Shown piece by piece: positions 1 through 64,000 of a stretch of DNA of 64,000 nucleotides. The stretch is taken from the NCBI GenBank assembly GCA_036496605.1, contig DASXKV010000032.1, forward strand, positions 248,001 through 312,000. Direction: 5' to 3'. Positions within the stretch are counted from its first letter, which is position 1; every line of letters starts with the position of its first letter. The notes beneath the pieces are model-generated. The model was not told the origin of the DNA and searched no databases. It saw only the letters and a list, made by a program, of their open reading frames with translations. Source of the stretch: Gemmatimonadaceae bacterium (lineage in GTDB: Bacteria > Gemmatimonadota > Gemmatimonadetes > Gemmatimonadales > Gemmatimonadaceae). The position numbers and the translations under genes are program-made.

Positions 1-1203
1 GGCGGGCTCCTCCTCGGCGTCGTGATCGGATATCCCCTCGGCATGTGGGTGCCGATGACGGCGATGCCTCAGCGGATCGCGCTTTCGCTGACGTTCAGCG
101 CACTCGCGGCGGCGCTGGTGGGCATCGCCGAGTACAACACTCGCATAACGAACAGTGAAGGGATACCGCGACCGATCATGGCCGCGCTAGGAATCGAGGT
201 GCTGTTAGGCATGGTCACCGTCGGCGGAACGCTCATCGCCGCTGGCAAGTTGCAGGAGCTGATCACCTCGCGGCCGCTGACGTATCGCGGCCAGAATCTC
301 GTGAATGCGCTGGTTTTTCTCGCGATGCTGACGCTATTCGGCATGCTCGTCGTACATCCCGAGCGGCAGGCGCTATTCTACGCGCTGATCGCGCTCGCGT
401 TCGTGTTCGGGATCCTCCTCGTGATGCCGATCGGCGGCGCTGATATGCCAGTGGTTGTCGCCTTGCTGAACTCGTATTCGGGGTTGGCGTCGTGCGCGAC
501 GGGTTTCGCGATCGGCAACGTGATCCTGATCATCAGCGGCTCGCTCGACGGATCGTCGGGATTCATCCTGTCTGTCCTGATGAGCAAGGCGATGAATCGC
601 TCGTTCACGAACGTGCTGTTCGGCGCTTTTGGCTCGCAGGTGACGGCGGGAGGCAAGACTACGGAAGGGTTGAGCGCTCGCTCAACGAGCGTCGACGACG
701 CAGCCGTGCAGCTGGCGTACGCGCAGCTCGTGATCGTGATCCCAGGCTATGGCATGGCGGTGGCCCAGGCGCAGCATCAGGTGCGCGAGTTGGCGGAGCT
801 GATCGAGGCGCGTGGCGGCGAGGTGAAGTTCGCGGTCCATCCCGTGGCTGGCCGCATGCCCGGGCATATGAACGTTCTGTTGGCAGAGGCGAACGTGCCG
901 TACGACAAGCTGTATGACATGGATGAGATAAACGGGGAGTTTGATCGTGCCGATGTTGCGCTCGTGATCGGCGCAAACGACGTCGTGAATCCGGCAGCGC
1001 GCACGGACAAGGCCTCTCCGATTTACGGCATGCCCATTCTCAACGCCGATCACGCAAAGAGCATCATCGTTCTGAAGCGCAGCATGGCCGCCGGTTTTGC
1101 TGGAATCGAGAACGAGCTGTTTTACAACCCGAAGACCTTGATGCTGTTCGGCGATGCCAAGAAGTCGCTCACAGGACTGGTGAGCGAGGTGAAGAACGTG
1201 TGA
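1..1203 (+). CDS. pntB: NAD(P) transhydrogenase beta subunit, 5'-truncated by window edge
   Basis: This is the membrane and NADP(H)-binding subunit of proton-translocating transhydrogenase, which couples hydride transfer between NADH and NADP+ to the proton gradient. The frame is open from base 1 (GGLLLGVVIGYPLG...), so the true start lies upstream. About 400 residues are visible against roughly 460-480 for the family. The first half is a run of hydrophobic helices. The C-terminal dIII domain carries the NADP-binding motif GYGMAVAQAQ and the sequence GANDVVNPAA, both diagnostic of PntB. An internal GTG at base 22 is not a credible start. pntA is expected just upstream, outside the window. A family A repeat follows the stop codon. 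Confidence 0.95.
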   Translation, partial: GGLLLGVVIGYPLGMWVPMTAMPQRIALSLTFSALAAALVGIAEYNTRITNSEGIPRPIMAALGIEVLLGMVTVGGTLIAAGKLQELITSRPLTYRGQNLVNALVFLAMLTLFGMLVVHPERQALFYALIALAFVFGILLVMPIGGADMPVVVALLNSYSGLASCATGFAIGNVILIISGSLDGSSGFILSVLMSKAMNRSFTNVLFGAFGSQVTAGGKTTEGLSARSTSVDDAAVQLAYAQLVIVIPGYGMAVAQAQHQVRELAELIEARGGEVKFAVHPVAGRMPGHMNVLLAEANVPYDKLYDMDEINGEFDRADVALVIGANDVVNPAARTDKASPIYGMPILNADHAKSIIVLKRSMAAGFAGIENELFYNPKTLMLFGDAKKSLTGLVSEVKNV

Positions 1204-1206
1204 TTC

Positions 1207-1262
1207 ATAATTGGAGATTGGTGGTTCGGATTTCACCAGCTACCAGGCACCAATCACCACTT
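1207..1262. repeat. Family A G/T-rich inverted repeat after pntB
   Basis: A left arm reading GGAGATTGGTGGTTCGG is followed about 10 bases later by a right arm reading CTACCAGGCACCAATCACCAC. The right arm is an imperfect reverse complement built from the same short words (GATTGGTG / CACCAATC). The same vocabulary recurs near 19450, 29880-29985, 31310-31458 and 62736-62835. Its place directly after a stop codon suggests an RNA hairpin at the transcript end, but there is no U-tract. Confidence 0.6.
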
Positions 1263-1333
1263 TGACCGCAAGCCTCGGATAGCCTGTCCGCGCAAGAACC
1301 CTAGCTTGCGCTCCAGTCCTTTCCGGAGCATCC

Positions 1334-2431
1334 ATGATGTTGACCATGCCTACGACGTTTCGCGCCGAGCCGGCGACTCCTGTCCTCGATGGTGATGAGG
1401 CGTGGCGCGCAATACAACGGCGCGATCCGCGGTTTGACGGCCGGTTCGTGTACGCGGTGCGATCCACGCGCATTTACTGCCGTCCGTCGTGTCCGTCGCG
1501 CAAACCGGCGCGAGCGCGCGTCACATTTTACAGCGCGCCATCCGCGGCCGAAGAGGCGGGCTATCGCGCGTGCCGGCGGTGTCATCCTCGTGAGGCACGG
1601 CTCGGCCCGGCGGCAATCGCAGTGGAACGAGCGCGGCTGTACATCGAAGAGCATCCGGATCAGCTCATCACTCTGGCGTCCCTGGCAGAGAACGTGGGTC
1701 TCAGCCCGTTTCATCTCCAGCGTATGTTCAAGCGGTTGCTCGGGGTTTCGCCACGCGAGTACCAGGACGGCCTGCGAGTGTCGCGTTTCAAGTCGCGGCT
1801 TCGCGCGGGCGACACGGTAAGTCGCGCGACCTACGAAGCGGGGTTCGGCTCGAGCAGCCGAGTCTACGAGCGGAGTGACAGAACGCTCGGTATGACCCCG
1901 GCTGCCTATCGACGCGGCGGCGCGGGCATGCACATCACGTACACGATCGTCGACTCACCGTTCGGCGGGCTACTCGTTGCCGCGACGGAACGCGGAGTCT
2001 GCGCAGTGGCGCTCGGTGATGGCGACGAAGCGCTCGTCCGGAAGCTGCGAGCCGATTTCCCACGCGCCGAGATCGAGCGCGGGGACGATGTTCATCGCGA
2101 TTGGGTCGCGGAGATCGTAGCCAACATCGGCGGCGGGAATCTCGGGTTGAATGTGCCGCTCGACGTGCAAGGGACCGCATTTCAACAGCAAGTGTGGGCG
2201 CTGCTGCGAAAGATTCCACCTGGCCGAACGCGGTCGTACAGCGAGATCGCCGCGGACCTGGGGAATCCCCGAGCGACACGCGCCGTCGCCCAGGCCTGCG
2301 CGAGCAATCGAATCGCGGTCGTTATTCCATGCCATCGCGTGGTTCGCAACGACGGTGAACTCGGTGGATACAAGTGGGGTGTCGAACGCAAGAAGACGTT
2401 GCTCGAACGTGAGCGCCGTCAGGCGCGTTGA
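1334..2431 (+). CDS. ada: Bifunctional Ada: methylphosphotriester sensor, AraC-type regulator and O6-alkylguanine-DNA alkyltransferase
   Basis: This 365-residue protein has the full three-part Ada layout. Residues about 20-90 form the Ada zinc module with the four cysteines in YCRPSC and CRRC; the first accepts methyl groups from backbone phosphotriesters. Residues about 95-195 are an AraC-type helix-turn-helix (SLAENVGLSPFHLQRMFKR). The C-terminal half is the O6-methylguanine transferase, with active site IPCHRVV near residue 332. In the known family, self-methylation of the N-domain turns the protein into an activator of its own gene and other repair genes. The gene stands alone, with no alkA or alkB beside it. 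The start is the first of several close ATG codons and is uncertain by a few residues. Confidence 0.95.
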   Translation: MMLTMPTTFRAEPATPVLDGDEAWRAIQRRDPRFDGRFVYAVRSTRIYCRPSCPSRKPARARVTFYSAPSAAEEAGYRACRRCHPREARLGPAAIAVERARLYIEEHPDQLITLASLAENVGLSPFHLQRMFKRLLGVSPREYQDGLRVSRFKSRLRAGDTVSRATYEAGFGSSSRVYERSDRTLGMTPAAYRRGGAGMHITYTIVDSPFGGLLVAATERGVCAVALGDGDEALVRKLRADFPRAEIERGDDVHRDWVAEIVANIGGGNLGLNVPLDVQGTAFQQQVWALLRKIPPGRTRSYSEIAADLGNPRATRAVAQACASNRIAVVIPCHRVVRNDGELGGYKWGVERKKTLLERERRQAR

Positions 2432-2568
2432 CGGTGCGCAACGGCGGCATGAGTGACGATCCAAGCCATCGGACGATCCAAACCATCGATAGATGTCTGT
2501 TGTCTGAATGAACGCCAGCGGTTCGCTCGCTGGCTCGCTGCACTTCTCCGGTTTCGAGGCATTCGACG

Positions 2569-3450
2569 ATGAAGTACCTACGGCTCGTCGCGCCACTTAC
2601 TTTCGCCGCAATGGCAACGCTCGGCGCGCAGAACAACCGCGGACGCGATGACAGTGTCTTCGTCTGGGCGGCTCGCATCGGTGATGGTGGAACGCTGACG
2701 GTGAAGAACATCGTCGGTGGAATCACAGTCACCGAGTCGAGCGGTGATCGTGTCGAGGTCCACGCCGAAAAGCGAATGCGCGGGCGCGGTGATCCGAGCG
2801 ATATCTCGTTCGATGTGCGGGAGTCATCGTCTGGCGCGACGATCTGCACGGTGTATCGAGGTGAGAGCGCGTGCGATGACGGTAATTTCAGCAACACTCG
2901 ATTTTCGGTGCGTTACACGATCGCCATGCCGGGCGGCTTGCGTCTGCGCGCGACAACGGGAAATGGTGAGGTCTCTGTCGAGCGAGCAGGTAGTGACGTG
3001 GAGTTGAGCACCGGAAATGGCGGAATTCGCATTGGCAAGACTGATGGCCGCGTGACCGCGTCTACGGGCAACGGTGACCTCCAGGTCGAGAGCGCGCGCG
3101 GACCTGTGCGTGCGTCCACCGGCAACGGCCGCATTTTCGTCTCGACGTCCGCTGGTCCGGTGTCGGCGACAACCGGAAACGGGGACATCGATGTTCGGAT
3201 GGGAACGCTCACCAGTGCCGGGGACATGAACTTCACGAGTGGCACCGGTGCGGTGCGCGTCACGCTCCCGCCGGATTTCAACGGCGATGTCGATGCGAGC
3301 ACGGGCAACGGCGACCTACGCACTGATTTCGCCATCAAATTGATCGGCCGTCTCGATCCGCAACACATGCGAGGCACGATCGGCTCTGGTGGTCGGATGA
3401 TTCACCTTCAGACCGGGAATGGCAGGCTCGAGATCAGGAAGGGAAGCTGA
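2569..3450 (+). CDS. Secreted DUF4097-type beta-solenoid protein
   Basis: This 293-residue protein starts with a signal peptide (MKYLRLVAPLTFAAMATLGAQ). Its body is a regular series of beta strands in which the unit (S/T)TGNG(x)(I/L/V) returns about every 18-20 residues from residue 125 to the end. Seven clear copies are visible: TTGNGEV, STGNGGI, STGNGDL, STGNGRI, TTGNGDI, STGNGDL and QTGNGRL. This is the pattern of the DUF4097/DUF4098 family, sometimes called putative adhesin. The biochemical role is not known, and periplasmic or surface location is inferred from the leader. The frame has no cysteine-anchored lipobox. It lies between ada and an unrelated gene on the same strand. Confidence 0.85.
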   Translation: MKYLRLVAPLTFAAMATLGAQNNRGRDDSVFVWAARIGDGGTLTVKNIVGGITVTESSGDRVEVHAEKRMRGRGDPSDISFDVRESSSGATICTVYRGESACDDGNFSNTRFSVRYTIAMPGGLRLRATTGNGEVSVERAGSDVELSTGNGGIRIGKTDGRVTASTGNGDLQVESARGPVRASTGNGRIFVSTSAGPVSATTGNGDIDVRMGTLTSAGDMNFTSGTGAVRVTLPPDFNGDVDASTGNGDLRTDFAIKLIGRLDPQHMRGTIGSGGRMIHLQTGNGRLEIRKGS

Positions 3451-3491
3451 ATCTCAGATGCCCGACCGGGTACGCGCCCTATCTTTGGTAG

Positions 3492-4517
3492 GTGTATTCC
3501 ACCTGCCTGTTCTGTAACGCGAACCTCGGGACGAACGAGGTAATCGAATCCTTTCCCATCGGGCGGCGGTTGGCGTTCGATGCGGCGAACGGGCGGCTTT
3601 GGGTGGTGTGTCGGAAGTGCGAGCGGTGGAACCTGTCGCCGCTCGAGGAGAGGTGGGAGGCGATCGAAGCGTGCGAGCGATGCTTTCGTGACACGCGGCT
3701 GAGGGTGTCGACGGACAATATCGGGCTCGCACGAGTGCGCGAAGGGCTCGAGCTGGTGCGCGTAGGACCGGCGCTGCGGCCGGAGTTCGCGGCATGGCGA
3801 TATGGCGACCAATTCGGCCGGCGACGCCGACGAAGGATGGTTCGCGTCGGTCTCGGCGTGGGGATTGTCGGTGGTGCGATCGCGGGCGGGGTCGCGTTAG
3901 GCGTGAGCGCCGGCGTGGGGTTCGGCAGCGGCGGTTGGTGGATCTGGCGTGGGATCTACGCCGGCTATCGACGGATCGCGTATGGCAGCGAAGACGCCAT
4001 CGTCGCGCGTATCCCGTACGAAGACAAGGCGCATGGCGAGCGAGTTGCTGCCGTGCGTCGTCGGGACCTTGTCGACGTTAGGCTAGGCAGCGCGGGAAAT
4101 GGGGGGCTTCTCCTCTCACTGCCACTTCGCGGAGAGACGCTGCACCTGACGGGTGAGGAAGCGGAACGAGGCGCGGGCTACATCCTCCCGGCGATCAATT
4201 GGGCGGGCGCGGAAAAGCGCGAGGTCGAGCACGCCGTGCGACTCATCGAGGATTCGCAGAAGCCATCCTCCGAATTCGTGCACGAAGTGGCGCGCCAATC
4301 GGGGATGGGACGACGGCTTCAAGAGCTACCGAGTGCGTCGAGGCTTGCGCTGGAAATGGCGTCGCACGAGGAGAGCGAGCGTCGCGCGATGGAAGGCGAG
4401 CTCGCACTGCTCGAGACGGCATGGCGGCAAGCTGAGGAAATCGCGAAGATTGCCGACAACTTGCTCGTTCCTCCCTCGGTGGATGAGTTCCTGGAGCGAA
4501 ACCGGGGAAAAGACTGA
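3492..4517 (+). CDS. Zinc-ribbon and membrane-segment protein of unknown function
   Basis: This 341-residue protein probably starts at the GTG at 3492. The N-terminus has two CxxC pairs (CLFC near residue 5 and CRKC near 35) and a third pair (CERC near 58), typical of a zinc ribbon. A basic stretch RRRRRRM near residue 113 precedes a glycine-rich hydrophobic segment (about residues 118-155) that could span the membrane. The rest is soluble, ending in a charged helical region. I do not recognise the family. Its stop overlaps the start of the next gene (TGATG at 4515-4519), so the two are probably translated together. Confidence 0.75.
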   Translation: MYSTCLFCNANLGTNEVIESFPIGRRLAFDAANGRLWVVCRKCERWNLSPLEERWEAIEACERCFRDTRLRVSTDNIGLARVREGLELVRVGPALRPEFAAWRYGDQFGRRRRRRMVRVGLGVGIVGGAIAGGVALGVSAGVGFGSGGWWIWRGIYAGYRRIAYGSEDAIVARIPYEDKAHGERVAAVRRRDLVDVRLGSAGNGGLLLSLPLRGETLHLTGEEAERGAGYILPAINWAGAEKREVEHAVRLIEDSQKPSSEFVHEVARQSGMGRRLQELPSASRLALEMASHEESERRAMEGELALLETAWRQAEEIAKIADNLLVPPSVDEFLERNRGKD

Positions 4518-5557
4518 TGGCATCCGGCGCGGCGCGGCCGTCGACCAATCGCTCGACCGAACACGATCCGGGCATCGCGACGGCGCGCGATCGCGCCGAC
4601 GAAATCACGCGATCGGCGCCCGCGCTTGTCCACGCCGGCGAAACTGTCGTTCGCTTCGGGACGGCCAGCTGGACGGACCCGACATTGATCGCGCCTGGAG
4701 TCTTCTATCCGGATCGCGTGACGTCGGCAGAGGCGCGGCTCAGATACTACTCCAGTGTTTTCTCCGTCGTCGAGGTCGACTCGTCGTATTACGCGCTGCC
4801 GACGCGGCGCGTCGCGGAGCTCTGGGTCCACCGGACGCCGGAAGACTTCTCATTCGACGTGAAGGCGTTCGGCTGGATGACAGGTCACGCGACGGAGACC
4901 GCGCGCTTGCCACGCGTGCTCCAGGACGCGCTACCTAACGAGATCGTGGATAAGAAGCGTCTCTACGCCAAGGACGTGCCTCACGAGATTCGAGATGAGG
5001 CCTGGCGTATCTTTGCCGACGCGATCTCTCCACTCCACGAAGCGGGAAAGCTCGGCGCGGTGTTCCTTCAGTATCCGTCGTGGGTGCGACCGGCACAGCA
5101 CAGCGCGGAGATGCTCGCGCGTGCGCGACGACGCTTGGGTGAGCTGCCGATTGCGGTCGAGTTCCGCCACAGCGACTGGTTGGCGCGCGCGCATCGTGCG
5201 CGCACGCTGGCGCTGCTTCGCGAGCAAGAGATGAGCTACATAATCGTCGACGAGCCGCAAGGATTTGCGTCGAGCGTACCGCCGGACCTCGCCGTCACAT
5301 CGTCTCGATTGGCCGTCGTTCGACTGCACGGACGTCGAGGTGAGACGTGGGAGAAGCGCGGCACGACGGTACTCGAACGGTTTCGCTACTTGTACAACGA
5401 AGAGGAGCTCGGTGGTTGGGTGCCGAAGATCGTGGAGATCGCCGGTGAGGCCGAGCAGGTGCACGTCGTCTTCAATAATTGCTATGGCAACTATGGGACG
5501 ACCAACGCGATGGAGATGGCGGGAATGGTTGCCCAGAGAGTGGTGGGTCGAGGGTAG
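4517..5557 (+). CDS. DUF72 (YecE-like) TIM-barrel protein
   Basis: This 346-residue protein begins at an ATG sharing one base with the stop of the upstream gene. Residues from about 45 match DUF72/YecE: FGTASWTDP, VEVDSSYYALP, the EFRHSDWL strand, VRLHGRR and the closing HVVFNNCYGNYGTTNA. The family folds as a TIM barrel related to xylose-isomerase-like enzymes; its substrate is unknown. The first ~44 residues are low-complexity and may reflect a start chosen too far upstream, although the coupled ATG is attractive. The last residues (VVGRG) and the TAG stop come from a family B repeat that continues into the intergenic space. Confidence 0.9.
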   Translation: MASGAARPSTNRSTEHDPGIATARDRADEITRSAPALVHAGETVVRFGTASWTDPTLIAPGVFYPDRVTSAEARLRYYSSVFSVVEVDSSYYALPTRRVAELWVHRTPEDFSFDVKAFGWMTGHATETARLPRVLQDALPNEIVDKKRLYAKDVPHEIRDEAWRIFADAISPLHEAGKLGAVFLQYPSWVRPAQHSAEMLARARRRLGELPIAVEFRHSDWLARAHRARTLALLREQEMSYIIVDEPQGFASSVPPDLAVTSSRLAVVRLHGRRGETWEKRGTTVLERFRYLYNEEELGGWVPKIVEIAGEAEQVHVVFNNCYGNYGTTNAMEMAGMVAQRVVGRG

Positions 5558-5627
5558 TGTGTCGAGGGAAGTGGGTGACTCGGAAGCGCTTTACCCCCTA
5601 CCCGCTGCCCTCGACCCACAGCCGTTA
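5540..5627. repeat. Family B G-rich repeat with inverted arm after the DUF72 gene
   Basis: GTGGGTCGAGGGTAG and a second copy GTGTCGAGGGAAGTGGG run through the stop codon of the DUF72 gene. They are answered at about 5598-5622 by the reverse-complement arm CCCTACCCGCTGCCCTCGACCCAC. The arms could fold into a long hairpin between the plus-strand DUF72 gene and the minus-strand small gene that ends at 5625, so it may end transcription both ways. Confidence 0.6.
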
Positions 5628-5858
5628 CGCCGCCATCCGCCCACCGCTCGGAAACCAGATCGGTCTGCTGCCCTTGACCAGACCCACGCACTCGAAGCGC
5701 GCGGGTGGGAAACCATACACGCCAATCTCGAGCAAATCACCCTTGCTCACGACAATCTGGCGACCCAACTCGTCCACGGCATCGGAGAACGAATCGCTCT
5801 CAATTTCGCCGTCGCGACGAGATTCGATGTTGCTTACCGAAAAACAGAACTTGGACAT
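5625..5858 (-). CDS. Small DUF6894-like protein
   Basis: A 77-residue reading frame starts with MSKFCFSVSNIES. It is preceded by a clean Shine-Dalgarno GGAGG seven bases before the ATG, which makes it much more credible than the overlapping longer frames. The layout (short aromatic strand after the start, an acidic DGEIESDSFSDAVDE stretch, then mixed strands) resembles the ~75-80-residue DUF6894 family, but the similarity is weak and from memory. It is divergent from the downstream hydrolase gene and converges on the DUF72 gene across a hairpin-forming repeat. Function unknown. Confidence 0.6.
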   Translation of the reverse strand: MSKFCFSVSNIESRRDGEIESDSFSDAVDELGRQIVVSKGDLLEIGVYGFPPARFECVGLVKGSRPIWFPSGGRMAA

Positions 5859-6039
5859 GTCGATACCTCCACGGGCGACTAGCCCGTCGATGGTCATCAC
5901 CGATGCGTGGACGGGCTGGAGAAACCAGCCCATCATTGACCGCTCTTACACCACCACACTCGTAACGTTGCTGGCCAGTCAAGTGTTACAGATGTCGACG
6001 ATGGTTGCCAACGAGCCCGCGGTTGCGCTAGTTAGCCCC

Positions 6040-7080
6040 ATGCGCACACTCCCACTTCCACTCCTCCTTGCAGGTACCCTCCTCGGGACGACGTGGTCCG
6101 CCCGCCCGAGCACGAGGTTCCCAATTGCACCTCGAGCAACACGAATGGCGGGCTTCGCATCACGAGTCGCGCCGCCGTCTCTCGAGGAAACGATTCGCGC
6201 GCGACTCGACTCGCTCCAGGCGCAGAGCAGTTTCTACGCGAAGCAGATCGGGGTCGCCGGGCGAGAGATCGCCATCCGCGCCGACGTGCCGATGAACACG
6301 GCGAGCGTGATCAAGATTCCGGTGATGATTCTAGCGTTTCGCGACGCGGACGCTGGTCGGCTCAATCTCGATCAGCGGTACACAATACGGCCGGAAGACC
6401 TGCGACGCGGCAGCGGGCTGTTGCAGACATTCACGCCCGGTCTTCGGCCCACGATACGCGACATCCTCACCCAGATGATTATCACGAGCGACAATACGGC
6501 GACCGACATCATGATCGCGAAAGTCGGCCGTGATCGCGTGAACCGGATGCTCGACTCGCTCGGTTATCGTCAGACTCGACTCAACGCAACGACGGGGACG
6601 TTGTTCCGCCAGGTGTGGGTGCAATCGGATCCCAAGTTCGCATCGATGACCGACCGTGAGGTGTTCACGCGCGGATTCCCGAATGACAGTGGTGCCGAGC
6701 GGAGAAATGTTGCGTTCGTCGCCGATTCGTCGAAGTGGCTCGGCCGTACGACGGCGCGTGAGATTGCGAGATTGCTCGAGCAGTTGCAGCAGGGTCAGCT
6801 GGCGAGCCAGCCGTCGACGCAACAGATGCTTCGCATTCTTCGTGAGCAGTTCTACGAGTCACGTCTGCCGCAGCGGATCCGCTTCCGCGCGGGGATCGCG
6901 CACAAGACTGGCGACTGGCCGCCCTTACTTGGCAACGACGTCGGGATCATCTATGCGCGATCCGGTCCGATCGTGGCCGCCGTATTCACGAACATGAATC
7001 GCGGCGACTTTACGGATCTCGAGGCGACAGAGGGCCGCATTGCGGAGGATGTTTTGAACGCATGGGGCAGTTCGAAGTGA
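6040..7080 (+). CDS. Secreted class A beta-lactamase-fold serine hydrolase
   Basis: The 346-residue protein starts with a signal peptide (MRTLPLPLLLAGTLLGTTWS). I chose the ATG at 6040 because the frame upstream of it is low-quality and overlaps the minus-strand small gene. The serine-hydrolase triad motifs are present: SVIK (SxxK) near residue 89, SDN near 150, and KTG near 288. I do not find a convincing ExxLN omega-loop motif carrying the general-base Glu166 of true class A beta-lactamases. Between SDN and KTG the region instead reads through RRNVAFVADSSKW. It may therefore be a penicillin-binding or esterase-like relative rather than a resistance enzyme. Likely periplasmic. Confidence 0.85.
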   Translation: MRTLPLPLLLAGTLLGTTWSARPSTRFPIAPRATRMAGFASRVAPPSLEETIRARLDSLQAQSSFYAKQIGVAGREIAIRADVPMNTASVIKIPVMILAFRDADAGRLNLDQRYTIRPEDLRRGSGLLQTFTPGLRPTIRDILTQMIITSDNTATDIMIAKVGRDRVNRMLDSLGYRQTRLNATTGTLFRQVWVQSDPKFASMTDREVFTRGFPNDSGAERRNVAFVADSSKWLGRTTAREIARLLEQLQQGQLASQPSTQQMLRILREQFYESRLPQRIRFRAGIAHKTGDWPPLLGNDVGIIYARSGPIVAAVFTNMNRGDFTDLEATEGRIAEDVLNAWGSSK

Positions 7081-7140
7081 CGCGCACCGTCGCGTGCCGT
7101 GATGTATCGTTGGAAGCGGGATCCTCACCAGAAGCCTCTC

Positions 7141-9255
7141 ATGAAAGCATCGATTGCGTTGGTCTTTGCCGCCGTGGCCGGAACGGCCAGTCAGTCGTTA
7201 GGTGCTCAACAGCAGCGGCCGATCACGTTTGACGATTTCGCCGCGGTGCGCGCAGTCTCTGATCCGCAGGTCTCACCCGATGGACGCTCGGTGCTGTATG
7301 CGGTGAGGACGACTGATGTCGCTGCGAACCGGCGCACGGGAAAGACCTTTGTCGTCGCAGTATCGGGCGCGGCACCACGTGTCTTCCCAGGTGACGACGT
7401 CAACGCGAGCGAGGCGCGCTGGTCGCCGGACGGTCGGCGCATCGCGTACATCGCGACGGGACAGTTGTGGGTAGCAGATAGTGCCGGCAGCAATCGCATC
7501 CAGCTCACCAATCTGAGTGGTGGCGCAACGGGACCTGTCTGGTCGCCTACCGGATCGCTCATCGCGTTCACGACGTCGGCCTATCCCGATTGCACGACGG
7601 ACGCATGCAACTCGTCTCGGGACAGCGCCGCGGCGGCGAATCCGGTGAAAGCGCACATCGCCGACCAGTTGATGTTCAGGCACTGGACCGCATGGGACAA
7701 CGGAACGCGCTCGCACTTGTTCGTTGTCTCACCCGACGGCTCAGGGCTACGCGATCTCACGGCCGGTGCGCGATATGACGTACCGCCTGGACCTTTCGGC
7801 GGCAGCGAGGGTTACGCGTTTTCGCCTGATGGCACCGAGATGGCCTACACGGCCAAGGACGCTGGTCGCGCCGACGCGTGGTCGACGGATGTCAACGTCT
7901 ACGTCGTACCGACGGCTGGTGGCCCGGCGACGGTGATCACGGCCGCGAACAGGGGAGCCGATCAGAACCCAATCTACACGCCTAACGGGCGATTCATCGC
8001 ATACTCGTCGCAGAAGACCGCGGGCTTCGAGTCGGACCGGTGGCGGCTGATGTTGTACGAGCGAGCGACGAAGACGAGCCGTGAGCTGCTCCCATCGTGG
8101 GATCGAAATGCCGACTCGTACTTCTTCGCGCCGGATATGAGCGCGCTCTATGTGAACACGACCGATGTCGGCAGAGAGAAGCTATATCGCTTCGTGCTCG
8201 AGCAGGGGACGGCTGGGGCGAGTCTGGTGAAACCGCGTGGGCCCGCCCTTCTCGTCGGCGAGCACAACAACGCTGGCTTCACCCTGTCAGCCGATGGGCG
8301 GACGCTCGCCTGGGCGCGTGACGCCGCCGATCAGCCAGCCGAAGTTTTCGTCGCCAACGTCGAGCCTAACGGGAAGGCCGCCGCGCGCCAGCTCACCCAC
8401 GAGAACGACGCCCTCGTGAAGCGGTTGGCCGTCAATCCAGTCGAGGATTTCTGGTTCAAGGGCGCGACCGGCGACAGCGTCCAGGGATTCATCGTCAAGC
8501 CGCCGCAGTGGCAAGCGGGGCGAAAGTATCCAACGGTGCTGTTGATTCACGGCGGACCACAGGGAGCTTGGCTCGATCAATGGCACTCGCGCTGGAATTA
8601 CCAGATGTTCGCCGCGCCGGGCCTTGCGCTCGTGATCGTGAATCCGCGTGGGTCTACGGGCTACGGCCAGGCATTCGTCAACGGTGTCTCGAAGGACTGG
8701 GGTGGCAAGGTTTATACGGATCTGATGAACGGTCTGGACGCGGCGCTGGCACGCAACAGCTGGATGGATCGCTCGCGGTTAGGCGCGGCCGGCGGCTCCT
8801 TCGGCGGCTACATGGTTGACTGGATCGCGGGACACTCGACGCGATTCAAAGCGCTGGTGTCGCACGCTGGCCCGTTCAACCTCGAGAACATGAACACGGC
8901 CACCGAGGAACTGTGGTTCCCGGAGTGGGAGTACGGCGGCGATTTCTGGAATCCGAAAGCGATGCGCGAGCAGTATCGGGTGTACTCGCCACATCTCTAT
9001 GCAAAGAACTTCAAGACGCCGACGCTGGTGAGCGGTGGTGAGCTCGACTTTAGAGTTCCCTATACCGAGGACCTGTCGATGTTCACGGCGTTGCAGCGTC
9101 AGGGTGTGCCGAGCCGGCTGGTCATCTTCCCCGACGAGGGGCACTGGGTGCTGAAGCCGCAGAATCAGCGGCTGTGGTGGGGCGAGGTGCAGAGCTGGTT
9201 GACGAAATATCTGGGAACGTCACAGGTCTCGAGCGTCAACACGCCACAGCTGTGA
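7141..9255 (+). CDS. Secreted S9 family (prolyl oligopeptidase-type) peptidase
   Basis: This 704-residue protein has an N-terminal signal peptide (MKASIALVFAAVAGTASQSL). I take the ATG at 7141 rather than the in-frame ATG at 7099 because the signal peptide begins there. Residues about 30-430 are a WD/PD40-like beta-propeller (repeated PDG and SPDG turns). The rest is an alpha/beta hydrolase with nucleophile serine in GGSFGGYM (near residue 552), aspartate in GELDFRVP and histidine in DEGHWV. This matches the dipeptidyl/acylaminoacyl peptidase branch, which cleaves short peptides; it probably works in the periplasm on imported peptides. It ends in a perfect hairpin shared with the convergent ALDH gene. 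Confidence 0.93.
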   Translation: MKASIALVFAAVAGTASQSLGAQQQRPITFDDFAAVRAVSDPQVSPDGRSVLYAVRTTDVAANRRTGKTFVVAVSGAAPRVFPGDDVNASEARWSPDGRRIAYIATGQLWVADSAGSNRIQLTNLSGGATGPVWSPTGSLIAFTTSAYPDCTTDACNSSRDSAAAANPVKAHIADQLMFRHWTAWDNGTRSHLFVVSPDGSGLRDLTAGARYDVPPGPFGGSEGYAFSPDGTEMAYTAKDAGRADAWSTDVNVYVVPTAGGPATVITAANRGADQNPIYTPNGRFIAYSSQKTAGFESDRWRLMLYERATKTSRELLPSWDRNADSYFFAPDMSALYVNTTDVGREKLYRFVLEQGTAGASLVKPRGPALLVGEHNNAGFTLSADGRTLAWARDAADQPAEVFVANVEPNGKAAARQLTHENDALVKRLAVNPVEDFWFKGATGDSVQGFIVKPPQWQAGRKYPTVLLIHGGPQGAWLDQWHSRWNYQMFAAPGLALVIVNPRGSTGYGQAFVNGVSKDWGGKVYTDLMNGLDAALARNSWMDRSRLGAAGGSFGGYMVDWIAGHSTRFKALVSHAGPFNLENMNTATEELWFPEWEYGGDFWNPKAMREQYRVYSPHLYAKNFKTPTLVSGGELDFRVPYTEDLSMFTALQRQGVPSRLVIFPDEGHWVLKPQNQRLWWGEVQSWLTKYLGTSQVSSVNTPQL

Positions 9256-9276
9256 GCGCGGACTAACGCGCTCACA
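9251..9276. terminator. Bidirectional terminator-like hairpin between convergent genes
   Basis: TGTGAGCGCG (9251-9260) and CGCGCTCACA (9267-9276) form a perfect 10-bp stem around the loop GACTAA. The left arm includes the TGA stop of the S9 peptidase, and the right arm ends two bases before the ALDH stop codon. There is no clear T-run, so termination strength is uncertain. Confidence 0.6.
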
Positions 9277-9277
9277 T

Positions 9278-11686
9278 TCATTCCCCATACGGCACCCAGA
9301 CATTCTTGACTTGCGTCGCCTCGCGGAGGAATTCGCGGCCCTCCCCGTGACGCGCGTCGAACCAGTCGCGGCTTTTCCAGGTAGCCCACGTGCGCTTCAT
9401 GTTCGATGCAGACGCGTACTCGACCGCCTTCGCGCCGTCACGTGAACCGAAGTACCACATCCCTTCGACATCGTCGTGCTCTGCGAGAACCATTGACAGC
9501 GCGTCCTTTCCTCCGGTGACGATGTTGACGACGCCATCAGGCACATCTGAGGTTTCGAGTACACTGTAGAAATCCGTAGCCGAGAGAGGGTATGGCTCGG
9601 ACGGAATCACGATGACGGTATTGCCGGTTGCGATAGTCGGAGCGAAGACAGAGACGAAGCCAAGCAGCGGACACTCGTTAGGGCAGGCGACACCGAGGAC
9701 GCCGATCGGCTCGTTCATGGCGATGGCGATGCCGCGAATCGGAACGGAATGGACGGCGCCATCGTGCTTGTCGGCCCAGGCGCCATACGTGAAGAGACGC
9801 GACACGGCGGCGTCCACCTCGCGAGTGGCGTCTGCAGAGTCACGTCCAGTCATTGCCTGAATGCGCCTCGCGAACTCGGCTGCGCGTGCAGAGAGATTCT
9901 CGGCGATGTAGTACAGGATCTGGGCCCGGTTGTGGCCCGTTGCTTTGCTCCACCCTCGATAGGCGGCGTGCGCCGCTTCGACCGCGTTGCGGATGTCCTT
10001 TCGATTGCCCTCGCCGACTTCGCTGACGACCTCCGCGTTAGGCCCGTGTATGCGACGGCTGTACCCCGAGTCGGGACGCGCCTGCTTGCCGGCGATGAAG
10101 AGCTTTGGCGTGCGGTCGATGGGGGGTAGAGCACTGTGGACTGCGGGTTGAGGGTGAACACCGAGCGGCGCCGGACGCGCGGCACCGGGCGCGGCGCTCT
10201 CGAATGCGCCGCGCGTCCCATCTCCCCCATCCCGCGTTAGGTATTCGTACATCCCTTCCCGGCCACCCTCTCGGCCAAAGCCGCTCTCACGATAGCCGCC
10301 AAAGCCGGCCGCCGCGTCGAAGAGGTTTGTCGAATTCACCCAGACGACGCCGGACTTGAGCTTCGGCGCAATGTCCAGCGCGAGATTGATGTTCTCCGTC
10401 CAGAGGCTCGCCGCGAGGCCGTACGGGGTGTTGTTTGCCAGCGCGACCGACTCCTCTGGAGTGCGAAAGGTCATCGACACGAGCACTGGCCCGAAGATCT
10501 CGACCTGCGCGATGGTGGACGACGGGGAGACGTCGGTGAAGAGCGTCGGCGGATAGAAATAGCCCTCCGTCGGACACGCCCAGGTGGGCTGCCACATACG
10601 CGCGCCTTCTTCTACTCCCTGCCTGACGAGTCCGCGGATTCTCTCGAGTTGCACGGGCGCGACGATCGCGCCCATGTCAACCGCTTTATCGAGCGACGAC
10701 CCGACGCGCAGCTTCTCCATCCGTGTGCGTAGCTTTGCCTCGAGCTTCGGTGCAATTCCTTCCTGCGCGAGGAGGCGCGAACCGGCGCAACACACCTGCC
10801 CCTGATTGAACCAGATCGCATCGACGACGCCCTCGACGACGCCATCGAGATCGGCGTCGTCGTACACGATGAATGGACTCTTTCCGCCCAGCTCGAGGCT
10901 GAGCTTCTTGCCGGAACCGGCGGTCGCACGTCGAATGGCGCGGCCGACCTCTGTCGACCCGGTGAACGCAATCTTGTCGACGTCGGGGTGATCAACGATC
11001 GACTTGCCGGTCTCGCCGTCACCCGTCAGCACGTTCAAAACACCGGCCGGCAGACCAATGTCGGCGGCAAGCTCGGCGAAGAGCAGCGCGGTGAGGGGTG
11101 TGAACTCCGCCGGCTTGATGACGATGGTGCAGCCCGCCGCTAAGGCCGGCGCGACCTTCCACGCGAGCATCAACAGCGGGAAGTTCCATGGTACTATCTG
11201 CCCAACGACGCCGACGCCCGAGTAACCGGGAAATTCCGCGTCGAGCAGTTGCGCCCAACCAGCGTGGTGGTAGAAGTGTCGAGCAACGAGCGGGATATCG
11301 ATGTCGCGAGTCTCGCGGATCGATTTGCCGTTATCCATGCTCTCGAGAACGGCGAAAAGGCGCGAGTGCTTCTGTATACCGCGCGCGAGTGCATAGAGCC
11401 ACCGTGCCCGGGCGTGAGGCGTTAGGCCCCGCCAGGCCGGCAGCGCGTCACGTGCTGCCGCCACGGCGGCGTGAACATCCGATGCGGTTCCCTGACTAAC
11501 GCGCGCGAGAATCGCCCGCGTTGCTGGGTTAACGACGTCGAAGGTCTCGCCAGGCGCGGTCCAGCGGCCGCCGATGAAGTGGCCGAAAACGCGTTCGTGC
11601 TTGCCTAACCAGCCAACGGCGTCCTTGTCGCTCTCGGGAGCAGGGCCATACTCGAGAGACTCGAAAATTTCGGCGACTGATGACAT
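9278..11686 (-). CDS. ALDH16-type two-module aldehyde dehydrogenase
   Basis: This 802-residue protein is two aldehyde dehydrogenase modules in one chain. Module 1 (about residues 1-480) is complete, with LELGGKSP and the catalytic cysteine in FNQGQVCCAGSR near residue 298. Module 2 (from about residue 540) keeps the cofactor-domain fold (VLGVACPNECPLLGF, GNTVIVIPSEPYPLS). It ends at NVWVPYGE without a catalytic cysteine domain. That is the ALDH16 plan: an active first module and an inactive, structural second. The ATG at 11686 is four bases after the deoC stop, so the two are one operon. The likely substrate is acetaldehyde made by DeoC, giving acetate. A longer start at 11722 would overlap deoC and is less likely. 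Confidence 0.9.
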   Translation of the reverse strand: MSSVAEIFESLEYGPAPESDKDAVGWLGKHERVFGHFIGGRWTAPGETFDVVNPATRAILARVSQGTASDVHAAVAAARDALPAWRGLTPHARARWLYALARGIQKHSRLFAVLESMDNGKSIRETRDIDIPLVARHFYHHAGWAQLLDAEFPGYSGVGVVGQIVPWNFPLLMLAWKVAPALAAGCTIVIKPAEFTPLTALLFAELAADIGLPAGVLNVLTGDGETGKSIVDHPDVDKIAFTGSTEVGRAIRRATAGSGKKLSLELGGKSPFIVYDDADLDGVVEGVVDAIWFNQGQVCCAGSRLLAQEGIAPKLEAKLRTRMEKLRVGSSLDKAVDMGAIVAPVQLERIRGLVRQGVEEGARMWQPTWACPTEGYFYPPTLFTDVSPSSTIAQVEIFGPVLVSMTFRTPEESVALANNTPYGLAASLWTENINLALDIAPKLKSGVVWVNSTNLFDAAAGFGGYRESGFGREGGREGMYEYLTRDGGDGTRGAFESAAPGAARPAPLGVHPQPAVHSALPPIDRTPKLFIAGKQARPDSGYSRRIHGPNAEVVSEVGEGNRKDIRNAVEAAHAAYRGWSKATGHNRAQILYYIAENLSARAAEFARRIQAMTGRDSADATREVDAAVSRLFTYGAWADKHDGAVHSVPIRGIAIAMNEPIGVLGVACPNECPLLGFVSVFAPTIATGNTVIVIPSEPYPLSATDFYSVLETSDVPDGVVNIVTGGKDALSMVLAEHDDVEGMWYFGSRDGAKAVEYASASNMKRTWATWKSRDWFDARHGEGREFLREATQVKNVWVPYGE

Positions 11687-11690
11687 GACG

Positions 11691-12785
11691 TTAGGGCATG
11701 GGCATGCGATGGGCCGCAGCATAGCGGCCCGTCACGAAGTGCTCGAGCTGCCGTTCGATGTCGGTGAGGAGCGCACTCGCGCCGATGCGGAAGAGATCGG
11801 GCCGAAGCCAGCGATCCCCCAGCTCGTCCTTCATCAGGTACATGTACTCCAGCACGTTCTTCGCGCTACGGATGCCGCCGGCCGGTTTAAACCCAACAAC
11901 GTACCCCGTCTGCTCATGGTACTCGCGGATCATCCGCGCCATGACGAGGGCGAACGACAGCGTGGCATTCACACCTTCCTTCCCCGTCGACGTCTTGATG
12001 AAATCGGCGCCGGCCTGCATCGCGACGACGCTCGCGCGCGCGACGTTGTTCAGCGTCGCGAGCTCGCCGGTGGCGAGAATCGCCTTCATCTGCGCATCGC
12101 CACAGGCCTCGCGAAACGCCTTCACCTCGTCGTACAGCGCCTGCCAGTTGCCGGTGAGTACGTGCGCGCGCGTGACGACGATGTCGATCTCGCGGGCGCC
12201 CGCGGCGACGCTGGCGCGAATTTCGTCAATCCGTTGCTCCAACGGACTCAGTCCCGCGGGGAAGCCCGCGGAAACCGCAGCAACGGGTATGTTCGTTCCG
12301 GTGAGAGTCTCCACGGCTGTTGGTACGAGCGCGTGGTATACACAGACGGCACCCACCCGAATACCAAGCTCGGCAACTCCCAATGATCGCTCCAGGTCGT
12401 CGCGCAGTGGGCGGCGCGCCTTTGCGCACAGCCGCCGTACGTTTCCGGGGGTGTCGTCGCCGGCGAGCGTCGTTAGGTCGATGAGTGTGATCGCCCGGAG
12501 CAACCACGCGGCCTGCCATTCCTTCTTGACGGTGCGCCGAGTTGGAATGGTCGCGGCGCGGCGCTCGACGGCGCTGCGATTGACGTGAATCGAACGCACG
12601 GCGTCGAGGTCCAGGGGTTTGCCCGGATTCCGCTCACCATGGGTGATGGGTCTGCCACGCTCGGTCGTGCCCGCTACGAGTGTCGGCCTCGTCTCCATCG
12701 TTCGCGCGTCGCGCGCGGGCGCGGGGACAGCACCCCTGTTGCTCCCCGAGGGAGAAATCGTATCAAGATTGCGCTTCGCACTCAT
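11691..12785 (-). CDS. deoC: Deoxyribose-phosphate aldolase
   Basis: This enzyme cleaves 2-deoxyribose-5-phosphate to glyceraldehyde-3-phosphate and acetaldehyde. The Schiff-base lysine is in FIKTSTGK, and the second active-site lysine is in GFKPAGG. Strands such as VAAVSAGFPAGLSP and EIDIVVTRAHVLTG are typical of the DeoC TIM barrel. At 364 residues it is longer than the usual 220-260 bacterial form. The extra ~95 N-terminal residues include a low-complexity start and an RTVKKEWQAAWLLRAI stretch that resembles the longer eukaryote-type DERA. It is first in an operon with the ALDH16-type gene. Confidence 0.94.
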   Translation of the reverse strand: MSAKRNLDTISPSGSNRGAVPAPARDARTMETRPTLVAGTTERGRPITHGERNPGKPLDLDAVRSIHVNRSAVERRAATIPTRRTVKKEWQAAWLLRAITLIDLTTLAGDDTPGNVRRLCAKARRPLRDDLERSLGVAELGIRVGAVCVYHALVPTAVETLTGTNIPVAAVSAGFPAGLSPLEQRIDEIRASVAAGAREIDIVVTRAHVLTGNWQALYDEVKAFREACGDAQMKAILATGELATLNNVARASVVAMQAGADFIKTSTGKEGVNATLSFALVMARMIREYHEQTGYVVGFKPAGGIRSAKNVLEYMYLMKDELGDRWLRPDLFRIGASALLTDIERQLEHFVTGRYAAAHRMPMP

Positions 12786-12796
12786 GCCGCGGTAAT

Positions 12797-12840
12797 GTAG
12801 GGGGCGAGAGGGTCCAGGGGAGGAGGGGCGGGGGCTCGAG
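12797..12840. repeat. G-rich purine stretch in the deoC divergent promoter region
   Basis: A run of G-rich words (GTAGGGGGCGAGAGGG, GAGGAGGGGCGGGGGC) lies just upstream of deoC on the strand opposite to its transcription. The composition resembles the family B repeats, but no inverted arm is seen. It may be a degenerate copy or a local G-quadruplex-prone sequence. Confidence 0.3.
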
Positions 12841-12897
12841 ACCGACCGCTCTCGCCGCTGATGAATGCGCGACTGTTGTCATCGATATCCTGCCCAC

Positions 12898-13224
12898 ATG
12901 TCCCGGCCGTCGCTCATTTTAGTCATTGTCGCCATAACCGCCTGCGGCACTCCGCGATTTACACATCCCGCGGTTGTGCCGACTACGGACGAGCGCGTAG
13001 CGCTGGGCTTTCCGCACGACGTGTTGTACGTGCTCGACGGCCACGTTTTACCGCGAGGCGATAGCGCGAGTGTCCCCACGGCGGTCCGCAATCTGGATCC
13101 GTCGACGATCGAGACGATCCAGGTATTGAAGGGAGCGAGCGCGAAACGCGCCTACGGCGACGCCGGTGCCAGCGGCGTGGTGATCATCAAGACCAAGAAC
13201 AGCCGGACGGGCGGCGGCGCCTAA
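12898..13224 (+). CDS. Stand-alone TonB-plug-like lipoprotein
   Basis: This 108-residue protein begins with a lipoprotein leader (MSRPSLILVIVAITAC, lipobox ITAC). The rest matches one part of a TonB-dependent receptor plug: VLYVLDGHVLP, then STIETIQVLKGASAKRAYGD and GVVIIKTK. These are the plug signature of SusC-like transporters, but no beta-barrel follows. Small plug-only proteins exist in this kind of genome; their role is not established. I chose the ATG at 12898 over the upstream in-frame start because the leader begins there. Its TAA stop overlaps the stop of the convergent PAS gene by three bases. Confidence 0.75.
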   Translation: MSRPSLILVIVAITACGTPRFTHPAVVPTTDERVALGFPHDVLYVLDGHVLPRGDSASVPTAVRNLDPSTIETIQVLKGASAKRAYGDAGASGVVIIKTKNSRTGGGA

Positions 13225-13817
13225 CGATCTGCGGGGCGCCGCGTGTCGTCCCGGCGGACCGATGCGCGCAGCTCATCCACGAGCGACGCAAGCCGCGCGT
13301 TCTCCACCTCGAGCTTGTGGACGACGTGCTCGTGCTCGGCTTCGATCATCCGTTCACGCGACACATCGCGAAAAATGCTGATCGACATGCGGACGGCGCC
13401 GCGCCGATCGAGTATCGGCGTCGCTTTCACCGACAGCCAACGCTCGAAGCCGGATGCCCGCAGCTGTAGTCGCAGGAGTCGCTCGGGTATGACATGACCG
13501 CGGGAAGCCCGCGGTCCGGGCAGGTCTGGCTCCGTGAGGGCTGAGCCGTTGGCATCGAATGCCTGAACGCGCATCAGAAAGTCGCCGGGCGGTGCCAGCA
13601 GCGCAGCGGACGAACTCTCATAGCCGCACATCCGTGCGCCGGCGTCGTTGATGAAGAGGAGTTGCCCCGACGCGTCGTGCGCAGCGATGCCGTCGGCTAC
13701 GCCATCGAGAATTCTGGCCAGAAGCTCGGAGTCAGACCACGACCCCGGATGACGCTGATTGGCAAACTGTAGGACCAGTTCGTTCGTGACGCCATTCGTC
13801 TGCCGTTCGATTTCCAT
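13221..13817 (-). CDS. PAS/PAC sensor protein without output domain
   Basis: This 198-residue protein has one PAS domain, with the PAS start ILDGVADGIAAHDASGQLLFIN near residues 35-56. A PAC-like end follows (RWLSVKATPILDRRG, ISIFRDVSRER). It is followed by a coiled-coil helix (residues about 155-190, EHEHVVHKLEVENARLASLVDEL). No kinase, cyclase or HTH domain is present, so it must signal through a partner. The ATG at 13817 has a weak AAGAG behind it; a TTG at 13865 would add 16 residues. It is convergent with the plug lipoprotein (stops overlap) and divergent from the HTH gene at 14180. Confidence 0.8.
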   Translation of the reverse strand: MEIERQTNGVTNELVLQFANQRHPGSWSDSELLARILDGVADGIAAHDASGQLLFINDAGARMCGYESSSAALLAPPGDFLMRVQAFDANGSALTEPDLPGPRASRGHVIPERLLRLQLRASGFERWLSVKATPILDRRGAVRMSISIFRDVSRERMIEAEHEHVVHKLEVENARLASLVDELRASVRRDDTRRPADR

Positions 13818-14179
13818 CTCTTGAATGCCATCCGTCGGCCGGAAGAACTGAGCTTGCGCCGCCAATGGGCGCGCGTCAAGAGATCTAGATCACTTTTGTC
13901 CAGACTAATGACGTTCACCGGGCGGTGAGTCGCGGATTGCTGTCAGCCGAGGCGCCCATGCGCCGCGATACGACGTCGATGCGACCGATTCGAGGTTGCC
14001 AGATCGCTCGGCCGGCGCCGGCTTTTCCGACAAAAGCAAACGGCATTGGGTCGTTTTCTGTATGCAAAGCGTGAGTTCAGCAAACAAGTTTGAAATCGGG
14101 TCTTCCCGAATCGTGAGAATTCATTAATGTTCGCGCGGTTCGAAGGACACTCACGTCACATCCACAAACGGGGTCCAGG
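13818..14179. other. Divergent intergenic region between PAS and HTH genes
   Basis: About 360 bases separate two divergent genes and must contain both promoters. The segment around 14030-14130 is more A/T-rich than the surroundings (TTTTCTGTATGC, CAAACAAGTTTGAAATCGGG). I cannot point to a confident -35/-10 pair. A short inverted repeat at 14096-14109 is listed separately. Confidence 0.4.
14096..14109. promoter_or_regulatory. Short inverted repeat, possible HTH-protein operator
   Basis: TCGGG-TCTT-CCCGA forms a small dyad about 70 bases upstream of the start of the HTH gene at 14180. Antitoxin-type HTH proteins often bind such dyads in their own promoter. This is only a position-based guess; the dyad is short and could be chance in G/C-rich sequence. 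Confidence 0.2.
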
Positions 14180-14488
14180 GTGGGCACAGCAAAACGCAGA
14201 CGTCGCGGCTCGCAGCCGGGGGTTCGTAACCCATTCATCAAGAAAGAAGATCTGCTGTCGGAGATTCAGAGCATTGTCGACAAGCGCGACATGTCTCAGG
14301 TGCAAGTCGCGGACGAGACCGGAGAGGCACGCTCGCAGGTCTCCCTTCTGCTTAACGGCAAGCTGCGCGGCTTCTCGACTGACCGACTGGTTCGCATTCT
14401 GCTGCGGCTCGGTCGGGATATCGAGATCGTGATCCGCCCGTCACGAGGGAACAGGAAGGTCGGCGCGGTTCGATTAACCCGTCGGTAA
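14180..14488 (+). CDS. Antitoxin-like XRE-family HTH protein
   Basis: This 102-residue protein starts at GTG 14180. After a basic N-terminus (MGTAKRRRRG) there is a helix-turn-helix of the XRE type (MSQVQVADETGEARSQVSLL followed by LNGK, then LVRILLRLGRDIEIVIRPSR). The layout is like the HigA-like antitoxins of about 100 residues. No toxin gene lies on either side: upstream is the divergent PAS gene, downstream a convergent hypothetical. It may be a solitary regulator or an orphan antitoxin. A strong hairpin follows the stop. Confidence 0.8.
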   Translation: MGTAKRRRRGSQPGVRNPFIKKEDLLSEIQSIVDKRDMSQVQVADETGEARSQVSLLLNGKLRGFSTDRLVRILLRLGRDIEIVIRPSRGNRKVGAVRLTRR

Positions 14489-14505
14489 GATCTTCGCCTC
14501 AGGAG

Positions 14506-14549
14506 TGCTCGAACGTCGCCGGCCCCAAGGCCCGCGCGGCGTTCGAGCA
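14506..14549. terminator. Long hairpin between convergent genes
   Basis: TGCTCGAACG (14506-14515) pairs perfectly with CGTTCGAGCA (14540-14549). The stem can extend inward through TCGCC / GGC with a bulge. It lies between the HTH gene stop (14488) and the stop of the minus-strand gene at 14551, followed by TTTACT. It is likely a shared transcription terminator. Confidence 0.65.
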
Positions 14550-14550
14550 T

Positions 14551-14889
14551 TTACTCATCAGGCATCTCGCTGCGGCGATGCAGCTGTAGAGTGCCGGCAG
14601 CCGCCGCCTGGCGTTCCAGCATCGTAAACATGCTGTTTTGGCCGCGGGCCCTCGCGGAGCTCGTCGACAGCCGGTGATCGGGCTGATGGGTGTCTATCCA
14701 ATCGCGCTGTGACGTGGCGATGAACTGCACATCGCGCAACCGTTCTTGATCGCCCGTGTCATAGGCCGAGTGTAACGCAGCCGCCAGCGCGTGGTAAGCA
14801 ACTTCGTAGTGCGCGTGGGTAAACGCCTGACGATTGATCACGAGCAACTGGGAATACAGGTTTCGCTCGTCATTCGACGGCATCCTCAT
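14551..14889 (-). CDS. Small conserved-looking protein downstream of cheR
   Basis: A 112-residue frame (MRMPSNDERNLYSQLLVINR...) with a GAGGAG Shine-Dalgarno seven bases before the ATG. It starts only 11 bases after the CheR-PAS stop, so it is co-transcribed with the chemotaxis-like genes. It is mostly helical, with conserved-looking features HAHYEVAYHALAAALHSAYD and RDVQFIATSQRDWIDTHQP. It resembles small helical-repeat proteins, but I do not recognise a family. The operon position suggests a role beside the CheB/CheR sensor system. Confidence 0.7.
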   Translation of the reverse strand: MRMPSNDERNLYSQLLVINRQAFTHAHYEVAYHALAAALHSAYDTGDQERLRDVQFIATSQRDWIDTHQPDHRLSTSSARARGQNSMFTMLERQAAAAGTLQLHRRSEMPDE

Positions 14890-14900
14890 GATGCGTCTCC

Positions 14901-16814
14901 TCAACCACGCGACTCGGACTCCCGCCTGGCGCGACCGTCGCGACGAAGCCCGAGGACGTCCTCGGCGTCCAGGTCTTCCATCATCACGATCACGCCACGA
15001 ATCTCTCGCCGCGCGCTGAGCAACGGCGAACACGTCACGCGGCAATCGATCGCCCGACCTTTCCGATTGGTCGCCTCGAGCTGCAATTCGATGAATTGAC
15101 GGTTACCGGTTAAACACTCCCGCATCGGTTGCTTGATCCGCTCAACCGGAAGCCCGATATCGAGGCCGAGCAGATTGTGGCCGATGGCTTCGTCGGCGCG
15201 AATGCCCCACAAATCGTCAGCGGTGTCATTCCATACGAGGACCTTGAGCTCTGCGTCGACGACGGCGACGCCGCCGCGCAGGCTCGTGAGTATACTCTCA
15301 AGGAAGGCGTTGACCGTATTCAACTCGTCGCTACGCTGACGGAGCTCCTCGTTGATTGTTTGCAGCTCCTCGTTCGTCGACTGGAGCTCTTCGTTCATCG
15401 TCTCCAATTCTTCATTCGTCGACTGCAGTTCTTCATTCGTTGTTTCGAGCTCCTCGACTGTCGACTGCAGCTCTTCATTGGTCGTTTCGAGCTCTTCGTT
15501 CGTCGATTGAAGCTCTTCGTACGCAGTCTCGAGCTCCTGGTTGGCGTGCTCGAGATCTCGCTGTAATCGTTTGGCAACGCTGACATCGGCGAAGGCGATC
15601 GCGGCGCCCATCACCACGCCGGCAGTATCGATGAGTGGGACGACTTGTACATCGAGCCACCGCGTGTCGAAACTCGGCGCGATCCACTCGACGTCGCGAA
15701 GCACGATAGGAACCCGCTCGGTGTACGCCTGGTCGATGCAGGAGCGTATCTCGACGGGTCGATACGAGATCTTGAGATCCTGAATCGGACGGCCGAGGTC
15801 CGCCGCCGACAGGCTGAAGAGTGAGCGCGCTCGTTCGTTGGCCAGAACGAGCCCTCCATTCACATCCACCACGAGCTGCGCGATCGGCGCACTCTCGAGC
15901 GCCGATTCGCGCAGGCGCACTTGCAGATCGATGCCGTTGCCGTCGTCGGCCGGCCCGTTCTGCGCGATGAGGAGCAGACGCTCACGGAGATTGAGACTCG
16001 CTCGAGGAACTTTTGTGGAGATACGCCGGCGCAGATCGAGCGGGGCGAACGTGCTGGCGTGTGTCAGCAGCGTTTCCGCGCGCCCGAGGAAGAGCACGCC
16101 TCCATCGTTCAGCCCGAAATGGAAGCGCGTCAGAATACGGGACTGCGTCTCCGCGTTGAAGTACATCAGCGTATTGCGGCACACGAGCAGATCGACGCGT
16201 GAGATCGGCGCATCCTGAATCAGGTCGTGGCGGCCAAAGATCACGTTGCGGCGAAGGTCCTTACTGAACGTGTAATGCGCCTCGACCTGCTCGAAGTGCC
16301 TTGCCAGGAGCGGCTGCGGAACCCCTGCAATCTCACGCGCGTCGTACGTTGCCTGACGAGCGCGCGCGAGCGCTTCCTCGTCGATATCGGTCGCGTAGAT
16401 CTTGACTCGTTCCTTGTAGTCCTTTGCGCCCATCGCTTCGGCGAGGATCATCGCGAGCGTGTACGCCTCTTCGCCACTCGCGCATCCAGCGCTCCAGACG
16501 CGAACCGGTGCGCCATCCGGCTTCCGCGTGAGGAGCTCGGGGACGACGCGCTCGCTGAGAACGTCCCACGCGCCACCGTCCCGGAAGAACGCGGTGACGT
16601 TGATGAGAATCGTGTTGAAAAGAATCTCAAATTCTTCCGGATGGACCTCGAGATAATCGACGTAATCCGGATAGTCCCGCACGCCGACGGTTACCATTCG
16701 CTTCTGGATGCGACGCTCGAGACTGGCCGGTTTATAGCCGGCGAAGTCGAAGCCGCGGCTCCGCTTCAAGTATTCGACGAGGGCAGTGAGGCCGGCGGGC
16801 GTGCGCGAGGACAT
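14901..16814 (-). CDS. CheR-type methyltransferase fused to PAS, long coiled coil and second PAS
   Basis: This 637-residue protein has a CheR N-terminal helical domain (residues 1-75) followed by the SAM-dependent methyltransferase domain (VWSAGCASGEEAYTLAM near 105, VDLLVCRNTLMYF near 208). A PAS domain lies at about 310-430. About 70 residues of heptad-like repeats of the NEELETT/NEELQST type form a coiled coil (about 440-510). A second PAS domain closes the protein (about 520-625). Proteins of this plan pair with a CheB methylesterase in signalling systems outside flagellar chemotaxis. Here cheB lies 78 bases upstream on the same strand. The protein has no histidine-kinase domain, so output is probably methylation or protein-protein contact. 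Confidence 0.9.
   Translation of the reverse strand: MSSRTPAGLTALVEYLKRSRGFDFAGYKPASLERRIQKRMVTVGVRDYPDYVDYLEVHPEEFEILFNTILINVTAFFRDGGAWDVLSERVVPELLTRKPDGAPVRVWSAGCASGEEAYTLAMILAEAMGAKDYKERVKIYATDIDEEALARARQATYDAREIAGVPQPLLARHFEQVEAHYTFSKDLRRNVIFGRHDLIQDAPISRVDLLVCRNTLMYFNAETQSRILTRFHFGLNDGGVLFLGRAETLLTHASTFAPLDLRRRISTKVPRASLNLRERLLLIAQNGPADDGNGIDLQVRLRESALESAPIAQLVVDVNGGLVLANERARSLFSLSAADLGRPIQDLKISYRPVEIRSCIDQAYTERVPIVLRDVEWIAPSFDTRWLDVQVVPLIDTAGVVMGAAIAFADVSVAKRLQRDLEHANQELETAYEELQSTNEELETTNEELQSTVEELETTNEELQSTNEELETMNEELQSTNEELQTINEELRQRSDELNTVNAFLESILTSLRGGVAVVDAELKVLVWNDTADDLWGIRADEAIGHNLLGLDIGLPVERIKQPMRECLTGNRQFIELQLEATNRKGRAIDCRVTCSPLLSARREIRGVIVMMEDLDAEDVLGLRRDGRARRESESRG
15341..15545. 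repeat. Tandem 21/42-bp coding repeats for coiled coil
   Basis: Near-identical units such as GAGCTCTTCGTTCGTCGA and GAGCTCTTCATTGGTCGT repeat every 21 bases on the plus strand inside the CheR-PAS gene. They encode the seven-residue NEELxxT heptads. Unit number could change by slippage or recombination, which would alter coiled-coil length between strains. Confidence 0.75.
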
Positions 16815-16892
16815 GCGGCGCGTAGCACTGGTAAGAAGGGCTTACGTCGCAATATGAGCGTCGCGCGAGGGTGTGGGTAGGGTTGCTGGACT

Positions 16893-17975
16893 CTAGTCCG
16901 TACCAGTCGGTCGCTCCCTTTGCCGCGTCGAGTGATTCTGGGAATTGCGCGCCGGCGTCGCGACAACCGCATCGTCCCTCAGCACCGCTGCACGCTCGCG
17001 AAGGAGTACGTCGCGAATGATATCGGCACGGCGCGACGCGAGTTCCGCGTTATCAGCGAGTCGTTCAGCCAGTCGCGTGTTGCCGCGCGATTGCGCGCGC
17101 TCCGAAAGCTGCTGGCTGAGCGACGCACTCTCCTGGAGCGCGCGCAACGCCGTCCACAGCGCGGCGTCGAGCGTTTCCGCTTGCCTCGCCAGCAAGGCTT
17201 CCGATGTCCACGCGTGACCGACGCGGCAGCGGAATCGGACCAGATTGCCTTCGCGCAACTCCCACAAGGTGCCGCCGCAATCGGGACAGCCGAAGGGCGC
17301 GAGCACACCCGGGTGATGGTCGCTGTCTTCGATACGGGCGAGATCGAGCTCCGAGTACTCGGTTTCTTTTTGCGCGTCGTCGGCCGCCAGGGTCTCCTCC
17401 ATGCGTAGCGGCCGCTTGGAGAGCTCGTAGAGCAGCGCGGGCAACCGATCGAGCTTCGTGACATAGTCGACGTCGACGTGATCGATCGCGCTCTGCGGCA
17501 TCGATGCAAACATGGCGTCGTCAGGATCCTGTGCGACGGCAATACCGCCCCGGCGCTTGATTGCCAGCAGTCCGGACGTGCCGTCGTCGAGACTCCCGCT
17601 CAACACGACACCAATGACGCGCGGACCATATGCGATCGCGGCGCTCCGGAACATCGGATCGACGGCAGGCCGATTTCCGTTCTCCTTCGGCCCGCGGTAC
17701 AGCCGCATTCGGTTCCGAAAGACCAGCAAGTGATGATCGGGCGGAGCGACGTAAATGCGGCCCTGCTCGATTGAATGCGCGTCCGTTGCTTGCGCAGGAG
17801 TGAGGGAGCTGGCGCGCTTGAGAATTCGCGCAAGTGCGCTGGTTGCGGTGGGCGGAAAATGAATCGTGGCGAACACGGCCGCCGGAATATCGCTGGGCAA
17901 ATTGCGAACGAGCTTCGTGAGCGCTTCGACGCCGCCCGCGGATGCGCCGATGACGATGATGTACCGCGGAGGCAT
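16893..17975 (-). CDS. Orphan CheB-type methylesterase lacking receiver domain
   Basis: The 360-residue protein starts at the ATG at 17975 (MPPRYIIVIGASAGGVEAL). A TTG at 18038 would add 21 weak residues. Residues 1-190 are the CheB catalytic domain: serine in GASAGG, histidine in HFPP and aspartate in SGSLDDGTSG. There is no N-terminal response-regulator domain, unlike classical CheB. The C-terminal part has a zinc-binding-like CPDCGG...CRVGHAW element near residues 230-255 and a long helical tail. It would remove methyl groups from glutamates that the neighbouring CheR-PAS protein adds, or act on a non-chemoreceptor target. It is the first gene of the minus-strand operon. Confidence 0.9.
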   Translation of the reverse strand: MPPRYIIVIGASAGGVEALTKLVRNLPSDIPAAVFATIHFPPTATSALARILKRASSLTPAQATDAHSIEQGRIYVAPPDHHLLVFRNRMRLYRGPKENGNRPAVDPMFRSAAIAYGPRVIGVVLSGSLDDGTSGLLAIKRRGGIAVAQDPDDAMFASMPQSAIDHVDVDYVTKLDRLPALLYELSKRPLRMEETLAADDAQKETEYSELDLARIEDSDHHPGVLAPFGCPDCGGTLWELREGNLVRFRCRVGHAWTSEALLARQAETLDAALWTALRALQESASLSQQLSERAQSRGNTRLAERLADNAELASRRADIIRDVLLRERAAVLRDDAVVATPARNSQNHSTRQRERPTGTD

Positions 17976-18408
17976 GGGCCCGACCCCTGTTTGCAACGAG
18001 CGTTCGCGACCGATTACGCGCTGGTATTCGCGGTGCAATTCGCGTGCTTCCCACAGCAGGCCACGGCATGAAGATCGTGCCGCCCTCGTCCGATGCGCTT
18101 CGTCGCGGCGTCGATTGCTTCGCGAGTGCCGAGGCGGTCGAACTGGAATATTCGGCGTAGCCGTTACATCACGTCGACGACGCCACCTCAGTCGTCAGGG
18201 GAGTACGCGTATCAGCGGAGCGCGCCGCGCCGCTTCGAGCTCGTGGACACAATGTCGCGATCACGGGGCGCGAAGCAAGATTGAGTTTCTGTAGACGTCG
18301 CGAGACTTCGCAGACTCGCCATTGCATCGGCGTGCATCCTGCACTCACCAACGCGCGCGTCGAGTGTTCGCCGCGCGCAGTGGAGTTGTCCGATAGCTGG
18401 AGTCGGGA
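17976..18408. other. Divergent intergenic region upstream of cheB
   Basis: About 430 bases lie between the divergent cheB and the hypothetical gene at 18409. Frames across this stretch have no good start or leader. I see no RNA gene, repeat or clear promoter motif; it presumably holds both promoters. Confidence 0.4.
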
Positions 18409-18951
18409 ATGCCGGTTCGAGAGTTTGTCGATAGCTTCGGGACGGAATGGCGCGCCTGGGAAATCACCCCCGATGCGATTGCACCTCCGACCCGCGGCGA
18501 GGATTATCTGGCCGATTGTTATCAGCTCGGCTGGGTCGTGATGGAGACGAAGCGAGGTGATCGACGCCTGCGGCTGTGTCCGATTCCACGCGATTGGCAT
18601 CGCCTCTCCGACTCGGCGCTCGAGCAATTGGTGGCACGAGGCGAGATGCTTCCGGCACGGACCGCCTCGGCACGCGAGCCCATCGCGGATTTGGCAGTCG
18701 TGCGAAGCTTTCGCTATCCCGGAGGCCGCGTGTGGACGGTATCGGTGACACCGCATCCGACGACCAAAGACGCGCGGGTCCTGCGATTCTCCGCGGGCGC
18801 GCGGGCAATCGATGTCGAAACGTGGCCAAGGGACTGGGCCGACCTGCCTGACGAGCAACTGATTGCGATACTGCGTCGCGCGGCGCCGCGTGGCACGCTC
18901 ACCGAGATGCCCGAACAGCATCGACGTCGCTGGGATGATTCACGAACGTGA
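18409..18951 (+). CDS. Hypothetical cytosolic protein
   Basis: A 180-residue frame with good amino-acid balance (MPVREFVDSFGTEWRAWEIT...). It is soluble, with no signal peptide or membrane segment. Features are an opening REF(x)D(x)FG(x)EWRAWE pattern, repeated tryptophans (GWVVME, DWHRLSD, WPRDWADLPDEQL) and two LSD/LPD(x)(x)L helix caps. The opening resembles small proteins often found near sensor genes in related genomes, but I cannot name a family. It is divergent from cheB and convergent with the small gene that ends at 18973. Confidence 0.65.
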   Translation: MPVREFVDSFGTEWRAWEITPDAIAPPTRGEDYLADCYQLGWVVMETKRGDRRLRLCPIPRDWHRLSDSALEQLVARGEMLPARTASAREPIADLAVVRSFRYPGGRVWTVSVTPHPTTKDARVLRFSAGARAIDVETWPRDWADLPDEQLIAILRRAAPRGTLTEMPEQHRRRWDDSRT

Positions 18952-18972
18952 AGCCCCGCGATCGGCATTCGC

Positions 18973-19299
18973 TCAGCCCTGATCGAGATAGAACGCGTGC
19001 ACGCACTCATCGATCGCGAGCGCGACGAGGGCGGCACGATCGCTCGATGTGAGCGGACAGTCCTCGAGAATTCGTGCTAGGGTCGAGCGAATCTCGGCGA
19101 GCGTGTCGTTCGCGGAGAGCCCGCGGGTATGCGCCTCTCGGCAGAGCCGCGCCGTTGCGAGCGCAAGTTGGTCCGGGGCGCCGCGACCCTCGAGATAGTC
19201 GCGAACGGTCGCGCCCAGGAGATCGCACGCTTGGCCGGAGAAACTCGGCGAGCTTGCGGGTTGGGTGAAAGAACTGGCGGAATCGAAATGTTCTGGCAC
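18973..19299 (-). CDS. Small helical hypothetical protein
   Basis: A 108-residue frame from GTG 19299, with GAGGAG about eight bases upstream. It is largely helical and slightly acidic (ATVRDYLEGRGAPDQLALATARL, then LAEIRSTLARILEDC). There is no leader and no recognised motif. It is convergent with the 180-residue hypothetical across only 21 bases, and similar in style to small regulatory or anti-sigma-like helical proteins, but no function can be assigned. Confidence 0.5.
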   Translation of the reverse strand: MPEHFDSASSFTQPASSPSFSGQACDLLGATVRDYLEGRGAPDQLALATARLCREAHTRGLSANDTLAEIRSTLARILEDCPLTSSDRAALVALAIDECVHAFYLDQG

Positions 19300-19442
19300 T
19301 GCGGCGCTCCTCGCTGCCTCGCGTCGGTCGCCGAAAAGTCCGGCACCTGATGCGGTGCGTGATCACGTCGCCAGATTCGTTCCACGCATCGCGGTTCGTC
19401 CTCGGTGCTTCGTGGTTGGCATACTCGCGTTCCCGAAACGAA

Positions 19443-19466
19443 CGACCAATCACCAACTATGAACTG
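19443..19466. repeat. Family A repeat overlapping a stop codon
   Basis: CGACCAATCACCAACTATGAAC is the reverse complement of the family A word TAGTTGGTGATTGGTCG. The minus-strand lipoprotein gene at 19457 uses the TAG in this repeat as its stop codon. The same TAGTTGGTGATTGG string occurs at about 29896. Confidence 0.55.
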
Positions 19467-20029
19467 CTTTTCGAAGCCACCAGGGCAACGATGCGGCGCT
19501 CGAGCGCCCCGCGGCTGCTGCATTCCACCGGCGTCGTGCCGCTGCCTGGTGCGATGGCGGTTCCACTCACCGCCGTACGCACGATCGACCGACCGGCGAC
19601 CGACGTGTCGATCAGGGTGCCGAAGCGTAGAGTAATCTCGTAACTCGTCGAGATCTCACCCGTCATCGTCGAGCCACACTCGAGCCAGCGCGACATGCTC
19701 TCGCCGGCGAATCTCGCGTGGGCATGGAAATACTGCGTCGCGATCGTGCGACTCGCGGCGTCCGCGCCCTGCAAGGGAACCCCGAGGCCCGCGTATGTCT
19801 GCACGAGGCCCGACCACGCGCGCGTGGGCGGCACCGCGAGGGTGTCCGCCGACAGGTACTGCTCGCGCGTCAGCAATAGATCGAATCGGCCTCCCGGTGA
19901 ATCGACGGTGACGTGTTCCTGCGCGTACGACCCGGGAGTCGAGCTCGTGGCACAGCCGGCGGCGAGCACTGCCGACAACGTTGCGACGAGAGCGCTGCGA
20001 CGCGAATTGGAAGGTATCATGAGCGCCAT
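19457..20029 (-). CDS. Lipoprotein of unknown function
   Basis: A 190-residue protein with a lipoprotein leader ending in a lipobox (VLAAGC near residue 26, MALMIPSNSRRSALVATLS before it). The mature part is beta-rich (HVTVDSPGGRFDLLLTREQY, GEISTSYEITLRFGTLIDTS) with two cysteines (LECGS, VECSS) that could form a disulfide. I know no family. An alternative ATG at 20020 would keep the leader. The stop lies in a family A repeat. The DUF5916 gene lies just upstream on the same strand (its stop is at 20057), so the two may be co-transcribed. Confidence 0.65.
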   Translation of the reverse strand: MALMIPSNSRRSALVATLSAVLAAGCATSSTPGSYAQEHVTVDSPGGRFDLLLTREQYLSADTLAVPPTRAWSGLVQTYAGLGVPLQGADAASRTIATQYFHAHARFAGESMSRWLECGSTMTGEISTSYEITLRFGTLIDTSVAGRSIVRTAVSGTAIAPGSGTTPVECSSRGALERRIVALVASKSSS

Positions 20030-20056
20030 TGCTGGTGAGTAAACTTCAAAGATCGC

Positions 20057-22423
20057 TCACAGTCGAAACAGATAGGTCAGCTTCACGAAGAAGCTGTCGC
20101 TGGTGCGGTCGAGCGCACGAAAGCGCAGAGCGTCAGGCTCCGTCAGCGTGCTTCCGTAGCCCGCGAAGAGCACGGTACCGGGATTCGGTTGATACGAGAA
20201 GAGCCAATCCGCCCGCAGGCGATTGCTCGCGAACGCCAACGCCGGCTCGAACGACCCGTCGGGCTGGCGCAGAATGATCGGGCCGAATGTGCGTGTCTCG
20301 TCACGCAACGCTGCCTGCTTTGACGAATCGTACTCGCCAACGACGCGGACGAATACGGCGCGCGAGAGCTGGTATTCTACTTTGAGCCGCGGGATGCGGC
20401 CGATCTGCACCGTCGACTGATCGCTTCGCCTAACGTACCCCTGCAGCTGGTAGGTGCCGTCGACGCGCAGCTTCTGCGTCGGGCGCCAGGCCATCGTCCA
20501 GCTCTCATACAGGATGTCGGCCTGCGCCCACTCGAAGAAGTTTTCGTCCTGCCCGAAGATCAGCAGCAGACTCGCCGAGAAGGTGTTCCAGGTCGGCGTA
20601 CCGAAATTGAGAACGTAGTCGCGATTGGGGATGCGCGAGACGCCCGCGAACTTCACCGTGTCGACGCGCCCGTTGAGCGTTTGCTCATAATAGTAGTTCC
20701 CGTAGAGCGCCGTGTCGAAGCCGAACGTCTCCCAATACACGGAGGCGCCTGCCCGCCATCCTCCGCGAAGGGCCGCCCCCGTCGAAAAATGAAACTTCTT
20801 CTCGATGGCGTCGCCGTGATTGAACAGCTTCGCGTACTGCCAGGTGAAGTCATTGAACTGATCGAACGTGAAGCTCTCGACGAGGGCTCCCGGACGACCG
20901 TACCAGGTGAATTGCTGGTCCTCGCCGATGTGCGCGACGTTGGACCTACTGATGAAGCCGCTGCCGGCGACGAAACGATCGCTGATGCCGCTGAACGTGT
21001 AGCGAGCGCTATATGATCGTCCCGTGCGACTCAACGTCGTGTTCCACAACGGAGCGTCGGCCGTGACGTCCGTGGCGGCCGTATGCGTTCGACTGCCGGC
21101 AGCCTGCGCCTGGAGACTCCAGACTTTGGCGAAGACGAGTCGCGAATCGAGATCGGCGACGCGGTTCGAGTTGGCTCCGTCGACCTTGTCCGTATACGTG
21201 AGGCCAATACGCGACGCCGGTCCGAGACCACGCTGCAACCGAAGGATGTTGAACACGGGATTGTCGAGACCCGATATCGACGAAGATCGGTCGTCGACAG
21301 CGGACAGGAAGGCAATGTCGGTGCCGCCCTCTTTGCCAGTGAGTTTCCCGGCTGCCACGGGCTGCACTATCCGACGCGTATAGATCAACTGGTTGGGCGT
21401 ATTGAACTGCTCGATGCCGTCGAGGAAGAAGGGCCGTTTCTCGGCGAAAAAAAGCGAAGCTCTCGGATCGAAGACGAATTGGCCGGCATCGGCTTCGATC
21501 TGGGAGAAGTCCGGATGGAAGGTGCTGTTGAGGGTGATGTTCTCGGTCGCTCCCCAGCGGACGTTTCCGCCGACGACGGGCCGCTCCGCGGCATAGGCCC
21601 ACCGCTCGTCGGGCGTCTCGGCGCCTAACGTGTGCTGCGTGATCTCGGGATTGATGTCGAGGACGAGTCCACGGCGCAGATTGGTGAGGCCATCGATCGT
21701 GCCCGATTGCGCGAGGAACGACGCTCCCGCGCGATTCGCCGGCGTCCAGGTCTGCTCGTGTCCGGAATGCTGCACCTCACGTACGACCTGAAGCCGCCAG
21801 CTTTGCACGTCGGCAGTCTGATAACGCAGCGACTTGAAAGGAATTCGAATCTCGACCTCGTAGCCGAAGTCGGTGAGGCGCCCCTTGGATTGGTAGACGT
21901 AGTCCGGGTTGAGGTCCGGCGCCTCACGTCCGGCCGACGAGACGATAAAACCTTGGGAGCGGCTCAGGCCCTGCTCGACGATCGTCCCGTCCATCTGGAC
22001 GCCTAACGGGTTCACCCCAAACACGAGGGCCTGACGTCCGTCGCCAAAGGTGCCGAGGATGATCTGGATCTGGTCGTCGGTGGTGATCTTGTCGCGATCC
22101 GCGAGCGTCGCCCGAACGGCGGCGCGTCCGCCGTGAGGCTCGTACGCGCGTACGCCGAAGTAGATGGCGGTCGGCGAGTACCAGACGAGCACCTCGGTCG
22201 AGTCCTCGGCGGGGAGTCCGTCTTTCGGCGAAAACTCCGAGAAATCGGTGAGACGCGATGCGCTTGCCCAGACGGGCTCGTCGAGCACGCCGTCGATGCG
22301 CACGTCGGACTCGAGACGGGGAGCACGCGCATGCATCGCGAGCGCTCGTCCGCTATAGGTCGCGCCCGAGGATACCGGCGCGCCGGTGAGCGTCTGATAG
22401 AGGCCGAGGAGGGGTAAGAGCAC
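20057..22423 (-). CDS. CBM9-like and DUF5916 outer-membrane protein
   Basis: This 788-residue protein starts at GTG 22423. Residues about 35-230 match a carbohydrate-binding module family 9-like domain (IDGVLDEPVWASASRLTDF, VEIRIPFKSLRY). From about residue 240 to the end is DUF5916, a long beta-strand-rich region ending in an aromatic LTYLFRL typical of outer-membrane barrels. Motifs such as FFLDGIEQFNTPNQLIYTR are characteristic of DUF5916. It probably sits in the outer membrane; sugar binding is inferred from the N-domain only. The first ~20 residues look like a weak signal peptide. Confidence 0.9.
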   Translation of the reverse strand: MLLPLLGLYQTLTGAPVSSGATYSGRALAMHARAPRLESDVRIDGVLDEPVWASASRLTDFSEFSPKDGLPAEDSTEVLVWYSPTAIYFGVRAYEPHGGRAAVRATLADRDKITTDDQIQIILGTFGDGRQALVFGVNPLGVQMDGTIVEQGLSRSQGFIVSSAGREAPDLNPDYVYQSKGRLTDFGYEVEIRIPFKSLRYQTADVQSWRLQVVREVQHSGHEQTWTPANRAGASFLAQSGTIDGLTNLRRGLVLDINPEITQHTLGAETPDERWAYAAERPVVGGNVRWGATENITLNSTFHPDFSQIEADAGQFVFDPRASLFFAEKRPFFLDGIEQFNTPNQLIYTRRIVQPVAAGKLTGKEGGTDIAFLSAVDDRSSSISGLDNPVFNILRLQRGLGPASRIGLTYTDKVDGANSNRVADLDSRLVFAKVWSLQAQAAGSRTHTAATDVTADAPLWNTTLSRTGRSYSARYTFSGISDRFVAGSGFISRSNVAHIGEDQQFTWYGRPGALVESFTFDQFNDFTWQYAKLFNHGDAIEKKFHFSTGAALRGGWRAGASVYWETFGFDTALYGNYYYEQTLNGRVDTVKFAGVSRIPNRDYVLNFGTPTWNTFSASLLLIFGQDENFFEWAQADILYESWTMAWRPTQKLRVDGTYQLQGYVRRSDQSTVQIGRIPRLKVEYQLSRAVFVRVVGEYDSSKQAALRDETRTFGPIILRQPDGSFEPALAFASNRLRADWLFSYQPNPGTVLFAGYGSTLTEPDALRFRALDRTSDSFFVKLTYLFRL

Positions 22424-22544
22424 GGGGCAAGTTCGAGCGGCGAGCGAGAGGTGGCAAGTGGGCGCGTGGCGCGAGGAGGCGTAAAATCACGTATATCATG
22501 CACGGGCATTGGCCACTTACGACACATCACTCGCACCTTCTCGC

Positions 22545-22976
22545 ATGTCCGAGCACTTTCGACGGCTCGAGCGGATGTATCACGCGGCTCCGATCAACGA
22601 GTACTTTGCGCCAAAACTGCACATCCCGGAAGCCGGCGTCGCCGAGCTGCGTTTAACGGTTCGTCCGGATTTCCATCACGCGGCTCATGCCGCGCATGGA
22701 GCTGTGTACTTCAAGGCGCTCGACGACGCGACGTTCTTCGCGGCGAACTCGCTCGTCGACGATGTCTTTGTGCTCACGGTGTCGTTCAATCTCTATCTCA
22801 CTCGCCCGGTGAGCGAGGGTGAGGTGATCGCCCGCGGTCGCGTGGTGTCGCGGTCGAAGCGGTTATATCTCGCCGAGGGCGTGCTCGAGGACGCACGGGG
22901 ACGCGAGATCGCGCGCGGGAGCGGCGCGTTCATGCCGAGTACGATGGCGTTGGCGGATCTCGGTCACTACCGCTAG
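22545..22976 (+). CDS. Hotdog-fold PaaI-type thioesterase
   Basis: The 143-residue protein starts at ATG 22545 (MSEHFRRLERMY); the TTG at 22509 is less likely. The core reads HHAAHAAHGAVYFKALDDAT followed by VDDVFVLTVSFNLYLTRPV. This is the PaaI/4HBT hotdog pattern with the helix that carries the catalytic acid. Such enzymes hydrolyse acyl-CoA thioesters. The substrate cannot be read from the sequence. It is divergent from the DUF5916 gene. Confidence 0.85.
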   Translation: MSEHFRRLERMYHAAPINEYFAPKLHIPEAGVAELRLTVRPDFHHAAHAAHGAVYFKALDDATFFAANSLVDDVFVLTVSFNLYLTRPVSEGEVIARGRVVSRSKRLYLAEGVLEDARGREIARGSGAFMPSTMALADLGHYR

Positions 22977-23008
22977 GCCCCTCGCTCGTTGAGCGGAGAA
23001 ACGCGACG

Positions 23009-23590
23009 TCAGCTCTTTGGCTCGTTAGGTGTGGGCGTCGTCTCGCGCACGCGCGCTTCGGCCGTCGGTACCCACGTGTCGCCTCGGTGAACGAGCCGGT
23101 ACGCCCGCTCGAAGCGGAGCGACTCGCTGCCGCCGGAAGTCGGCGTGTCGAACTTCTGCGCGGCGAGATAGACCTCGACGGAGTCGCCGCCGCGGGCGAG
23201 CACGTCGGAAAAGCGCACCACGTAGCCGGGGCCGCGGCCAGCGCAATGCGGCGTTTTGCGCGAGGCTGTGATCGGCGGCTCGCAGGTGCCTTGAATCACT
23301 CCGCGATCACGAAGTCCGACTTCGACAGTACCTGGCAACATGCCGTCCTCCGCCATCCCGCCAGCCCGCGGAAGAACACGACGATCGAGCAAGAGAGTGA
23401 GCGCGGGATCATCGAGCTCGAAAGCCTCGCGGAGTGCTGCCTGGTAGACGAAGACGCGCGTGGTCGGCTGGAGCGACGCGACGCGCAGCCCATGTCCACG
23501 CACGAAACGATCGTCGTCGCCCCGTGCACAGGCGACGAGAAGCCAGGCGGCGAGTATCGTAGCGGTGAGTGATCGAAGCAAAGCGGTCAT
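23009..23590 (-). CDS. Hypothetical lipoprotein
   Basis: A 193-residue protein from ATG 23590 with a lipoprotein leader (MTALLRSLTATILAAWLLVAC). I chose this start over the one at 23716, which would put 42 odd residues before the leader. The mature part is soluble with alternating strands (VRVASLQ-like, TRVFVYQAALREAFEL, LLLDRRVLPR) and closes with a threonine/proline tail. The sequence GYVVRFSDVLARGGDSVEVYLAAQ may be a beta-domain. No family recognised. Confidence 0.6.
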   Translation of the reverse strand: MTALLRSLTATILAAWLLVACARGDDDRFVRGHGLRVASLQPTTRVFVYQAALREAFELDDPALTLLLDRRVLPRAGGMAEDGMLPGTVEVGLRDRGVIQGTCEPPITASRKTPHCAGRGPGYVVRFSDVLARGGDSVEVYLAAQKFDTPTSGGSESLRFERAYRLVHRGDTWVPTAEARVRETTPTPNEPKS

Positions 23591-23757
23591 CAATCGGGGA
23601 AGCTCGTGCGCAACGCACGCTCCGATAATGACGCTGAAAGCGGGCTTGGCGTCAAACGCGAATTCGCCGATCGCCGACCAGAGAAAGCCGGCGAGCGTCG
23701 CTGCTCGCCGGCTCATCCGCTGAGGCTTGTCAGCCGCAACCGACTACTAGCAGCCGC

Positions 23758-24453
23758 TCACGGCGTATTGCGCGACGCCACGACGACTGCTCGACCACCC
23801 GTCGCATGTAATGCGAGATTCACGGGTGTCTCGGCGGCGCGCCGATAGGCGACTTCCTGCTCGCGACGGCGACGATCGAGCTCACCGGGGTTAGGCGAAC
23901 TAGTAACCGGATACAATCCACCAGGATGCCCCGTCGTGGCGACGTCGCTGCCGACCTCCTCGATCTCCACGTCGTCGAGCCACGCCTGTCCCGACCCGCT
24001 GAGCAGGAAGCCATACGTCATACCAATCGCGTCGCGCGGAATGTCGAGCACGATCTCCTGACGAGACCAATCATTCGTGAGCATGAGCGGGCGGTTCTGC
24101 ATGTAGTCGGAGGTCTGCACGACACCGCCGCCGTCGACACGCATGAAGAGCTCGGCCGTGCCTTCGTTGACGCCGATGGTCTTGAGATATCCGGACATGC
24201 GAATGCGCTTGCCGCGATAAGCATCGGCGCGAACGCTCTGCGCGAGCATCGCCGAGCTACGCGGCGATTCGACATTCGCCTTGATCGTGGCGCCGGCGAA
24301 TCCTTGACCACCGTCGCGGTGCGATCCGTCCGCACGTACCGTGTAGTCGCCGGAGCCGTCGGTGATGGCCTGCCAACCAGCGGGCACTTGCGCCGAGGCC
24401 GCGATGGGCGCGACGAGCGCGGCGGCGACTGTGAGCCGTCGAATCTGCAGCAT
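23758..24453 (-). CDS. Secreted carbohydrate-binding-like jelly-roll protein
   Basis: The 231-residue protein starts at ATG 24453 with GAGGAG eight bases upstream and a signal peptide (MLQIRRLTVAAALVAPIAAS). The body resembles the all-beta domain often attached to regulators and glycoside enzymes: IRMSGYLKTIGVNEGTAELF, MRVDGGG, NRPLMLTNDW, EIVLDIPRDA and FLLSGSGQAWLDDVEIE. That fold usually binds carbohydrate or acts as a sandwich scaffold. The last ~50 residues are basic and helical. No catalytic residues can be picked out. Confidence 0.75.
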   Translation of the reverse strand: MLQIRRLTVAAALVAPIAASAQVPAGWQAITDGSGDYTVRADGSHRDGGQGFAGATIKANVESPRSSAMLAQSVRADAYRGKRIRMSGYLKTIGVNEGTAELFMRVDGGGVVQTSDYMQNRPLMLTNDWSRQEIVLDIPRDAIGMTYGFLLSGSGQAWLDDVEIEEVGSDVATTGHPGGLYPVTSSPNPGELDRRRREQEVAYRRAAETPVNLALHATGGRAVVVASRNTP

Positions 24454-24699
24454 ATACGAAACTCCTCTGAGTGTCATGCCCGATTAGACGCCCCGGTGCG
24501 AACGATGGTTTCAGCAGCGTGTGTGTGGAATTTGTGAAGAGCGTCACGATTTCGTGCATGCCTAACGAGTCCAGATGAGCGGTGCAGCCCGCACGTCAGT
24601 GCCGATTAGCAACTCATCACGTCACCCGGGCCGATTCGTACCGGATCCACGACTCTCGAGGACAGTCCCACAACCGAACACCTCGTCTCACAAGCGAGA

Positions 24700-24733
24700 A
24701 AAAACCCGCCGGACAACTCCCCGGCGGGTTTTT
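24700..24733. terminator. Canonical rho-independent terminator, bidirectional
   Basis: AAAAACCCGCCGG (24700-24712) and CCGGCGGGTTTTT (24721-24733) form a 13-bp perfect stem with A- and T-runs on the two sides. It stands between the minus-strand Spy-like gene, which ends at 24759, and the promoter region of the gene starting at 24453, so it mainly ends the Spy-like transcript. It is the only textbook terminator in the window. Confidence 0.9.
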
Positions 24734-24758
24734 CGTCCTGCTCATGATCGATGACGAA

Positions 24759-25253
24759 TCATCGATCGTTATGCGACCCCGCGTTGCGGCCGCTACGACC
24801 GGCTTCCGAGCCCGCTCGGCGCTGCGAGGCGTGCTGTTTCCACGCGGCGAGGTTCGCGTCAAACTGCTTTTGCTGGTCCGCCGTGAGAATCGAACGGATC
24901 CCCGCGACCTGACGTTCACGCGCCTGCTCCATTTGCGGCCTTAGCGCCTGCATCTGCGCCCGCGCGGCAGCCGTGTCGCCACGCTGGCGCGCGGCACGCG
25001 CGTCGGCCATGGCCTTTCGGAACTGTTCGTTGCCGGGATTGTTCTTTTCACTCTCCCGCATCGACTTGAGCTTCGCCTTCTGGCTCGCGGTGAGGTTGAT
25101 ACCCTTCAGCAGTTGCTGGCCGGGCCCGCGCCTCATGCCGCGTCCTTCGTGCTCGACCCGTTGGGGCTGCTGCGTCGATTGGGCCGAAGCGACCCCGACG
25201 GAACCGAGAGAAAGGGCCAGGCCTAGGGCCATGGCCATCGTTGTCTTCCGCAT
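24759..25253 (-). CDS. Spy/CpxP-like periplasmic protein
   Basis: The 164-residue protein starts at ATG 25253 (MRKTTMAMALGLALSLGSVG), with GGAG seven bases upstream and a clear signal peptide. The mature part is helical and charged, with the LTxxQ hallmarks LTASQKAKLKSMRES and LTADQQKQFDANLA about 65 residues apart. Spy/CpxP proteins act as periplasmic chaperones or stress sensors. The tail (RAGSEAGRSGRNAGSHNDR) is low-complexity. A perfect terminator follows. Confidence 0.85.
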   Translation of the reverse strand: MRKTTMAMALGLALSLGSVGVASAQSTQQPQRVEHEGRGMRRGPGQQLLKGINLTASQKAKLKSMRESEKNNPGNEQFRKAMADARAARQRGDTAAARAQMQALRPQMEQARERQVAGIRSILTADQQKQFDANLAAWKQHASQRRAGSEAGRSGRNAGSHNDR

Positions 25254-25439
25254 GCTGCATCTCCGTTTGTGAGACCTGCGACACGACGCGCATCGGTGCG
25301 CGGGCGTCATTTCTTCACTTTCGGAGATTGATACCAGCGGGGTTTGGCGCTGGGTCCCATGTTCCATCCGCGACGACGTGAAAACGGGGCCGGATGTCAC
25401 GAATGGCTCGCGGAAGAGCATGAACGGCGTTCCGCCTCT

Positions 25440-27536
25440 TTACCAGATATGAGGTACCCCTTCGGGTGGCCTCACCATCGGATCCCCAGGCTTGCAATGA
25501 AACGCCCCCGCGAATTCGGACATGTTCGATAGCGGAGCGTTCACACGCCACTGTTCCGGCGCATGTGGATCGACCGTTACCCTCGTACGAAGCGCCGCCG
25601 GGCGGGTGTGCTGGCGATAGCTCTGGGCATAAGCCAGAAAGTACCGCTGCTCGGGCGTAAAACCGTCGATGAGCCCAGGACGCCCGTTGCGCTCCAGCGC
25701 GCGTCTCACAGCGTCGAATCCCGTCAGCACGCCGCCGTAGTCCGCGATATCTTCGCCTAACGTGAGCCGGCCATTCACATGGAACGTGTCGACCTGGATG
25801 TAGCTGTTGTACTGCTGAACCACGAGCGCCGCCTGCTCGGAGAAGTGCACGGAGTCCGCCGGGAGCCACCAGTCGCGCAGGTTGCCTGCAGCATCATAGT
25901 GACGACCCGCGTCGTCGAAGCCGTGCGTCAGCTCGTGACCCGCCCAGCTGCCGCCGAGCGAGCCGTAGTTGGCCGCATCGTCGGCGGCAGGATCGAAGGT
26001 CTGCGGTACCAGTGCTCCTGCCGGGAACACCATCTCGTTCACCGTGGCGTCGTAGTACGCGTTGACGGTCGGCACGGTCATCTCCCATTCGGTTTTGTCG
26101 ACCGGAAGCCCCGGGCGATTGACGACGCGCCGCCACTCGAACGCGCTCGCGCGCTGCACGTTGAGCGCGAAGGCGCCTTCGCCGACGACGAGTCGTGAAT
26201 AATCGCGCCATCGATCCGGATACCCGACCTTCTCCGACATGCTCGCGAGCTTGTCGAGCGCCTGCGCGCGAGTCGAGTCCGACATCCAGCTGAGGTGTAG
26301 CAAACGCTCATGGAACGCGGCCCGGATGTCGTCGATGACCGCGCGTGCCTTGGCGCGCGCCTCGGGCGGAAAGGTCCGCGTCACGTACGCCTGGCCAAGG
26401 GCTTCACCCATCAGTCGATCTGTCTCGCGCGCGCAGCGCTTCCAGCGCGGCAGAAGTTCCTTCGCGCCGGTGAAGTGCGAGTTGAACGCGAAATCCTCGT
26501 TGACGAAAGGACCGCTGAGCCAGGGCGACACCGGCGACAGCGCATGGAAGCGAAGATAGGCGCGCCAATCCGCAAGCGGCGTCGACTCGATCAGCTCGCT
26601 CGCGCGCTTGACGAAGTCCGGATTCGCGACGTTGACCTTCGCGACGGACGCTGTGAGCCCGATCGTTCGAAAGTACGCTGGCCAATCGACGTTAGGTGTC
26701 AGCGCCTCGAGCTGCGCGAGCGTCATGGGATGGTCCGTCGCTGCCGGATCGCGCAGATCGACGCGACGCGTAGATGCTTTCGCCAGTTCCGTCTCGAGCG
26801 CCATGATCCGCACCGCATCGCCACCGGCCGCGCCCGCCTCTTCCCCGGCGAGCCTCAGGATCTTCGCGATGTGATCGACATAGGCGGTACGGAGCGAATC
26901 CGCGGACGGGCCCTGATCGGTGTAATAGTCGCGATCGGGCAGCCCGAGTCCCGACTGGAAGAGCCACACCATATAGTGCGCTGCGTCGTGCGGGTCCGCC
27001 GATGGCGCGTACGCGAAGACTGCATTGCCGCCGTTGATCTGTGCCTCGGCGATCTGCGCCAGGAGCTGCGCGCGTGTCGTTATGCCGTCGATGCGGGAGA
27101 GCATTGGACGGAGCGTCGTTGCCCCCTTCGCTTCCGCGCCGAGCGAGTCCATGCACGACGCGTAAAAAGTGCCGAGCTTGCGCTGGGTGCTGTTCGTCGA
27201 GGGCGAGGCGCGCTTCGCCCTCGCTTCGTCGAGCACGGATCGAACGACGAGCTCGTTCCGATCCGCCATGTCCCGACCGACACCGGAGGACGAGTAGGCG
27301 GCGGGGATCGTGTCATGAGCAAGCCAGGCGCCGTTCGCGAATTGAAAAAAGTCGCTGCACGCCTTCGACGCAGTGTCGATCATCGTCGCGTCGATTACAC
27401 GTAAGGGCGCGAGCTGCTGGTCGAGTCGCGGTGCCGCCATCTGGCGCTGCCCTTGACTCACACTGGTGATCATCGCGAGCAAGCCGACCGCACGGCAGAG
27501 CACTCGATATGAACTGTGGAATCCTTGCACGAACAT
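25440..27536 (-). CDS. M13 family (neprilysin/PepO-like) zinc metallopeptidase
   Basis: The 698-residue protein starts with a signal-like segment (CRAVGLLAMITSVSQGQ). The C-terminal domain carries the zinc motif HELTH in GHELTHGFDDAGRHYD, the third ligand in GEDIADYGGV and the substrate-binding NAYY motif (VNAYYDATVNEMVFPAG). It ends in W, as in neprilysins, after CKPGDPM. Family members cleave peptides on the amino side of hydrophobic residues. It is probably periplasmic or secreted. It is divergent from the TPR gene at 27677. Confidence 0.94.
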   Translation of the reverse strand: MFVQGFHSSYRVLCRAVGLLAMITSVSQGQRQMAAPRLDQQLAPLRVIDATMIDTASKACSDFFQFANGAWLAHDTIPAAYSSSGVGRDMADRNELVVRSVLDEARAKRASPSTNSTQRKLGTFYASCMDSLGAEAKGATTLRPMLSRIDGITTRAQLLAQIAEAQINGGNAVFAYAPSADPHDAAHYMVWLFQSGLGLPDRDYYTDQGPSADSLRTAYVDHIAKILRLAGEEAGAAGGDAVRIMALETELAKASTRRVDLRDPAATDHPMTLAQLEALTPNVDWPAYFRTIGLTASVAKVNVANPDFVKRASELIESTPLADWRAYLRFHALSPVSPWLSGPFVNEDFAFNSHFTGAKELLPRWKRCARETDRLMGEALGQAYVTRTFPPEARAKARAVIDDIRAAFHERLLHLSWMSDSTRAQALDKLASMSEKVGYPDRWRDYSRLVVGEGAFALNVQRASAFEWRRVVNRPGLPVDKTEWEMTVPTVNAYYDATVNEMVFPAGALVPQTFDPAADDAANYGSLGGSWAGHELTHGFDDAGRHYDAAGNLRDWWLPADSVHFSEQAALVVQQYNSYIQVDTFHVNGRLTLGEDIADYGGVLTGFDAVRRALERNGRPGLIDGFTPEQRYFLAYAQSYRQHTRPAALRTRVTVDPHAPEQWRVNAPLSNMSEFAGAFHCKPGDPMVRPPEGVPHIW

Positions 27537-27676
27537 CGTGACGAGCTCTCGTAGGAGGTGACCCGCCGAACGTAGGACCCGGAAACGAGTTGGTCAACGC
27601 GCGAACGGTCCGTCCGCATGCTGGCGTGCAGCGTGCAATACATGAGCAGCCACAACGTGTGTGACACGAGGTTCGC

Positions 27677-28453
27677 ATGTTTGGATTGATTCATCGAAGT
27701 GCCATCGTCACGCTGGCGGTGACCACGTTAGGAATGACCGCGCACGGTCAGCGTGCCGGAACCACGGGTCGTGATTCGATCGGAGACGCCGCGGCGGCGC
27801 TGCTCAATGAGGGCCGGACGAACGAAGCGCGCATGACGCTGCTCCGAGCGATGCGCGGCACGACGCGACCGGATCTGCTCGTGACCTATCGCCTGGAGCT
27901 CGGCGACACCTTTGTCTACGAAGGCAAGTTCCAGCCAGCATCGCAGGCGTACAATATGGTGATTTCGGGGCACGACGCCGCGGGAGTCGACAGCCTGGTA
28001 CGCTGGGCTCATCATGGGCTTGCACTGATCGACGCCTTCAACGGCCGGCTGGACCGCGCGGTAAATCACTACGCGGATGCGCTGAAAGGTCGTGGAACTC
28101 TCGCCGATACCATCGAGATGCTCGTGCTCACGGCGCAGCACGACTCCGCGATCAAGGCCATCGACCGGCTTGTCGCGTCTCGCAAGGACGAAAACGCGCT
28201 GCAATTCGCGCAGGCGTATCGCGGACTGAGTTGGATGAATGCTGGGCACTGCACGCAGGCCCTGCCGGAGATAGCGAAAGCACCGCATCAGGACCGTCCC
28301 ATTCCCCAAGCCGTTCGAGGTCGATGCGCCTCCAAGCACGGTCAGCGCGTTGATGCCTTGGCCATCAAGGACTCCGTCCTCAAGCAGCATGTGCCCGATC
28401 CCTTCGCGTGGTCTGTGCTCATCGCGCGAGACGTTGCACGCAAGATCCAATGA
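27677..28453 (+). CDS. Secreted tetratricopeptide-repeat-like protein
   Basis: The 258-residue protein has a signal peptide (MFGLIHRSAIVTLAVTTLGM) and GAGG just upstream of the ATG. The rest is helical hairpins of TPR type: AALLNEGRTNEARMTLLRAM, LELGDTFVYEGKFQPASQAY, ALIDAFNGRLDRAVNHYADA, and YRGLSWMNAGHCTQALPEIA near the end. TPR proteins act as scaffolds; the partner is unknown. It is divergent from the M13 peptidase and ahead of the M20 peptidase on the same strand. Confidence 0.75.
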   Translation: MFGLIHRSAIVTLAVTTLGMTAHGQRAGTTGRDSIGDAAAALLNEGRTNEARMTLLRAMRGTTRPDLLVTYRLELGDTFVYEGKFQPASQAYNMVISGHDAAGVDSLVRWAHHGLALIDAFNGRLDRAVNHYADALKGRGTLADTIEMLVLTAQHDSAIKAIDRLVASRKDENALQFAQAYRGLSWMNAGHCTQALPEIAKAPHQDRPIPQAVRGRCASKHGQRVDALAIKDSVLKQHVPDPFAWSVLIARDVARKIQ

Positions 28454-28532
28454 GACGCGGAGGGGAGTCAAACGCGGGCGGAACTGCCCGGACCTAACAC
28501 CTGGCGCCGGGCCGCTCGTTTAGCTTCCCTGC

Positions 28533-29879
28533 ATGCGTCGACTACTCCCTTCTCGATTCGCGCTCCTTGCGTTCCTGTCGCTGGCCGGGCGCGCGGCTGC
28601 ACAGGCGGGGACGGAAGCACACACGCTGTTGTCGCCCGAGGAACGCGTGATCGTGCGAGCGGTCGACGCGGAGAATGCACGCACTCTCGCCCTGCTTCAG
28701 CGCGTCGTCGACATGAACAGCGGCACAATGAATTTTGCGGGCGTGCGTCGCGTGGCCGACGTGTTGCGCGTCGAGCTCGATTCGCTCGGGTTCACGACGC
28801 GCTGGGTGGACGGCGCGTCGTTTCACCGCGCCGGCCACCTCGTCGCCGAGCATCCGGGACCAGGACCCAAGCTGCTGCTCATCGGGCATCTGGATACCGT
28901 GTTCGAGCCGAGCAGTCCGTTCCAGCGTTTCGAGCGGCTGGACGACTCGACTGCGCGCGGGCCCGGCGTCATCGACATGAAAGGCGGCGATGTCATCATC
29001 ATCGCGGCGCTGCGTGCACTGAAGTCGGCGGGCATACTCACGCGACTCAACGTCACGGTGGTGTACGACGGTGACGAAGAGGATGCCGGCACGCCGCTCA
29101 GCGAAGCCCGTCGTGCGCTCACCGAAGCGTCACGTGGCGCCAACGCGGCGATCGGATTCGAGGACGGTCCAGGAGATCCGCATCTCGCGGTGATCTCCCG
29201 CCGTGGCGATGAGTCGTGGACGCTACGGACGACGGGGACACCAGCGCATTCGTCGCAGATCTTCCAGAAAGACGTGGGCGCGGGTGCCGTTTACGAGGCG
29301 ACGCGCGTGTTGAGCGAGTTCTACAAGCAGCTTTCCGGCGAGCGTTACCTGACATTCAACCCAGGTCTTGCGTTAGGCGGCACGGCGGTGCATCTCGACA
29401 GTACCGGCGTCGCCGGGGCAGCGGAGGGAAAGTCGAACGTCGTCGCCGAGCGCATGACCGTCGTCGGCGATTTGCGGACGATCTCGCCGGAGCAGCTCGC
29501 GCGCGCGAAGCAGACGATGCAGGCGATCGTCGCGGCGCACCTTCCGAATACCACTGGGGATCTGACCTTCGATGCCGGTTATCCGCCGATGGCGCCGACG
29601 GCGGGCAATCGGCGTCTGCTCACGCTGTACGACAAGGTGAGCCGCGATCTGGGACTCTGGCCGGTGACTGCGGTCGATCCGTCGAAAGCTGGCGCGGCGG
29701 ATGTGTCCTTCGTGCCGGACATCGTGCCGATGAAGATCGACGGCCTCGGACTTTCCGGCCGAGACGATCACACGACGAAGGAAACGGCAGATCTGCGGAT
29801 GCTTCCGGTGCAGACGAAGCGTGCCGCGTTGCTGCTCTACCGCCTGACGACGAAAGCGCCGGAGACGAGCGATCGGTGA
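28533..29879 (+). CDS. Secreted M20 family metallopeptidase (glutamate carboxypeptidase-like)
   Basis: The 448-residue protein has a signal peptide (MRRLLPSRFALLAFLSLAGR). Zinc-ligand motifs are GHLDTVF near residue 113, the bridging aspartate in DMKGG and the catalytic glutamates in DGDEEDAG, with the last histidine in GRDDHTTKE. The dimerisation domain lies between (SWTLRTTGTPAHSSQIF onward). This is the carboxypeptidase G2/ArgE branch, cleaving C-terminal residues from peptides or folate-like amides. A family A repeat begins just after the TGA stop. Confidence 0.93.
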   Translation: MRRLLPSRFALLAFLSLAGRAAAQAGTEAHTLLSPEERVIVRAVDAENARTLALLQRVVDMNSGTMNFAGVRRVADVLRVELDSLGFTTRWVDGASFHRAGHLVAEHPGPGPKLLLIGHLDTVFEPSSPFQRFERLDDSTARGPGVIDMKGGDVIIIAALRALKSAGILTRLNVTVVYDGDEEDAGTPLSEARRALTEASRGANAAIGFEDGPGDPHLAVISRRGDESWTLRTTGTPAHSSQIFQKDVGAGAVYEATRVLSEFYKQLSGERYLTFNPGLALGGTAVHLDSTGVAGAAEGKSNVVAERMTVVGDLRTISPEQLARAKQTMQAIVAAHLPNTTGDLTFDAGYPPMAPTAGNRRLLTLYDKVSRDLGLWPVTAVDPSKAGAADVSFVPDIVPMKIDGLGLSGRDDHTTKETADLRMLPVQTKRAALLLYRLTTKAPETSDR

Positions 29880-29990
29880 TCTTGGTTGGTGGCTGCTAGT
29901 TGGTGATTGGTGGTTGGTGATTGGTGATTCGTGCACGTTGCCCACCGATCACCAACTACCAATCACCAACGACCAATCACAATCACGCCA
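29880..29990. repeat. Family A G/T-rich repeat with inverted arm
   Basis: After the M20 stop, words TTGGTTGGTGGCTG, TAGTTGGTGATTGG, TGGTTGGTGATTGG follow one another. They are answered at about 29945-29985 by CCGATCACCAACTACC, AATCACCAACGACC, AATCACAATCACG. The two arms would fold into a long imperfect hairpin of about 45 bp. This is the largest copy of the family. Confidence 0.75.
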
Positions 29991-30163
29991 TACTGCCCGA
30001 ACGTTCCGAGGGTGAATTGTCCGAGCGTGATTCGTGCGAAGCGTCGAGCGAGCTAGGTCGTCTTTTGAGTGGCGATGCAGGCTCCGACCACGCCGCCTTG
30101 CCCTCGTGATGAGCGTGTGACTGCTGTCACGATGCGATCTCGCACGTTCGCCCGGGCCTCTGG

Positions 30164-31300
30164 ATGCCGTACCTTTCGTTCGACAGCGAGTACTGCGAGC
30201 TTCGCTTTGGCGCCAACCTCCTTGGTGGCCGCGGCGAGGGCAGCGTGTTGCTGTCGGTACTGGCACTGCTTCCGCCGACAGCGCTGATCCTCGTCGGCAC
30301 CGACGGGCGCACGACGATCCGGCGACTTCCGTCGCGTTTCCCGGTTCGCGTCGATGGTGAAATCCTCGGCTCCGCCTCGATGGAATTGTTAGATAATTCG
30401 CATCTCGAGGTGGGCGAACACCGCCTGATCTTCAATCTGTCGGTCGACACGCCGGCCGCGAACGGCGCGCACGAGGTCTCGGGCGGCTCGTCGCCGACGG
30501 CTGGCGCGGCGGGCCGTCCCAGCTCGGAGCATCCGATTCCAGATATCGACCCTAACGACTTGTCTCCCTGGTTGCTGAGGGAAATGCGAACGGGGCGTAC
30601 GGTCGCGGTGCCGCGCGCGGGAATGTTGATCGGGCGAAGCGAGGACTGTCACCTCGTCGTGACTGGTCGCGGCGTCTCGCGCAAGCACGCGCTCATCGAG
30701 CCGTACGCCACCGGCTTCGCGATCTCGGATTTGAGCGCGAATGGCACGCTCGTCAACCGGATCCGATCTCGCGAGCATCAGGCCCTCGCCGCCGGTGACA
30801 TCCTGCGGATCGGTGATGAGGATTATCGAGTCGAGAATGGGAGCGCGACGCGACCGCCCCACGTGGAGAGCCAGCGCGCGACGGAGTTTGTACCGACCGT
30901 GGCGGCGCCGGTGGACGACGAGCGCCCCGAACAGCTCGCTTCACTGGAAGTGTCGCGCGGCGCCCTGCGTGGCACGTACTACTCGATCGAACGGGCCGTC
31001 TGCGCGATTGGTAGCTCGCGCGCGAACGATCTGCGGCTTGCCGATCCGAGCGTCGCTCCATCACACGCCACTCTTCTGCTCAAGGGTGAGACGTGGTACG
31101 TGACGGATCTCCGGTCGCGTCACGGAACGTTCGTAAATGGCTACCGCGTCGCGACCGAGCGGGCGCTCGCCCATGGATGCACGCTCACCGTGGGACACGT
31201 GACGCTGGTGTTCCGGGCGAAGAGAAGCATCCCGGCGCTCGAGCCAGAGCAGCCAGAGGGTTGGTTCACACGCTTCGTGAACTTCCTGCGGGCGAGCTGA
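30164..31300 (+). CDS. FHA-domain signalling protein
   Basis: The 378-residue protein carries two clear forkhead-associated domains: residues about 140-215 (MLIGRSEDCHLVVTGRGVSR with KHAL and ANGTLVN) and about 265-345 (AIGSSRANDLRLADPSVAPS with HATL and RHGTFVNG). The first ~100 residues resemble a third, degenerate FHA-like beta sandwich without the phosphothreonine-binding GR(x)xxxD core. FHA domains read phosphothreonine, so it may be a partner of Ser/Thr kinases such as the one at 60850. No membrane segment. It is followed by family A repeat arms. Confidence 0.88.
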   Translation: MPYLSFDSEYCELRFGANLLGGRGEGSVLLSVLALLPPTALILVGTDGRTTIRRLPSRFPVRVDGEILGSASMELLDNSHLEVGEHRLIFNLSVDTPAANGAHEVSGGSSPTAGAAGRPSSEHPIPDIDPNDLSPWLLREMRTGRTVAVPRAGMLIGRSEDCHLVVTGRGVSRKHALIEPYATGFAISDLSANGTLVNRIRSREHQALAAGDILRIGDEDYRVENGSATRPPHVESQRATEFVPTVAAPVDDERPEQLASLEVSRGALRGTYYSIERAVCAIGSSRANDLRLADPSVAPSHATLLLKGETWYVTDLRSRHGTFVNGYRVATERALAHGCTLTVGHVTLVFRAKRSIPALEPEQPEGWFTRFVNFLRAS

Positions 31301-31307
31301 GGCGGCT

Positions 31308-31458
31308 GTTCTTGTTGGTTGCTAGTCGCTGGTTATAGGTGGTTGAATGCGCGGCGAGAGGCCCGGCTTTGTGCTAAGATAGAGCTACAGGTGCCCGTTC
31401 GCCCGCTGAAAGCCAGTGGCTCGTGCCCGTGATCGCAAGCCACCAACCATCAACTGCC
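31308..31458. repeat. Family A inverted arms flanking the iorA leader
   Basis: The left arm TTGTTGGTTGCTAGTCGCTGG (31311-31331) has a matching arm GCAAGCCACCAACCATCAACTGCC just before the ATG at 31459. About 105 bases of leader lie between. The right arm would sequester the translation start of the downstream iron-sulfur gene if it folded. Confidence 0.5.
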
Positions 31459-31962
31459 ATGTCCATCTCATTCAAGGTGAACGGCAAGTCGACGACCGTC
31501 GACGTGCCGCCAGACATGCCCCTGCTCTGGGTGCTCCGTGACGTGCTCGATCTCAAGGGGACGAAATTCGGCTGCGGAATGGCGCAGTGCGGTGCCTGTA
31601 CCGTGCACGTGAAGGGCGTTCCAACCCGGTCCTGCGTAACGCCGGTTGCAGCGGTGAAGGGCGCCGAGGTGACCACGATCGAAGGATTGTCGATCGACGG
31701 CACACACCCGCTACAGCGCGCCTGGGAGGAGGTCGACGTCCCACAGTGCGGGTATTGCCAGGCGGGTCAGCTCATGTCGGCGGCAGCACTGCTCAAGCAG
31801 AAACCCAATCCGACGGACGCCGATATCGATGCGGCGATGAACGGGAATATCTGCCGCTGCGGCACATATCTTCGCATCCGCGAGGCGATCCATCGAGCGG
31901 CAACGATGCCGTCGAACCCCACGACGCAGGCCGGCCGCGCACGCGCGGCGAGCAAGCAATAG
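31459..31962 (+). CDS. iorA: 2Fe-2S subunit of an isoquinoline 1-oxidoreductase-type Mo hydroxylase
   Basis: A 167-residue small subunit of the xanthine-dehydrogenase superfamily. Two [2Fe-2S] clusters are marked by CGMAQCGAC with later RSC (plant-ferredoxin type, residues about 43-67) and CGYCQAGQ with ICRCG (residues about 100-140). It carries electrons from the molybdenum subunit encoded 10 bases downstream. The start was placed at [11 protein letters not shown]. The trailing ~20 residues are low-complexity. The gene order 2Fe-2S then molybdopterin, with no FAD subunit, fits the IorAB branch and not the CO dehydrogenase branch. Confidence 0.9.
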
Positions 31963-31972
31963 GAGGCGCGCC

Positions 31973-34222
31973 ATGACAACAAGCCTAACGAACGAGCGCG
32001 TCAGCCGCCGTCAGTTCATTCGCGCCAGTGCCCTCGTCGGTGGCGGCGTGCTGCTCGCCAGCTATTTCGAACCGTTCGCTGGAGCGACAGCGCTCGCGGA
32101 ATCGGCCGGCGCCCCGAGCGGCGCGGGCGACTTTGTGCCCAACGCGTACATCCGCATCGCGCCAACCGGCGTGGTGACGATCGTCGCGAAGAATCCCGAG
32201 ATTGGGCAAGGCATGAAGACGATGCTCCCGATGCTCATCGCCGACGAGCTGGACGTCGAGTGGAAGGACGTACGCATCGAGCAGGCATCGCTCGACACGA
32301 CGGCGTTCCAGAATCAATTCGCGGGGGGCAGCACGGCGACGCCGAACAACTGGCTGCTGATGCGTCGCGTGGGCGCGGCGGCGCGCGCGATGCTCGTCAC
32401 CGCTGCAGCGCAAGCCTGGAATGTGCCGGAGTCGGAGTGCGAGACGCGATCCGGCGTCGTTCACCACAAAGCCAGCGGACGAAGCGTTCGCTACGGCGAT
32501 CTCGGTGAGAAGGCGTCAACGATTCCCGCGCCCGATCTCGAGAGAGTCCGGCTCAAAGATCCAAGTCAATTTCGCATCATCGGTACACGAGTGCCGGGCG
32601 TCGACAATCACGCGATCGTTACCGGAAAGCCGATGTATGGCATCGACGTCACGCTTCCGGGCATGCTGTACGCCGTGTACGAGAAATGCCCGGTCTTCGC
32701 CGGCAAGGTCGCCAGCGCGAATATCGACGACGTAAAGAAGGAGCGCGGCGTCAAGCACGTGTTCGTCGTCGAGGGCGGGCCGCAACTCGCCGGACTGCTC
32801 GGCGGGGTCGCGATCGTTGCCGACAGTTGGTGGTACGCCAAGAACGCTCGGCAAGCGCTCAAGGTGACATGGAACGAAGGAGCGACTGCCGAGCAGTCGA
32901 GCGTCGGCTTCGCGACGAAAGCGGCCGAACTCTCGAAGCAGCCGCCGCAACGAACGCTCCGCAAAGATGGTGACGTCGACGCGGCCCTCTCGAGTGCGAA
33001 AGTTCTGCACGCCGAGTACTTCTATCCTTTCATCTCGCACGCCCCACTCGAGCCACAGAACACGACGGCGTCGTACCGTGACGGCAAGCTCGAGATCTGG
33101 GCGCCGAGCCAGACGCCAGCCGCGGGCCGAGCGCTCGTCGCTCGCACGTTAGGCATGAAGGAAGACGACATTACGATCCACCTTACCCGCACCGGCGGCG
33201 GATTCGGCCGACGGCTGAACAACGATTACATGGTCGAGGCGGCGTGGATCGCGAAGCAGGCAGGCGTTCCGGTGAAGCTGCTGTGGACTCGCGAAGACGA
33301 TATCCGTCATGACTTCTATCGGCCCGCGGGCTTCCACTATTTCACGGGTGCCGTCGATTCCAACGGTCGGCTCGCCGCGTTACGCGACCATTTCGTGTCG
33401 TTTGGCGAGGGCGATCGCTTTGCGCCGAGTGCGGGGATCTCGCCCAACGAGTTTCCGGCGCGCTACATCCCGAATTGCGAGATTGGCGCGTCGGTGATGC
33501 CGTTAGGCGTGCCGACCGGGGCACTCCGTGCGCCGCAGAGCAATGGGCTCTCGTTCGCGTTCCAGTCGTTCCTCGACGAGCTCGCGCACGCCGCGGGGAA
33601 AGATCCCGTCCAGTTCCGATTGGATCTGCTGGCAAACACGCCGATCGCGGATCCGACTCCCGCCGCCGGGCAACAGCCGCCACCGCCAGGATTCACCTTC
33701 GATGCTGGCCGAATGCGCGGTGTGCTCGAGATGGTGGCAGAGAAGTCGGGATGGGGAAAGCAGAAGCTGGCGCGCGGTACCGGAAAAGGTGTCGCGTTCT
33801 ACTTCAGCCATCGCGGTTATTTCGCCGAGGTCGCGCAGGTGACGGTGAGCAAGGCTGGCGCACTCAAGGTCGACAAGATCTGGGTCGCGGGGGACATTGG
33901 GAGCCAGATCATCAATCCGCTCAACGCGGAGAACCAGGTGCAGGGAGCAGTGCTCGACGGACTTGCCGAGGCGTTAGGCCAGGAGATCACGATCGACCGC
34001 GGTCGCACCGTGCAGAGCAACTTCCATGATTTCAAGCTCCTTCGTCTGGCTCAGGCATGCCCGGTCGAGGTGCATTTCCTGACGACGGCGAATCCGCCGA
34101 CGGGCCTCGGCGAACCGGCACTGCCGCCGGTACCGCCGGCGGTGTGTAACGCGATTTTCGATGCAATCGGGAAGCGGGTCCGCGTTCTGCCCCTGTCGAA
34201 GACTGACTTGTCGTGGTCTTGA
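31973..34222 (+). CDS. iorB: Tat-exported molybdopterin subunit, IorB-like
   Basis: The 749-residue protein starts with a twin-arginine signal (SRRQFIRAS near residue 11, then a hydrophobic stretch), so the complex is periplasmic. Molybdopterin-family motifs include [18 protein letters not shown] near residue 405 and the C-terminal [20 protein letters not shown]. In the family, the glutamate in GLGEP is the catalytic base near molybdenum. The substrate (N-heterocycle or aldehyde) cannot be read. It lies immediately after the 2Fe-2S gene. Tat export of a folded cofactor enzyme, with the small subunit lacking its own leader, suggests hitch-hiker export. Confidence 0.92.
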
Positions 34223-34281
34223 CGATCAATAGCGTGAACGCGGACTAAGTCCGCACTCCCATTGCTGATCTGTGTAATCTC

Positions 34282-35343
34282 ATGAAGCCTCATCGAGTCG
34301 TTGCTGCGCTGCTGTTTTGCCTAACGCCACTCCTGGCGGCGCGATCTCAGGTCACGGCGCAAGGCGCGACGATGTCGCCGACGAACGACCTCCCCAATCC
34401 CTACCGCACAATCGAGGGATGGGCGCAGCTCGGCCGAAGCTGGGGCGCAACGAGTGCCGTCGAAATCGATCGGGACGGACACAGCGTGTGGGTCGCCGAG
34501 CGCTGCGGCGCGAATAGCTGTGCAGGATCAAATCTGCCGGCGATCTTCAAGTTCGACGCGAACGGTACGTTAGTGACATCCTTTGGCGCGGGCATGTTCC
34601 TGTCGCCGCACGGGATCTTCGTCGACCGGGACGACAACGTGTGGGTCACCGACTGCGCATGCACTGGCGGGCGCGGCGCGTCCGCGGACACGTCGCGGCC
34701 GGCGAAAGGACATCAGGTTTTCGAGTTCAGTCCCACGGGGAAGCTACTGATGACCCTCGGGAAGGCCGGCGGTGGCACGGGCACGGAGTACTTCATGCAG
34801 CCGAACGACGTCCTCGTCGCGCCGAACGGGGACATCTTCGTTGCCGAGGGACATTCGTCCGCACCGGGAAGCACGGCGCGTGTGCTCAAGTTCTCGAAGG
34901 ATGGAAAACTGATCAAAAGCTGGGGCACATTCGGGCATGGTCCCGATGATCTCGATCAGCCGCACGCGCTCGCGATGGACTCGCGCGGCCGGCTGTTCGT
35001 CGGCGATCGCGGAAATAACCGCATCAAAATCTTCGATCAGGATGGCAAGTTGCTCGATACGTGGTACCAGTTCAGCCGTCCGAGTGGAATCTTCATCGAC
35101 GCGAACGACAATATCTATGTCGCCGATTCGGAGTCAGGATCGGTAGCGAAGGATCGGACGACGTGGAAGCGCGGGATTCGAATCGGCAACGCGCGCGATG
35201 GATCGGTGAAGACACTCATTCCCGATCCCGCGGAGAATCCGCCGAGCACGAGCGCAGCGGAAGGTGTTGCCGCGGACGCGAATGGAGTGATCTACGGCGC
35301 CGAGGTCGGGCCCCGGGCGTTGAAGAGGTATGTCAAGCCTTGA
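34282..35343 (+). CDS. Secreted NHL/6-bladed beta-propeller protein
   Basis: The 353-residue protein has a signal peptide (MKPHRVVAALLFCLTPLLAA). The rest is a repeat of NHL-like blades: IFKFDANGTLVTSFGAG, PHGIFVDRDDNVWVTD, PNDVLVAPNGDIFVAEGH, PHALAMDSRGRLFVGDRGNN and PSGIFIDANDNIYVADSE. This architecture resembles peptidyl-alpha-hydroxyglycine lyase-like propellers, but catalysis is not shown. It sits downstream of the Mo oxidoreductase on the same strand and probably belongs to the same periplasmic process. A similar propeller protein lies at 40901. Confidence 0.85.
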   Translation: MKPHRVVAALLFCLTPLLAARSQVTAQGATMSPTNDLPNPYRTIEGWAQLGRSWGATSAVEIDRDGHSVWVAERCGANSCAGSNLPAIFKFDANGTLVTSFGAGMFLSPHGIFVDRDDNVWVTDCACTGGRGASADTSRPAKGHQVFEFSPTGKLLMTLGKAGGGTGTEYFMQPNDVLVAPNGDIFVAEGHSSAPGSTARVLKFSKDGKLIKSWGTFGHGPDDLDQPHALAMDSRGRLFVGDRGNNRIKIFDQDGKLLDTWYQFSRPSGIFIDANDNIYVADSESGSVAKDRTTWKRGIRIGNARDGSVKTLIPDPAENPPSTSAAEGVAADANGVIYGAEVGPRALKRYVKP

Positions 35344-35415
35344 TCTCAGTGTGGATCAACGCGACGTAGCGCCATCGTGAGTCGGGCCGACGGTCGAACG
35401 ATCAGAGGAGGAGCT

Positions 35416-36594
35416 ATGGGGGACGGACGTAGATTCTCTCGCCGCGGATTCGTCGGTGGCGTCGCGACCGCGTTAGGCTATCTCACCCTCGAGCCGAGCT
35501 CGCGACTCTTCGCGCAGAGCATCGCCACGGCGACACCACGTCTACGGCCCACCGAGGACGAATACGACACGCTCGCGAAGCTCGCCAACAACGAGAACCC
35601 GTACGGCCCGTCCGATGCCGTGATGAAGGCGATGACGCAGGCATTCAAGTACGCGAATCGCTACAACTACCCGGACGGCGGCATCACCGAGGCAATTGCA
35701 AAGCTGCACGACGTGAAAGAGGAAAACGTCATGCTCGGCTCTGGCTCCGGTGAGATTCTCGACGTGGTGTGCAACACCTATCTCCGCGACGGACGGAAGA
35801 TCCTCAGCTCGGAGCCGTCGTATGACATCGTCTTCCAGCACGTCACGGCGTACAAGGCCGACTCGATTCGCGTCCCCGTACTCCCGGATTTCCGTCAGGA
35901 CATACCGGGCTTGATCAAGGCGGCACGAGCCTACGATCGACAGATCGGATTCATCTACGTGTGCAGCCCCAACAATCCCACGGGCCGCATCGTGACGAAG
36001 CAGGAGATCAAACAGCTGCTCGACGGTATCCCCGAGGACATGCCGGTACTCATCGACGAGGCGTACTTCCATTTCGTCGAAGATTTGGACTACGCGACGT
36101 CGATCCCGTATGTAACCGAGGGACGTCCGATCATCGTGACACGTACCTTCTCGAAGATCGCCGCGCTCGCCGGCATGCGACTCGGCTACGCGATCGCGCC
36201 GAAGGACATGATTCGCGACATGCGTCCGTTCACGACGGGCACGATCAACGCGATCGTGAAGTACGGAGGCGTTGCCGCTCTCAAGGACACGGCGACGCAG
36301 GCCCAAGTAAAGCGCATGACCCTCGACCTCCGCAAGAAGACGACGAACGAGCTCCAGAGCCTCGGCTACGCGGTGATACCTTCGGAGGCAAACTTCTTCC
36401 TGGTGCACGTTCGCCGACCTGTGCCGCAGGTGATCGACGAGTTCAAGAAGAGAGGGGTGCTCGTGGGACGTCCCTTCCCACCGATGATGGAGCATCTCCG
36501 GGTGTCCGTGGGGACGGCCGATGAGATGAGCAGATTCATATCGGCGTTCAAGGAAGTGGTGCCGCAGGCACGGACAGCCTCTAAGGCAAGTTGA
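35416..36594 (+). CDS. Tat-exported histidinol-phosphate-aminotransferase-like enzyme
   Basis: The 392-residue protein starts at ATG 35416, behind an excellent GAGGAGGAG ribosome site. The N-terminus is a twin-arginine signal (RRFSRRGFVGG, then a hydrophobic stretch, ending before residue 40). The rest is a class I/II PLP aminotransferase of the HisC branch: NNENPYGPS, LGSGSGEILD, SPNNPTG, IDEAYFHF and the PLP lysine in TRTFSKIAALAGMRLGYAI. PLP enzymes fold with cofactor in the cytosol, so a Tat leader is consistent with periplasmic work. A secreted HisC-like enzyme is unusual; it is probably not histidine biosynthesis. Convergent with the PQQ gene across a hairpin. Confidence 0.85.
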   Translation: MGDGRRFSRRGFVGGVATALGYLTLEPSSRLFAQSIATATPRLRPTEDEYDTLAKLANNENPYGPSDAVMKAMTQAFKYANRYNYPDGGITEAIAKLHDVKEENVMLGSGSGEILDVVCNTYLRDGRKILSSEPSYDIVFQHVTAYKADSIRVPVLPDFRQDIPGLIKAARAYDRQIGFIYVCSPNNPTGRIVTKQEIKQLLDGIPEDMPVLIDEAYFHFVEDLDYATSIPYVTEGRPIIVTRTFSKIAALAGMRLGYAIAPKDMIRDMRPFTTGTINAIVKYGGVAALKDTATQAQVKRMTLDLRKKTTNELQSLGYAVIPSEANFFLVHVRRPVPQVIDEFKKRGVLVGRPFPPMMEHLRVSVGTADEMSRFISAFKEVVPQARTASKAS

Positions 36595-36640
36595 GTTGGA
36601 GGCGCATCGAGAACGGCGCGACCGGAGGACGGCTGTAAGG

Positions 36641-36660
36641 GGACGGCTCTAGAGCCGCCC
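36641..36660. terminator. Palindromic hairpin between convergent genes
   Basis: GGACGGCTCT (36641-36650) meets AGAGCCGCCC (36651-36660) with no loop bases in the core; the central TCTAGA would form the turn. The sequence lies between the aminotransferase stop (36594) and the PQQ dehydrogenase stop (36675), suitable for a shared terminator, without a T-run. Confidence 0.45.
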
Positions 36661-36674
36661 TCTACGCCCCTGTC

Positions 36675-38915
36675 TCAGCGTTTCGTTTGCCCCGCTCCTT
36701 CACCTGCCTTCGGAAGCGTCAGCGCCACAAGGGCTGTCTTGTCGCCTGCCCCAGTCGCGAACACGATGTACTGCCTCCCCTGATGCATGAAGGTCATCGG
36801 GACCGCGGTCGTCTTCCCGGGAATCTGCACCTGTCCGACATCCTTGCCCGTCGCTTTGTCGACGGCGTAGAGATGATACGGCGGACGCGGGGGGCCGCCG
36901 CTGCGGCCGGTTCCGTAGATCACGAGCGTTTTCGTTGTGATGATCTGAGCTTGTCCGCGTCCCGGCTGGGACGGCAGCGTCACGCCTGCGAATAACGGAT
37001 CGTTCGAGGTCACCGGCGTCGTTACGCCGTTCGGAATCCACCAGATCTTATCGCCGGTGTTCATGTCGTACGCGGTGACGCCGCCGAATTGCTTTGGTTT
37101 GAGGATCGAGACGCCACCGATCGTCGAGCCGGCGGCGCGTGCCTCGAAGCCGAGTCCGCGCTGCGCACCCGCTTGCGCGACGTAGCCGGCGGGCGCTGGC
37201 AACGCGCCTAACAAGCCGCAGCTGTCGTGCGGTGAGCTGTAGCGAAATTCCGAACACGGATCCTTCTGGACCTGGATCGTGCTCAGGCCGCTCTGGCTGC
37301 CGACGTAGATGCGCCCCGTCTCCGGATCGGCCGCCGTTCCGCCGTCGATGTTCACGCCGCCCGACGCGCCCGGGGCGTACCATGCGCATTTGTATCTGCT
37401 CGGCCCTGAGCCGTCAGCCAGGGCGGCGGGAAGGAAGTACGGCCCCATGCGGCAGCGTTTAGCAAGCTTTAATGCCGAGTCCTTGATCGCCGGTGTGTAG
37501 TCGATGAGATCGGACTCGACCAGGCCCTGTTGCGAGTACGGCTCGGGTCGAGAGGGAATCGGCTGCGTCTTCGACGTTTGCTCGCCCGGGACCTCGCTCT
37601 GGGTCACCGGTGTCTCCACCATCGGCCAGATCGGCTCGCCCGTCACACGGTCGAGCGTGTAGACGAAACCCTGCTTCGTCGTCGCCGCGAGAACCTTCCG
37701 CGGACGGCCGTCGACGGTCACGTCGAGTAGGTTCGGCGCCATCGGGACGTCGTAGTCCCAGATATCGTGATGCACAAACTGATAATGCCAGCGGCGCTTC
37801 CCCGTCTTGACGTCGATCGCGACGACGCTCGAGCTGTAGAGATTGTTGCCCGGTCGATGGCCGCCATACTCGTCGATGAGCGGCATGCCGACGGGGATGT
37901 ACACGAGACCAAGGTCAGGATCGGCGGAGTATGTTGCCCAGGCGTCGTTCTTCCCCACTCCATCCGTGCCGATCTTCGAGCCACTCGTCCACGTCTCGGA
38001 GCCGAACTCGCCCGGCTGCGGAATGAGGTCGAACTTCCAGAGTTGCTTCCCGGTGTGGGCGTCGAATCCACGAATGAAGCCGGGGATATTGTGTTTGTGC
38101 AGCGGGAAGTAGCCGTGGATCGATGAATTGCCGACGACGATCACATCACCCACGACGATCGCCGGCGAGCTGTTCGCGATCTCACCGAGCGCCGGGTCGA
38201 TTCCCATCGTGCCGTCGGCGCCGATCTTCTTCACCGGATCCCACTTCTCGCCGGGACGTGCCTTACGAGCCGGCGCCGCTTCACTGATGATGAGCGGACC
38301 CGAATCGTCGACCGCGAGCGGCACGAGTGTGAATCCCAGTCCCTCCATGAGATCGACGACGCCGTTCTTGCCGAACTTGGAATCGGGGACGCCCGTCTTG
38401 GCGTCGATCGACGCAAGGTGATAACCCGGTGTGACGACGATGACGCGCTCATTCGTGCCGTCCGTCCAGTACGAGAGACCACGCCCGGAGTATTGCCGGG
38501 GCGCCTTCTGCCAGCGAATTCCCTCCTCGAGGCCCCACTTCCAGAGTGTCCGGCCCGTCGACGGATCGATCGCGAACGCGATGCGATGTGTCGTTGCGAC
38601 TGTGAACAGCCGGCCGTTCGCGTACAGCGGCGTCGAGCGATAGTACTCGTCGGTGCCGAGGGCGCTGGCGTTCCATTGCCAGGCCACCTGCAGTGAGCTG
38701 AAGTTCGACGCGTCGATCTGAGTGAGCGCCGAGTAGCGCGTACTCCACGCGTCGGCGCCCCAATAACGCCACTCGCCGGGCGCGTTCCCGCGCACGAGCT
38801 GCTTTCCCTGACTCGCGCTCGACAGCTCGGTGCGCAGCAACAAAACGCCCATGGCCGACGCGAGCACCACCAGCGACACCGCGACCCAACGCCACTTCGC
38901 AACATGATACCGCAT
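36675..38915 (-). CDS. PQQ-dependent quinoprotein dehydrogenase (glucose/membrane type)
   Basis: The 746-residue protein has an N-terminal hydrophobic leader or anchor (WVAVSLVVLASAMGVLLL). It continues as an eight-bladed PQQ propeller with tryptophan-docking repeats such as WRYWGADAWSTRYSALTQI, STGRTLWKWG, TGKQLWKFD, TGKRRWHYQFVHHDIWDYD and TGDKIWWIPNG. It oxidises an alcohol or sugar in the periplasm and passes electrons to quinone or cytochrome c. The next gene downstream on the chromosome (upstream in transcription) encodes a cytochrome c with a 47-base gap, suggesting an electron partner. No PQQ synthesis genes are visible. Confidence 0.9.
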   Translation of the reverse strand: MRYHVAKWRWVAVSLVVLASAMGVLLLRTELSSASQGKQLVRGNAPGEWRYWGADAWSTRYSALTQIDASNFSSLQVAWQWNASALGTDEYYRSTPLYANGRLFTVATTHRIAFAIDPSTGRTLWKWGLEEGIRWQKAPRQYSGRGLSYWTDGTNERVIVVTPGYHLASIDAKTGVPDSKFGKNGVVDLMEGLGFTLVPLAVDDSGPLIISEAAPARKARPGEKWDPVKKIGADGTMGIDPALGEIANSSPAIVVGDVIVVGNSSIHGYFPLHKHNIPGFIRGFDAHTGKQLWKFDLIPQPGEFGSETWTSGSKIGTDGVGKNDAWATYSADPDLGLVYIPVGMPLIDEYGGHRPGNNLYSSSVVAIDVKTGKRRWHYQFVHHDIWDYDVPMAPNLLDVTVDGRPRKVLAATTKQGFVYTLDRVTGEPIWPMVETPVTQSEVPGEQTSKTQPIPSRPEPYSQQGLVESDLIDYTPAIKDSALKLAKRCRMGPYFLPAALADGSGPSRYKCAWYAPGASGGVNIDGGTAADPETGRIYVGSQSGLSTIQVQKDPCSEFRYSSPHDSCGLLGALPAPAGYVAQAGAQRGLGFEARAAGSTIGGVSILKPKQFGGVTAYDMNTGDKIWWIPNGVTTPVTSNDPLFAGVTLPSQPGRGQAQIITTKTLVIYGTGRSGGPPRPPYHLYAVDKATGKDVGQVQIPGKTTAVPMTFMHQGRQYIVFATGAGDKTALVALTLPKAGEGAGQTKR

Positions 38916-38962
38916 GGCTGCAGTTCCTCGTGTGAGAGCTCGATTCCTGGCGACGCGGAAGC

Positions 38963-39406
38963 CTAACGATTATCGCGCTTCGGCGCGATGGATGGCTTCG
39001 TCTCGATTCGGATCGTCCCGAGCACCGTCGTATCGGTTGGTAGTTCGTTCGGACCAACTGGCATCTGATTCAACTTGAGCAGATACGCTAACAGATCGGC
39101 GTACTGCTCTGGTTCGAGACTCCCCGGCTCGTTCTTGGGCATCATCGTGCTGATGTACCGGTACAGCTCCGAGAGGGAGTGCCCGTCCCATTTCTGAAAG
39201 GCCACGCCCGTGTGCGTCGCCGCCGTGTGACAGCTCGTGCACAGCGCCGCATACGCGTCCGCACCTCTCGACGCTTGTCCGGAGGTGTACACGCCGCTCT
39301 GCGTCGACCGCGACGCTGCGCCTGCGCTGTGCTGCGCCATCAACGAGTCCACCGGAATTGTGGTCACGCAGAGCGCGATTAAAACCGGCAAAACCAATTC
39401 TCGCAT
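38963..39406 (-). CDS. Secreted monohaem cytochrome c
   Basis: A 147-residue protein with a signal peptide (MRELVLPVLIALCVTTIPV) starting at ATG 39406. A single haem site CTSCH lies near residue 57, and a distal methionine candidate is in STMMPKNEPGSL. It is a small class I type cytochrome with an extra C-terminal tail (RIETKPSIAPKRDNR). Gene order HupE, cytochrome, PQQ dehydrogenase on the minus strand suggests the cytochrome receives electrons from the dehydrogenase. A family B repeat separates it from HupE. Confidence 0.88.
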   Translation of the reverse strand: MRELVLPVLIALCVTTIPVDSLMAQHSAGAASRSTQSGVYTSGQASRGADAYAALCTSCHTAATHTGVAFQKWDGHSLSELYRYISTMMPKNEPGSLEPEQYADLLAYLLKLNQMPVGPNELPTDTTVLGTIRIETKPSIAPKRDNR

Positions 39407-39424
39407 CAAGTGCCCGACATCCGG

Positions 39425-39470
39425 TCCCTGGTCTCTAACCCCTAGTCCCCAGCCCCTCAGATTGTCCGCT
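39425..39470. repeat. Family B repeat at the 3' end of the HupE gene
   Basis: On the minus strand the sequence reads GAGGGGCTGGGGACTAGG then GGTTAGAGACCAGGGACC. The HupE gene uses the TAG in GGGGTTAG as its stop, and the last residues (SEGLGTRG) are encoded by the repeat. The same GGGGTTAGAGAC string gives the end of coxL at 45337. Confidence 0.65.
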
Positions 39471-40787
39471 AACCTCGCCAGTGGACGGCCGGCCCGCCAG
39501 ACGTCGGAGGCCGCCGCTCAACAACCATCCGAGCCCGACCACGATCAACAACAGCATCAACGACCGCATTGCACTCGCGAACCAGGCGGCATCCACCGAC
39601 GGCCATTGCACGTGATACCGACGCAGCACGGCGCCGCGATCGAGCATCCAATGCCACGCGGTGTGCGCCACGAAGGCCGAGAGAATGATGGTACCTATCC
39701 GCTCGTCGACAACGCGTCGAAAGAGCAGCGTCAGCGCTGGAATTGCCAGCAGAAGAACGAGGATCTGTCCGAGCTCGACGCCCACATTGAAGGCGAAGAG
39801 CGATGTCACCAGATGTGATCCGGCAAACTGCAGCGATTCCCGAAGCGCGAAGGAGAAACCGAAGCCGTGGACGAGCCCAAAGCCGAACGCGACGATCCAT
39901 CTTCGTTCGAGCTTCGGCCCGACGATGTTCTCGAGCGCCATGTACACGATCGAAAGCGCGATGAGCACCTCGATCAGCGGCGGGAACCATAGCGCGTCGG
40001 GGGCGAACCCGAGCACCGACGCCGCCAGCGTGAGACAGTGCGCGACCGTGAAGGACGTCACGATCGCGATCAGAGGACGCAACCGTCGAAATGGGATGAC
40101 GAGGCAGAAAACAAAGAGCAGGTGATCGATGCCGTCCAGAATGTGGTGAAAGCCGAGCGAGACGAAGCGGAGGGCCGCCTGATGCCAGCGTGGATCCAAA
40201 TAGACGAGTCCCGGGTCACCGATGTACTCGAAGGCCCGTTCGGCACCGTTAGGCGGCAGGTATCGCAGTACGGTCGTGGTGCGCAGGCCGAGCCGGGCGA
40301 GCGCCGGGTCGATCGAGAAGCGCGACTGCGGCGAGCCGATCGGGAATTCGATCAGGACGTCGAGTAGCGCCTGCTTCCAGTAGAGGTCCACACTCGAATC
40401 GAGTGGCGGCGCGTCGAGGTGGGTGAGCGCATCGTCGTATGTCGCGAAGGAGCGATCCGACGGCAGGGACACCCGCGCGGCAATAATCCGGGCGCCACTC
40501 AGCTTCGTGTCGCCCTCGTAGAGCGACAGGTAGCCCGCAAGCCACACCCGCGCCGCATCCTTCAGTAGGGCCGAAGCGCGCGGAATATCGAGGTAGCCCG
40601 GGCCGCGGAGCGGGAAATCGACGTCGCGCATTGCCTCGAGCGGCACGCGGAGGAGCACACGCAGCCGACTCGCCTCCGGCTTCACGAACGCGAGTACGAT
40701 GACGCTCGGCGGAATCTCGTGCGCGACCGCGCGCGCCGGCAGCACGAGAATACTTGCGGCAACAACAGCGCACCAACCTAGACGCAT
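39435..40787 (-). CDS. HupE/UreJ-family membrane protein
   Basis: A 450-residue protein from ATG 40787 (AAAGG four bases upstream; the GTG at 40811 is less likely). It has a signal peptide (MRLGWCAVVAASILVLPARA), a ~200-residue periplasmic part, then seven or so hydrophobic segments. These contain the HupE/UreJ motifs FHHILDGIDHLLFVFCLVIP, SFTVAHCLTLAASVL, FGFGLVHGFGFSFALRE and FNVGVELGQILVL. The histidine/aspartate-rich membrane core suggests metal binding; family members are thought to move nickel or cobalt. Its tie to the PQQ and cytochrome genes is unexplained. Confidence 0.88.
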   Translation of the reverse strand: MRLGWCAVVAASILVLPARAVAHEIPPSVIVLAFVKPEASRLRVLLRVPLEAMRDVDFPLRGPGYLDIPRASALLKDAARVWLAGYLSLYEGDTKLSGARIIAARVSLPSDRSFATYDDALTHLDAPPLDSSVDLYWKQALLDVLIEFPIGSPQSRFSIDPALARLGLRTTTVLRYLPPNGAERAFEYIGDPGLVYLDPRWHQAALRFVSLGFHHILDGIDHLLFVFCLVIPFRRLRPLIAIVTSFTVAHCLTLAASVLGFAPDALWFPPLIEVLIALSIVYMALENIVGPKLERRWIVAFGFGLVHGFGFSFALRESLQFAGSHLVTSLFAFNVGVELGQILVLLLAIPALTLLFRRVVDERIGTIILSAFVAHTAWHWMLDRGAVLRRYHVQWPSVDAAWFASAMRSLMLLLIVVGLGWLLSGGLRRLAGRPSTGEVSGQSEGLGTRG

Positions 40788-40825
40788 ACGGCCTTTAGGA
40801 AGTAGAATCACAGCGAATTTCTTTT

Positions 40826-40880
40826 CTAGCCCCTGGCCCTGGACCCTTGCACCTCGCCCCTAACCTCTAGCTGTTGGCCC
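40826..40880. repeat. Family B C-rich repeat between divergent HupE and propeller genes
   Basis: CTAGCCCCTGGCCCTGGACCC, CTCGCCCCTAACC and GGCCCCTG repeat the family B vocabulary in its C-rich orientation, 20-75 bases before the plus-strand propeller gene. No clear opposing arm. Confidence 0.45.
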
Positions 40881-40900
40881 CTGTCTTCAAGGAGCGTTTG

Positions 40901-42079
40901 ATGCGGCGACGCAATCTGATTCTTGGCAGCACACTCGCAACAGCGATTGTCGCTCTCGGTATCGGCCAAGCAGCACTGCAGGGCGCCACGCGGCAGGCCG
41001 TGAACGCACCACGTTTCGAAGTCGATCCGCTTTGGCCCAAGCCTCTACCGAACCATTGGATTCTCGGCTCGACGATCGGCGTCGGCGTCGACTCGAAGGA
41101 TCACGTCTTCATCATCCATCGCGGCGATTCGACGCTCAATCAGCGCACCGAGGCCGGGTCCGCGGCACATCCTCCACTCGGTGAATGCTGCGCGGCGGCT
41201 CCCCCGATCCTCGAGTTCGATCCCGAAGGCAATTTGGTGAAGGCATGGGGCGGACCGGGCGCAGGCTACGAGTGGCCCGAGTCGAATCACGGGATCTCGC
41301 TGGACGACAAGGACAACGTGTGGATCGGCGGCAACGGCCGGATGGATTCACATATTCTCAAATTCACGCACGACGGAAAATTCCTGATGCAGATCGGCAC
41401 GCCGAAGCAGCCGGTCAACAGCAACGCGACCGATCACTTCGGCCGCGTAGCGAAGATTTCCTTCGACGTCAAAGCCCAGGAAGCGTTCGTCGCCGACGGC
41501 TACGGGAACAAGCGCGCAGTCGTGCTCGACATGAACACGGGGGCGGTGAAGCGCTTCTGGGGTGCGTACGGCAACACGCCGAAGGACACGAACATGGGGC
41601 CGTACAATCCCGACGCCGCACCGGCGCCCCAGTTCCGGAACCCCGTCCACTGCGCCGAGCCCACGAATGACGGATTGGTGTATGTCTGCGATCGCGTGAA
41701 CGACCGCATCCAGGTCTTCCAGAAGAGCGGCAAGTTCGTGAAGGAGGAGCGCGTCTTCCCGCTGACGCGCGGCGACGGCTCCGTGTGGGACATCGCGTTC
41801 TCACGCGACCCGCAGCAGAAATATCTCTATCTCGCCGACGGGCGAAACGAGCGCGTGTATGTGATGGAGCGCCAGACGCTCAAGATCCTGACGATGTTCG
41901 GCGACGGTGGACGTCAGCCGGGCCAATTCTTCGCCGTGCACAGCATCGCCACCGACTCGAAGGGCAACATCTATACGACGGAGACATACGAGGGGAAGCG
42001 AATTCAGAAGTTCGTATACAAGGGGATCGGGCCCGTCTCGAAGATGAATCAGGGGGTGCTCTGGCCTCGAGCCAGGTAA
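40901..42079 (+). CDS. Secreted NHL-type beta-propeller protein
   Basis: The 392-residue protein starts at ATG 40901 with AAGGAG six bases upstream. It has a leader (MRRRNLILGSTLATAIVALG). Repeats of NHL type include ILEFDPEGNLVKAWGG, NHGISLDDKDNVWIGGNG, ILKFTHDGKFLMQIG, VYVCDRVNDRIQVFQKSGKF and HSIATDSKGNIYTTETYEGK. It resembles the propeller at 34282 but is not a close copy. Six blades are likely. A double cysteine (GECCAAAPP) near residue 95 is unusual. Function unknown; periplasmic location fits the surrounding redox genes. Confidence 0.85.
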   Translation: MRRRNLILGSTLATAIVALGIGQAALQGATRQAVNAPRFEVDPLWPKPLPNHWILGSTIGVGVDSKDHVFIIHRGDSTLNQRTEAGSAAHPPLGECCAAAPPILEFDPEGNLVKAWGGPGAGYEWPESNHGISLDDKDNVWIGGNGRMDSHILKFTHDGKFLMQIGTPKQPVNSNATDHFGRVAKISFDVKAQEAFVADGYGNKRAVVLDMNTGAVKRFWGAYGNTPKDTNMGPYNPDAAPAPQFRNPVHCAEPTNDGLVYVCDRVNDRIQVFQKSGKFVKEERVFPLTRGDGSVWDIAFSRDPQQKYLYLADGRNERVYVMERQTLKILTMFGDGGRQPGQFFAVHSIATDSKGNIYTTETYEGKRIQKFVYKGIGPVSKMNQGVLWPRAR

Positions 42080-42096
42080 CGGCGAAAACGAAGTCT

Positions 42097-42303
42097 CTCG
42101 TTACGCCGTTATATCAACACGAGCCGGTCACGCTCGACGAGCCGGGACATTTGCGCCTAACGTGGGAGTGCGTTCCACGGCTGCGCACCTATCTCGCCGC
42201 ACTCGGTCGCCATCGCCATCGCGCGACAGCTCTACAATTACGATCTCGCCCAGGCCAGGGACTTCGTCGAATCCCTCAGGGCCGGCCAACGACGCAGCGC
42301 CTG
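42097..42303 (+). pseudogene. Possible frameshifted gene remnant
   Basis: Downstream of the propeller gene one frame reads LVTPLYQHEPVTLDEPGHLR then LTWECVPRLRTYLAAL. About four codons later a neighbouring frame takes over with VAIAIARQLYNYDLAQARDF and VESLRAGQRRSA, ending in a stop at 42303. Each part looks like real protein, but neither has a start codon and a +1 shift is needed at about 42205. It could be a decayed gene or coincidence; it overlaps nothing else and ends next to the coxE stop. Confidence 0.25.
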
Positions 42304-42307
42304 ACCG

Positions 42308-43456
42308 TCACAGGCTGAGGTGCCTTCCCAGCGCCTCCAAGCTCGAGAGATTGTGGCAGGGCGCGAAGACGTCCGCTTGCGGCAGCGCCGCTTGCATCCC
42401 GCGCGTCAATGGCTTGTACGTGGGGTTGCCTAACAACGGGTTGAGCCACACGACGCGGCCGGCCCGCCGATGAATCGCGCGCATTGCGTCGCCGAGGATT
42501 TCCGGTTCGCCCGTATCCCAGCCGTCGCTGAGCACGATCACCACCGTGCGGCGGTCGATCAATCGCGGCCAACCCACGACGAAGTCGGCGATGCTCTCGC
42601 CAATCCGTGTACCACCAGACCAATCCGTCTCGGACCGCGTGAGACTGTCGAGCGCCGTGCGATATGTGTCGCGTGCGAGCGCTTCGGTGATTCGAACGAG
42701 GCGCGTGCTGAAGACGAAGGTCTCGACGCGCGCGAAGGCGTGCTGCAGCGCATAGAGAAGCTGCAACAGAAAGCGGCTGTACAGATCCATGGATCCGGAC
42801 ACGTCACAGAGCGCGACGAGCTTCGTCCGACGCAGCTTGCGCTCGCGCCGTGCCAACTCGATCGCGTCGCCGCCGGTTTTGAGGGAAAGGCGAATCGTCC
42901 GACGGAGATCCAGTCGCACGCCGTTGCCCGCGCGCGCCGGATGCCAGCGACGGCTGCGACGCGCGTTGAGCCGGCGCGCCAGCATCGCTGTGAGTCGCTC
43001 GATATCGGCCAGCTCCGTGCTCTCGAACGAAGCGAAGTCTTTCTTGCTACGCGAGTCGTTCGAGCTCGGCGACGACAAGCCAGGAGATTGTCCTTCGTCC
43101 ATCGCGTCTCCGGCTTGCGCCCACCTCCTGAGCGCCCCGCCGGCAGCTTGCGGCTCCTGCGCTTTCGCGTTAGGCATGGAGCGCCGCCGACGAGATTGGC
43201 CCGCATCGGAGCCCGCTTGCGAGTCATCGCCCTGGTGCCACCATTCGGCGAAGAGCGCATCGAAAAGTGGCAAATCGTCGCGCCTCGTCGTGAGCAGCGC
43301 GCGAAGCGCGAGGTACAGCTCTGTTCGATCGGCAAGATCGAGCAGCGCCAGTGACCGCACTGCGTCGATCGACTCCGACGGTGTCACCTGCAGGCCTTTC
43401 TCGCGGAGGAGCCGGCAGAAACCGGTTACGCGCTCGATCACGTCAGTCGATTGCAC
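42308..43456 (-). CDS. coxE: CoxE-type von Willebrand factor A protein
   Basis: A 382-residue protein with a VWA-like metal-binding module in its C-terminal half (CDVSGSMDLYSRFLLQLLY, VVIVLSDGWDTGEPEILGD). An arginine-rich middle (RRLNARRSRRWHPARAG) follows a low-complexity linker. In cox clusters CoxE works with the MoxR ATPase CoxD to mature the Mo-Cu centre of CO dehydrogenase. The order L, XdhC-like, D, E on the minus strand is that of form I clusters. The start is a GTG at 43456 and lies 24 bases after the coxD stop. Confidence 0.9.
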   Translation of the reverse strand: MQSTDVIERVTGFCRLLREKGLQVTPSESIDAVRSLALLDLADRTELYLALRALLTTRRDDLPLFDALFAEWWHQGDDSQAGSDAGQSRRRRSMPNAKAQEPQAAGGALRRWAQAGDAMDEGQSPGLSSPSSNDSRSKKDFASFESTELADIERLTAMLARRLNARRSRRWHPARAGNGVRLDLRRTIRLSLKTGGDAIELARRERKLRRTKLVALCDVSGSMDLYSRFLLQLLYALQHAFARVETFVFSTRLVRITEALARDTYRTALDSLTRSETDWSGGTRIGESIADFVVGWPRLIDRRTVVIVLSDGWDTGEPEILGDAMRAIHRRAGRVVWLNPLLGNPTYKPLTRGMQAALPQADVFAPCHNLSSLEALGRHLSL

Positions 43457-43480
43457 ATCTCACCCTGACCATCGCTCACG

Positions 43481-44368
43481 CTAACCCTCGCTCACGAGTA
43501 CACTGAGGCCTTGCTCAGCGATGGCCGACCGAACGTCCCGGATGTCCGCGTCATCCTTGAGCACACATCCAAGCGTCTCGTCCACCAGCTCGTCGCCCAG
43601 GGCGTCGGCGCCTAACGCGACCAGCGCCTGCGCCCAGTCCAGCGACTCGGCAACGCCGGGCGTCTTCGACAGTTTGCGCCCACGAAGACGCTGAACGAAT
43701 CGCACGACCTCGTCGGCGAGGCGAGCCTCGATTTGGGGCACCTTGTTGCGAACGATTCGCAATTCCTTATCGAACGTCGGGTAATCGACCCAGAGATAGA
43801 GGCAACGACGCCGCAGCGCCTCGGACAGCTCCCGGCTGCGATTGGAGGTCAGCACGACATAGGGCGGGTGCGTTGCGCTGATCGTGCCGATCTCGGGAAT
43901 CGTGACCTGATGATCGCTTAGCACCTCGAGGAGAAAGGCCTCGAACTCCTCGTCGCTGCGGTCCACTTCGTCGACGAGCAGCACTGGCGATGCGTCAGCG
44001 TTCGTGATTGCGCGCAGCAGGGGCCGCTCGAGCAGAAACTCCCGGCTGAAGATCTCGGCCTCGCGCTCGCGTGTGCTAGCAGAGCTGCCCTCCTGCAGCT
44101 TGATGTGCAGGAGCTGCTTCGCATAGTTCCACTCGTACAACGCCGTGTTGACGTCGAGGCCCTCGTAGCACTGCAGGCGAATGAGCTCGGCTTCGAGCGC
44201 GCGGGCGAGGACCTTCGCGACTTCGGTCTTGCCGACGCCGGGATGTCCTTCGATCAGCAACGGCTTGTGGAGCGTCATCGCGAGGTACGCGGCCGTCGCG
44301 GTCGCGCGATCGGTGACATAGGCCTCACGCTCCATCGCATCCCGGAGCCGCGCGATCTCCTCTTTCAC
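43481..44368 (-). CDS. coxD: MoxR-type AAA+ ATPase CoxD
   Basis: The 295-residue protein starts at GTG 44368, overlapping the stop of the XdhC-like gene by GTGA. A TTG at 44398 is the alternative. Walker A is GHPGVGKTEV and Walker B LLVDEVDRSDEEFEAFLLEV; sensor-like residues occur in TSNRSRELSEALRRRC. CoxD ATPases assemble the copper-sulfur part of the [CuSMoO2] site in aerobic CO dehydrogenase. The protein is cytosolic, consistent with cytosolic maturation. Confidence 0.92.
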   Translation of the reverse strand: MKEEIARLRDAMEREAYVTDRATATAAYLAMTLHKPLLIEGHPGVGKTEVAKVLARALEAELIRLQCYEGLDVNTALYEWNYAKQLLHIKLQEGSSASTREREAEIFSREFLLERPLLRAITNADASPVLLVDEVDRSDEEFEAFLLEVLSDHQVTIPEIGTISATHPPYVVLTSNRSRELSEALRRRCLYLWVDYPTFDKELRIVRNKVPQIEARLADEVVRFVQRLRGRKLSKTPGVAESLDWAQALVALGADALGDELVDETLGCVLKDDADIRDVRSAIAEQGLSVLVSEG

Positions 44369-45300
44369 GCGTGTGCCTTCGCGAAGCTCGCCTTGCAATG
44401 CGGGCAGCAGAAGTAGTACGTCTCGCCGCCGACTTCGAGGCTGTGCCTCGCCGTCGCGCTGTCCACGCGCATGCCGCAGATCGGGTCCACCGCGGTGTCG
44501 TCATCCTGAGGAGCGGAGCGAACGCGCGGCGACGAAGGATCTACTCTGACTGCCTCTGTTGCCGGCTTCGACGAAAGGATGGGAGATCCTTCGCTGCGCT
44601 CAGCATGATGGCGACGCTGCACAATTTCGGCGAGAATGCTCAAGGCGATCTCACCTGGCGACATGCCGCCGATGTCGAGACCGGCGGGTGCTTTGACGCG
44701 TTCGAGTTGGTCGTTAGGCACGCCGCTTGCCCGCAGGTAGTCGAACAGAAACCGCGCTTTCTTCCGGCTGGCGACGAGGCCGACATAAGCGGCGTCGCTT
44801 CGCGCGGCGTGGGCGAGCGCGTCCTCGTCACCCACGCCCATCGTTGCAATGACGACCGCGTCGGCTTCGTTGGGCGACGCCACCCCGACATATCCAATCG
44901 CGCCCGCGAGATCGCTCAGCGCCCGGGCCACCGGCGTCTCGCCGAGGACGCAGAGGCGGGGCGCCGGCAGCATCGGCTCGAGATAGATCTCCACGCCACC
45001 CTCACCCTGGCAGGTCATTGGATAGTCGCGCACGCCGCGCGACGCGTCGGCCCGACTCGCGCCAGCGTTCATCCGCACGAGACGCGGCGCGCTCGCCGCG
45101 AGTGCCTCACGAGCCTCGTCAATGACGACGGGCCGTATGCAACCACCGCCAATCCATCCCTCGATCGTGCCGTCGGCGAGAACGACGGCCTTCGCCCCCG
45201 CCCGCACCGATTGCGGCGGATAGCTCGCCACAACGGTAGCGAGGACGAATGCCTCTCGCTTCGCCCGTAGTTCAGTGACACGCTCGAGAATATCAGTCAC
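44365..45300 (-). CDS. XdhC/CoxF-family protein with C-terminal YHS domain
   Basis: The 311-residue protein starts at GTG 45300. Residues about 1-100 are the XdhC/CoxI-like N-domain (FVLATVVASYPPQSVRAGAK, GWIGGGCIRPVV). Residues 105-220 are a Rossmann-like domain (PRLCVLGETPVARALSDLAG, YVGLVASRKKARFLFDYLR). Then comes a linker that a REP-like pair has invaded, and a YHS metal-binding end (VDPICGMRVDSATARHSLEV, then CCPHCKASF). XdhC proteins insert molybdenum cofactor into the MoCu or xanthine enzymes. A YHS domain may bind the copper of this site. It lies between coxL and coxD. Confidence 0.85.
   Translation of the reverse strand: MTDILERVTELRAKREAFVLATVVASYPPQSVRAGAKAVVLADGTIEGWIGGGCIRPVVIDEAREALAASAPRLVRMNAGASRADASRGVRDYPMTCQGEGGVEIYLEPMLPAPRLCVLGETPVARALSDLAGAIGYVGVASPNEADAVVIATMGVGDEDALAHAARSDAAYVGLVASRKKARFLFDYLRASGVPNDQLERVKAPAGLDIGGMSPGEIALSILAEIVQRRHHAERSEGSPILSSKPATEAVRVDPSSPRVRSAPQDDDTAVDPICGMRVDSATARHSLEVGGETYYFCCPHCKASFAKAHA
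44501..44610. repeat. REP-like inverted pair inside the xdhC/YHS linker
   Basis: Copy 1 (44501-44552) reads TCATCCTGAGGAGCGGAGCG ... GAAGGATCT. Copy 2 is inverted at 44577-44610 (AGATCCTTCGCTGCGCTCAG with CATGATG). They form a large inverted pair around a short loop, and the reading frame passes through. In protein they give linker words HHAERSEGSP and SSPRVRSAPQDDD. This resembles the widespread short REP-type repeat whose protein trace is HPERSEGS. Confidence 0.8.
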
Positions 45301-45336
45301 GCGCCAGCCTAGTCCCTAGTCCCTAGTGCCTAACCC

Positions 45337-45356
<20 letters not shown>
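45301..45356. repeat. Family B repeat between coxL and xdhC
   Basis: On the minus strand AGGGGTTAGAGACTAGGGG, TTAGGCACTAGGG, ACTAGGGACTAGG run from coxL's last codons through its TAG stop into the xdhC leader. The final CTAGG sits seven bases before the xdhC GTG and may serve as its ribosome site. There is no inverted arm here. Confidence 0.65.
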
Positions 45357-47700
<2,344 letters not shown>

Positions 47701-47736
47701 GGCGAGTAGACCTCTCAGAGATGGATACGCAGATTC

Positions 47737-48264
47737 CTAACGGCTCACTTGGGCCGGCTCCTGCGCCGGCACATACGCCGGCGTGTGTCTCGTTGCTCGC
47801 ATGTCCGCGGCGGCATGCTGAATGGCTTTGACGATGTTCACGTACCCGGTGCAGCGGCACAGATTCCCCGAGATCGCCTGACGGATCTCGAGCTCACTCG
47901 GCGATGGATTGCGCTCGAGCAGCGCCACCGCCGACATCATCATTCCTGGCGTACAGAAGCCGCACTGCAGCGCGTGCTCCTCCTTGAACGCTTTCTGCAC
48001 GGCGTGCAGTTCGCCCCCGAGCTCCAGGCCCTCGACTGTGCTCACACTGCGTCCATCCGCTTGCACCGCAAACAAGGTGCACGACTTCACCGGTTTGCCG
48101 TCGAGCAGCACGGTACACGCGCCGCAGTGCGTCGTGTCGCAGCCGATGTGGGTGCCCGTCAGGCGCAACTCGTCACGCAGATAGTGGACGAGTAGCAGTC
48201 GTGCCTCGACCTCCGAGCGATGCGCCGTGCCGTTCACGGTGACGGAAACGGAGTGCTTGGACAT
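47737..48264 (-). CDS. coxS: CO dehydrogenase small (2Fe-2S) subunit
   Basis: The 175-residue protein has the two [2Fe-2S] patterns CDTTHCGAC...C (residues about 42-64) and [10 protein letters not shown] with CRCTG (residues about 99-136). It links the Mo-Cu site to the FAD subunit. It starts at ATG 48264, 36 bases ahead of coxL. No Shine-Dalgarno is visible, since its leader is a C-rich family B repeat on the coding strand. Translation may depend on coupling or on another signal. It is longer than iorA's core only by a C-terminal tail ([15 protein letters not shown]). Confidence 0.94.
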
Positions 48265-48330
48265 GGGAATAGGGGCTGGGGGCTGGGGAATAGGGGGCTC
48301 GGGACTATGACTGGCCTCCTAACTCCTGAG
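48262..48330. repeat. Family B repeat between coxM and coxS
   Basis: The plus strand reads GGAATAGGGGCTGGGGGCTG, GGGAATAGGGGGCTCGGG, and then CCTCCTAACTCCTGAG. The latter gives coxM its last codon and TAG stop (reverse: CTCAGGAGTTAGGAGG). The block overlaps the coxS start by three bases. Confidence 0.6.
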
Positions 48331-49248
48331 CGCTGCTTGTGAGGGCGAGTAGGTGAACGGCAGCGGCGTTGCGATGTTCGCTCCGGCAGCGCGATTCGCG
48401 GCGATGCGAATGGCGCGCGCAGTGAGTACGCGGACGACATCGCGCTTGTAGTCCGCCGAGCCTCGGCGGTCCTCGATCGGATCGGCTTCGCCCGCCGCAA
48501 TCTCGGCGGCCTGGGCAATCGTCGGCGAGTCCAGCGGCTTATTGCGAAGGAAGTCCTGTGCACGCACCGCCTCGATCGCCATCGCGCCGACATTTGTCAG
48601 GCCGATTCCCGCACGCGCACAACCTCCACTCGCATCCAGAGTGAGTTGAACGGCGACGCCCGCGGTCGCGTAATCGCCCACCTTGCGTTCGAGCTTCAGA
48701 TAGGCTCCCGCAGCCGGCGCCGTCGGCCGTGGAACGACGATTTCCTCGAGGATCTCGTCTTCGTTGAGTGCAGTGCTGAACAGGCCGAGGAAGAAGTCGC
48801 GTGCCGCAATTCGGCGTTCGCCGCGCGGCCCGACGGCGACGAACGTGGCCTCGAGCGCGAGCATGGTCGCGGGGTGGTCGTTCCCCGGATCGCCGTGAGC
48901 GATGTTGCCGCATACCGTTGCCGAGTTCCGGACGAGTGGATCGGCGATGACGGCCGTCGTGTCGTTCAGTATCTGATAGCGCTGCCTAACGACCGATGCG
49001 GTTTCGAGATCGGATTCGCGAGCGAGCGCGCCGATGCGGAGCGAGCCATCGCGCTCGTCGACGTAGCCGAGCCCCGGAATGCGGTTGATGTCGATGAGCA
49101 ATGCCGGTTCGGCAAGCCTGAGCTTGAGCATTGGGATCAGGCTCTGGCCACCGGCCAGGATCTTGGCGTCGCCGGCGTGCTCGTGCAGCAGGTTGACTGC
49201 CTCGCCGAGTGTCGCCGGCGCGAGATAATCGAAGGACGACGGAATCAT
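48319..49248 (-). CDS. coxM: CO dehydrogenase medium (FAD) subunit
   Basis: The 309-residue protein starts at ATG 49248 with GGGAGG six bases upstream; the longer frame to 49407 has no family sequence. FAD-binding motifs are AGGQSLIPMLKLRLAEP (near residue 32) and the TVCGNIAHGDPGNDHPAT stretch (near residue 110). It takes electrons from CoxS and hands them to the respiratory chain. It is first in the cox operon. Low-complexity residues at its end stem from the following repeat. Confidence 0.94.
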   Translation of the reverse strand: MIPSSFDYLAPATLGEAVNLLHEHAGDAKILAGGQSLIPMLKLRLAEPALLIDINRIPGLGYVDERDGSLRIGALARESDLETASVVRQRYQILNDTTAVIADPLVRNSATVCGNIAHGDPGNDHPATMLALEATFVAVGPRGERRIAARDFFLGLFSTALNEDEILEEIVVPRPTAPAAGAYLKLERKVGDYATAGVAVQLTLDASGGCARAGIGLTNVGAMAIEAVRAQDFLRNKPLDSPTIAQAAEIAAGEADPIEDRRGSADYKRDVVRVLTARAIRIAANRAAGANIATPLPFTYSPSQAALRS

Positions 49249-49392
49249 TTCGCGCCTCCCTTGCACATGGCGCGGCGGAGCGGGCCGCGGGCGCGGTCCC
49301 TCTGGCCACGAGCCATGATGGCAGCTAGAGTCACTCTGAGCAGGCCACCTGTCAATGAGTCCGCTAAGGACCCGAAAGGTGCCCGCGACGCT

Positions 49393-49466
49393 GCGCCCGT
49401 AGCTCAATTGGATAGAGCATCTGACTTCGGATCAGAAGGTTGGAGGTTCGAGCCCTTCCGGGCGCG
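49393..49466 (+). tRNA. tRNA-Arg (anticodon TCG)
   Basis: A 74-base cloverleaf: acceptor GCGCCCG/CGGGCGC, D-arm with AGCTCAATTGGATAGAGCA, anticodon stem CTGA around CTTCGGA (anticodon TCG, reading CGA), and T-arm GGAGG-TTCGAGC-CCTTC. CCA is not encoded in the gene. It lies between the divergent coxM and coxG genes. I see no second copy of its 3' end that would mark an integrated element. Confidence 0.95.
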
Positions 49467-49576
49467 CTCGCGTTGCTGCAAGCTCTTCGCTGACATTGCT
49501 CGTCCATATGCGCGTCTAGCCGTTGTCCTCGTGAGTCCGTGCGTTTGCAGGTATATGCGCGTAACGGAGGTGGTGG

Positions 49577-50230
49577 ATGTCGCTTCGTATCGAAGAGACC
49601 TTCGAGCTCCGCGCGCCAGTCGAGCGCACCTGGCGCTATCTGGTCGACCCTCGCCAGGTCGTGAACTGTCTGCCGGGCGCGGAGCTCACTGAAGTCCAGG
49701 GCGACGAGACTTTCCTCGGACGCGTGAAGGTCAAGGTCGGCCCGATCACCGCGGCGTATGACGGTCGCGTGACGATCACGAGACGTGACGACGCCGCGCA
49801 CGTCGTCAGCATGGTTGGCGAGGGCCGCGAACGCAGCGGCGCCGGCTCGGCGAAGATGACGATGACGAGTCGGCTGACGCCGCTCGATGGCGGCGCGACG
49901 CACGTGCAGGTCGTCGCCGATGTCGACATTGTGGGTCGTGCGGCTCAATTCGGGCGCGGGATGATCGAGTCCGTGAACAAACAGCTCTTCCGTCAGTTCA
50001 CCGAATGCTTGCGCGGCACGCTCGAGGCCCCCGAGCTGGCCGAGTTGCAGGCGGAACCGCTGCCGCCCTCCCCGCCGACGACGCCGACAACGGCGCGCGT
50101 TGCCGGCGCGATGCCCGCGGTGCCGATTCCGGCCGAACCGCTGCGCCTCGTGCCGCTGGTGGCGCGAGCCTTTGTCGACTGGCTGCGTCGCCTGGGGATC
50201 GCGCTCGTCGGTCGTCCGCGACATCCATAG
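49577..50230 (+). CDS. coxG: CoxG-like SRPBCC protein
   Basis: The 217-residue protein starts at ATG 49577 with GGAGG upstream. Residues 1-150 are an SRPBCC lipid-binding fold of the CoxG type: FELRAPVERTWRYLVDPRQV, VNCLPGAEL, GRVKVKVGPITAAYDG and HVQVVADVDIVGRAAQFGRG. A proline-rich linker and a hydrophobic end helix (VPLVARAFVDWLRRLGIALV) could anchor it to the membrane. CoxG is known to help couple CO dehydrogenase to quinone in the membrane. It stands divergent from the other cox genes across the tRNA. Confidence 0.9.
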   Translation: MSLRIEETFELRAPVERTWRYLVDPRQVVNCLPGAELTEVQGDETFLGRVKVKVGPITAAYDGRVTITRRDDAAHVVSMVGEGRERSGAGSAKMTMTSRLTPLDGGATHVQVVADVDIVGRAAQFGRGMIESVNKQLFRQFTECLRGTLEAPELAELQAEPLPPSPPTTPTTARVAGAMPAVPIPAEPLRLVPLVARAFVDWLRRLGIALVGRPRHP

Positions 50231-50664
50231 GGCCTGGACGCTGGCCGACGCGAGCGCGTTCGGCCACGCCACGCTCGGGTTTAGCGTTCGCTCACGTCGT
50301 GCCGATCGTTCGCGACGGCGATCGTGGCCTCTGCATCGACGATCCATTCGGCTTCACGATCGACATCGCCGCGCGACGAGCGTGACCGAACGGTGACATG
50401 CGACACCATACTCGCGATTGATCTTTCACGCCGGTCGTCTACATTGCGATAAACGCCGACGTCGGCATCCCAATGACCTTCGTGGTTCGCCAGCCATGAA
50501 CGCTCGCGTATTTGGCCACCAGCAGCTTCGTATCGGCGCCCTCCAGGCGGGGCGGCCGAGGGCTGGGGCGCAACCGTGACTGGCGAATTGAGCATACACT
50601 GACGATATACGCCCCCGCCCCCGCCTCGACCGATGCGGGGGCGTTTTCGTCGCGGAGGAACCGC
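50231..50664. other. Intergenic region upstream of the HAD gene
   Basis: About 430 bases without a convincing gene. The only clear element is a stable G/C hairpin with T-run at 50609-50647, listed separately. Small frames inside (for example a 27-codon frame from about 50495) lack ribosome sites and family features. Confidence 0.4.
50609..50647 (+). terminator. Intrinsic-terminator-like hairpin in the HAD gene leader
   Basis: ACGCCCCCGC (50609-50618) and GCGGGGGCGT (50635-50644) form a strong stem followed by TTTTC. It ends only about 18 bases before the ATG at 50665 and just ahead of its GGAGG. It may end transcription coming from coxG, or act as a leader attenuator for the HAD gene. Confidence 0.6.
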
Positions 50665-51444
50665 ATGTCGAAGCATTTTCTGCTCGTGAGCGACTTCGAT
50701 CAAACCCTGAGCTTCAACGACTCGGGGCATCTGTTGAGCGAGTCGCTCGGCCTCACCGGCTTCGCGGAGAAAGTCGCGGGATTGTCGCGGCTGAACCTCG
50801 TGCAGTCGGGCGCGGAGCTGACCTATTTGTTGCGCCACGACCCCGAATTCCGCCGCGTGCGCCGTGACGATCTCGTCGACGTCGGCCGCCGCATCCGTCT
50901 CAAGCGGAACATCGATATGCTCGCCGATTGCCTGGAGCGGGGCATCGACGGCTATCGCTTCGATTTCTACGTCCTGTCCGCGGCGCCGCAGGAAGTCGTG
51001 AATGCCGCGCTCGACGGCATCGTGCCGCCCGACCGAATTATCGCGACCTGTTTCGAGTTCGACGCTGCCACGGGCGAGATCGCGTCCGTGCTGCGCGTCC
51101 CGGCCGGCTTCGGCAAGGTCGCGGCGCTCGATGAGCTCCGCTTTCGACTCGGCGTTCCGCGCGAGCGCGTTGTCTACGTGGGCGACGGGAGCTCGGACAT
51201 CCATGTGATGCTCCACGTCAATCGCGGCGACGGCCTAACGATTGCCGCGTCGGAAGCACGGCACATCGCGCAGATCGCACGCCGGACCGTGATCAGCGAC
51301 GACGCGCTGAGCGTGCTCGTGCCGGTGCTCGAGGAAGTCGTCGGCTACGATCCCGGACGGATCCGGCTCTTGTTCGAGCAGCGCGGCCTCCTCATTCAGG
51401 AGTGGGACCGCGTCCGCACGGATTGGCTCACGATCCGCGCCTGA
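50665..51444 (+). CDS. HAD-superfamily phosphatase (phosphoserine-phosphatase/MtnX-like)
   Basis: The 259-residue protein starts at ATG 50665 with GCGGAGG upstream. HAD motif I is SDFDQT near residue 10, motif II serine is in [10 protein letters not shown], the motif III lysine is probably in FGKVAAL, and motif IV is [11 protein letters not shown]. The cap region between motifs I and II resembles the phosphoserine phosphatase/MtnX branch. The substrate is a small phosphate ester, not named by sequence. Its stop overlaps the convergent Gfo/Idh gene by 17 bases. Confidence 0.88.
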
Positions 51445-52492
51445 TCGAGACGACCTGTCGGCCAGCCGCCGACTGCTGCGCCGCCTCGATGATCTCGAGC
51501 CCGGCGACCGAATCGTTAGGGTCGACGGGCGGCGCCGTGCTCTCGCGGAGCGCCGCCGCAACGCCGGTATAGAAATCCTGATACGAGCCGGGCACCGTCC
51601 GTACCGATTGGCGGTCGTCGGCGACGCCTAACGTGCCCCAGCGCTCGGGCGGCTCCTCACCCCAGCCCGGCCGCGTCGGCTGCTCGCCCCGTTTCAAGGC
51701 ATCTTCCTGAACATCAGACCCGAATTTCAAATACGCGGCGCGACTGCCCATGATGTGGAAGCGCGGACCAGGCTGCGCGGCCACGACGGTCATCGTTAGA
51801 TGTGAGCGCGCACCCGATGCGTGCGCCAGCGCGACGAAGGCATCGTCGTCGACCGGCCTCCCAGCGCGGCGATCCAGCTCGGCATACACATCGGACACGG
51901 GCCCAAGGAGCAACAGCGCCTGATCGATCAGGTGACTCCCAAGATCGTACAGTAGCCCGCCCGCCTCGGCGGGATCGCCGCGTTCGCGCCAACCTCCTTT
52001 CGGAATCGGCCGCCAACGGTCGAAGCGCGAATCGAGACGAAACACGGTTCCGAGGCTCCCGTCCGAGGCCAATTGCCTAACGGTGAGAAAGTCGCTGTCC
52101 CATCGCCGATTCTGAAAGACGGTGAGCAGCAGGTTACGTTCGCTGGCATGCGCGATCAGTGCGCGACCTTCGGCCGCAGTCGGCGCGAAGGGCTTGTCGA
52201 CGACGACCGGTAGCCCCGCATCGAGCGCCGCTCGGGCGAGCGGCACGTGCGTTCGATTCGGCGTCGCGACGACGACGAAGTCGAGATCGCGGGCATCGTC
52301 CCAGAGTCGATCTGCGCTCTCCACGATTCGCGCGCTCGGATGATCGTGCGCGGCTTTCGCGCGCCGATCGGAGTCGCCGGTGACGATCGCGGCCAGGCGC
52401 AACGCCGGCGTCGAAACGATGAGCGGCGCGTGAAAGACCGAACCGGCGAGTCCATAGCCGATCAGACCGACGCGAATAGGTGCTGGAGCCAT
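51428..52492 (-). CDS. Gfo/Idh/MocA-family NAD(P)-dependent oxidoreductase
   Basis: The 354-residue protein has an N-terminal Rossmann domain ([40 protein letters not shown]) with the family's catalytic lysine region VVDKPFAPT near residue 98. The C-terminal alpha/beta domain includes [20 protein letters not shown]. Members oxidise or reduce sugars and cyclitols with NAD(P). The substrate is unknown. It overlaps the HAD gene tail to tail. Preceded by no obvious partner gene. Confidence 0.92.
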
Positions 52493-52579
52493 CCCGCAAT
52501 TGTGTGCGCTATCCGAGCCCCGCGTCTAGAGGATACGAATCAGGCTCGTGCTCAGCGGCAAGAGATTGCGCGCCCCGCA

Positions 52580-52900
52580 CTACGCGCTGCGCTCGGCGTT
52601 CCGGGCACGTGGAAACCACGGACGATCTGCAAATCGCGTCCGCGCGAGTTGCGTGACTCGCTCGCGCAGCTCGCGCGGGGGCGCCTCGACGCTGTACAGA
52701 ATCGCGAGGGCGCAGCCGAGGATCGTGCGATCGAGTAAGCACCAGGGTCGGAGCAGGTGGCCTTCGATGGTCAGCGTCGCTTGCGCGCTAGGCAGTGTGA
52801 CTTCTTGAATCCCGTGTTCGGCGGTGTACACCCAGCATTCGGAGACGGCGGATTTCGACTCGCGCCGTAGTTGCGCGCGCAACGCATTCGATAGTTCCAT
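52580..52900 (-). CDS. Small hypothetical protein
   Basis: The 106-residue frame starts at ATG 52900 (MELSNALRAQLRRESKSAVS); GGAG lies seven bases upstream, better placed than for the ATG at 52906. It is mixed helix and strand (ECWVYTAEHGIQEVTLPSAQ, HLLRPWCLLDRTILGCALAI). It has no leader, and its arginine-rich end (RFADRPWFPRARNAERSA) might be low-quality. It is divergent from the DUF6496 gene. No family recognised. Confidence 0.5.
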   Translation of the reverse strand: MELSNALRAQLRRESKSAVSECWVYTAEHGIQEVTLPSAQATLTIEGHLLRPWCLLDRTILGCALAILYSVEAPPRELRERVTQLARTRFADRPWFPRARNAERSA

Positions 52901-53039
52901 CTTCATGCTCCGTGTAGCGGACGTCACGACACACGACTCCTTTCGAGTATCGGTTGACGCCGTGATTCATGTAGGGCGGTATCATGTTTGCACCCGGATC
53001 GGCTCGTTCCTCGAAGACGGGCTTCTACCCGGAGGGGTC

Positions 53040-53303
53040 ATGGCAGCAAAGCGTGGCGGCCGCAAATCGAGTCGACGAAAATACGGCCGCGGTGCAAGCA
53101 AGCGCGTCGAGAGCGCGATGCGCCGACGAAAGCATGGAACACTGAAGCGTGGCAAGAGCGGCCATGGTGGCAAGGTGAAGAGCCGCAAGCAGGCGATCGC
53201 GATCGGACTGTCGGAAGCGCGCAAGAAGGGAGCGAAGGTCCCGCGCAAGCGTTCCTCGCGCAAGCGGACTTCCCGCAAGCGTTCGTCCCGCAAAAGCTCC
53301 TGA
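53040..53303 (+). CDS. DUF6496-like very basic small protein
   Basis: The 87-residue protein starts at ATG 53040 behind GGAGG. It has the DUF6496-like core KSRKQAIAIGLSEARKKGAK near residues 45-65, between a basic start (MAAKRGGRKSSRRKYGRG) and a repeated tail KRSSRKRTSRKRSSRK. The strong positive charge suggests nucleic-acid binding, as in histone-like proteins. The frame 5' of this ATG (from 52824) is not real. Function not established. Confidence 0.75.
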   Translation: MAAKRGGRKSSRRKYGRGASKRVESAMRRRKHGTLKRGKSGHGGKVKSRKQAIAIGLSEARKKGAKVPRKRSSRKRTSRKRSSRKSS

Positions 53304-53505
53304 GCTGTTGCATAACGAGTCGCGTCCGGCGCGCGCGGGACTGTCGTGTTCGTCTCGACGCGTTGCGTACCGGCTGTAACGAGTCGATCGGCTTCCACGG
53401 GTATCCGGCACTGTCTCGCCCGCGATTTGCGTTCGCGGCCTCCAAGGGCGTCCGCTCGTGTGGAAATGGGGGAGGATGAGCGACGCACTCACTCAGGGAG
53501 GCGTT

Positions 53506-53931
53506 ATGCGGAGGTACGTGCTGGCGTCCCTCGCGATGCTACTCATCGCGTGTGGCGGCGACAAGGCTATTGGTCCCGAAACAGTCGCAGGGACTTACAC
53601 ACTCCAGACAGTGAACGGAAACAATGTGCCCGCGGCGTTTTACGAGGACTCGCAGGAGCGAGACGAGTTCGTCAGCGGCAGCGTAGTTCTGGCGGACGAC
53701 AATAGCTGGACCGGCCAGCTCGGCGTGCGCGGCACGGACCTAACGACGAACGAGATGTTCGTCAACACCAACGCGCCGGTCGGCGGTACGTTCTCGTTCA
53801 AGAACGGCCAGATCACGCTGACCGATTCCTTCAACGGCCTGGTGTTCACCGGCACGGTCGCCGGAGCAACGCTGTCGGTCGGGACGCAAATCGTGCTCGG
53901 AGCGCCGACGTCGTTCGTCTTCCGTAGATAG
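53506..53931 (+). CDS. Hypothetical lipoprotein
   Basis: The 141-residue protein starts at ATG 53506 with GGGAGG upstream. It has a lipoprotein leader (MRRYVLASLAMLLIAC, lipobox LIAC). The mature part is short beta strands (GTYTLQTVNGNNVPAAFYED, GTFSFKNGQITLTDSFNGLV, GTVAGATLSVGTQIVLG). This looks like a small beta-barrel or sandwich lipoprotein often found in this kind of genome, without a known role. Confidence 0.75.
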   Translation: MRRYVLASLAMLLIACGGDKAIGPETVAGTYTLQTVNGNNVPAAFYEDSQERDEFVSGSVVLADDNSWTGQLGVRGTDLTTNEMFVNTNAPVGGTFSFKNGQITLTDSFNGLVFTGTVAGATLSVGTQIVLGAPTSFVFRR

Positions 53932-53985
53932 GAACTGGAGGCGAGGGACCAGGGGCTAGCCTTGCGGGTCTAGCTCCTGGCAGGT
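53932..53985. repeat. Family B repeat after the lipoprotein gene
   Basis: GGAGGCGAGGGACCAGGGGC followed by TAGCC and, after a short gap, GTCTAGCTCCTGG. The first half belongs to the G-rich vocabulary, the second is a short reverse arm (CCAGGAGCTAG), so a hairpin is possible just before the oxidase operon. Confidence 0.45.
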
Positions 53986-54108
53986 GGCACCGCTTCGAGC
54001 GGCGGCTAGCGCACGCGCACCGACAATTGAATGGGCGGCCTATTCATTCGCCGGAATTACACGGTCATGGCGTGATGAATGCACGACCCGGGCGCTCGAC
54101 GCCGTACA

Positions 54109-56019
54109 ATGGACCCGCCATTCGTCATGGACACGACCGCGCTCCCTGAGATCGCGACGACGAGTATTCGCCAGCTCGAGGCATCGTGGACCAGTCCACA
54201 CAACGCGCTGGCGTGGCTCGCGACGGTCGACCACAAAAAGCTCGGCATTCGCTACATCGTCACCGCCTTCGTCTTCTTTCTCCTCGGCGGCGTCGAAGCA
54301 GCGTTGATGCGCGCGCAGCTCGCGCGCCCTGAAGCGCGTCTCCTCTCACCGGAGCTGTACAACCAGCTGTTCACGATGCACGGCACCACGATGATGTTCC
54401 TCTTCATTCAGCCGGTGCTATCGGGATTCAGCTTCTATCTCACGCCGCTCATGATCGGCGCGCGAGAGCTCGCCTTCCCACGGCTGAACACGTTCAGTTA
54501 TTACGCATTTCTGCTTGCGGGCGTGTTTATGTACGCGAGCTTCGCCATTGGCCACGCGCCCGATGGCGGATGGTTCGCGTACACGCCGCTCACCGGACCG
54601 CGCTTCGATCCCGGAATCAACATGGAGTTCTACGTCCTCGGACTCCTCTTCCTCGGCATCTCGACGACGGCGGGCGCGATCAACTCCATCGTCACGATTC
54701 TCAAACTGCGAGCACCCGGCATGTCGATCGATCGCATGCCGCTGTTCTTGTGGAGCTCGCTCACGATGTCGATCTCCGTCGTGCTCGCAATGCCGGCACT
54801 TACCGTCGCTCTCGGCTTTCTCGAGCTGGAGCGACGCTGGCATTTCGTTTTTTTCAATCCGGCGCTCGGCGGCACGCCGTTGCTCTGGCAACACCTGTTC
54901 TGGGTGTTCGGACACCCGTGGGTGTACATCATTTTCCTTCCCGCCACGGGCATGCTCTCGATGATCATTCCCGTCTTCTGCCGGCGTCCGATCATTGGCC
55001 ACACGTTTCTCGCCGTCTCCACGGTGGTGACGGGGCTCATTGGCTTCGGCGTCTGGGTGCATCACATGTTCGCGACGGGCCTCCCGCAGCTGTCGATGAG
55101 CTTTTTCGGCGCTGCGAGTATGACCATCTCGATTCCAAGCGCGGTCACCATCTTCGCCTGGATTGCGACGATGTGGCACGGACGTGTCGTACTCGCCACG
55201 CCGATGCTGTTCGCTCTCGCCTTCATTCTGCAATTCACGATCGGCGGTATCACGGGCGTCATGGGCGCCGCGGTGCCGTTCGACTGGCAGATCCACGATA
55301 CGTATTTCGTGGTGGGACATATCCATTACGTGATTGCGGGAAGCTCCGTCTTCGCGGTGTTCGCGGCCCTGTACTACTGGTTCCCGAAGATGACGGGGCG
55401 GTTGCTGAGCGAGAGCATCGGCAAGGCGAGCTTCTGGGTGATGACGATCGGCTTCAACCTCGCGTTCTTTCCGATGCACATTGCTGGGCTGCTCGGCATG
55501 CCGCGCCGTGTGTACACATTCCAGCCAGGCCTCGGACTCGAGAGCTCGAATCTCGTCTCCACGTTAGGCGCGTATCTCTTCGCGATCGGCGTCGCGATCA
55601 CGATCTGGAACGTCGCGCAGAGCCGCTTCGCCGGTGTGCTGGCCGGTCCCGACCCGTGGGGCGCGAGCTCGCTCGAGTGGCTCGCAAGCTCACCGCCGCG
55701 AGAGTACAACTTCGAGCATATCCCGCTCGTGACGAGCCGGGATCCACTCTGGGACGGCGGGCTGCGCTTCGGCCCTGCCTACGACGAGGGGCGGCTCACG
55801 CCGCGCACCTCGGCGCTGGATGCCCAGCTCGAAGCGGTCATCGAACTGCCGGAAGACAATGGCTGGACCGTGCTCATCGCTGTTACGCTGCTCGTCGCCT
55901 TTGTCGGATTGCTCGTTAGGCTCGACTGGTTGACGGCTCTCGGCGGTGTGGCGACCCTGCTCTGTCTCGCGCGCTGGCTGTGGCCCGTTCACGACAAGAT
56001 GTTGGAGACCGAGGTATGA
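54109..56019 (+). CDS. Cytochrome c oxidase subunit I, alternative form
   Basis: The 636-residue protein (start ATG 54109; 54079 and 54127 are alternatives) has about 12-14 membrane segments. All metal ligands are seen: the haem a histidine in TMHGTTMMF, CuB ligands and the tyrosine in FGHPWVYI, the HH pair in VWVHHMFATG, and VVGHIHYV. The glutamate of HPEVYI is replaced by tryptophan (HPWVYI). The lysine expected in the PTGIKIF-type motif is a threonine (IPSAVTIF). These are the classical D- and K-channel residues. It is the first gene of a tightly overlapping operon. Function: O2 reduction; pumping is in doubt. Confidence 0.93.
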   Translation: MDPPFVMDTTALPEIATTSIRQLEASWTSPHNALAWLATVDHKKLGIRYIVTAFVFFLLGGVEAALMRAQLARPEARLLSPELYNQLFTMHGTTMMFLFIQPVLSGFSFYLTPLMIGARELAFPRLNTFSYYAFLLAGVFMYASFAIGHAPDGGWFAYTPLTGPRFDPGINMEFYVLGLLFLGISTTAGAINSIVTILKLRAPGMSIDRMPLFLWSSLTMSISVVLAMPALTVALGFLELERRWHFVFFNPALGGTPLLWQHLFWVFGHPWVYIIFLPATGMLSMIIPVFCRRPIIGHTFLAVSTVVTGLIGFGVWVHHMFATGLPQLSMSFFGAASMTISIPSAVTIFAWIATMWHGRVVLATPMLFALAFILQFTIGGITGVMGAAVPFDWQIHDTYFVVGHIHYVIAGSSVFAVFAALYYWFPKMTGRLLSESIGKASFWVMTIGFNLAFFPMHIAGLLGMPRRVYTFQPGLGLESSNLVSTLGAYLFAIGVAITIWNVAQSRFAGVLAGPDPWGASSLEWLASSPPREYNFEHIPLVTSRDPLWDGGLRFGPAYDEGRLTPRTSALDAQLEAVIELPEDNGWTVLIAVTLLVAFVGLLVRLDWLTALGGVATLLCLARWLWPVHDKMLETEV

Positions 56020-56642
56020 CGGCGCGGGCCTTTCCTACTCCGCTCCCCGACGACCGACGTCTCCCACCTGCTACTCGCTCCAGCGAAGAGGTCGGGTGGT
56101 GGGGCATGGTGCTCTTCTGCCTCACCGAGGCCATGCTCTTCGCCTATCTGCTCGCAAGCTATCTCTATGTCGCCGTCGCCAACCGAGAATGGCCGCCGCC
56201 TGGTTTCGAGCTCCCGAAACTCCAACTGCCGCTGATCATGACCGCGCTGCTCCTCTCGAGCAGCGGGGCGGCCATCTGGGCGGAGAAGGGCATCGAGCGA
56301 GACGAACGAGGCCGCTTTCGCATCGGATTGCTCGTCGCGTTCGGGCTTGGCGCCGCGTTCCTCGTTCTCCAGATGCGCGAGTACGCCGAGAAGCTGCAGC
56401 ACATGGGACCACGCGAGCACGCGTACGTCTCGCTCTTCTTCACGATCACAGGCTTTCACGGTGTGCATGTGGCGTTCGGGCTCGTGCTGATGCTCTACCT
56501 CGGGCTTCGCTCACTGCTCGGACACTTCGATGCCCACCGGCACCTCGCCGTCAAGAACGTGTTCCTGTACTGGCATACCGTCGACGGCGTCTGGCTCGCG
56601 ATATTGACCGCGATCTATCTCTCGCCCCAGTTCTATCGATGA
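56016..56642 (+). CDS. Haem-copper oxidase subunit III
   Basis: The 208-residue protein starts at ATG 56016, overlapping the subunit I stop by ATGA. It has five hydrophobic segments with COX3 signatures: EVGWWGMVLFCLTEAMLFAY, FTITGFHGVHVAFGLVLML and the closing VFLYWHTVDGVWLAILTAIY. It lacks the two extra N-terminal helices of long COX3 proteins, as is usual for short bacterial forms. It stabilises subunit I. The next gene overlaps it by four bases. Confidence 0.92.
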   Translation: MTARAFPTPLPDDRRLPPATRSSEEVGWWGMVLFCLTEAMLFAYLLASYLYVAVANREWPPPGFELPKLQLPLIMTALLLSSSGAAIWAEKGIERDERGRFRIGLLVAFGLGAAFLVLQMREYAEKLQHMGPREHAYVSLFFTITGFHGVHVAFGLVLMLYLGLRSLLGHFDAHRHLAVKNVFLYWHTVDGVWLAILTAIYLSPQFYR

Positions 56643-57055
56643 TCGACGCCGGCACCGAGCGAATTCCCGTGAGTCAGCGGCGACTGTGGTTTGGCGTTTT
56701 GATCGCGCCGGCCGCCTGGATCATCGCGCTCATTGTCGGCTATCTCCTCGTGTCGCGTGGCTGTGACATCGCACCGAACGGCCTGCGTGGGCGGCCGGTC
56801 GCCAGCCCGGGCGTCGTGCAGGTCGTGTTCGGCGTGGCTTTCACCGTGCTCGCGTTAGGCTCCCTCTGGGCGGCGCGCGGGTCGTACCGCGCGATTGTCG
56901 CCTCGCGTCCACCAGGCCAGAGCACGCGCGTGGAGTGGGACCGCGCTCGATTCATGGCGCTCGTCGGAATTCTCGTCGCCTCGATCTTCGCATTCGGCAT
57001 CGCACTGATCGCGATTGCGCCATTGATGTTGAACGCATGCATGCAAGCGCACTGA
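56639..57055 (+). CDS. Membrane protein of oxidase operon
   Basis: A 138-residue protein, ATG 56639, overlapping the subunit III stop (ATGA). It has three membrane segments: WFGVLIAPAAWIIALIVGYL (near 18-37), GVVQVVFGVAFTVLALGSL and FMALVGILVASIFAFGIALI. A cysteine follows helix 1 (SRGCD). I recognise no family; its place between subunit III and CtaG suggests an assembly or small oxidase subunit. The next gene begins inside its last codons. Confidence 0.75.
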   Translation: MIDAGTERIPVSQRRLWFGVLIAPAAWIIALIVGYLLVSRGCDIAPNGLRGRPVASPGVVQVVFGVAFTVLALGSLWAARGSYRAIVASRPPGQSTRVEWDRARFMALVGILVASIFAFGIALIAIAPLMLNACMQAH

Positions 57056-57900
57056 GTCCCGCCGATGTGTGGACGTCGTGGGGTGGCGAACCCGGCGTCA
57101 TCGTGGCGATTGCCGTTGCGGCCGCCGCGTACGCGTCGGGCGTACGCGCCTTGTGGCGACGAGCCGGTGTCGGCCGCGGCGTTCCGCGTTGGCGAGTCAC
57201 CGCGTTCTCGGCTGGCCTTGCGACCATTGCCATCGCATTGCTGTCACCGCTCGACGCTCTGGGAGAGACGCTCTTCTCGGCGCACATGGTTCAGCATCTC
57301 CTCCTCATGATGCTTGCGCCGCCACTCCTCGTGCTCGGCATGCCGCATGTGGCGGCGGCGTGGCTGTTGCCGCCACGGCGCCTAACGTGGCTGCGGCAGC
57401 GGCACGCCACACGGGGGCTTCTCGCCGTCTGGCATGGAGCGACAACGTGGCCCTTCGCCCTCGGCAGCAGTACGGCCGCGCTCTGGCTCTGGCACGCGCC
57501 ACGATTGTACACGCTGGCGCTCGAGCGGCCCTGGGTTCATGCGCTCGAGCACCTGAGCTTCATCGCGACGGCGATCCTGCTCTGGTGGCGCATTCTTCTG
57601 CCGCGACACGAACGGCGATCGGCCTATGCGATCGGCGTGCTTCTCCTTCTCGCGACCTCGATGGAGAGCGGCGCGTTAGGCGCCGTACTCGCGTTCGCGC
57701 GCGAGCCATGGTTCCCAATACAGGCCGCGGGAGCGCGTGCGTGGGGGATCACGCCGCTCGAGGACCAGCAGCTCGCAGGGCTCATCATGTGGGTTCCGGG
57801 TGGACTCTTCTACATCGCCGCTGCGGGAGCGCTCTTCGCGACCTGGCTCGCCAATCACCGTGCACCGTCCAACGTCGCGGTCTCCGGGGGCATCCCATGA
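57037..57900 (+). CDS. ctaG: caa3-type oxidase assembly factor CtaG
   Basis: The 287-residue protein starts at ATG 57037, overlapping the previous gene by 19 bases. Seven or so membrane segments carry the caa3_CtaG histidines: SAHMVQHLLLMMLAPPLLVL, LWHAPRLYTLALERPWVHAL and EHLSFIATAILLWWRIL. CtaG of this kind helps copper insertion during assembly of caa3-type oxidases. Its presence in the operon links the operon to terminal oxidase biogenesis. The stop overlaps the cytochrome gene (ATGA). Confidence 0.88.
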   Translation: MHASALSPADVWTSWGGEPGVIVAIAVAAAAYASGVRALWRRAGVGRGVPRWRVTAFSAGLATIAIALLSPLDALGETLFSAHMVQHLLLMMLAPPLLVLGMPHVAAAWLLPPRRLTWLRQRHATRGLLAVWHGATTWPFALGSSTAALWLWHAPRLYTLALERPWVHALEHLSFIATAILLWWRILLPRHERRSAYAIGVLLLLATSMESGALGAVLAFAREPWFPIQAAGARAWGITPLEDQQLAGLIMWVPGGLFYIAAAGALFATWLANHRAPSNVAVSGGIP

Positions 57901-58274
57901 TCCGGTCGCGGTCGTTAGGCAGCTGGCGTGTGCTCATCGTCATCGCTGTCGTCGCGTGCGCCCGGCGCGTCTCCAACAGCGCGGTGCCGGGAGGCGACGT
58001 CTCGCGCGGCGCGACGGCGCTCGCGGCTTTCTCGTGCGGCGCGTGTCATCAGATCGACGGCATCGCTGGCGCAGCGGGACTGGTTGGCCCGCCGCTCAAT
58101 GGCATTGCCGATCGCACGATGATCGCGGGCGAGCTGCCCAACACGCCGGACAACATGAAACGGTGGATCATTGATCCGCAATCCGTGGAGCCGAATACCG
58201 CGATGCCGAATCTCCACGTCTCCCCGATTGTCGCGCGCGACATGGTCGCCTACCTCTACACGTTACGGAACTGA
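57897..58274 (+). CDS. Membrane-attached cytochrome c of oxidase operon
   Basis: The 125-residue protein begins at ATG 57897, sharing ATGA with ctaG. It has a hydrophobic leader with a lipobox-like end (VLIVIAVVAC) and one haem site CGACH near residue 47. A methionine ligand candidate is in NTAMPNLHVS. It is short and class I-like. It probably carries electrons into the subunit II haem next door. The stop shares a base with the ATG of the next gene. Confidence 0.88.
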   Translation: MIRSRSLGSWRVLIVIAVVACARRVSNSAVPGGDVSRGATALAAFSCGACHQIDGIAGAAGLVGPPLNGIADRTMIAGELPNTPDNMKRWIIDPQSVEPNTAMPNLHVSPIVARDMVAYLYTLRN

Positions 58275-59293
58275 TGGGGTGCCGCGTTCAGTACGCCGCG
58301 ATCCGTATGGCGCTCCCCGCGACCGTCGTGGCGCTGGCCGCGTGCGATACGCCGATGAACGCGCTCGACGCAAGCGGCGATCCGGCACGACGCATCGCGA
58401 CGCTCGGCTGGTTCATGATCGTGCTGTCCGCGATCATCTTCATCGGGGTCGTGATCGTGCTTGCCTGGGCCGTGTCGCGCAATCGGCGCACCACGGACCT
58501 CAGTCCGGACCTCACGCCACGAGGACGCGGCTGGATCGTGTATGGCGGGGCGCTCATGCCCACGCTCGTACTCGTCGCGATCTTCGTCGTCGCGATGAGC
58601 ACTCTTGGAATGTTCCCCGTGCGCGGCGCCCCACCGGTGCTGACCATTCACGTTACCGGCCGCCAGTGGTGGTGGCAGATCGACTATCTCGGACCGAAGC
58701 TGCAGACGTACTTGACGACTGCGAACGAGATCCACATCCCCGTCGGTCAGCCGGTGCGAGTGCTTCTGACCTCCGCGGACGTCATCCACAGCTTCTGGGT
58801 GCCGAAGCTGCAAGGCAAGCTCGATCTCATCCCGGGTGACACGAACGACATTCGCCTTCGCGCCGAGCGTCCCGGCGAATATCGCGGGCAGTGCGCCGAG
58901 TATTGCGGGCTCCAACACGCGCACATGGCCTTCACCGTCGTCGCCGACGACTCGGCCACGTTCGCCCGGTGGTGGCGCGCGCAGCTCGAACCGGCCACTC
59001 CACCCGCGGATTCACTGACGCAGCTCGGACAGCGGGTCTTTGTGAATGGCCCATGCGTCGTTTGTCACACCGTGCGTGGCACTCCGGCACGGGGCCAGAT
59101 TGCGCCGGATCTCACCCACGTCGGCAGCCGCAGAACGATCGCCGCGGGCGTACTGCCGAACTCGTTAGGCGCGCTCGAAGGATGGATCGCGAATGCGCAG
59201 TCGCTCAAGCCCGGCACGCAGATGCCGAACATCACCCAATTCAACGGCCGCGAGCTCCGCGCTCTCGCGGCCTACGTGTATAGCCTGAAGTAG
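58274..59293 (+). CDS. Cytochrome c oxidase subunit II with C-terminal cytochrome c
   Basis: The 339-residue protein starts at ATG 58274 (TGATG overlap). A leader or lipobox (VALAAC) and two membrane helices (LGWFMIVLSAIIFIGVVIVL, PTLVLVAIFVVAMSTLGMF) precede the CuA domain. That domain has the WWWQIDY patch, HSFWVPKLQGK and the CuA site CAEYCGLQHAHM. A cytochrome c domain follows with CVVCH near residue 260 and NMPNITQF-like methionine. This CuA plus haem c fusion is the caa3 layout. It is the last gene of the operon. Confidence 0.93.
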   Translation: MGCRVQYAAIRMALPATVVALAACDTPMNALDASGDPARRIATLGWFMIVLSAIIFIGVVIVLAWAVSRNRRTTDLSPDLTPRGRGWIVYGGALMPTLVLVAIFVVAMSTLGMFPVRGAPPVLTIHVTGRQWWWQIDYLGPKLQTYLTTANEIHIPVGQPVRVLLTSADVIHSFWVPKLQGKLDLIPGDTNDIRLRAERPGEYRGQCAEYCGLQHAHMAFTVVADDSATFARWWRAQLEPATPPADSLTQLGQRVFVNGPCVVCHTVRGTPARGQIAPDLTHVGSRRTIAAGVLPNSLGALEGWIANAQSLKPGTQMPNITQFNGRELRALAAYVYSLK

Positions 59294-59365
59294 TGCGAAA
59301 CGGGCCTTGGCTGGCATCGAAGCTGCCAGCCGTATTGGTGTGTCCGTCTCGATATCTTCCGCTTC

Positions 59366-60847
59366 GTGGCTGCGCATCTAGTTGGGCTCGTAGCACATTA
59401 CGGCTATGCATTGATCGCCCTTTTCCTGTTCGGTGAAGGGCTGGCTATTCCGTTCCCGACCGATACGACGGTCGTCACCGCCTCGGCGCTCGCGGCGCGC
59501 GGCCATCTTTCGCTCGCGCTCGTCTTTCTCGTCTCGACGCTCTCGACCACGGCGGGGACGACCGCGGCATTCTACCTCGGCCGCACCGGCTCGAGCTTCA
59601 TCTCGCGTCATGCCCACAGGGGCGGCAATGCCCTGGCCCACGCGCATCGCTTTTTCGAGCGGCATGGTACGAGCGCGGTGCTCTTCGGCCGCTTTGTGCC
59701 AGTTGTGCGTATGCTCATTTCGGTCGTCGCCGGCGTGTCGCAAATGGACGCCCGCCGCTTCACCTTGTACAATCTCGCCGGCGCCGCGATCTGGGCCTGC
59801 GCCTTCTGCGCCATCGGCTATTTCTTCGGTCATCACGCATCACCGTTCTATCATCAGATCGTACGCGCCTCTCTTGTCGCGGGCTTCGGACTCGCGGCGC
59901 TCGTCACACTCGCCGTCGCCGGCGGTTGGCTGATCGAGGACGTCGACGCCACCTGGCGCGCCGAGGGCACGTTGTGGCACCGGGTCTTGATGTCGCGGCC
60001 CGTGCGTTGGCTCGCCGATCGATCACCGCGTGCGCAGTCCATTCTCTTCCGTCGATTCTCACCGGCCCACTATCTCGGTCTCAACCTCACGCTTGGACTC
60101 GGCGTCAGCTTCGTCTTGCTGTTGGTCTTTGCCGCGATTGCGCAGAGCGTGTTGTCGAAGACTGCGATCGTCCGCTTCGATCTCGATCTCGCCGAAGTGT
60201 TGCACTCCGGTGCGACGCCTCACGGCATTGCCTTCTCGGTTGCGGTGACGCGGCTCGGAACCATGTCGACGACCGCGGTCTTCGGACTGCCCCTCGCGAT
60301 CTGGTATTCGTCGCGCCGCGGTTGGCTGCCCCTCGCCGGCTGGCTCGCCGCACTCTCCGGCGCGGAAGTGCTCGCGTGGGCACTCAAGCATGCGATCCAT
60401 CGCGACCGGCCGATCTTCGAGATCGCCTACGCCTCCGAGCCGTCGTTCAGTTTTCCCAGCAGCCATGTGCTCGGCGCGTTGGTGGGTTATGGCATGATTG
60501 CGTATTTCGTGATCTGCCTAACAGGTTCCCGATTCTGGCGCACCTCGACCATCCTCATCGGCGCAATGCTCGTCGCGGCCGTCGGGTACAGCCGGCTGTA
60601 CCTCGGCCTTCATTTCTTCAGCGACGTCGTCGGTGGACTCGCCGCCGGCGCCGTCTGGCTGACCACCTGCATCACGGCGCTCGAAGTCGCACGGCGCAAG
60701 CAGGAAACGGAGTCTCTCGGCCCGATCGCTCGGCATATTCATCGCGATGAATCGCCATCGAGCAGTCTGGTCAGGATACGCGCCGAGCCGACGCCGCAAC
60801 CCGAAGCGCCCTCCTCCCGTAAGCGAGGTACTCGACCAGGAGATTGA
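59366..60847 (+). CDS. DedA/SNARE-associated and PAP2 phosphatase fusion protein
   Basis: The 493-residue protein (GTG 59366) joins two membrane modules. Residues 1-190 are DedA-like (GEGLAIPFPTDTTVVTASAL, FGRFVPVVRMLISVVAGVSQ). Residues about 230-450 are a PAP2-type phosphatase: KHAIHRDRP (K-x6-RP), SFPSSHVLGA (PSSH) and SRLYLGLHFFSD (SR-x5-H). DedA proteins move lipids between leaflets. PAP2 phosphatases remove phosphates from lipid intermediates such as undecaprenyl diphosphate. The fusion suggests lipid-carrier recycling. The kinase gene begins two bases after its stop. Confidence 0.9.
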   Translation: MAAHLVGLVAHYGYALIALFLFGEGLAIPFPTDTTVVTASALAARGHLSLALVFLVSTLSTTAGTTAAFYLGRTGSSFISRHAHRGGNALAHAHRFFERHGTSAVLFGRFVPVVRMLISVVAGVSQMDARRFTLYNLAGAAIWACAFCAIGYFFGHHASPFYHQIVRASLVAGFGLAALVTLAVAGGWLIEDVDATWRAEGTLWHRVLMSRPVRWLADRSPRAQSILFRRFSPAHYLGLNLTLGLGVSFVLLLVFAAIAQSVLSKTAIVRFDLDLAEVLHSGATPHGIAFSVAVTRLGTMSTTAVFGLPLAIWYSSRRGWLPLAGWLAALSGAEVLAWALKHAIHRDRPIFEIAYASEPSFSFPSSHVLGALVGYGMIAYFVICLTGSRFWRTSTILIGAMLVAAVGYSRLYLGLHFFSDVVGGLAAGAVWLTTCITALEVARRKQETESLGPIARHIHRDESPSSSLVRIRAEPTPQPEAPSSRKRGTRPGD

Positions 60848-60849
60848 AC

Positions 60850-62733
60850 ATGGCGGCGCGCGTGGACCCGGAGTTCCTCGAACTGCAGTCCGCCTTGGCG
60901 GGGGAGTATTCCCTCGAGCGGGAGCTGGGTCGGGGCGGAATGGGCATCGTGTACCTCGCGCGCGAGGTTCAGCTCAACCGGCTGGTTGCGATCAAGGTCC
61001 TCCCAGGCACTCGTCCCGAGCTACGCGAGCGCTTCGTTCGAGAAGCCCGCACCGCCGCTTCGCTCTCTCATCCGAACATCGTTCCGATATACCGCGTCGG
61101 CGAGGCGGGCGAATTCGTCTACTTCGCCATGGCGTTCGTCGACGGTGAGACGCTCGGTGAGCGATTGAGACTACGGGGTCCTCTCTCTCCCGCGGTCGCG
61201 ACTCGACTGCTGCGAGAGGTTGCCTGGGCGCTCGCCTACGCGCATGGCCGCGGCGTCGTCCATCGCGACGTCAAGCCGGACAACATTCTGATCGAAAAGG
61301 CAACGGGCCGTGCGCTCGTCACCGATTTCGGCATCGCTACGGGTGACGACGATGGCGAAAGTGCCGGACGCATCATGGGTACGGCCCAATTCATGAGTCC
61401 GGAACAAGCAACTGGTGGCGTGGTCGACGGCCGCAGCGACCTGTATTCCCTCGGTATTGTCGGCTATCTCGCGCTCTCGGGCCGCCTTCCCTTCGACGCC
61501 GAGACGCTTCCGGCGCTACTGGCGAGACAGGTGAACGAGCCAGCAACGCCACTGGCGCGTGCCGTATCGGGATTACCGCGACCCCTCGCAGCGTCGATCG
61601 ACCGCTGTCTTCGGAAAGACGCGGCGGAGCGCTTTGCGACGGGTGAGGCGATGGCGGATGCGCTCGACGAGTTCCCATCGAATCGCACGCAATTGCCCGC
61701 GCCACTTCGACTGTGGCTCCGGGCGTCGGACCCGCTCAAGCCGCTCTATCTGATGTGGAGCACGGTCTTCTTCATGGGCACGCTCTCGGAGCTGCGGCGC
61801 GGCGACTGGCCAGTCACACTCGCGTTCATGCTTCTGCCAGCGATCCCGAGCTTCACCTTCCACGCCCGGAAGCTGCGCAAAGTGCTTGGAGCGGGCTACA
61901 CACTGCCCGATGTGCAGCACGCCGTGAAGCTATGGCAGGCAGAAAAGCGCGAGGAGCTGGCGTTCGAGCGAGAGGGTCAGCTGTCGCGCGGGTTCCAGAT
62001 TCTACGCGGAGCAACGATCGGATTTGCGGCGCTATTCGGGCTTCTGGTAACCCGCGTGATCGATCCCTACAGCCTTCTCCGGTGGGTATCACACTCGCTT
62101 CCAGCGCGAGTTCTTGCGATGGCGGTCGTGGCCGTCCCCGGGGTAGCAGCCGTCGTGTCCGCGATCGCCTCGCACGCGCTCGGCGTTCCCTTTGTCCCGC
62201 GCGACCTGCGACGCCGCCTAACGGGTGCGGTGCGGACCTGGTTCTGGAGTAGCCGCGCGGGCGCGCTGGTGACGCGCTTGTTGACACCGAAGCGTCGTGA
62301 CCGACCGGTATCGCTCGACTACCGCCCGACCGAGATGGCCTTGGGCCTGGCGGTTGGCGATCTGTTCGACGCGCTGCCGAAGTCGTATCGCATCCATCTC
62401 GCGGAGCTGCCCGACGTCGTTAGGCGACTCGAAGCGCATGCGGCTGCCTGCCGGGCGGATGTCGAGCGCGTCGAATCGCTCGACGCGGGTGGAGACGGTG
62501 CACTCGCGGCGCCGCGAGCGCATGCTCGGGAATCTCTGGCGCAAGCAGTCGCGGCGCTGGAGTCGATCCGGCTCGATCTGCTGCGACTCCACGGCGGCGA
62601 GACCGATCTGCGCCCGATCACCTCGGTGCTCGAGGCGTCGCAGCAGATGGGGATCGAGCTGGCGCGCCTAACGAATGCCCGTGGCGAAGTCGAGGCGATC
62701 GCGCCCGCGAAGCCGATTCCGACGCCCGCCTGA
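60850..62733 (+). CDS. Membrane-anchored serine/threonine protein kinase
   Basis: The 627-residue protein starts at ATG 60850 (MAARVDPEFLELQ). The kinase domain occupies residues 20-285 with GRGGMGIVYLA, catalytic VAIKVL lysine, HRDVKPDNILIE, DFGIATGDD and GTAQFMSPEQ: all residues for activity are present. A pair of membrane segments follows (LYLMWSTVFFMGTLSEL and TLAFMLLPAIPSFTF). Another pair lies at about 385-440 (GFAALFGLLVTRV, VLAMAVVAVPGVAAVVSAIA). The end is helical (ESLAQAVAALESIRLDLLRL). No PASTA sensor domain. Possible client: FHA protein at 30164. Confidence 0.93.
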   Translation: MAARVDPEFLELQSALAGEYSLERELGRGGMGIVYLAREVQLNRLVAIKVLPGTRPELRERFVREARTAASLSHPNIVPIYRVGEAGEFVYFAMAFVDGETLGERLRLRGPLSPAVATRLLREVAWALAYAHGRGVVHRDVKPDNILIEKATGRALVTDFGIATGDDDGESAGRIMGTAQFMSPEQATGGVVDGRSDLYSLGIVGYLALSGRLPFDAETLPALLARQVNEPATPLARAVSGLPRPLAASIDRCLRKDAAERFATGEAMADALDEFPSNRTQLPAPLRLWLRASDPLKPLYLMWSTVFFMGTLSELRRGDWPVTLAFMLLPAIPSFTFHARKLRKVLGAGYTLPDVQHAVKLWQAEKREELAFEREGQLSRGFQILRGATIGFAALFGLLVTRVIDPYSLLRWVSHSLPARVLAMAVVAVPGVAAVVSAIASHALGVPFVPRDLRRRLTGAVRTWFWSSRAGALVTRLLTPKRRDRPVSLDYRPTEMALGLAVGDLFDALPKSYRIHLAELPDVVRRLEAHAAACRADVERVESLDAGGDGALAAPRAHARESLAQAVAALESIRLDLLRLHGGETDLRPITSVLEASQQMGIELARLTNARGEVEAIAPAKPIPTPA

Positions 62734-62835
62734 CTACGTGGTTGGTGGTTGGTGGTTGAGATCGATGTTTGGGTTCGATCGATCGCGCCGCCAATCACCA
62801 GCAACGAACAACGAGCGACCAGCAACCAGCGTCAC
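62734..62835. repeat. Family A repeat between convergent kinase and LEA genes
   Basis: ACGTGGTTGGTGGTTGGTGG follows the kinase stop, and GCCAATCACCAGCAACGAAC, GAGCGACCAGCAACCAGCG leads to the LEA-gene stop. Both gene ends use repeat sequence, and the arms could pair. It is a good example of family A between convergent genes. Confidence 0.7.
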
Positions 62836-63296
62836 CGCGGCTTCACGGGCGCAAACTCACCCTTCTGATCGAAGGGGATGTTGCGAGAGCCGATCGGCGT
62901 GTCCGCCGTAACGGTGCCGATGAGACGGTATGGCACCATGCCGTAGCCGACGACCGCGTTCCCGGCAGCGAGTATACCGCGCAGGCTCAGGTCGAGCGGG
63001 AGCGCGACGAGCAGCGAATCGTGCCCGCCGACGGTTCGGTGCAGTGTGTCGACTCCGCGCGCGACCGCGATGGTGTCGCGCACGAACAACTCGTACGTCA
63101 TCCCCGACGTCGCGAGACTGTATGGATTCGGGTTGTGCACGAGGAGATTCACTCGCACGCGTCCACCGATCGGCGTGATGCTCTCGAGTGTCACACCGCG
63201 AAACGCGACCGTTGGCGCTGTGAAGAGGTGCTTCGCCGCGGCGCTGCAGGCGAGCGCGGGGATCGCGAGCGCGAGAAGTCGGGTGCGAAGGCGCAT
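62832..63296 (-). CDS. LEA-14/WHy-domain-like lipoprotein
   Basis: The 154-residue protein has a lipoprotein leader (MRLRTRLLALAIPALAC). The mature part fits the LEA type-2/WHy fold: ITPIGGRVRVNLLVHNPNPY, TYELFVRDTIAVARGVD, SLLVALPLDLSLRG and YRLIGTVTADTPIGS with the NPNPY hallmark. Members are linked to desiccation or stress tolerance; here it would sit on the periplasmic side of a membrane. The stop lies at the edge of a family A repeat. Confidence 0.8.
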   Translation of the reverse strand: MRLRTRLLALAIPALACSAAAKHLFTAPTVAFRGVTLESITPIGGRVRVNLLVHNPNPYSLATSGMTYELFVRDTIAVARGVDTLHRTVGGHDSLLVALPLDLSLRGILAAGNAVVGYGMVPYRLIGTVTADTPIGSRNIPFDQKGEFAPVKPR

Positions 63297-63502
63297 GGGA
63301 CGAATCTAGAGGGATTGCCGCGGGGAGTGCTCGATGCTTCACGCTCGCAACGCGTCGGACCGGGGGCATCATCCACGGTCATTCATCCCGCCTCGCTGCG
63401 GGCCGGAGCGGCCGGAGGCCGCTGACTTGCCGCACGAGCACGGTGAGCCCATGATAGGGGCCCCCGCCATTTCCGCCGGGCCACCCACTCGGAGGTACCG
63501 TC

Positions 63503-64000
63503 ATGCGCACATCGTGTCTCGTGTTGATCACGCTCGCCGCCGTCGCCGGATGCACCACACAGCAAGCTCGGCGCACTGATACCACGTCGCCAGCCGCGGC
63601 GACGCTCGCCGGCGCACCGAGCGTCGACGCCGCAGCGATCGGCAAGGCCATCCAAGCCGCCGACTCGGCGCAGGGTGCCGCCCTCCTCAAGGGCGACAGG
63701 GCTGCGGCGGCTGCGTACTACGGCGACGACGCTATCGTCATGGTGCCGAACGACAAGCTGGCCAGGGGACACCAAGCGATCGTGAAGGCGCTCGCCACCT
63801 TCTTGGCAGCCGGAAAGGTCACCGCGTTCGCGACGCACCGTGAGGATCTTCTCATCACCGGCGACTACGCGATCGAGACGGCGTCGTTCGAGATGACAAT
63901 CCAGCCAAAGACAGGCAAGGCGATGAGCGACAAGGGAAAAGGGCTCACGGTTTTCAAGAAGGAGGCGGACGGCAGTTACAAGGCGATCCGCGACATCTTC
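63503..64000 (+). CDS. NTF2/SnoaL-like (DUF4440-type) lipoprotein, 3'-truncated by window edge
   Basis: This frame is open to the end of the window (166 codons seen). It starts at ATG 63503 with GGAGG upstream and a lipoprotein leader (MRTSCLVLITLAAVAGC). The mature part shows the cone-like NTF2/SnoaL pattern: LLKGDRAAAAAYYGDDAIVM, RGHQAIVKALATFL, YAIETASFEMTIQP and GKGLTVFKKEADGSYKAIRD. The last few residues are probably off the window. The role is unknown; such lipoproteins are common in this kind of genome. Confidence 0.8.
   Translation, partial: MRTSCLVLITLAAVAGCTTQQARRTDTTSPAAATLAGAPSVDAAAIGKAIQAADSAQGAALLKGDRAAAAAYYGDDAIVMVPNDKLARGHQAIVKALATFLAAGKVTAFATHREDLLITGDYAIETASFEMTIQPKTGKAMSDKGKGLTVFKKEADGSYKAIRDIF

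What the first reader, a model, noticed from the sequence alone, without database searches (positions are those of the whole stretch)
205..62673. Octamer GCCTAACG/CGTTAGGC is strongly over-represented across the whole window
Counting by eye I find about 40 exact copies of GCCTAACG or its complement CGTTAGGC in 64 kb (examples: 3895-3902, 7980-7987, 8364-8371, 13219-13226, 55562-55569, 57913-57920, 62666-62673), and about 60 copies of the CCTAAC/GTTAGG core. With a base composition near 65% GC one expects only a handful of the 8-mer. The word is used in different reading frames (L-G as TTA GGC, P-N as CCT AAC, L-T as CTA ACG, V-R as GTT AGG), on both strands, in genes of all kinds, across stop codons and between genes. 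TTAG is nearly always followed by G. So it is a DNA-level signal, not codon use. Its density (about 1 per 1.5 kb) and lack of strand polarity resemble a DNA uptake sequence as in Haemophilus or Neisseria. A chromosome-organisation site or a modification-linked motif are alternatives. I know of no described signal of this sequence in this kind of organism.
Basis: partly seen in the sequence, partly recalled or inferred. Interest (0 to 1): 0.78.

Follow-up and report, generated by a model that had tools for sequence, protein, structure and literature searches.

The report
Genome-wide octamer in Gemmatimonadaceae soil bacteria
Some genera of a common soil bacterial family carry hundreds to thousands of copies of one short DNA word, written into their genes largely by silent codon choices, much like the tags that Haemophilus and Neisseria use to recognise their own DNA for uptake; no such tag turned up in print for this phylum in the literature searched.

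Summary
In detail: 41 exact GCCTAACG/CGTTAGGC in the window, 3,411 in the genome against 408 for the reversed word. In 464 kb, synonymous-codon shuffling predicts 5 coding copies; 182 are seen. In eight rpoB-region genes, 12 motif-bearing genomes use 41 of 217 permissible places, 8 motif-free relatives 0 of 148. It is patchy: 26 of 179 family genomes (11 of 35 genera) have 223-4,469 copies, the other 153 have 1-70. There is no replication polarity. Here the consensus is GCCTAACGA with at most one tolerated mismatch. Tolerance differs between genera: GCATAACGA is enriched in seven motif genera and near zero in four, a dialect pattern that fits a binding protein with an affinity threshold. Sites avoid each other below about 200 bp in this genome. 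Best explanation: a DNA uptake sequence of type IV pilus/ComEC competence (confidence 0.6). ComEC is in all 14 motif genomes tested, but also in 15 of 16 motif-free ones. No receptor was found, uptake was not measured, and close inverted pairs, frequent in Haemophilus, are absent in the part of this genome examined.

The parts
3895..3902 (-). exact octamer GCCTAACG (read on the given strand), in a gene
4076..4083 (-). exact octamer, in a gene
7980..7987 (+). exact octamer, in a gene
8364..8371 (+). exact octamer, in a gene
10036..10043 (-). exact octamer, in a gene
11420..11427 (-). exact octamer, in a gene
13219..13227 (+). full 9-mer GCCTAACGA, at a gene edge
20428..20435 (+). exact octamer, in a gene
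21623..21630 (+). exact octamer, in a gene
22001..22008 (+). exact octamer, in a gene
24560..24568 (+). full 9-mer GCCTAACGA, intergenic by my gene calls
25755..25762 (+). exact octamer, in a gene
29371..29378 (-). exact octamer, in a gene; same place in G011, G012 and Gemmatirosa (G072)
31983..31991 (+). full 9-mer, in a gene; ACCTAACG in G011 and G012
33147..33154 (-). exact octamer, in a gene; same place in G011, G012 and G072
33501..33508 (-). exact octamer, in a gene; same place in G011, not in G012 or G072
33972..33979 (-). exact octamer, in a gene; same place in G012 and G072 (G011 not aligned here)
34319..34326 (+). exact octamer, intergenic by my gene calls; not kept in G012
35471..35478 (-). 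exact octamer, in a gene; not kept in G012
38961..38969 (+). full 9-mer at a gene edge; octamer kept in G011 and G012 though its flanks are only 38-40% identical; not kept in G072
40247..40254 (-). exact octamer, in a gene; same place in G012, not in G011 or G072
42155..42162 (+). exact octamer, intergenic by my gene calls
43168..43175 (-). exact octamer, in a gene; not kept in G072
43610..43617 (+). exact octamer, in a gene; same place in G072
44711..44719 (-). full 9-mer GCCTAACGA, in a gene
45496..45503 (+). exact octamer, in a gene
47241..47249 (+). full 9-mer, in a gene
48984..48992 (+). full 9-mer, in a gene
51233..51241 (+). full 9-mer, in a gene by my gene calls
51626..51633 (+). exact octamer, in a gene
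52075..52082 (+). exact octamer, in a gene
55562..55569 (-). exact octamer, in a gene (COX1 open frame 54079-56019)
55913..55921 (-). full 9-mer, in a gene (COX1 open frame)
56853..56860 (-). exact octamer, in a gene
57380..57387 (+). exact octamer, in a gene
57674..57681 (-). exact octamer, in a gene
57912..57920 (-). full 9-mer, in a gene
59162..59170 (-). full 9-mer, in a gene
62216..62223 (+). exact octamer, in a gene
62417..62425 (-). full 9-mer, in a gene
62666..62674 (+). full 9-mer, in a gene
143..151 (+). tolerated variant GCATAACGA
47342..47350 (+). tolerated variant GCATAACGA
53310..53318 (+). tolerated variant GCATAACGA
24766..24774 (-). tolerated variant GCATAACGA
27077..27085 (-). 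tolerated variant GCATAACGA
4933..4941 (+). tolerated variant ACCTAACGA
53738..53746 (+). tolerated variant ACCTAACGA
7195..7203 (-). tolerated variant ACCTAACGA
12470..12478 (-). tolerated variant ACCTAACGA
23022..23030 (-). tolerated variant ACCTAACGA
10621..10629 (+). variant GCCTGACGA (46 seen, 8.4 expected in 464 kb, so some are chance)
14825..14833 (+). variant GCCTGACGA
16351..16359 (+). variant GCCTGACGA
18846..18854 (+). variant GCCTGACGA
29842..29850 (+). variant GCCTGACGA
30550..30558 (+). tolerated variant CCCTAACGA
9675..9683 (-). tolerated variant CCCTAACGA
51513..51521 (-). tolerated variant CCCTAACGA
38260..38268 (+). tolerated variant GCCTTACGA

Best explanation
GCCTAACG(A) is most likely the DNA uptake sequence of a natural-transformation system in part of the Gemmatimonadaceae. 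A surface DNA receptor, probably a type IV pilin, binds double-stranded DNA carrying the word. The pilus draws it in and ComEC passes one strand into the cell, where it recombines. Fragments with the word are taken up more often, so mutations that create it spread by biased replacement (molecular drive), mostly where the protein allows it. Shown: over-representation, DNA-level placement, lack of polarity, a 9-bp consensus with a sharp mismatch threshold in this genome, position-specific tolerance that differs between genera, mutual avoidance of sites at short range in this genome, patchy distribution, and presence of ComEC plus pilus genes. Inferred: that a binding protein reads it, that the protein is a pilin, and that uptake is the process it biases.
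For: No polarity: 103 forward and 119 reverse in 20 evenly spaced 20-kb samples of the Gemmatirosa chromosome, 104 vs 118 by GC-skew sign. Flanks to +-20 bp carry little information beyond -1 and +8. Exact 9-mer GCCTAACGA 74 vs 3.1 expected; one mismatch 364 vs 98, the excess mainly at positions 1 (A, C), 3 (A), 5 (G, T) and 9; two mismatches 1262 vs 1341. Four core variants carry a compensating A at position 9 in 25/30, 35/46, 46/75 and 12/16 cases, against 74/207 for perfect octamers and about 30% background. PMC1939737 (passages) reports over-representation that falls with mismatch load for the Haemophilus and Neisseria words. Dialects: GCATAACGA 397 copies in G000, 234 and 364 in its congeners, but 2-7 in all nine genomes of g3, g9, g12 and g19, which have 880-4,469 octamers each. 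Short-range avoidance in G000: 0 of 186 gaps under 150 bp (14.4 expected); with tolerated variants 27 of 363 gaps under 200 bp (53.7 expected), while reversed control words show 4 of 85 (3.4 expected). Conservation at 77-78% identity: 5 of 9 and 4 of 6 sites kept against about 16% of random octamers. ComEC in 14 of 14 motif genomes; in G000 ComEC carries a metallo-beta-lactamase domain, and PilM, PilN, PilO and pilins are present. PMC7305173 (passages) links ComEC loci to recombination in soil bacteria. One PilV-like pilin group was seen in 4 of 6 motif genomes and no motif-free one, from incomplete repertoires.
Against: No receptor found: pilins occur in all 6 motif-free genomes searched too, no pilin group held all 6 motif genomes and no motif-free one, and GspH/FimT does not track the motif (8 of 12 motif, 10 of 12 motif-free genomes). 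ComEC is also in 15 of 16 motif-free genomes. No close inverted pairs serving as terminators in the G000 sample (0 of 186 gaps under 150 bp), unlike Haemophilus. Gemmatirosa shows little short-range avoidance (19 of 250 gaps under 200 bp, 28.5 expected) and has 11 gaps under 50 bp (7.5 expected). Orientation bias in genes is weak (104 opposite, 79 same) and there is no clustering at gene ends, which PMC2346458 reports for Pasteurellaceae. Positions shared between distant genera in the rpoB region are not beyond chance once codon context is matched (p 0.22), so common descent of the sites is not shown. DprA, ComEA, PilQ and PilT were not searched. No experiment.
Confidence: 0.6

Rival explanations
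1. A genome-wide binding site with another role (nucleoid structure, recombination or replication control), read by an unknown protein, selected site by site.
For: Threshold-like recognition and genus-specific tolerance fit any binding protein. Samples of the two Gemmatirosa megaplasmids carry it at about chromosomal density (30 and 20 in the first 50 kb of each).
Against: No polarity; long gaps follow chance; avoidance under 200 bp in G000 reaches further than a usual protein footprint (footprint size recalled); close relatives do without it.
Confidence: 0.2
2. A HIP1-like, methylation-linked highly iterated word.
For: Similar kind of abundance and patchy taxonomy; HIP1 is linked to orphan methyltransferases in cyanobacteria (PMC4390886, start of abstract and passages).
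Against: Not a palindrome; PF01555 methyltransferases are missing from 7 of 12 motif genomes, G000 and Gemmatirosa among them, and present in 7 of 12 motif-free ones; graded, compensated mismatches do not look like a methylase site. Other methyltransferase families were not searched.
Confidence: 0.08
3. A Chi-like site that governs RecBCD/AddAB-type degradation.
For: Over-represented octamer.
Against: Chi words are oriented with replication (recalled); here 104 vs 118 by skew sign and 51 vs 44 on 240 kb of contig C32. The excess is far above what I recall for Chi.
Confidence: 0.04
4. Integron attC recombination sites or their remnants: GTTAGGC and GCCTAAC match the attC core consensus (recalled).
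For: Some f2 genomes show runs of mostly same-strand hits 0.5-1 kb apart, like cassette arrays (listed places; not fetched). Integron integrase matches are common: 10 of 12 motif and 12 of 18 motif-free genomes over the cut-off.
Against: The sites have uninformative flanks, no partner within 150 bp in 186 gaps, and lie inside essential genes by silent changes. Integrase presence does not track the motif.
Confidence: 0.02
5. Mutational or repair bias, or codon-pair use, without a DNA function.
For: A 6th-order Markov model nearly reproduces the count (198 vs 207).
Against: That model contains the motif. Synonymous shuffle gives 4.8 vs 182; four codon contexts and intergenic copies; close relatives lack it; abundance of a specific variant differs between genera with similar octamer load.
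Confidence: 0.03

Closest known systems
USS of Pasteurellaceae (AAGTGCGGT)
   Same: About 1 copy per 1-2 kb (recalled for USS), both strands, many in genes, no polarity, mismatch-graded excess
   Different: Unrelated sequence, different phylum; no close inverted pairs in the G000 sample; no bias to gene ends; receptor and uptake untested
DUS of Neisseriaceae (ATGCCGTCTGAA) and its dialects
   Same: Thousands of copies and related variants in related genera (PMC3630211, passages): here the octamer is shared and the tolerated variants differ
   Different: Shorter word, patchy down to motif-free close relatives, no ComP-like gene identified
HIP1 of cyanobacteria (GCGATCGC)
   Same: Highly iterated octamer with patchy taxonomy
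   Different: HIP1 is palindromic and methyltransferase-linked; this word is not a palindrome and no methyltransferase link was found in the one family searched
Integron attC core sites
   Same: GTTAGGC/GCCTAAC string (recalled consensus GTTRRRY/RYYYAAC)
   Different: attC has paired cores around a hairpin (recalled); in G000 these sites are single and scattered

Membership tests
DNA uptake sequence (DUS/USS) | Short word in hundreds to thousands of copies, far above chance | tested here: met
   3,411 copies vs 408 reversed; 182 vs 4.8 coding in synonymous shuffle of 373 genes
DNA uptake sequence (DUS/USS) | No replication polarity, both strands | tested here: met
   103/119 and 104/118 in Gemmatirosa samples; 1750/1661 in G000
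DNA uptake sequence (DUS/USS) | Mismatched forms over-represented, falling with mismatch load | tested here: met
   74/3.1, 364/98, 1262/1341 (seen/expected) at 0, 1, 2 mismatches of GCCTAACGA; criterion from PMC1939737 (passages)
DNA uptake sequence (DUS/USS) | One orientation commoner in reading frames | tested here: inconclusive
   104 opposite vs 79 same; criterion from PMC2346458 (Findings read)
DNA uptake sequence (DUS/USS) | Bias to gene ends (Pasteurellaceae only) | tested here: not met
   Quintiles 19,18,15,15,13 (same strand) and 16,20,22,23,23 (opposite)
DNA uptake sequence (DUS/USS) | Inverted close pairs as terminators (frequent in Haemophilus, not universal) | tested here: not met
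   0 of 186 gaps under 150 bp in G000
DNA uptake sequence (DUS/USS) | Host has type IV pilus and ComEC | tested here: met
   ComEC in 14 of 14 motif genomes; PilM/N/O and pilins in G000; pilin matches in all 6 motif genomes searched. Other parts of the machinery not searched
DNA uptake sequence (DUS/USS) | Sequence-specific pilin receptor | tested here: inconclusive
   No pilin group restricted to and shared by all motif genomes; repertoires incomplete
DNA uptake sequence (DUS/USS) | Motif-bearing DNA taken up preferentially | not testable with these tools
   Needs an uptake assay
HIP1 | Palindromic octamer | tested here: not met
   GCCTAACG is not its own complement
HIP1 | Orphan methyltransferase for an inner site | tested here: inconclusive
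   PF01555 absent in 7 of 12 motif genomes; other families not searched
Chi / KOPS | Orientation follows replication (recalled) | tested here: not met
Integron attC | Paired inverse cores within about 50-150 bp around a hairpin, in cassette arrays (recalled) | tested here: not met
   No gap under 150 bp in 186; flanks uninformative

The most novel reading that the evidence does not exclude
A self-recognition code with dialects in a phylum where none turned up in print: related soil genera share one core word but their reader proteins tolerate different variants, so that exchange would be possible inside a dialect group and restricted across groups. The core matches the integron attC core (recalled), so integron cassettes could pass as 'self' DNA.
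Probability: 0.3. Interest if true: 0.92.

Novelty: new variant of a known kind. Interest (0 to 1): 0.84.

Why it matters
Strong uptake sequences are known, as far as I recall and as the papers seen here describe, from two proteobacterial families. A third, in an abundant soil phylum with few cultures, would mean that sequence-guided DNA exchange arose again outside that group. The natural experiment is good: close relatives with and without the word (Gemmatirosa vs g33; G096-G100 vs G095) and two dialect groups allow comparative search for the reader protein, which for Pasteurellaceae is still only predicted (PMC12616744, abstract). It would also help to read recombination in soil populations from genome sequence.

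Tried and rejected
Rejected: codon or codon-pair use; mutational decay as the source of variants (positions 2 and 7 show no excess and position 6 little, and strict genera lack the variant); Chi/KOPS polarity; attC sites; a PF01555 methyltransferase link. Vsr-type repair is rejected by argument: the convertible precursor words are too few (GCTTAACG about 1 expected).

Led nowhere: grouping 91 pilin-like proteins from fetched loci of 12 genomes gave no group with all 6 motif genomes and no motif-free one; one PilV-like group held 4 of the 6. GspH/FimT. Other dialects in motif-free genera: in 11 genomes sampled at 11-81 kb no word like this stood out except repeat-like words in G132 (13 copies, not examined further) and G138; the G138 word CCTCTGTG lies mostly in clusters. 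The first rpoB tree used minus-strand loci unturned and was discarded; (quick method) replaces it. Positional sharing across genera first looked like common ancestry but is within chance when codon context is matched (p 0.0016 unmatched, 0.044 with Leu contexts only, 0.22 matched). The ComEC tree did not finish and was not repeated.

Papers: the exact word is in 183 papers of which 20 were listed, none on this subject by title (163 not seen). DNA uptake sequence + Gemmatimonadota, 0 papers; uptake sequence + Gemmatimonas, 0; Gemmatirosa + overrepresented + motif, 0; competence terms + phylum name, 2 each. PMC5217627 (motif scan of 569 genomes) and PMC4390886: passages only, no mention of Gemmatimonas.

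Full report
WHAT WAS CHECKED. The window lies in contig C32 of an unnamed 5.97-Mb draft genome, G000. The octamer GCCTAACG/CGTTAGGC occurs 41 times in the window, 207 times in 464 kb of the same genome (10.4 expected from a 3rd-order Markov model) and 3,411 times in the whole genome, against 408 for the reversed word.

WHICH NULL. Higher-order Markov models approach the observed count (84, 169 and 198 at orders 4, 5 and 6) because the subwords are mostly the motif. I therefore used other nulls. Shuffling synonymous codons across 373 genes (138,049 codons) leaves 4.8 +- 2.5 coding copies (maximum 10 in 20 shuffles) against 182. Same-composition words (1,680) have a median of 16 copies, though one (CTCGACGA, 211) is commoner than the motif. 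Genes were called by a quick script of mine, not a standard caller.

PLACEMENT. Of 207 copies 183 are coding, 14 intergenic and 10 on gene edges; 90% of the sequence is coding by the same calls. Frame 0 would be a stop codon on either strand and is empty; the other four frame-and-strand classes are all used. Motif copies occupy 182 of 957 permissible peptide contexts, 39 of 95 for x-P-N-x, and 68 of 245 TTA codons lie in the motif. There is no clustering at gene ends.

DNA-LEVEL SELECTION OR DRIVE. In rpoB the same residues (for example Ala-Leu-Gly) are coded with the word in several of 12 motif genomes and with other codons in all 16 motif-free ones. Over eight genes of the rpoB/rpoC region 12 motif genomes fill 41 of 217 permissible places and 8 motif-free ones 0 of 148. 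Against congeners at 77-78% identity 5 of 9 (G012) and 4 of 6 (G011) aligned sites are kept, and 4 of 9 against Gemmatirosa, where random octamers are kept in 16%, 16% and 11% (binomial p 0.007, 0.007, 0.012; these are not independent). One site at a gene edge is kept in both congeners although its flanks are not.

RECOGNITION RULE AND DIALECTS. In G000 the excess extends to position 9: GCCTAACGA. Words one mismatch away are in excess mainly at positions 1 (A, C), 3 (A), 5 (G, T) and 9; words two mismatches away are not (1262 vs 1341). Four core variants come with A at position 9 in 25/30, 35/46, 46/75 and 12/16 cases against 74/207 for the perfect octamer. This is what a binding protein with an affinity threshold would leave (inference). 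A whole-genome test of one variant, GCATAACGA, in 26 motif genomes splits them: above the reversed control in all 17 genomes of g1, g11, g13, g21, g23, g32 and g34 (36-397 copies), and 2-7 copies in all 9 genomes of g3, g9, g12 and g19; 10 motif-free genomes have 0-11. Gemmatirosa instead has C or T at -1 in 252 of 322 sites and an excess of C at position 4 (69 vs 25) and A at position 8 (35 vs 1.3).

SPACING AND POLARITY. In G000 no two octamers lie closer than 150 bp (0 of 186 gaps, 14.4 expected). With tolerated variants 27 of 363 gaps are under 200 bp against 53.7 expected; reversed control words show 4 of 85 against 3.4. Long gaps follow chance; the longest hold genes that look ordinary by eye. 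Gemmatirosa shows only a slight deficit under 200 bp (19 of 250, 28.5 expected) and some tight pairs (11 under 50 bp, 7.5 expected). There is no replication polarity.

DISTRIBUTION. In the family (179 genomes) 26 genomes of 11 genera have 223-4,469 copies and the other 153 have 1-70. Of 220 further genomes of the class 8 have 150 or more, seven in family f2 and one in f3; two of the eight (G248, G330) lie below their reversed control. G072 is taken to be Gemmatirosa kalamazoonensis: its contig C4 has the length of plasmid NZ_CP007130. G042 is probably Gemmatimonas aurantiaca T-27 (length recalled) and has 17 copies. On a quick rpoB tree (28 genomes, 12 with the motif) well-supported branches force at least 5 changes of state, and 51 of 500 shuffles were as clustered; motif-free G155 and G095 fall in the same small clades as motif-bearing G072 and G100. 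Repeated loss or repeated gain cannot be told apart; shared site positions between distant genera are within chance when codon context is matched.

MECHANISM. ComEC is in all 14 motif genomes tested and in 15 of 16 motif-free ones; in G000 it has a metallo-beta-lactamase domain, and PilM, PilN, PilO and pilins are present. Pilins, GspH/FimT (8 of 12 motif, 10 of 12 motif-free) and integron integrase (10 of 12, 12 of 18) do not track the motif. PF01555 methyltransferases are absent from 7 of 12 motif genomes. Uptake sequence is the known kind that fits most features; what is missing is a receptor and an uptake test. Known uptake words show mismatch-graded excess (PMC1939737, passages), lack a general orientation bias in genomes (PMC2346458, Findings section), and come in dialects (PMC3630211, passages).

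LIMITS. 'Motif genome' is defined by me as 223 copies or more in the family; there is a gap between 70 and 223. In some searches I also counted G319 (f2, 779 copies) as motif-bearing. Literature was searched only in the open-licence library.

Noticed in passing
G343:C5:12471-23164, G293:C31:42302-52880, G350:C39, G325:C2 (one search places, not fetched): Runs of mostly same-strand GCCTAACG hits every 0.5-1 kb in f2 genomes otherwise poor in the motif; they look like integron cassette arrays whose attC core equals the octamer (attC consensus recalled).
   Followed up: partly
30 genomes: Integron integrases (TIGR02249 over the cut-off) in 22 of 30 genomes of this order, motif-bearing or not.
   Followed up: no
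L119:60-1646 and 12863-12887 (G138): Clustered CTCTGTG-type repeats (CCTCTGTGTCTCTGTGCCTCTGTGG) of unknown nature.
   Followed up: partly
L112, L113 (G132): Repeats around AGTCCCTAGTCCC (overlapping words, 12-13 copies in 40 kb); G132 also had no ComEC match.
   Followed up: no
464 kb of G000 (window and L009-L028); places not mapped: Second over-represented words in G000: AGGGGCTAG (20 vs 0.1) and ACCAACCAC (38 vs 1.8), nature unknown.
   Followed up: no
L029-L030 (G072:C1): A 20,952-base contig repeats its motif pattern after about 15.0 kb, as if a circular replicon were assembled with overlapping ends.
   Followed up: no
Gemmatirosa stretches: TCGGGACT (83 vs 9.7) is a second strong word in Gemmatirosa.
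   Followed up: no
window 13228-20427: The longest octamer-free stretch of the window holds genes that look like chemotaxis CheR/CheB and a PAS kinase, by eye only.
   Followed up: no

Follow-up and report, generated by a model that had tools for sequence, protein, structure and literature searches.

A cytochrome c oxidase lineage with tryptophan at the end of the D channel and no K-channel lysine

Whether an A-family oxidase requires both a D-channel terminal carboxylate and a K channel has mostly been debated on the basis of mutants, and many of these are inactive. The window analysed here, a stretch of 64,000 nucleotides from a Gemmatimonadaceae bacterium, contains an oxidase operon whose subunit I was described in an earlier note as lacking both channel residues while keeping all metal ligands. 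This raises the question of how such an enzyme could obtain its protons. The genes and the relevant subunit I sites are as follows (sites 121 to 482 are in R. sphaeroides numbering, Rs; the P. denitrificans equivalents, Pd, of the two missing residues are E278 and K354).

54109..56019, + strand: A-family subunit I (haem a, haem a3-CuB); COX1 PF00115, 503 bits
54466..54468, + strand: Glu120 at the D-channel entry Asp site (D132 Rs); alignment
54682..54684, + strand: Asn192 at the D-channel N207 site; alignment
54919..54921, + strand: Trp271, codon TGG, at the D-channel terminal Glu site (E286 Rs, E278 Pd); alignments
55147..55149, + strand: Thr347 at the K-channel Lys site (K362 Rs, K354 Pd); alignments
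56016..56642, + strand: subunit III; COX3 PF00510, 99.6 bits
56639..57055, + strand: small three-helix membrane protein with two invariant Cys (C42, C134); alignment, AF2 model
57037..57900, + strand: Caa3_CtaG assembly factor (probably CuB); PF09678, 198 bits
57897..58274, + strand: single-haem cytochrome c (CGACH), probable electron donor; PF00034, 33.7 bits
58274..59293, + strand: subunit II, CuA domain and C-terminal haem c (CVVCH); COX2 77 bits, Cytochrom_C 39.9 bits

Both substitutions are borne out by alignment to the solved A-family enzymes. Where these read GHPEVYI and PTGV/IK, the window subunit I carries the segments WQHLFWVFGHPWVYIIFLPATGMLS and SIPSAVTIFAWIATMW, with Trp271 turning the HPEVYI motif into HPWVYI and Thr347 standing in place of the lysine of the PTGIKIF-type motif. 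The haem and CuB ligands and the cross-linking tyrosine are indeed kept (H91, H269, Y273, H318, H319, H404 and H406) and are invariant in 38 of the 38 sequences that have Trp at this site (Trp-type sequences). Sequencing error, frame artefact and pseudogene are ruled out, the Trp position being shared by 37 other subunits I, and the dN/dS of Trp-type subunit I (0.10-0.25) indicates purifying selection.

The enzyme belongs to the A family by profile, fold, the six histidine ligands, the HPxVY tyrosine and the CuA site in subunit II. Subunit I exceeds the cut-off of the TIGR02891 profile (686.8 against 670.75 bits), and its AF2 model (pLDDT 90.7) matches R. sphaeroides 2gsm with a Z score of 50.6 and an rmsd of 1.3 A over 499 residues. 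The solved chain nearest to subunit II is Thermus caa3 subunit II (2yev_B, 164 bits). Subunit I scores approximately 46 bits to ba3 versus 481 to the best A-family chain. B-type (ba3) enzymes have a K-channel analogue with Thr, Ser and Tyr and no D channel; a B-type-like K channel was rejected for the window enzyme, in which T347 and S344 fit two B-type positions only, the third is Ser284 and not Tyr, and a lower D channel is present. In C-type (cbb3) enzymes the cross-linking tyrosine lies on another helix and CuA is absent, whereas the window enzyme has the HPWVY tyrosine and CuA. The alternative oxidase CoxMNOP (CoxN) is marked by a subunit I that groups with CoxN and by two subunit III genes; a profile search of the window operon gave a single COX3 gene.

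In A1 enzymes Glu at 286 ends a D channel whose lower part consists of an acid at 132, N139 and N207. With the A1 aa3/caa3 oxidases of R. sphaeroides and P. denitrificans the window enzyme shares the fold, the metal ligands, the cross-linking tyrosine, a CuA subunit II and the lower D-channel residues (E120, N127 and N192), but it lacks E286, K362 and the K-entry Glu of subunit II. Like the A2 caa3 oxidases of Rhodothermus and Thermus, it has no Glu at 286 and has haem c fused to subunit II. A2 membership was nevertheless rejected, because the YS motif ahead of the CuB histidine is missing: the window has F267-G268 there, other Trp-type rows read FG or FA, and, again unlike A2, the K-channel lysine is missing as well.

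Including the window's own, 38 subunits I with Trp at the E286 site were found, and one close relative has Phe. The hosts are Gemmatimonadota, Acidobacteriota, Pseudomonadota and one Actinomycetota MAG. The HPWVY pattern was matched at the DNA level in 26 of 395 Gemmatimonadota genomes, spanning 15 genera, with 0 matches to the reversed pattern as a control; the oxidase is absent from the two genus mates of the window genome that were searched. In the tree, 32 of 33 Trp/Phe rows form a single clade (SH-aLRT 99). One sequence, L016, possibly represents a second, independent origin of Trp, and a single Trp clade including it was not rejected (AU p 0.20). Such genes are usually annotated as 'cytochrome c oxidase subunit I', and the string HPWVY had no match in the open-licence PMC text.

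How much of the D channel is left? Site 132 is acidic throughout the Trp-type rows (Asp in 30, Glu in 8; n=38), N139 and N207 are both Asn in 38/38, and the hydroxyl sites are largely conserved (S200 in 34/38, T201 in 37/38, T202 in 36/38). The window's own subgroup diverges further, with Phe at N121 and Glu at D132. Judged by these residues, the D channel survives in its lower half, which ends at the Trp. The earlier note had named substitute acidic and lysine residues in the channels, as in A2-type oxidases, as what would overturn its proposal, and no replacement carboxylate or lysine was found among the 38 Trp-type sequences. Conserved charge within the predicted helices is confined to metal ligands, residues at helix ends and E63, which lies close to the outer end of helix I.

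At the K362 site the Trp-type rows have Ala (18), Thr (6), Gln (6), Ser (4) or Gly (4) and never Lys; the site varies freely in the clade, and conservation therefore gives no support for a functional K analogue. In the window, T347 and S344 occupy the K362 and T359 sites, and the K-entry site of subunit II reads IVYGGALMP, compared with LEITW in the canonical paralogue L001. Both canonical residues are thus missing as claimed, but the absence of a K channel is a feature of a far larger superclade and does not set this enzyme apart. Gln stands at the K362 site in 71 of 75 comparison sequences of the superclade, which keep E286, and neither group has the entry Glu of subunit II; what singles out this branch is therefore the Trp alone. 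The E286-retaining sister group (for example Mesorhizobium L085, L004 from the window's own genome and Rhizobium etli p42b L178) resembles the Trp-type enzymes in having no Lys at K362 (usually Gln), no entry Glu, the same operon genes and frequent neighbours encoding PQQ-dependent alcohol dehydrogenases (PQQ-ADH). Unlike them, it keeps Glu286 and has mostly lost the canonical lower D channel, with N at 132, E at 207, V/I at 121 and additional glutamates in helices II and IV. The working label 'CoxN-like' for this group was dropped because the related p42b operon of R. etli appears distinct from coxMNOP (old locus tags matched by inference).

The coordinates agree with the gene order proposed earlier, I-III-unknown-CtaG-cyt c-II with haem c. 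The overlaps, given as four to nineteen bases, are 4, 4, 19 and 4 bases at the first four junctions and 1 base, below that range, at the last. The small membrane protein matched no Pfam family and, in the PDB search, gave no match with E <0.5 and chance-level matches only; its AF2 model has three helices (pLDDT 87), and its position between COX3 and CtaG is conserved across the superclade. XoxF3-type cox clusters of Acidobacteria and Gemmatimonadetes are described in PMC10875860 as comprising the genes for CoxI-III, CtaG, cytochrome c and, between CoxIII and CtaG, an unknown protein of 110-130 aa. The window operon has this gene set, lacks the PQQ methanol dehydrogenase, XoxG and XoxJ of those clusters and, unlike them, has subunit II last. 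The gene order, called distinctive in the earlier note, reflects a local displacement of subunit II, and the gene set is one that this paper already reports. The passages found in it hold no discussion of proton channels.

Counting one locus per genome, a PQQ-ADH gene adjoins 20 of 30 Trp-type loci versus 0 of 18 canonical loci (Fisher p 2e-6), PQQ-ADH being identified by TIGR03075 at 620+ bits and MoxJ-like genes by TIGR03871. The relatives L007, L008, L014 and L129 have a PQQ dehydrogenase and a MoxJ-like gene in the operon. Genes for the dehydrogenase, MoxJ/XoxJ and cytochrome cL (XoxG) are absent from the window operon; the dehydrogenase block has been lost from it. Since superclade genes often lie beside PQQ-ADH genes, these oxidases probably served ancestrally to carry off the electrons released when alcohols are oxidised in the periplasm.

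From the residues, the clade, the catalytic ligands and the gene context we infer, with a probability of about 0.5, an active K-less caa3-type oxidase that takes up protons through a truncated D channel and whose pumping is probably weak or absent. Electrons would pass from the periplasmic cytochrome c to haem c and CuA of subunit II, then to haem a and to the haem a3-CuB site, where O2 would be reduced. Protons from the cytoplasm would follow the acid at 132, N139, N207 and S200-T201-T202 and, with the shuttling Glu286 replaced by the strongly conserved Trp, would cover the last stretch by water or hydroxyls past it. Because the K channel is absent, this truncated channel would have to supply all chemical protons. 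Because the Glu branch point is missing, the enzyme probably pumps weakly or not at all, which would leave approximately 1 charge per electron. The earlier suggestion that proton route and pumping must differ is plausible. The broader proposal of an O2-reducing A-family lineage with neither K channel nor D-end carboxylate, in which all protons pass the Trp and pumping is possibly absent, is put forward tentatively, at somewhat less than even odds. Against our reading counts the behaviour of canonical enzymes, in which E286Q blocks the oxidative steps and K362M the O-to-E step (PMC12901375), so that by this standard an enzyme lacking both is predicted to be inactive. The further divergence of the window's own subgroup at N121 and D132 counts against it as well.

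There is perhaps one chance in several that the enzyme still pumps approximately 1 H+/e-, with hydroxyls and ordered water near Trp271 standing in for Glu. A2 enzymes, in which tyrosine replaces the Glu, show that a carboxylate at 286 is not universal in the A family (PMC3084760), and the neighbours of the haem propionates at sites D407, D412, R481 and R482 are kept in 38/38 Trp-type rows, as are most Ser and Thr at 200-202. The missing YS motif and the lack of any new conserved acid argue against such pumping. T201 and T202 also occur in sister sequences that keep Glu; they therefore did not arise as compensation for its loss, and this role was rejected.

For cytochrome c NO reductase, protons from the periplasmic side and non-electrogenic turnover have been proposed. 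A similar supply of chemical protons is unlikely for the window enzyme. It would suit the incompleteness of both inward channels and the conservation of E63, on the outer side of helix I, in 36/38 sequences, and alcohol oxidation by a neighbouring PQQ-ADH would release protons into the periplasm. On the other hand, the Asn residues of the lower D channel are then conserved without obvious reason, and E63 is unspecific, being present in the canonical paralogue L001 too.

That the protein is no respiratory oxidase, having decayed or been repurposed, for example as an NO reductase, is improbable. A canonical enzyme deprived of the two residues would be inactive, the window operon is without its relatives' dehydrogenase genes and the genus mates searched are without the oxidase; yet the ligands, the tyrosine and the CuA site are intact under purifying selection in several phyla, the assembly factor and cytochromes are maintained, and the HPxVY tyrosine and CuA speak against NO reductase. 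Proton transfer by the bovine-type H pathway is very improbable: a 2026 paper argues for its structural conservation in all families but by its own account the H- and D-pathway mechanisms are still debated (PMC12901375).

An overlooked branch that is conserved in several phyla is therefore a natural test of oxidase proton uptake: under selection and present in cultivable bacteria such as Paraburkholderia kururiensis and Methylocella tundrae, it would allow the need for the two missing features to be tested in a presumably working enzyme. If the broader proposal is true, a D channel ending in Trp would add a third solution to the Glu of A1 and the Tyr-Ser of A2. If the enzyme does not pump, soil-bacterial respiration tied to periplasmic alcohol oxidation would conserve less energy than the usual annotation implies.

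The window spans C32:248001-312000 of a genome of 5.97 Mb, whose relatives in the genome-collection scan are Gemmatimonadota. The oxidase operon and two genes near it are as follows.

54109-59293: six-gene oxidase operon in the order subunit I, subunit III, small membrane protein, CtaG, single-haem cytochrome c, subunit II
36675-38915, minus strand: 746-aa protein, partial below-cut-off PQQ dehydrogenase match (TIGR03075, 110 bits), approximately 15 kb upstream of the operon
59366-60847: fusion of a VTT domain and a PAP2 phosphatase domain, gene directly downstream of the operon

Subunit I passes the threshold of the NCBI profile for cytochrome c oxidase subunit I, and its AlphaFold model (pLDDT 90.7) superposes on the Rhodobacter sphaeroides oxidase over 499 residues with an rmsd of 1.3 Å. 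Alignment to solved A-family chains confirmed the absence of the channel Glu and Lys reported in the earlier note: Trp271 occupies the E286 site and Thr347 the K362 site (R. sphaeroides numbering). The metal ligands and the tyrosine, described there as intact, are indeed present and invariant in all subunits I with Trp at the E286 site (Trp-type). The accompanying interpretation, that proton route and pumping must differ, is right in part and is better narrowed to a Glu-to-Trp change in a lineage which has no K channel and retains the lower D channel.

Of the 75 comparison sequences, a set that includes two canonical paralogues with Lys, 71 have Gln at the K362 site, and no member of the Trp clade has Lys there. 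Subunit II retains its entry Glu in the canonical paralogue L001 and lacks it in both the Trp-type group and its sister group retaining Glu286 (Glu-type). As both residues are gone in both groups, the K-channel loss is common to the whole superclade and not peculiar to the window enzyme. Variation of the K channel in the A family is already on record (PMC8239418).

Site 132 is acidic throughout the Trp-type enzymes (30 Asp, 8 Glu); N139 and N207 are found in 38/38, 29 have N121, and sites 200-202 are Ser/Thr. In the window subgroup the acid at 132 is Glu and N121 is replaced by Phe. In most Glu286-bearing relatives the lower channel is gone, with N at site 132, E at site 207 and either V or I at site 121, while helices II and IV carry additional glutamates. 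On these residues, the D channel is eroded from opposite ends in the two groups, and the D pathway of the Glu-type group looks relocated. In Glu-type loci including L085 (Mesorhizobium), L055 and L004 (a paralogue in the window genome), the channel entry is mostly Asn or another non-acid, and the extra glutamates lie at window-equivalent positions 105, 183 and 192. Substitute acids or A2-like features, the alternative raised earlier, were not found in the Trp-type enzymes: no conserved charged residue able to replace Glu286 turned up, and there is no YS motif (Tyr-Ser in place of the Glu).

Trp was found at the E286 site in 38 subunits I (a few being duplicates, one assembly met twice) by the genome-collection scan and a search of 395 same-phylum genomes, which also yielded one subunit I with Phe (L103, also L145, inside the Trp clade) and two with Asp (L112 and L115, Glu-type relatives). 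Four further Trp-type loci are on plasmids of Mesorhizobium, Burkholderia, Methylocella and Paraburkholderia. The motif DNA pattern matches 26/395 same-phylum genomes, spread over 15/138 genera, a lower bound since the exact flanking motif is required (L157 was missed despite its Trp); the reversed-pattern control gave 0. One clade holds all Trp rows but one (support 98-99); the outlier L016, from an Actinomycetota MAG, is placed nearby, and the AU test does not reject a single Trp clade (p 0.20). Between close pairs dN/dS is 0.10-0.25. The Trp trait is old and maintained, and no published account of it was found in open-licence PMC text. The window genome has four full subunit I genes, apart from a short partial COX1-like match below the cut-off (L005, C27:27742-28146, 31.5 bits).

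The operon order had been called distinctive. The common superclade order is II-I-III-unknown-CtaG-cytochrome c, whereas in the window and its nearest relatives subunit II, here with haem c at its C-terminal end, is downstream of the cytochrome. The gene set is not new, as PMC10875860 already describes for XoxF3 clusters both the PQQ dehydrogenase association and a small protein encoded between CoxIII and CtaG; the operon genes match, and the dehydrogenases here are assigned at the level of PQQ-dependent alcohol dehydrogenases. The overlaps, given as four to nineteen bases, are 4, 4, 19 and 4, but 1 at the last junction. A close relative (L006:7042-12227) has two subunit II genes, one upstream of subunit I and the other following the cytochrome c gene, an arrangement that may be a trace of the way in which subunit II became last in the window operon.

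The small protein (56639-57055) is conserved superclade-wide. It has three helices and two invariant cysteines, C42 and C134, expected on one membrane face and possibly forming a disulfide or binding copper; no Pfam family and no fold match in PDB were found.

With one locus per genome, a dehydrogenase is near 20/30 Trp-type loci, the figure for canonical oxidases of the same family being 0/18 (p 2e-6); the wider count is 24/35 for the Trp clade and 31/56 for Glu-type. Four relatives (L007, L008, L014, L129) carry a block made up of a PQQ-dependent alcohol dehydrogenase gene and a MoxJ-like one, with the cytochrome c gene on one side and that of subunit II on the other; this block is missing from the window, L006, L131 and L132. 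The window genome encodes two PQQ-alcohol dehydrogenases elsewhere, one adjoining L004. An HbpS-like protein (PF03928) adjoins the dehydrogenase-oxidase clusters at L007:12081-12872 and L014:15451-16293. At the Rhizobium and Bradyrhizobium Glu-type loci (L120, L182) an FdhF/YdeP family oxidoreductase adjoins the operon and there is no PQQ dehydrogenase, so the dehydrogenase partner of these oxidases may vary.

Given the conserved ligands and what is known of the family, electrons very probably pass from cytochrome c via haem c to CuA, with O2 reduced at haem a3-CuB. With the K channel absent and the lower D channel conserved, the simplest reading, to which we give a probability of roughly 0.5, is that the D channel would take up every chemical proton, with water or hydroxyls conducting it past Trp271. 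In canonical enzymes Glu286 is the branch point of pumped and chemical protons, hence there is about an even chance that pumping is weakened or absent. In those enzymes a Glu-to-Gln mutant halts the oxidative steps and a Lys-to-Met mutant the reductive one (PMC12901375), and this makes a lineage maintained without either residue of interest.
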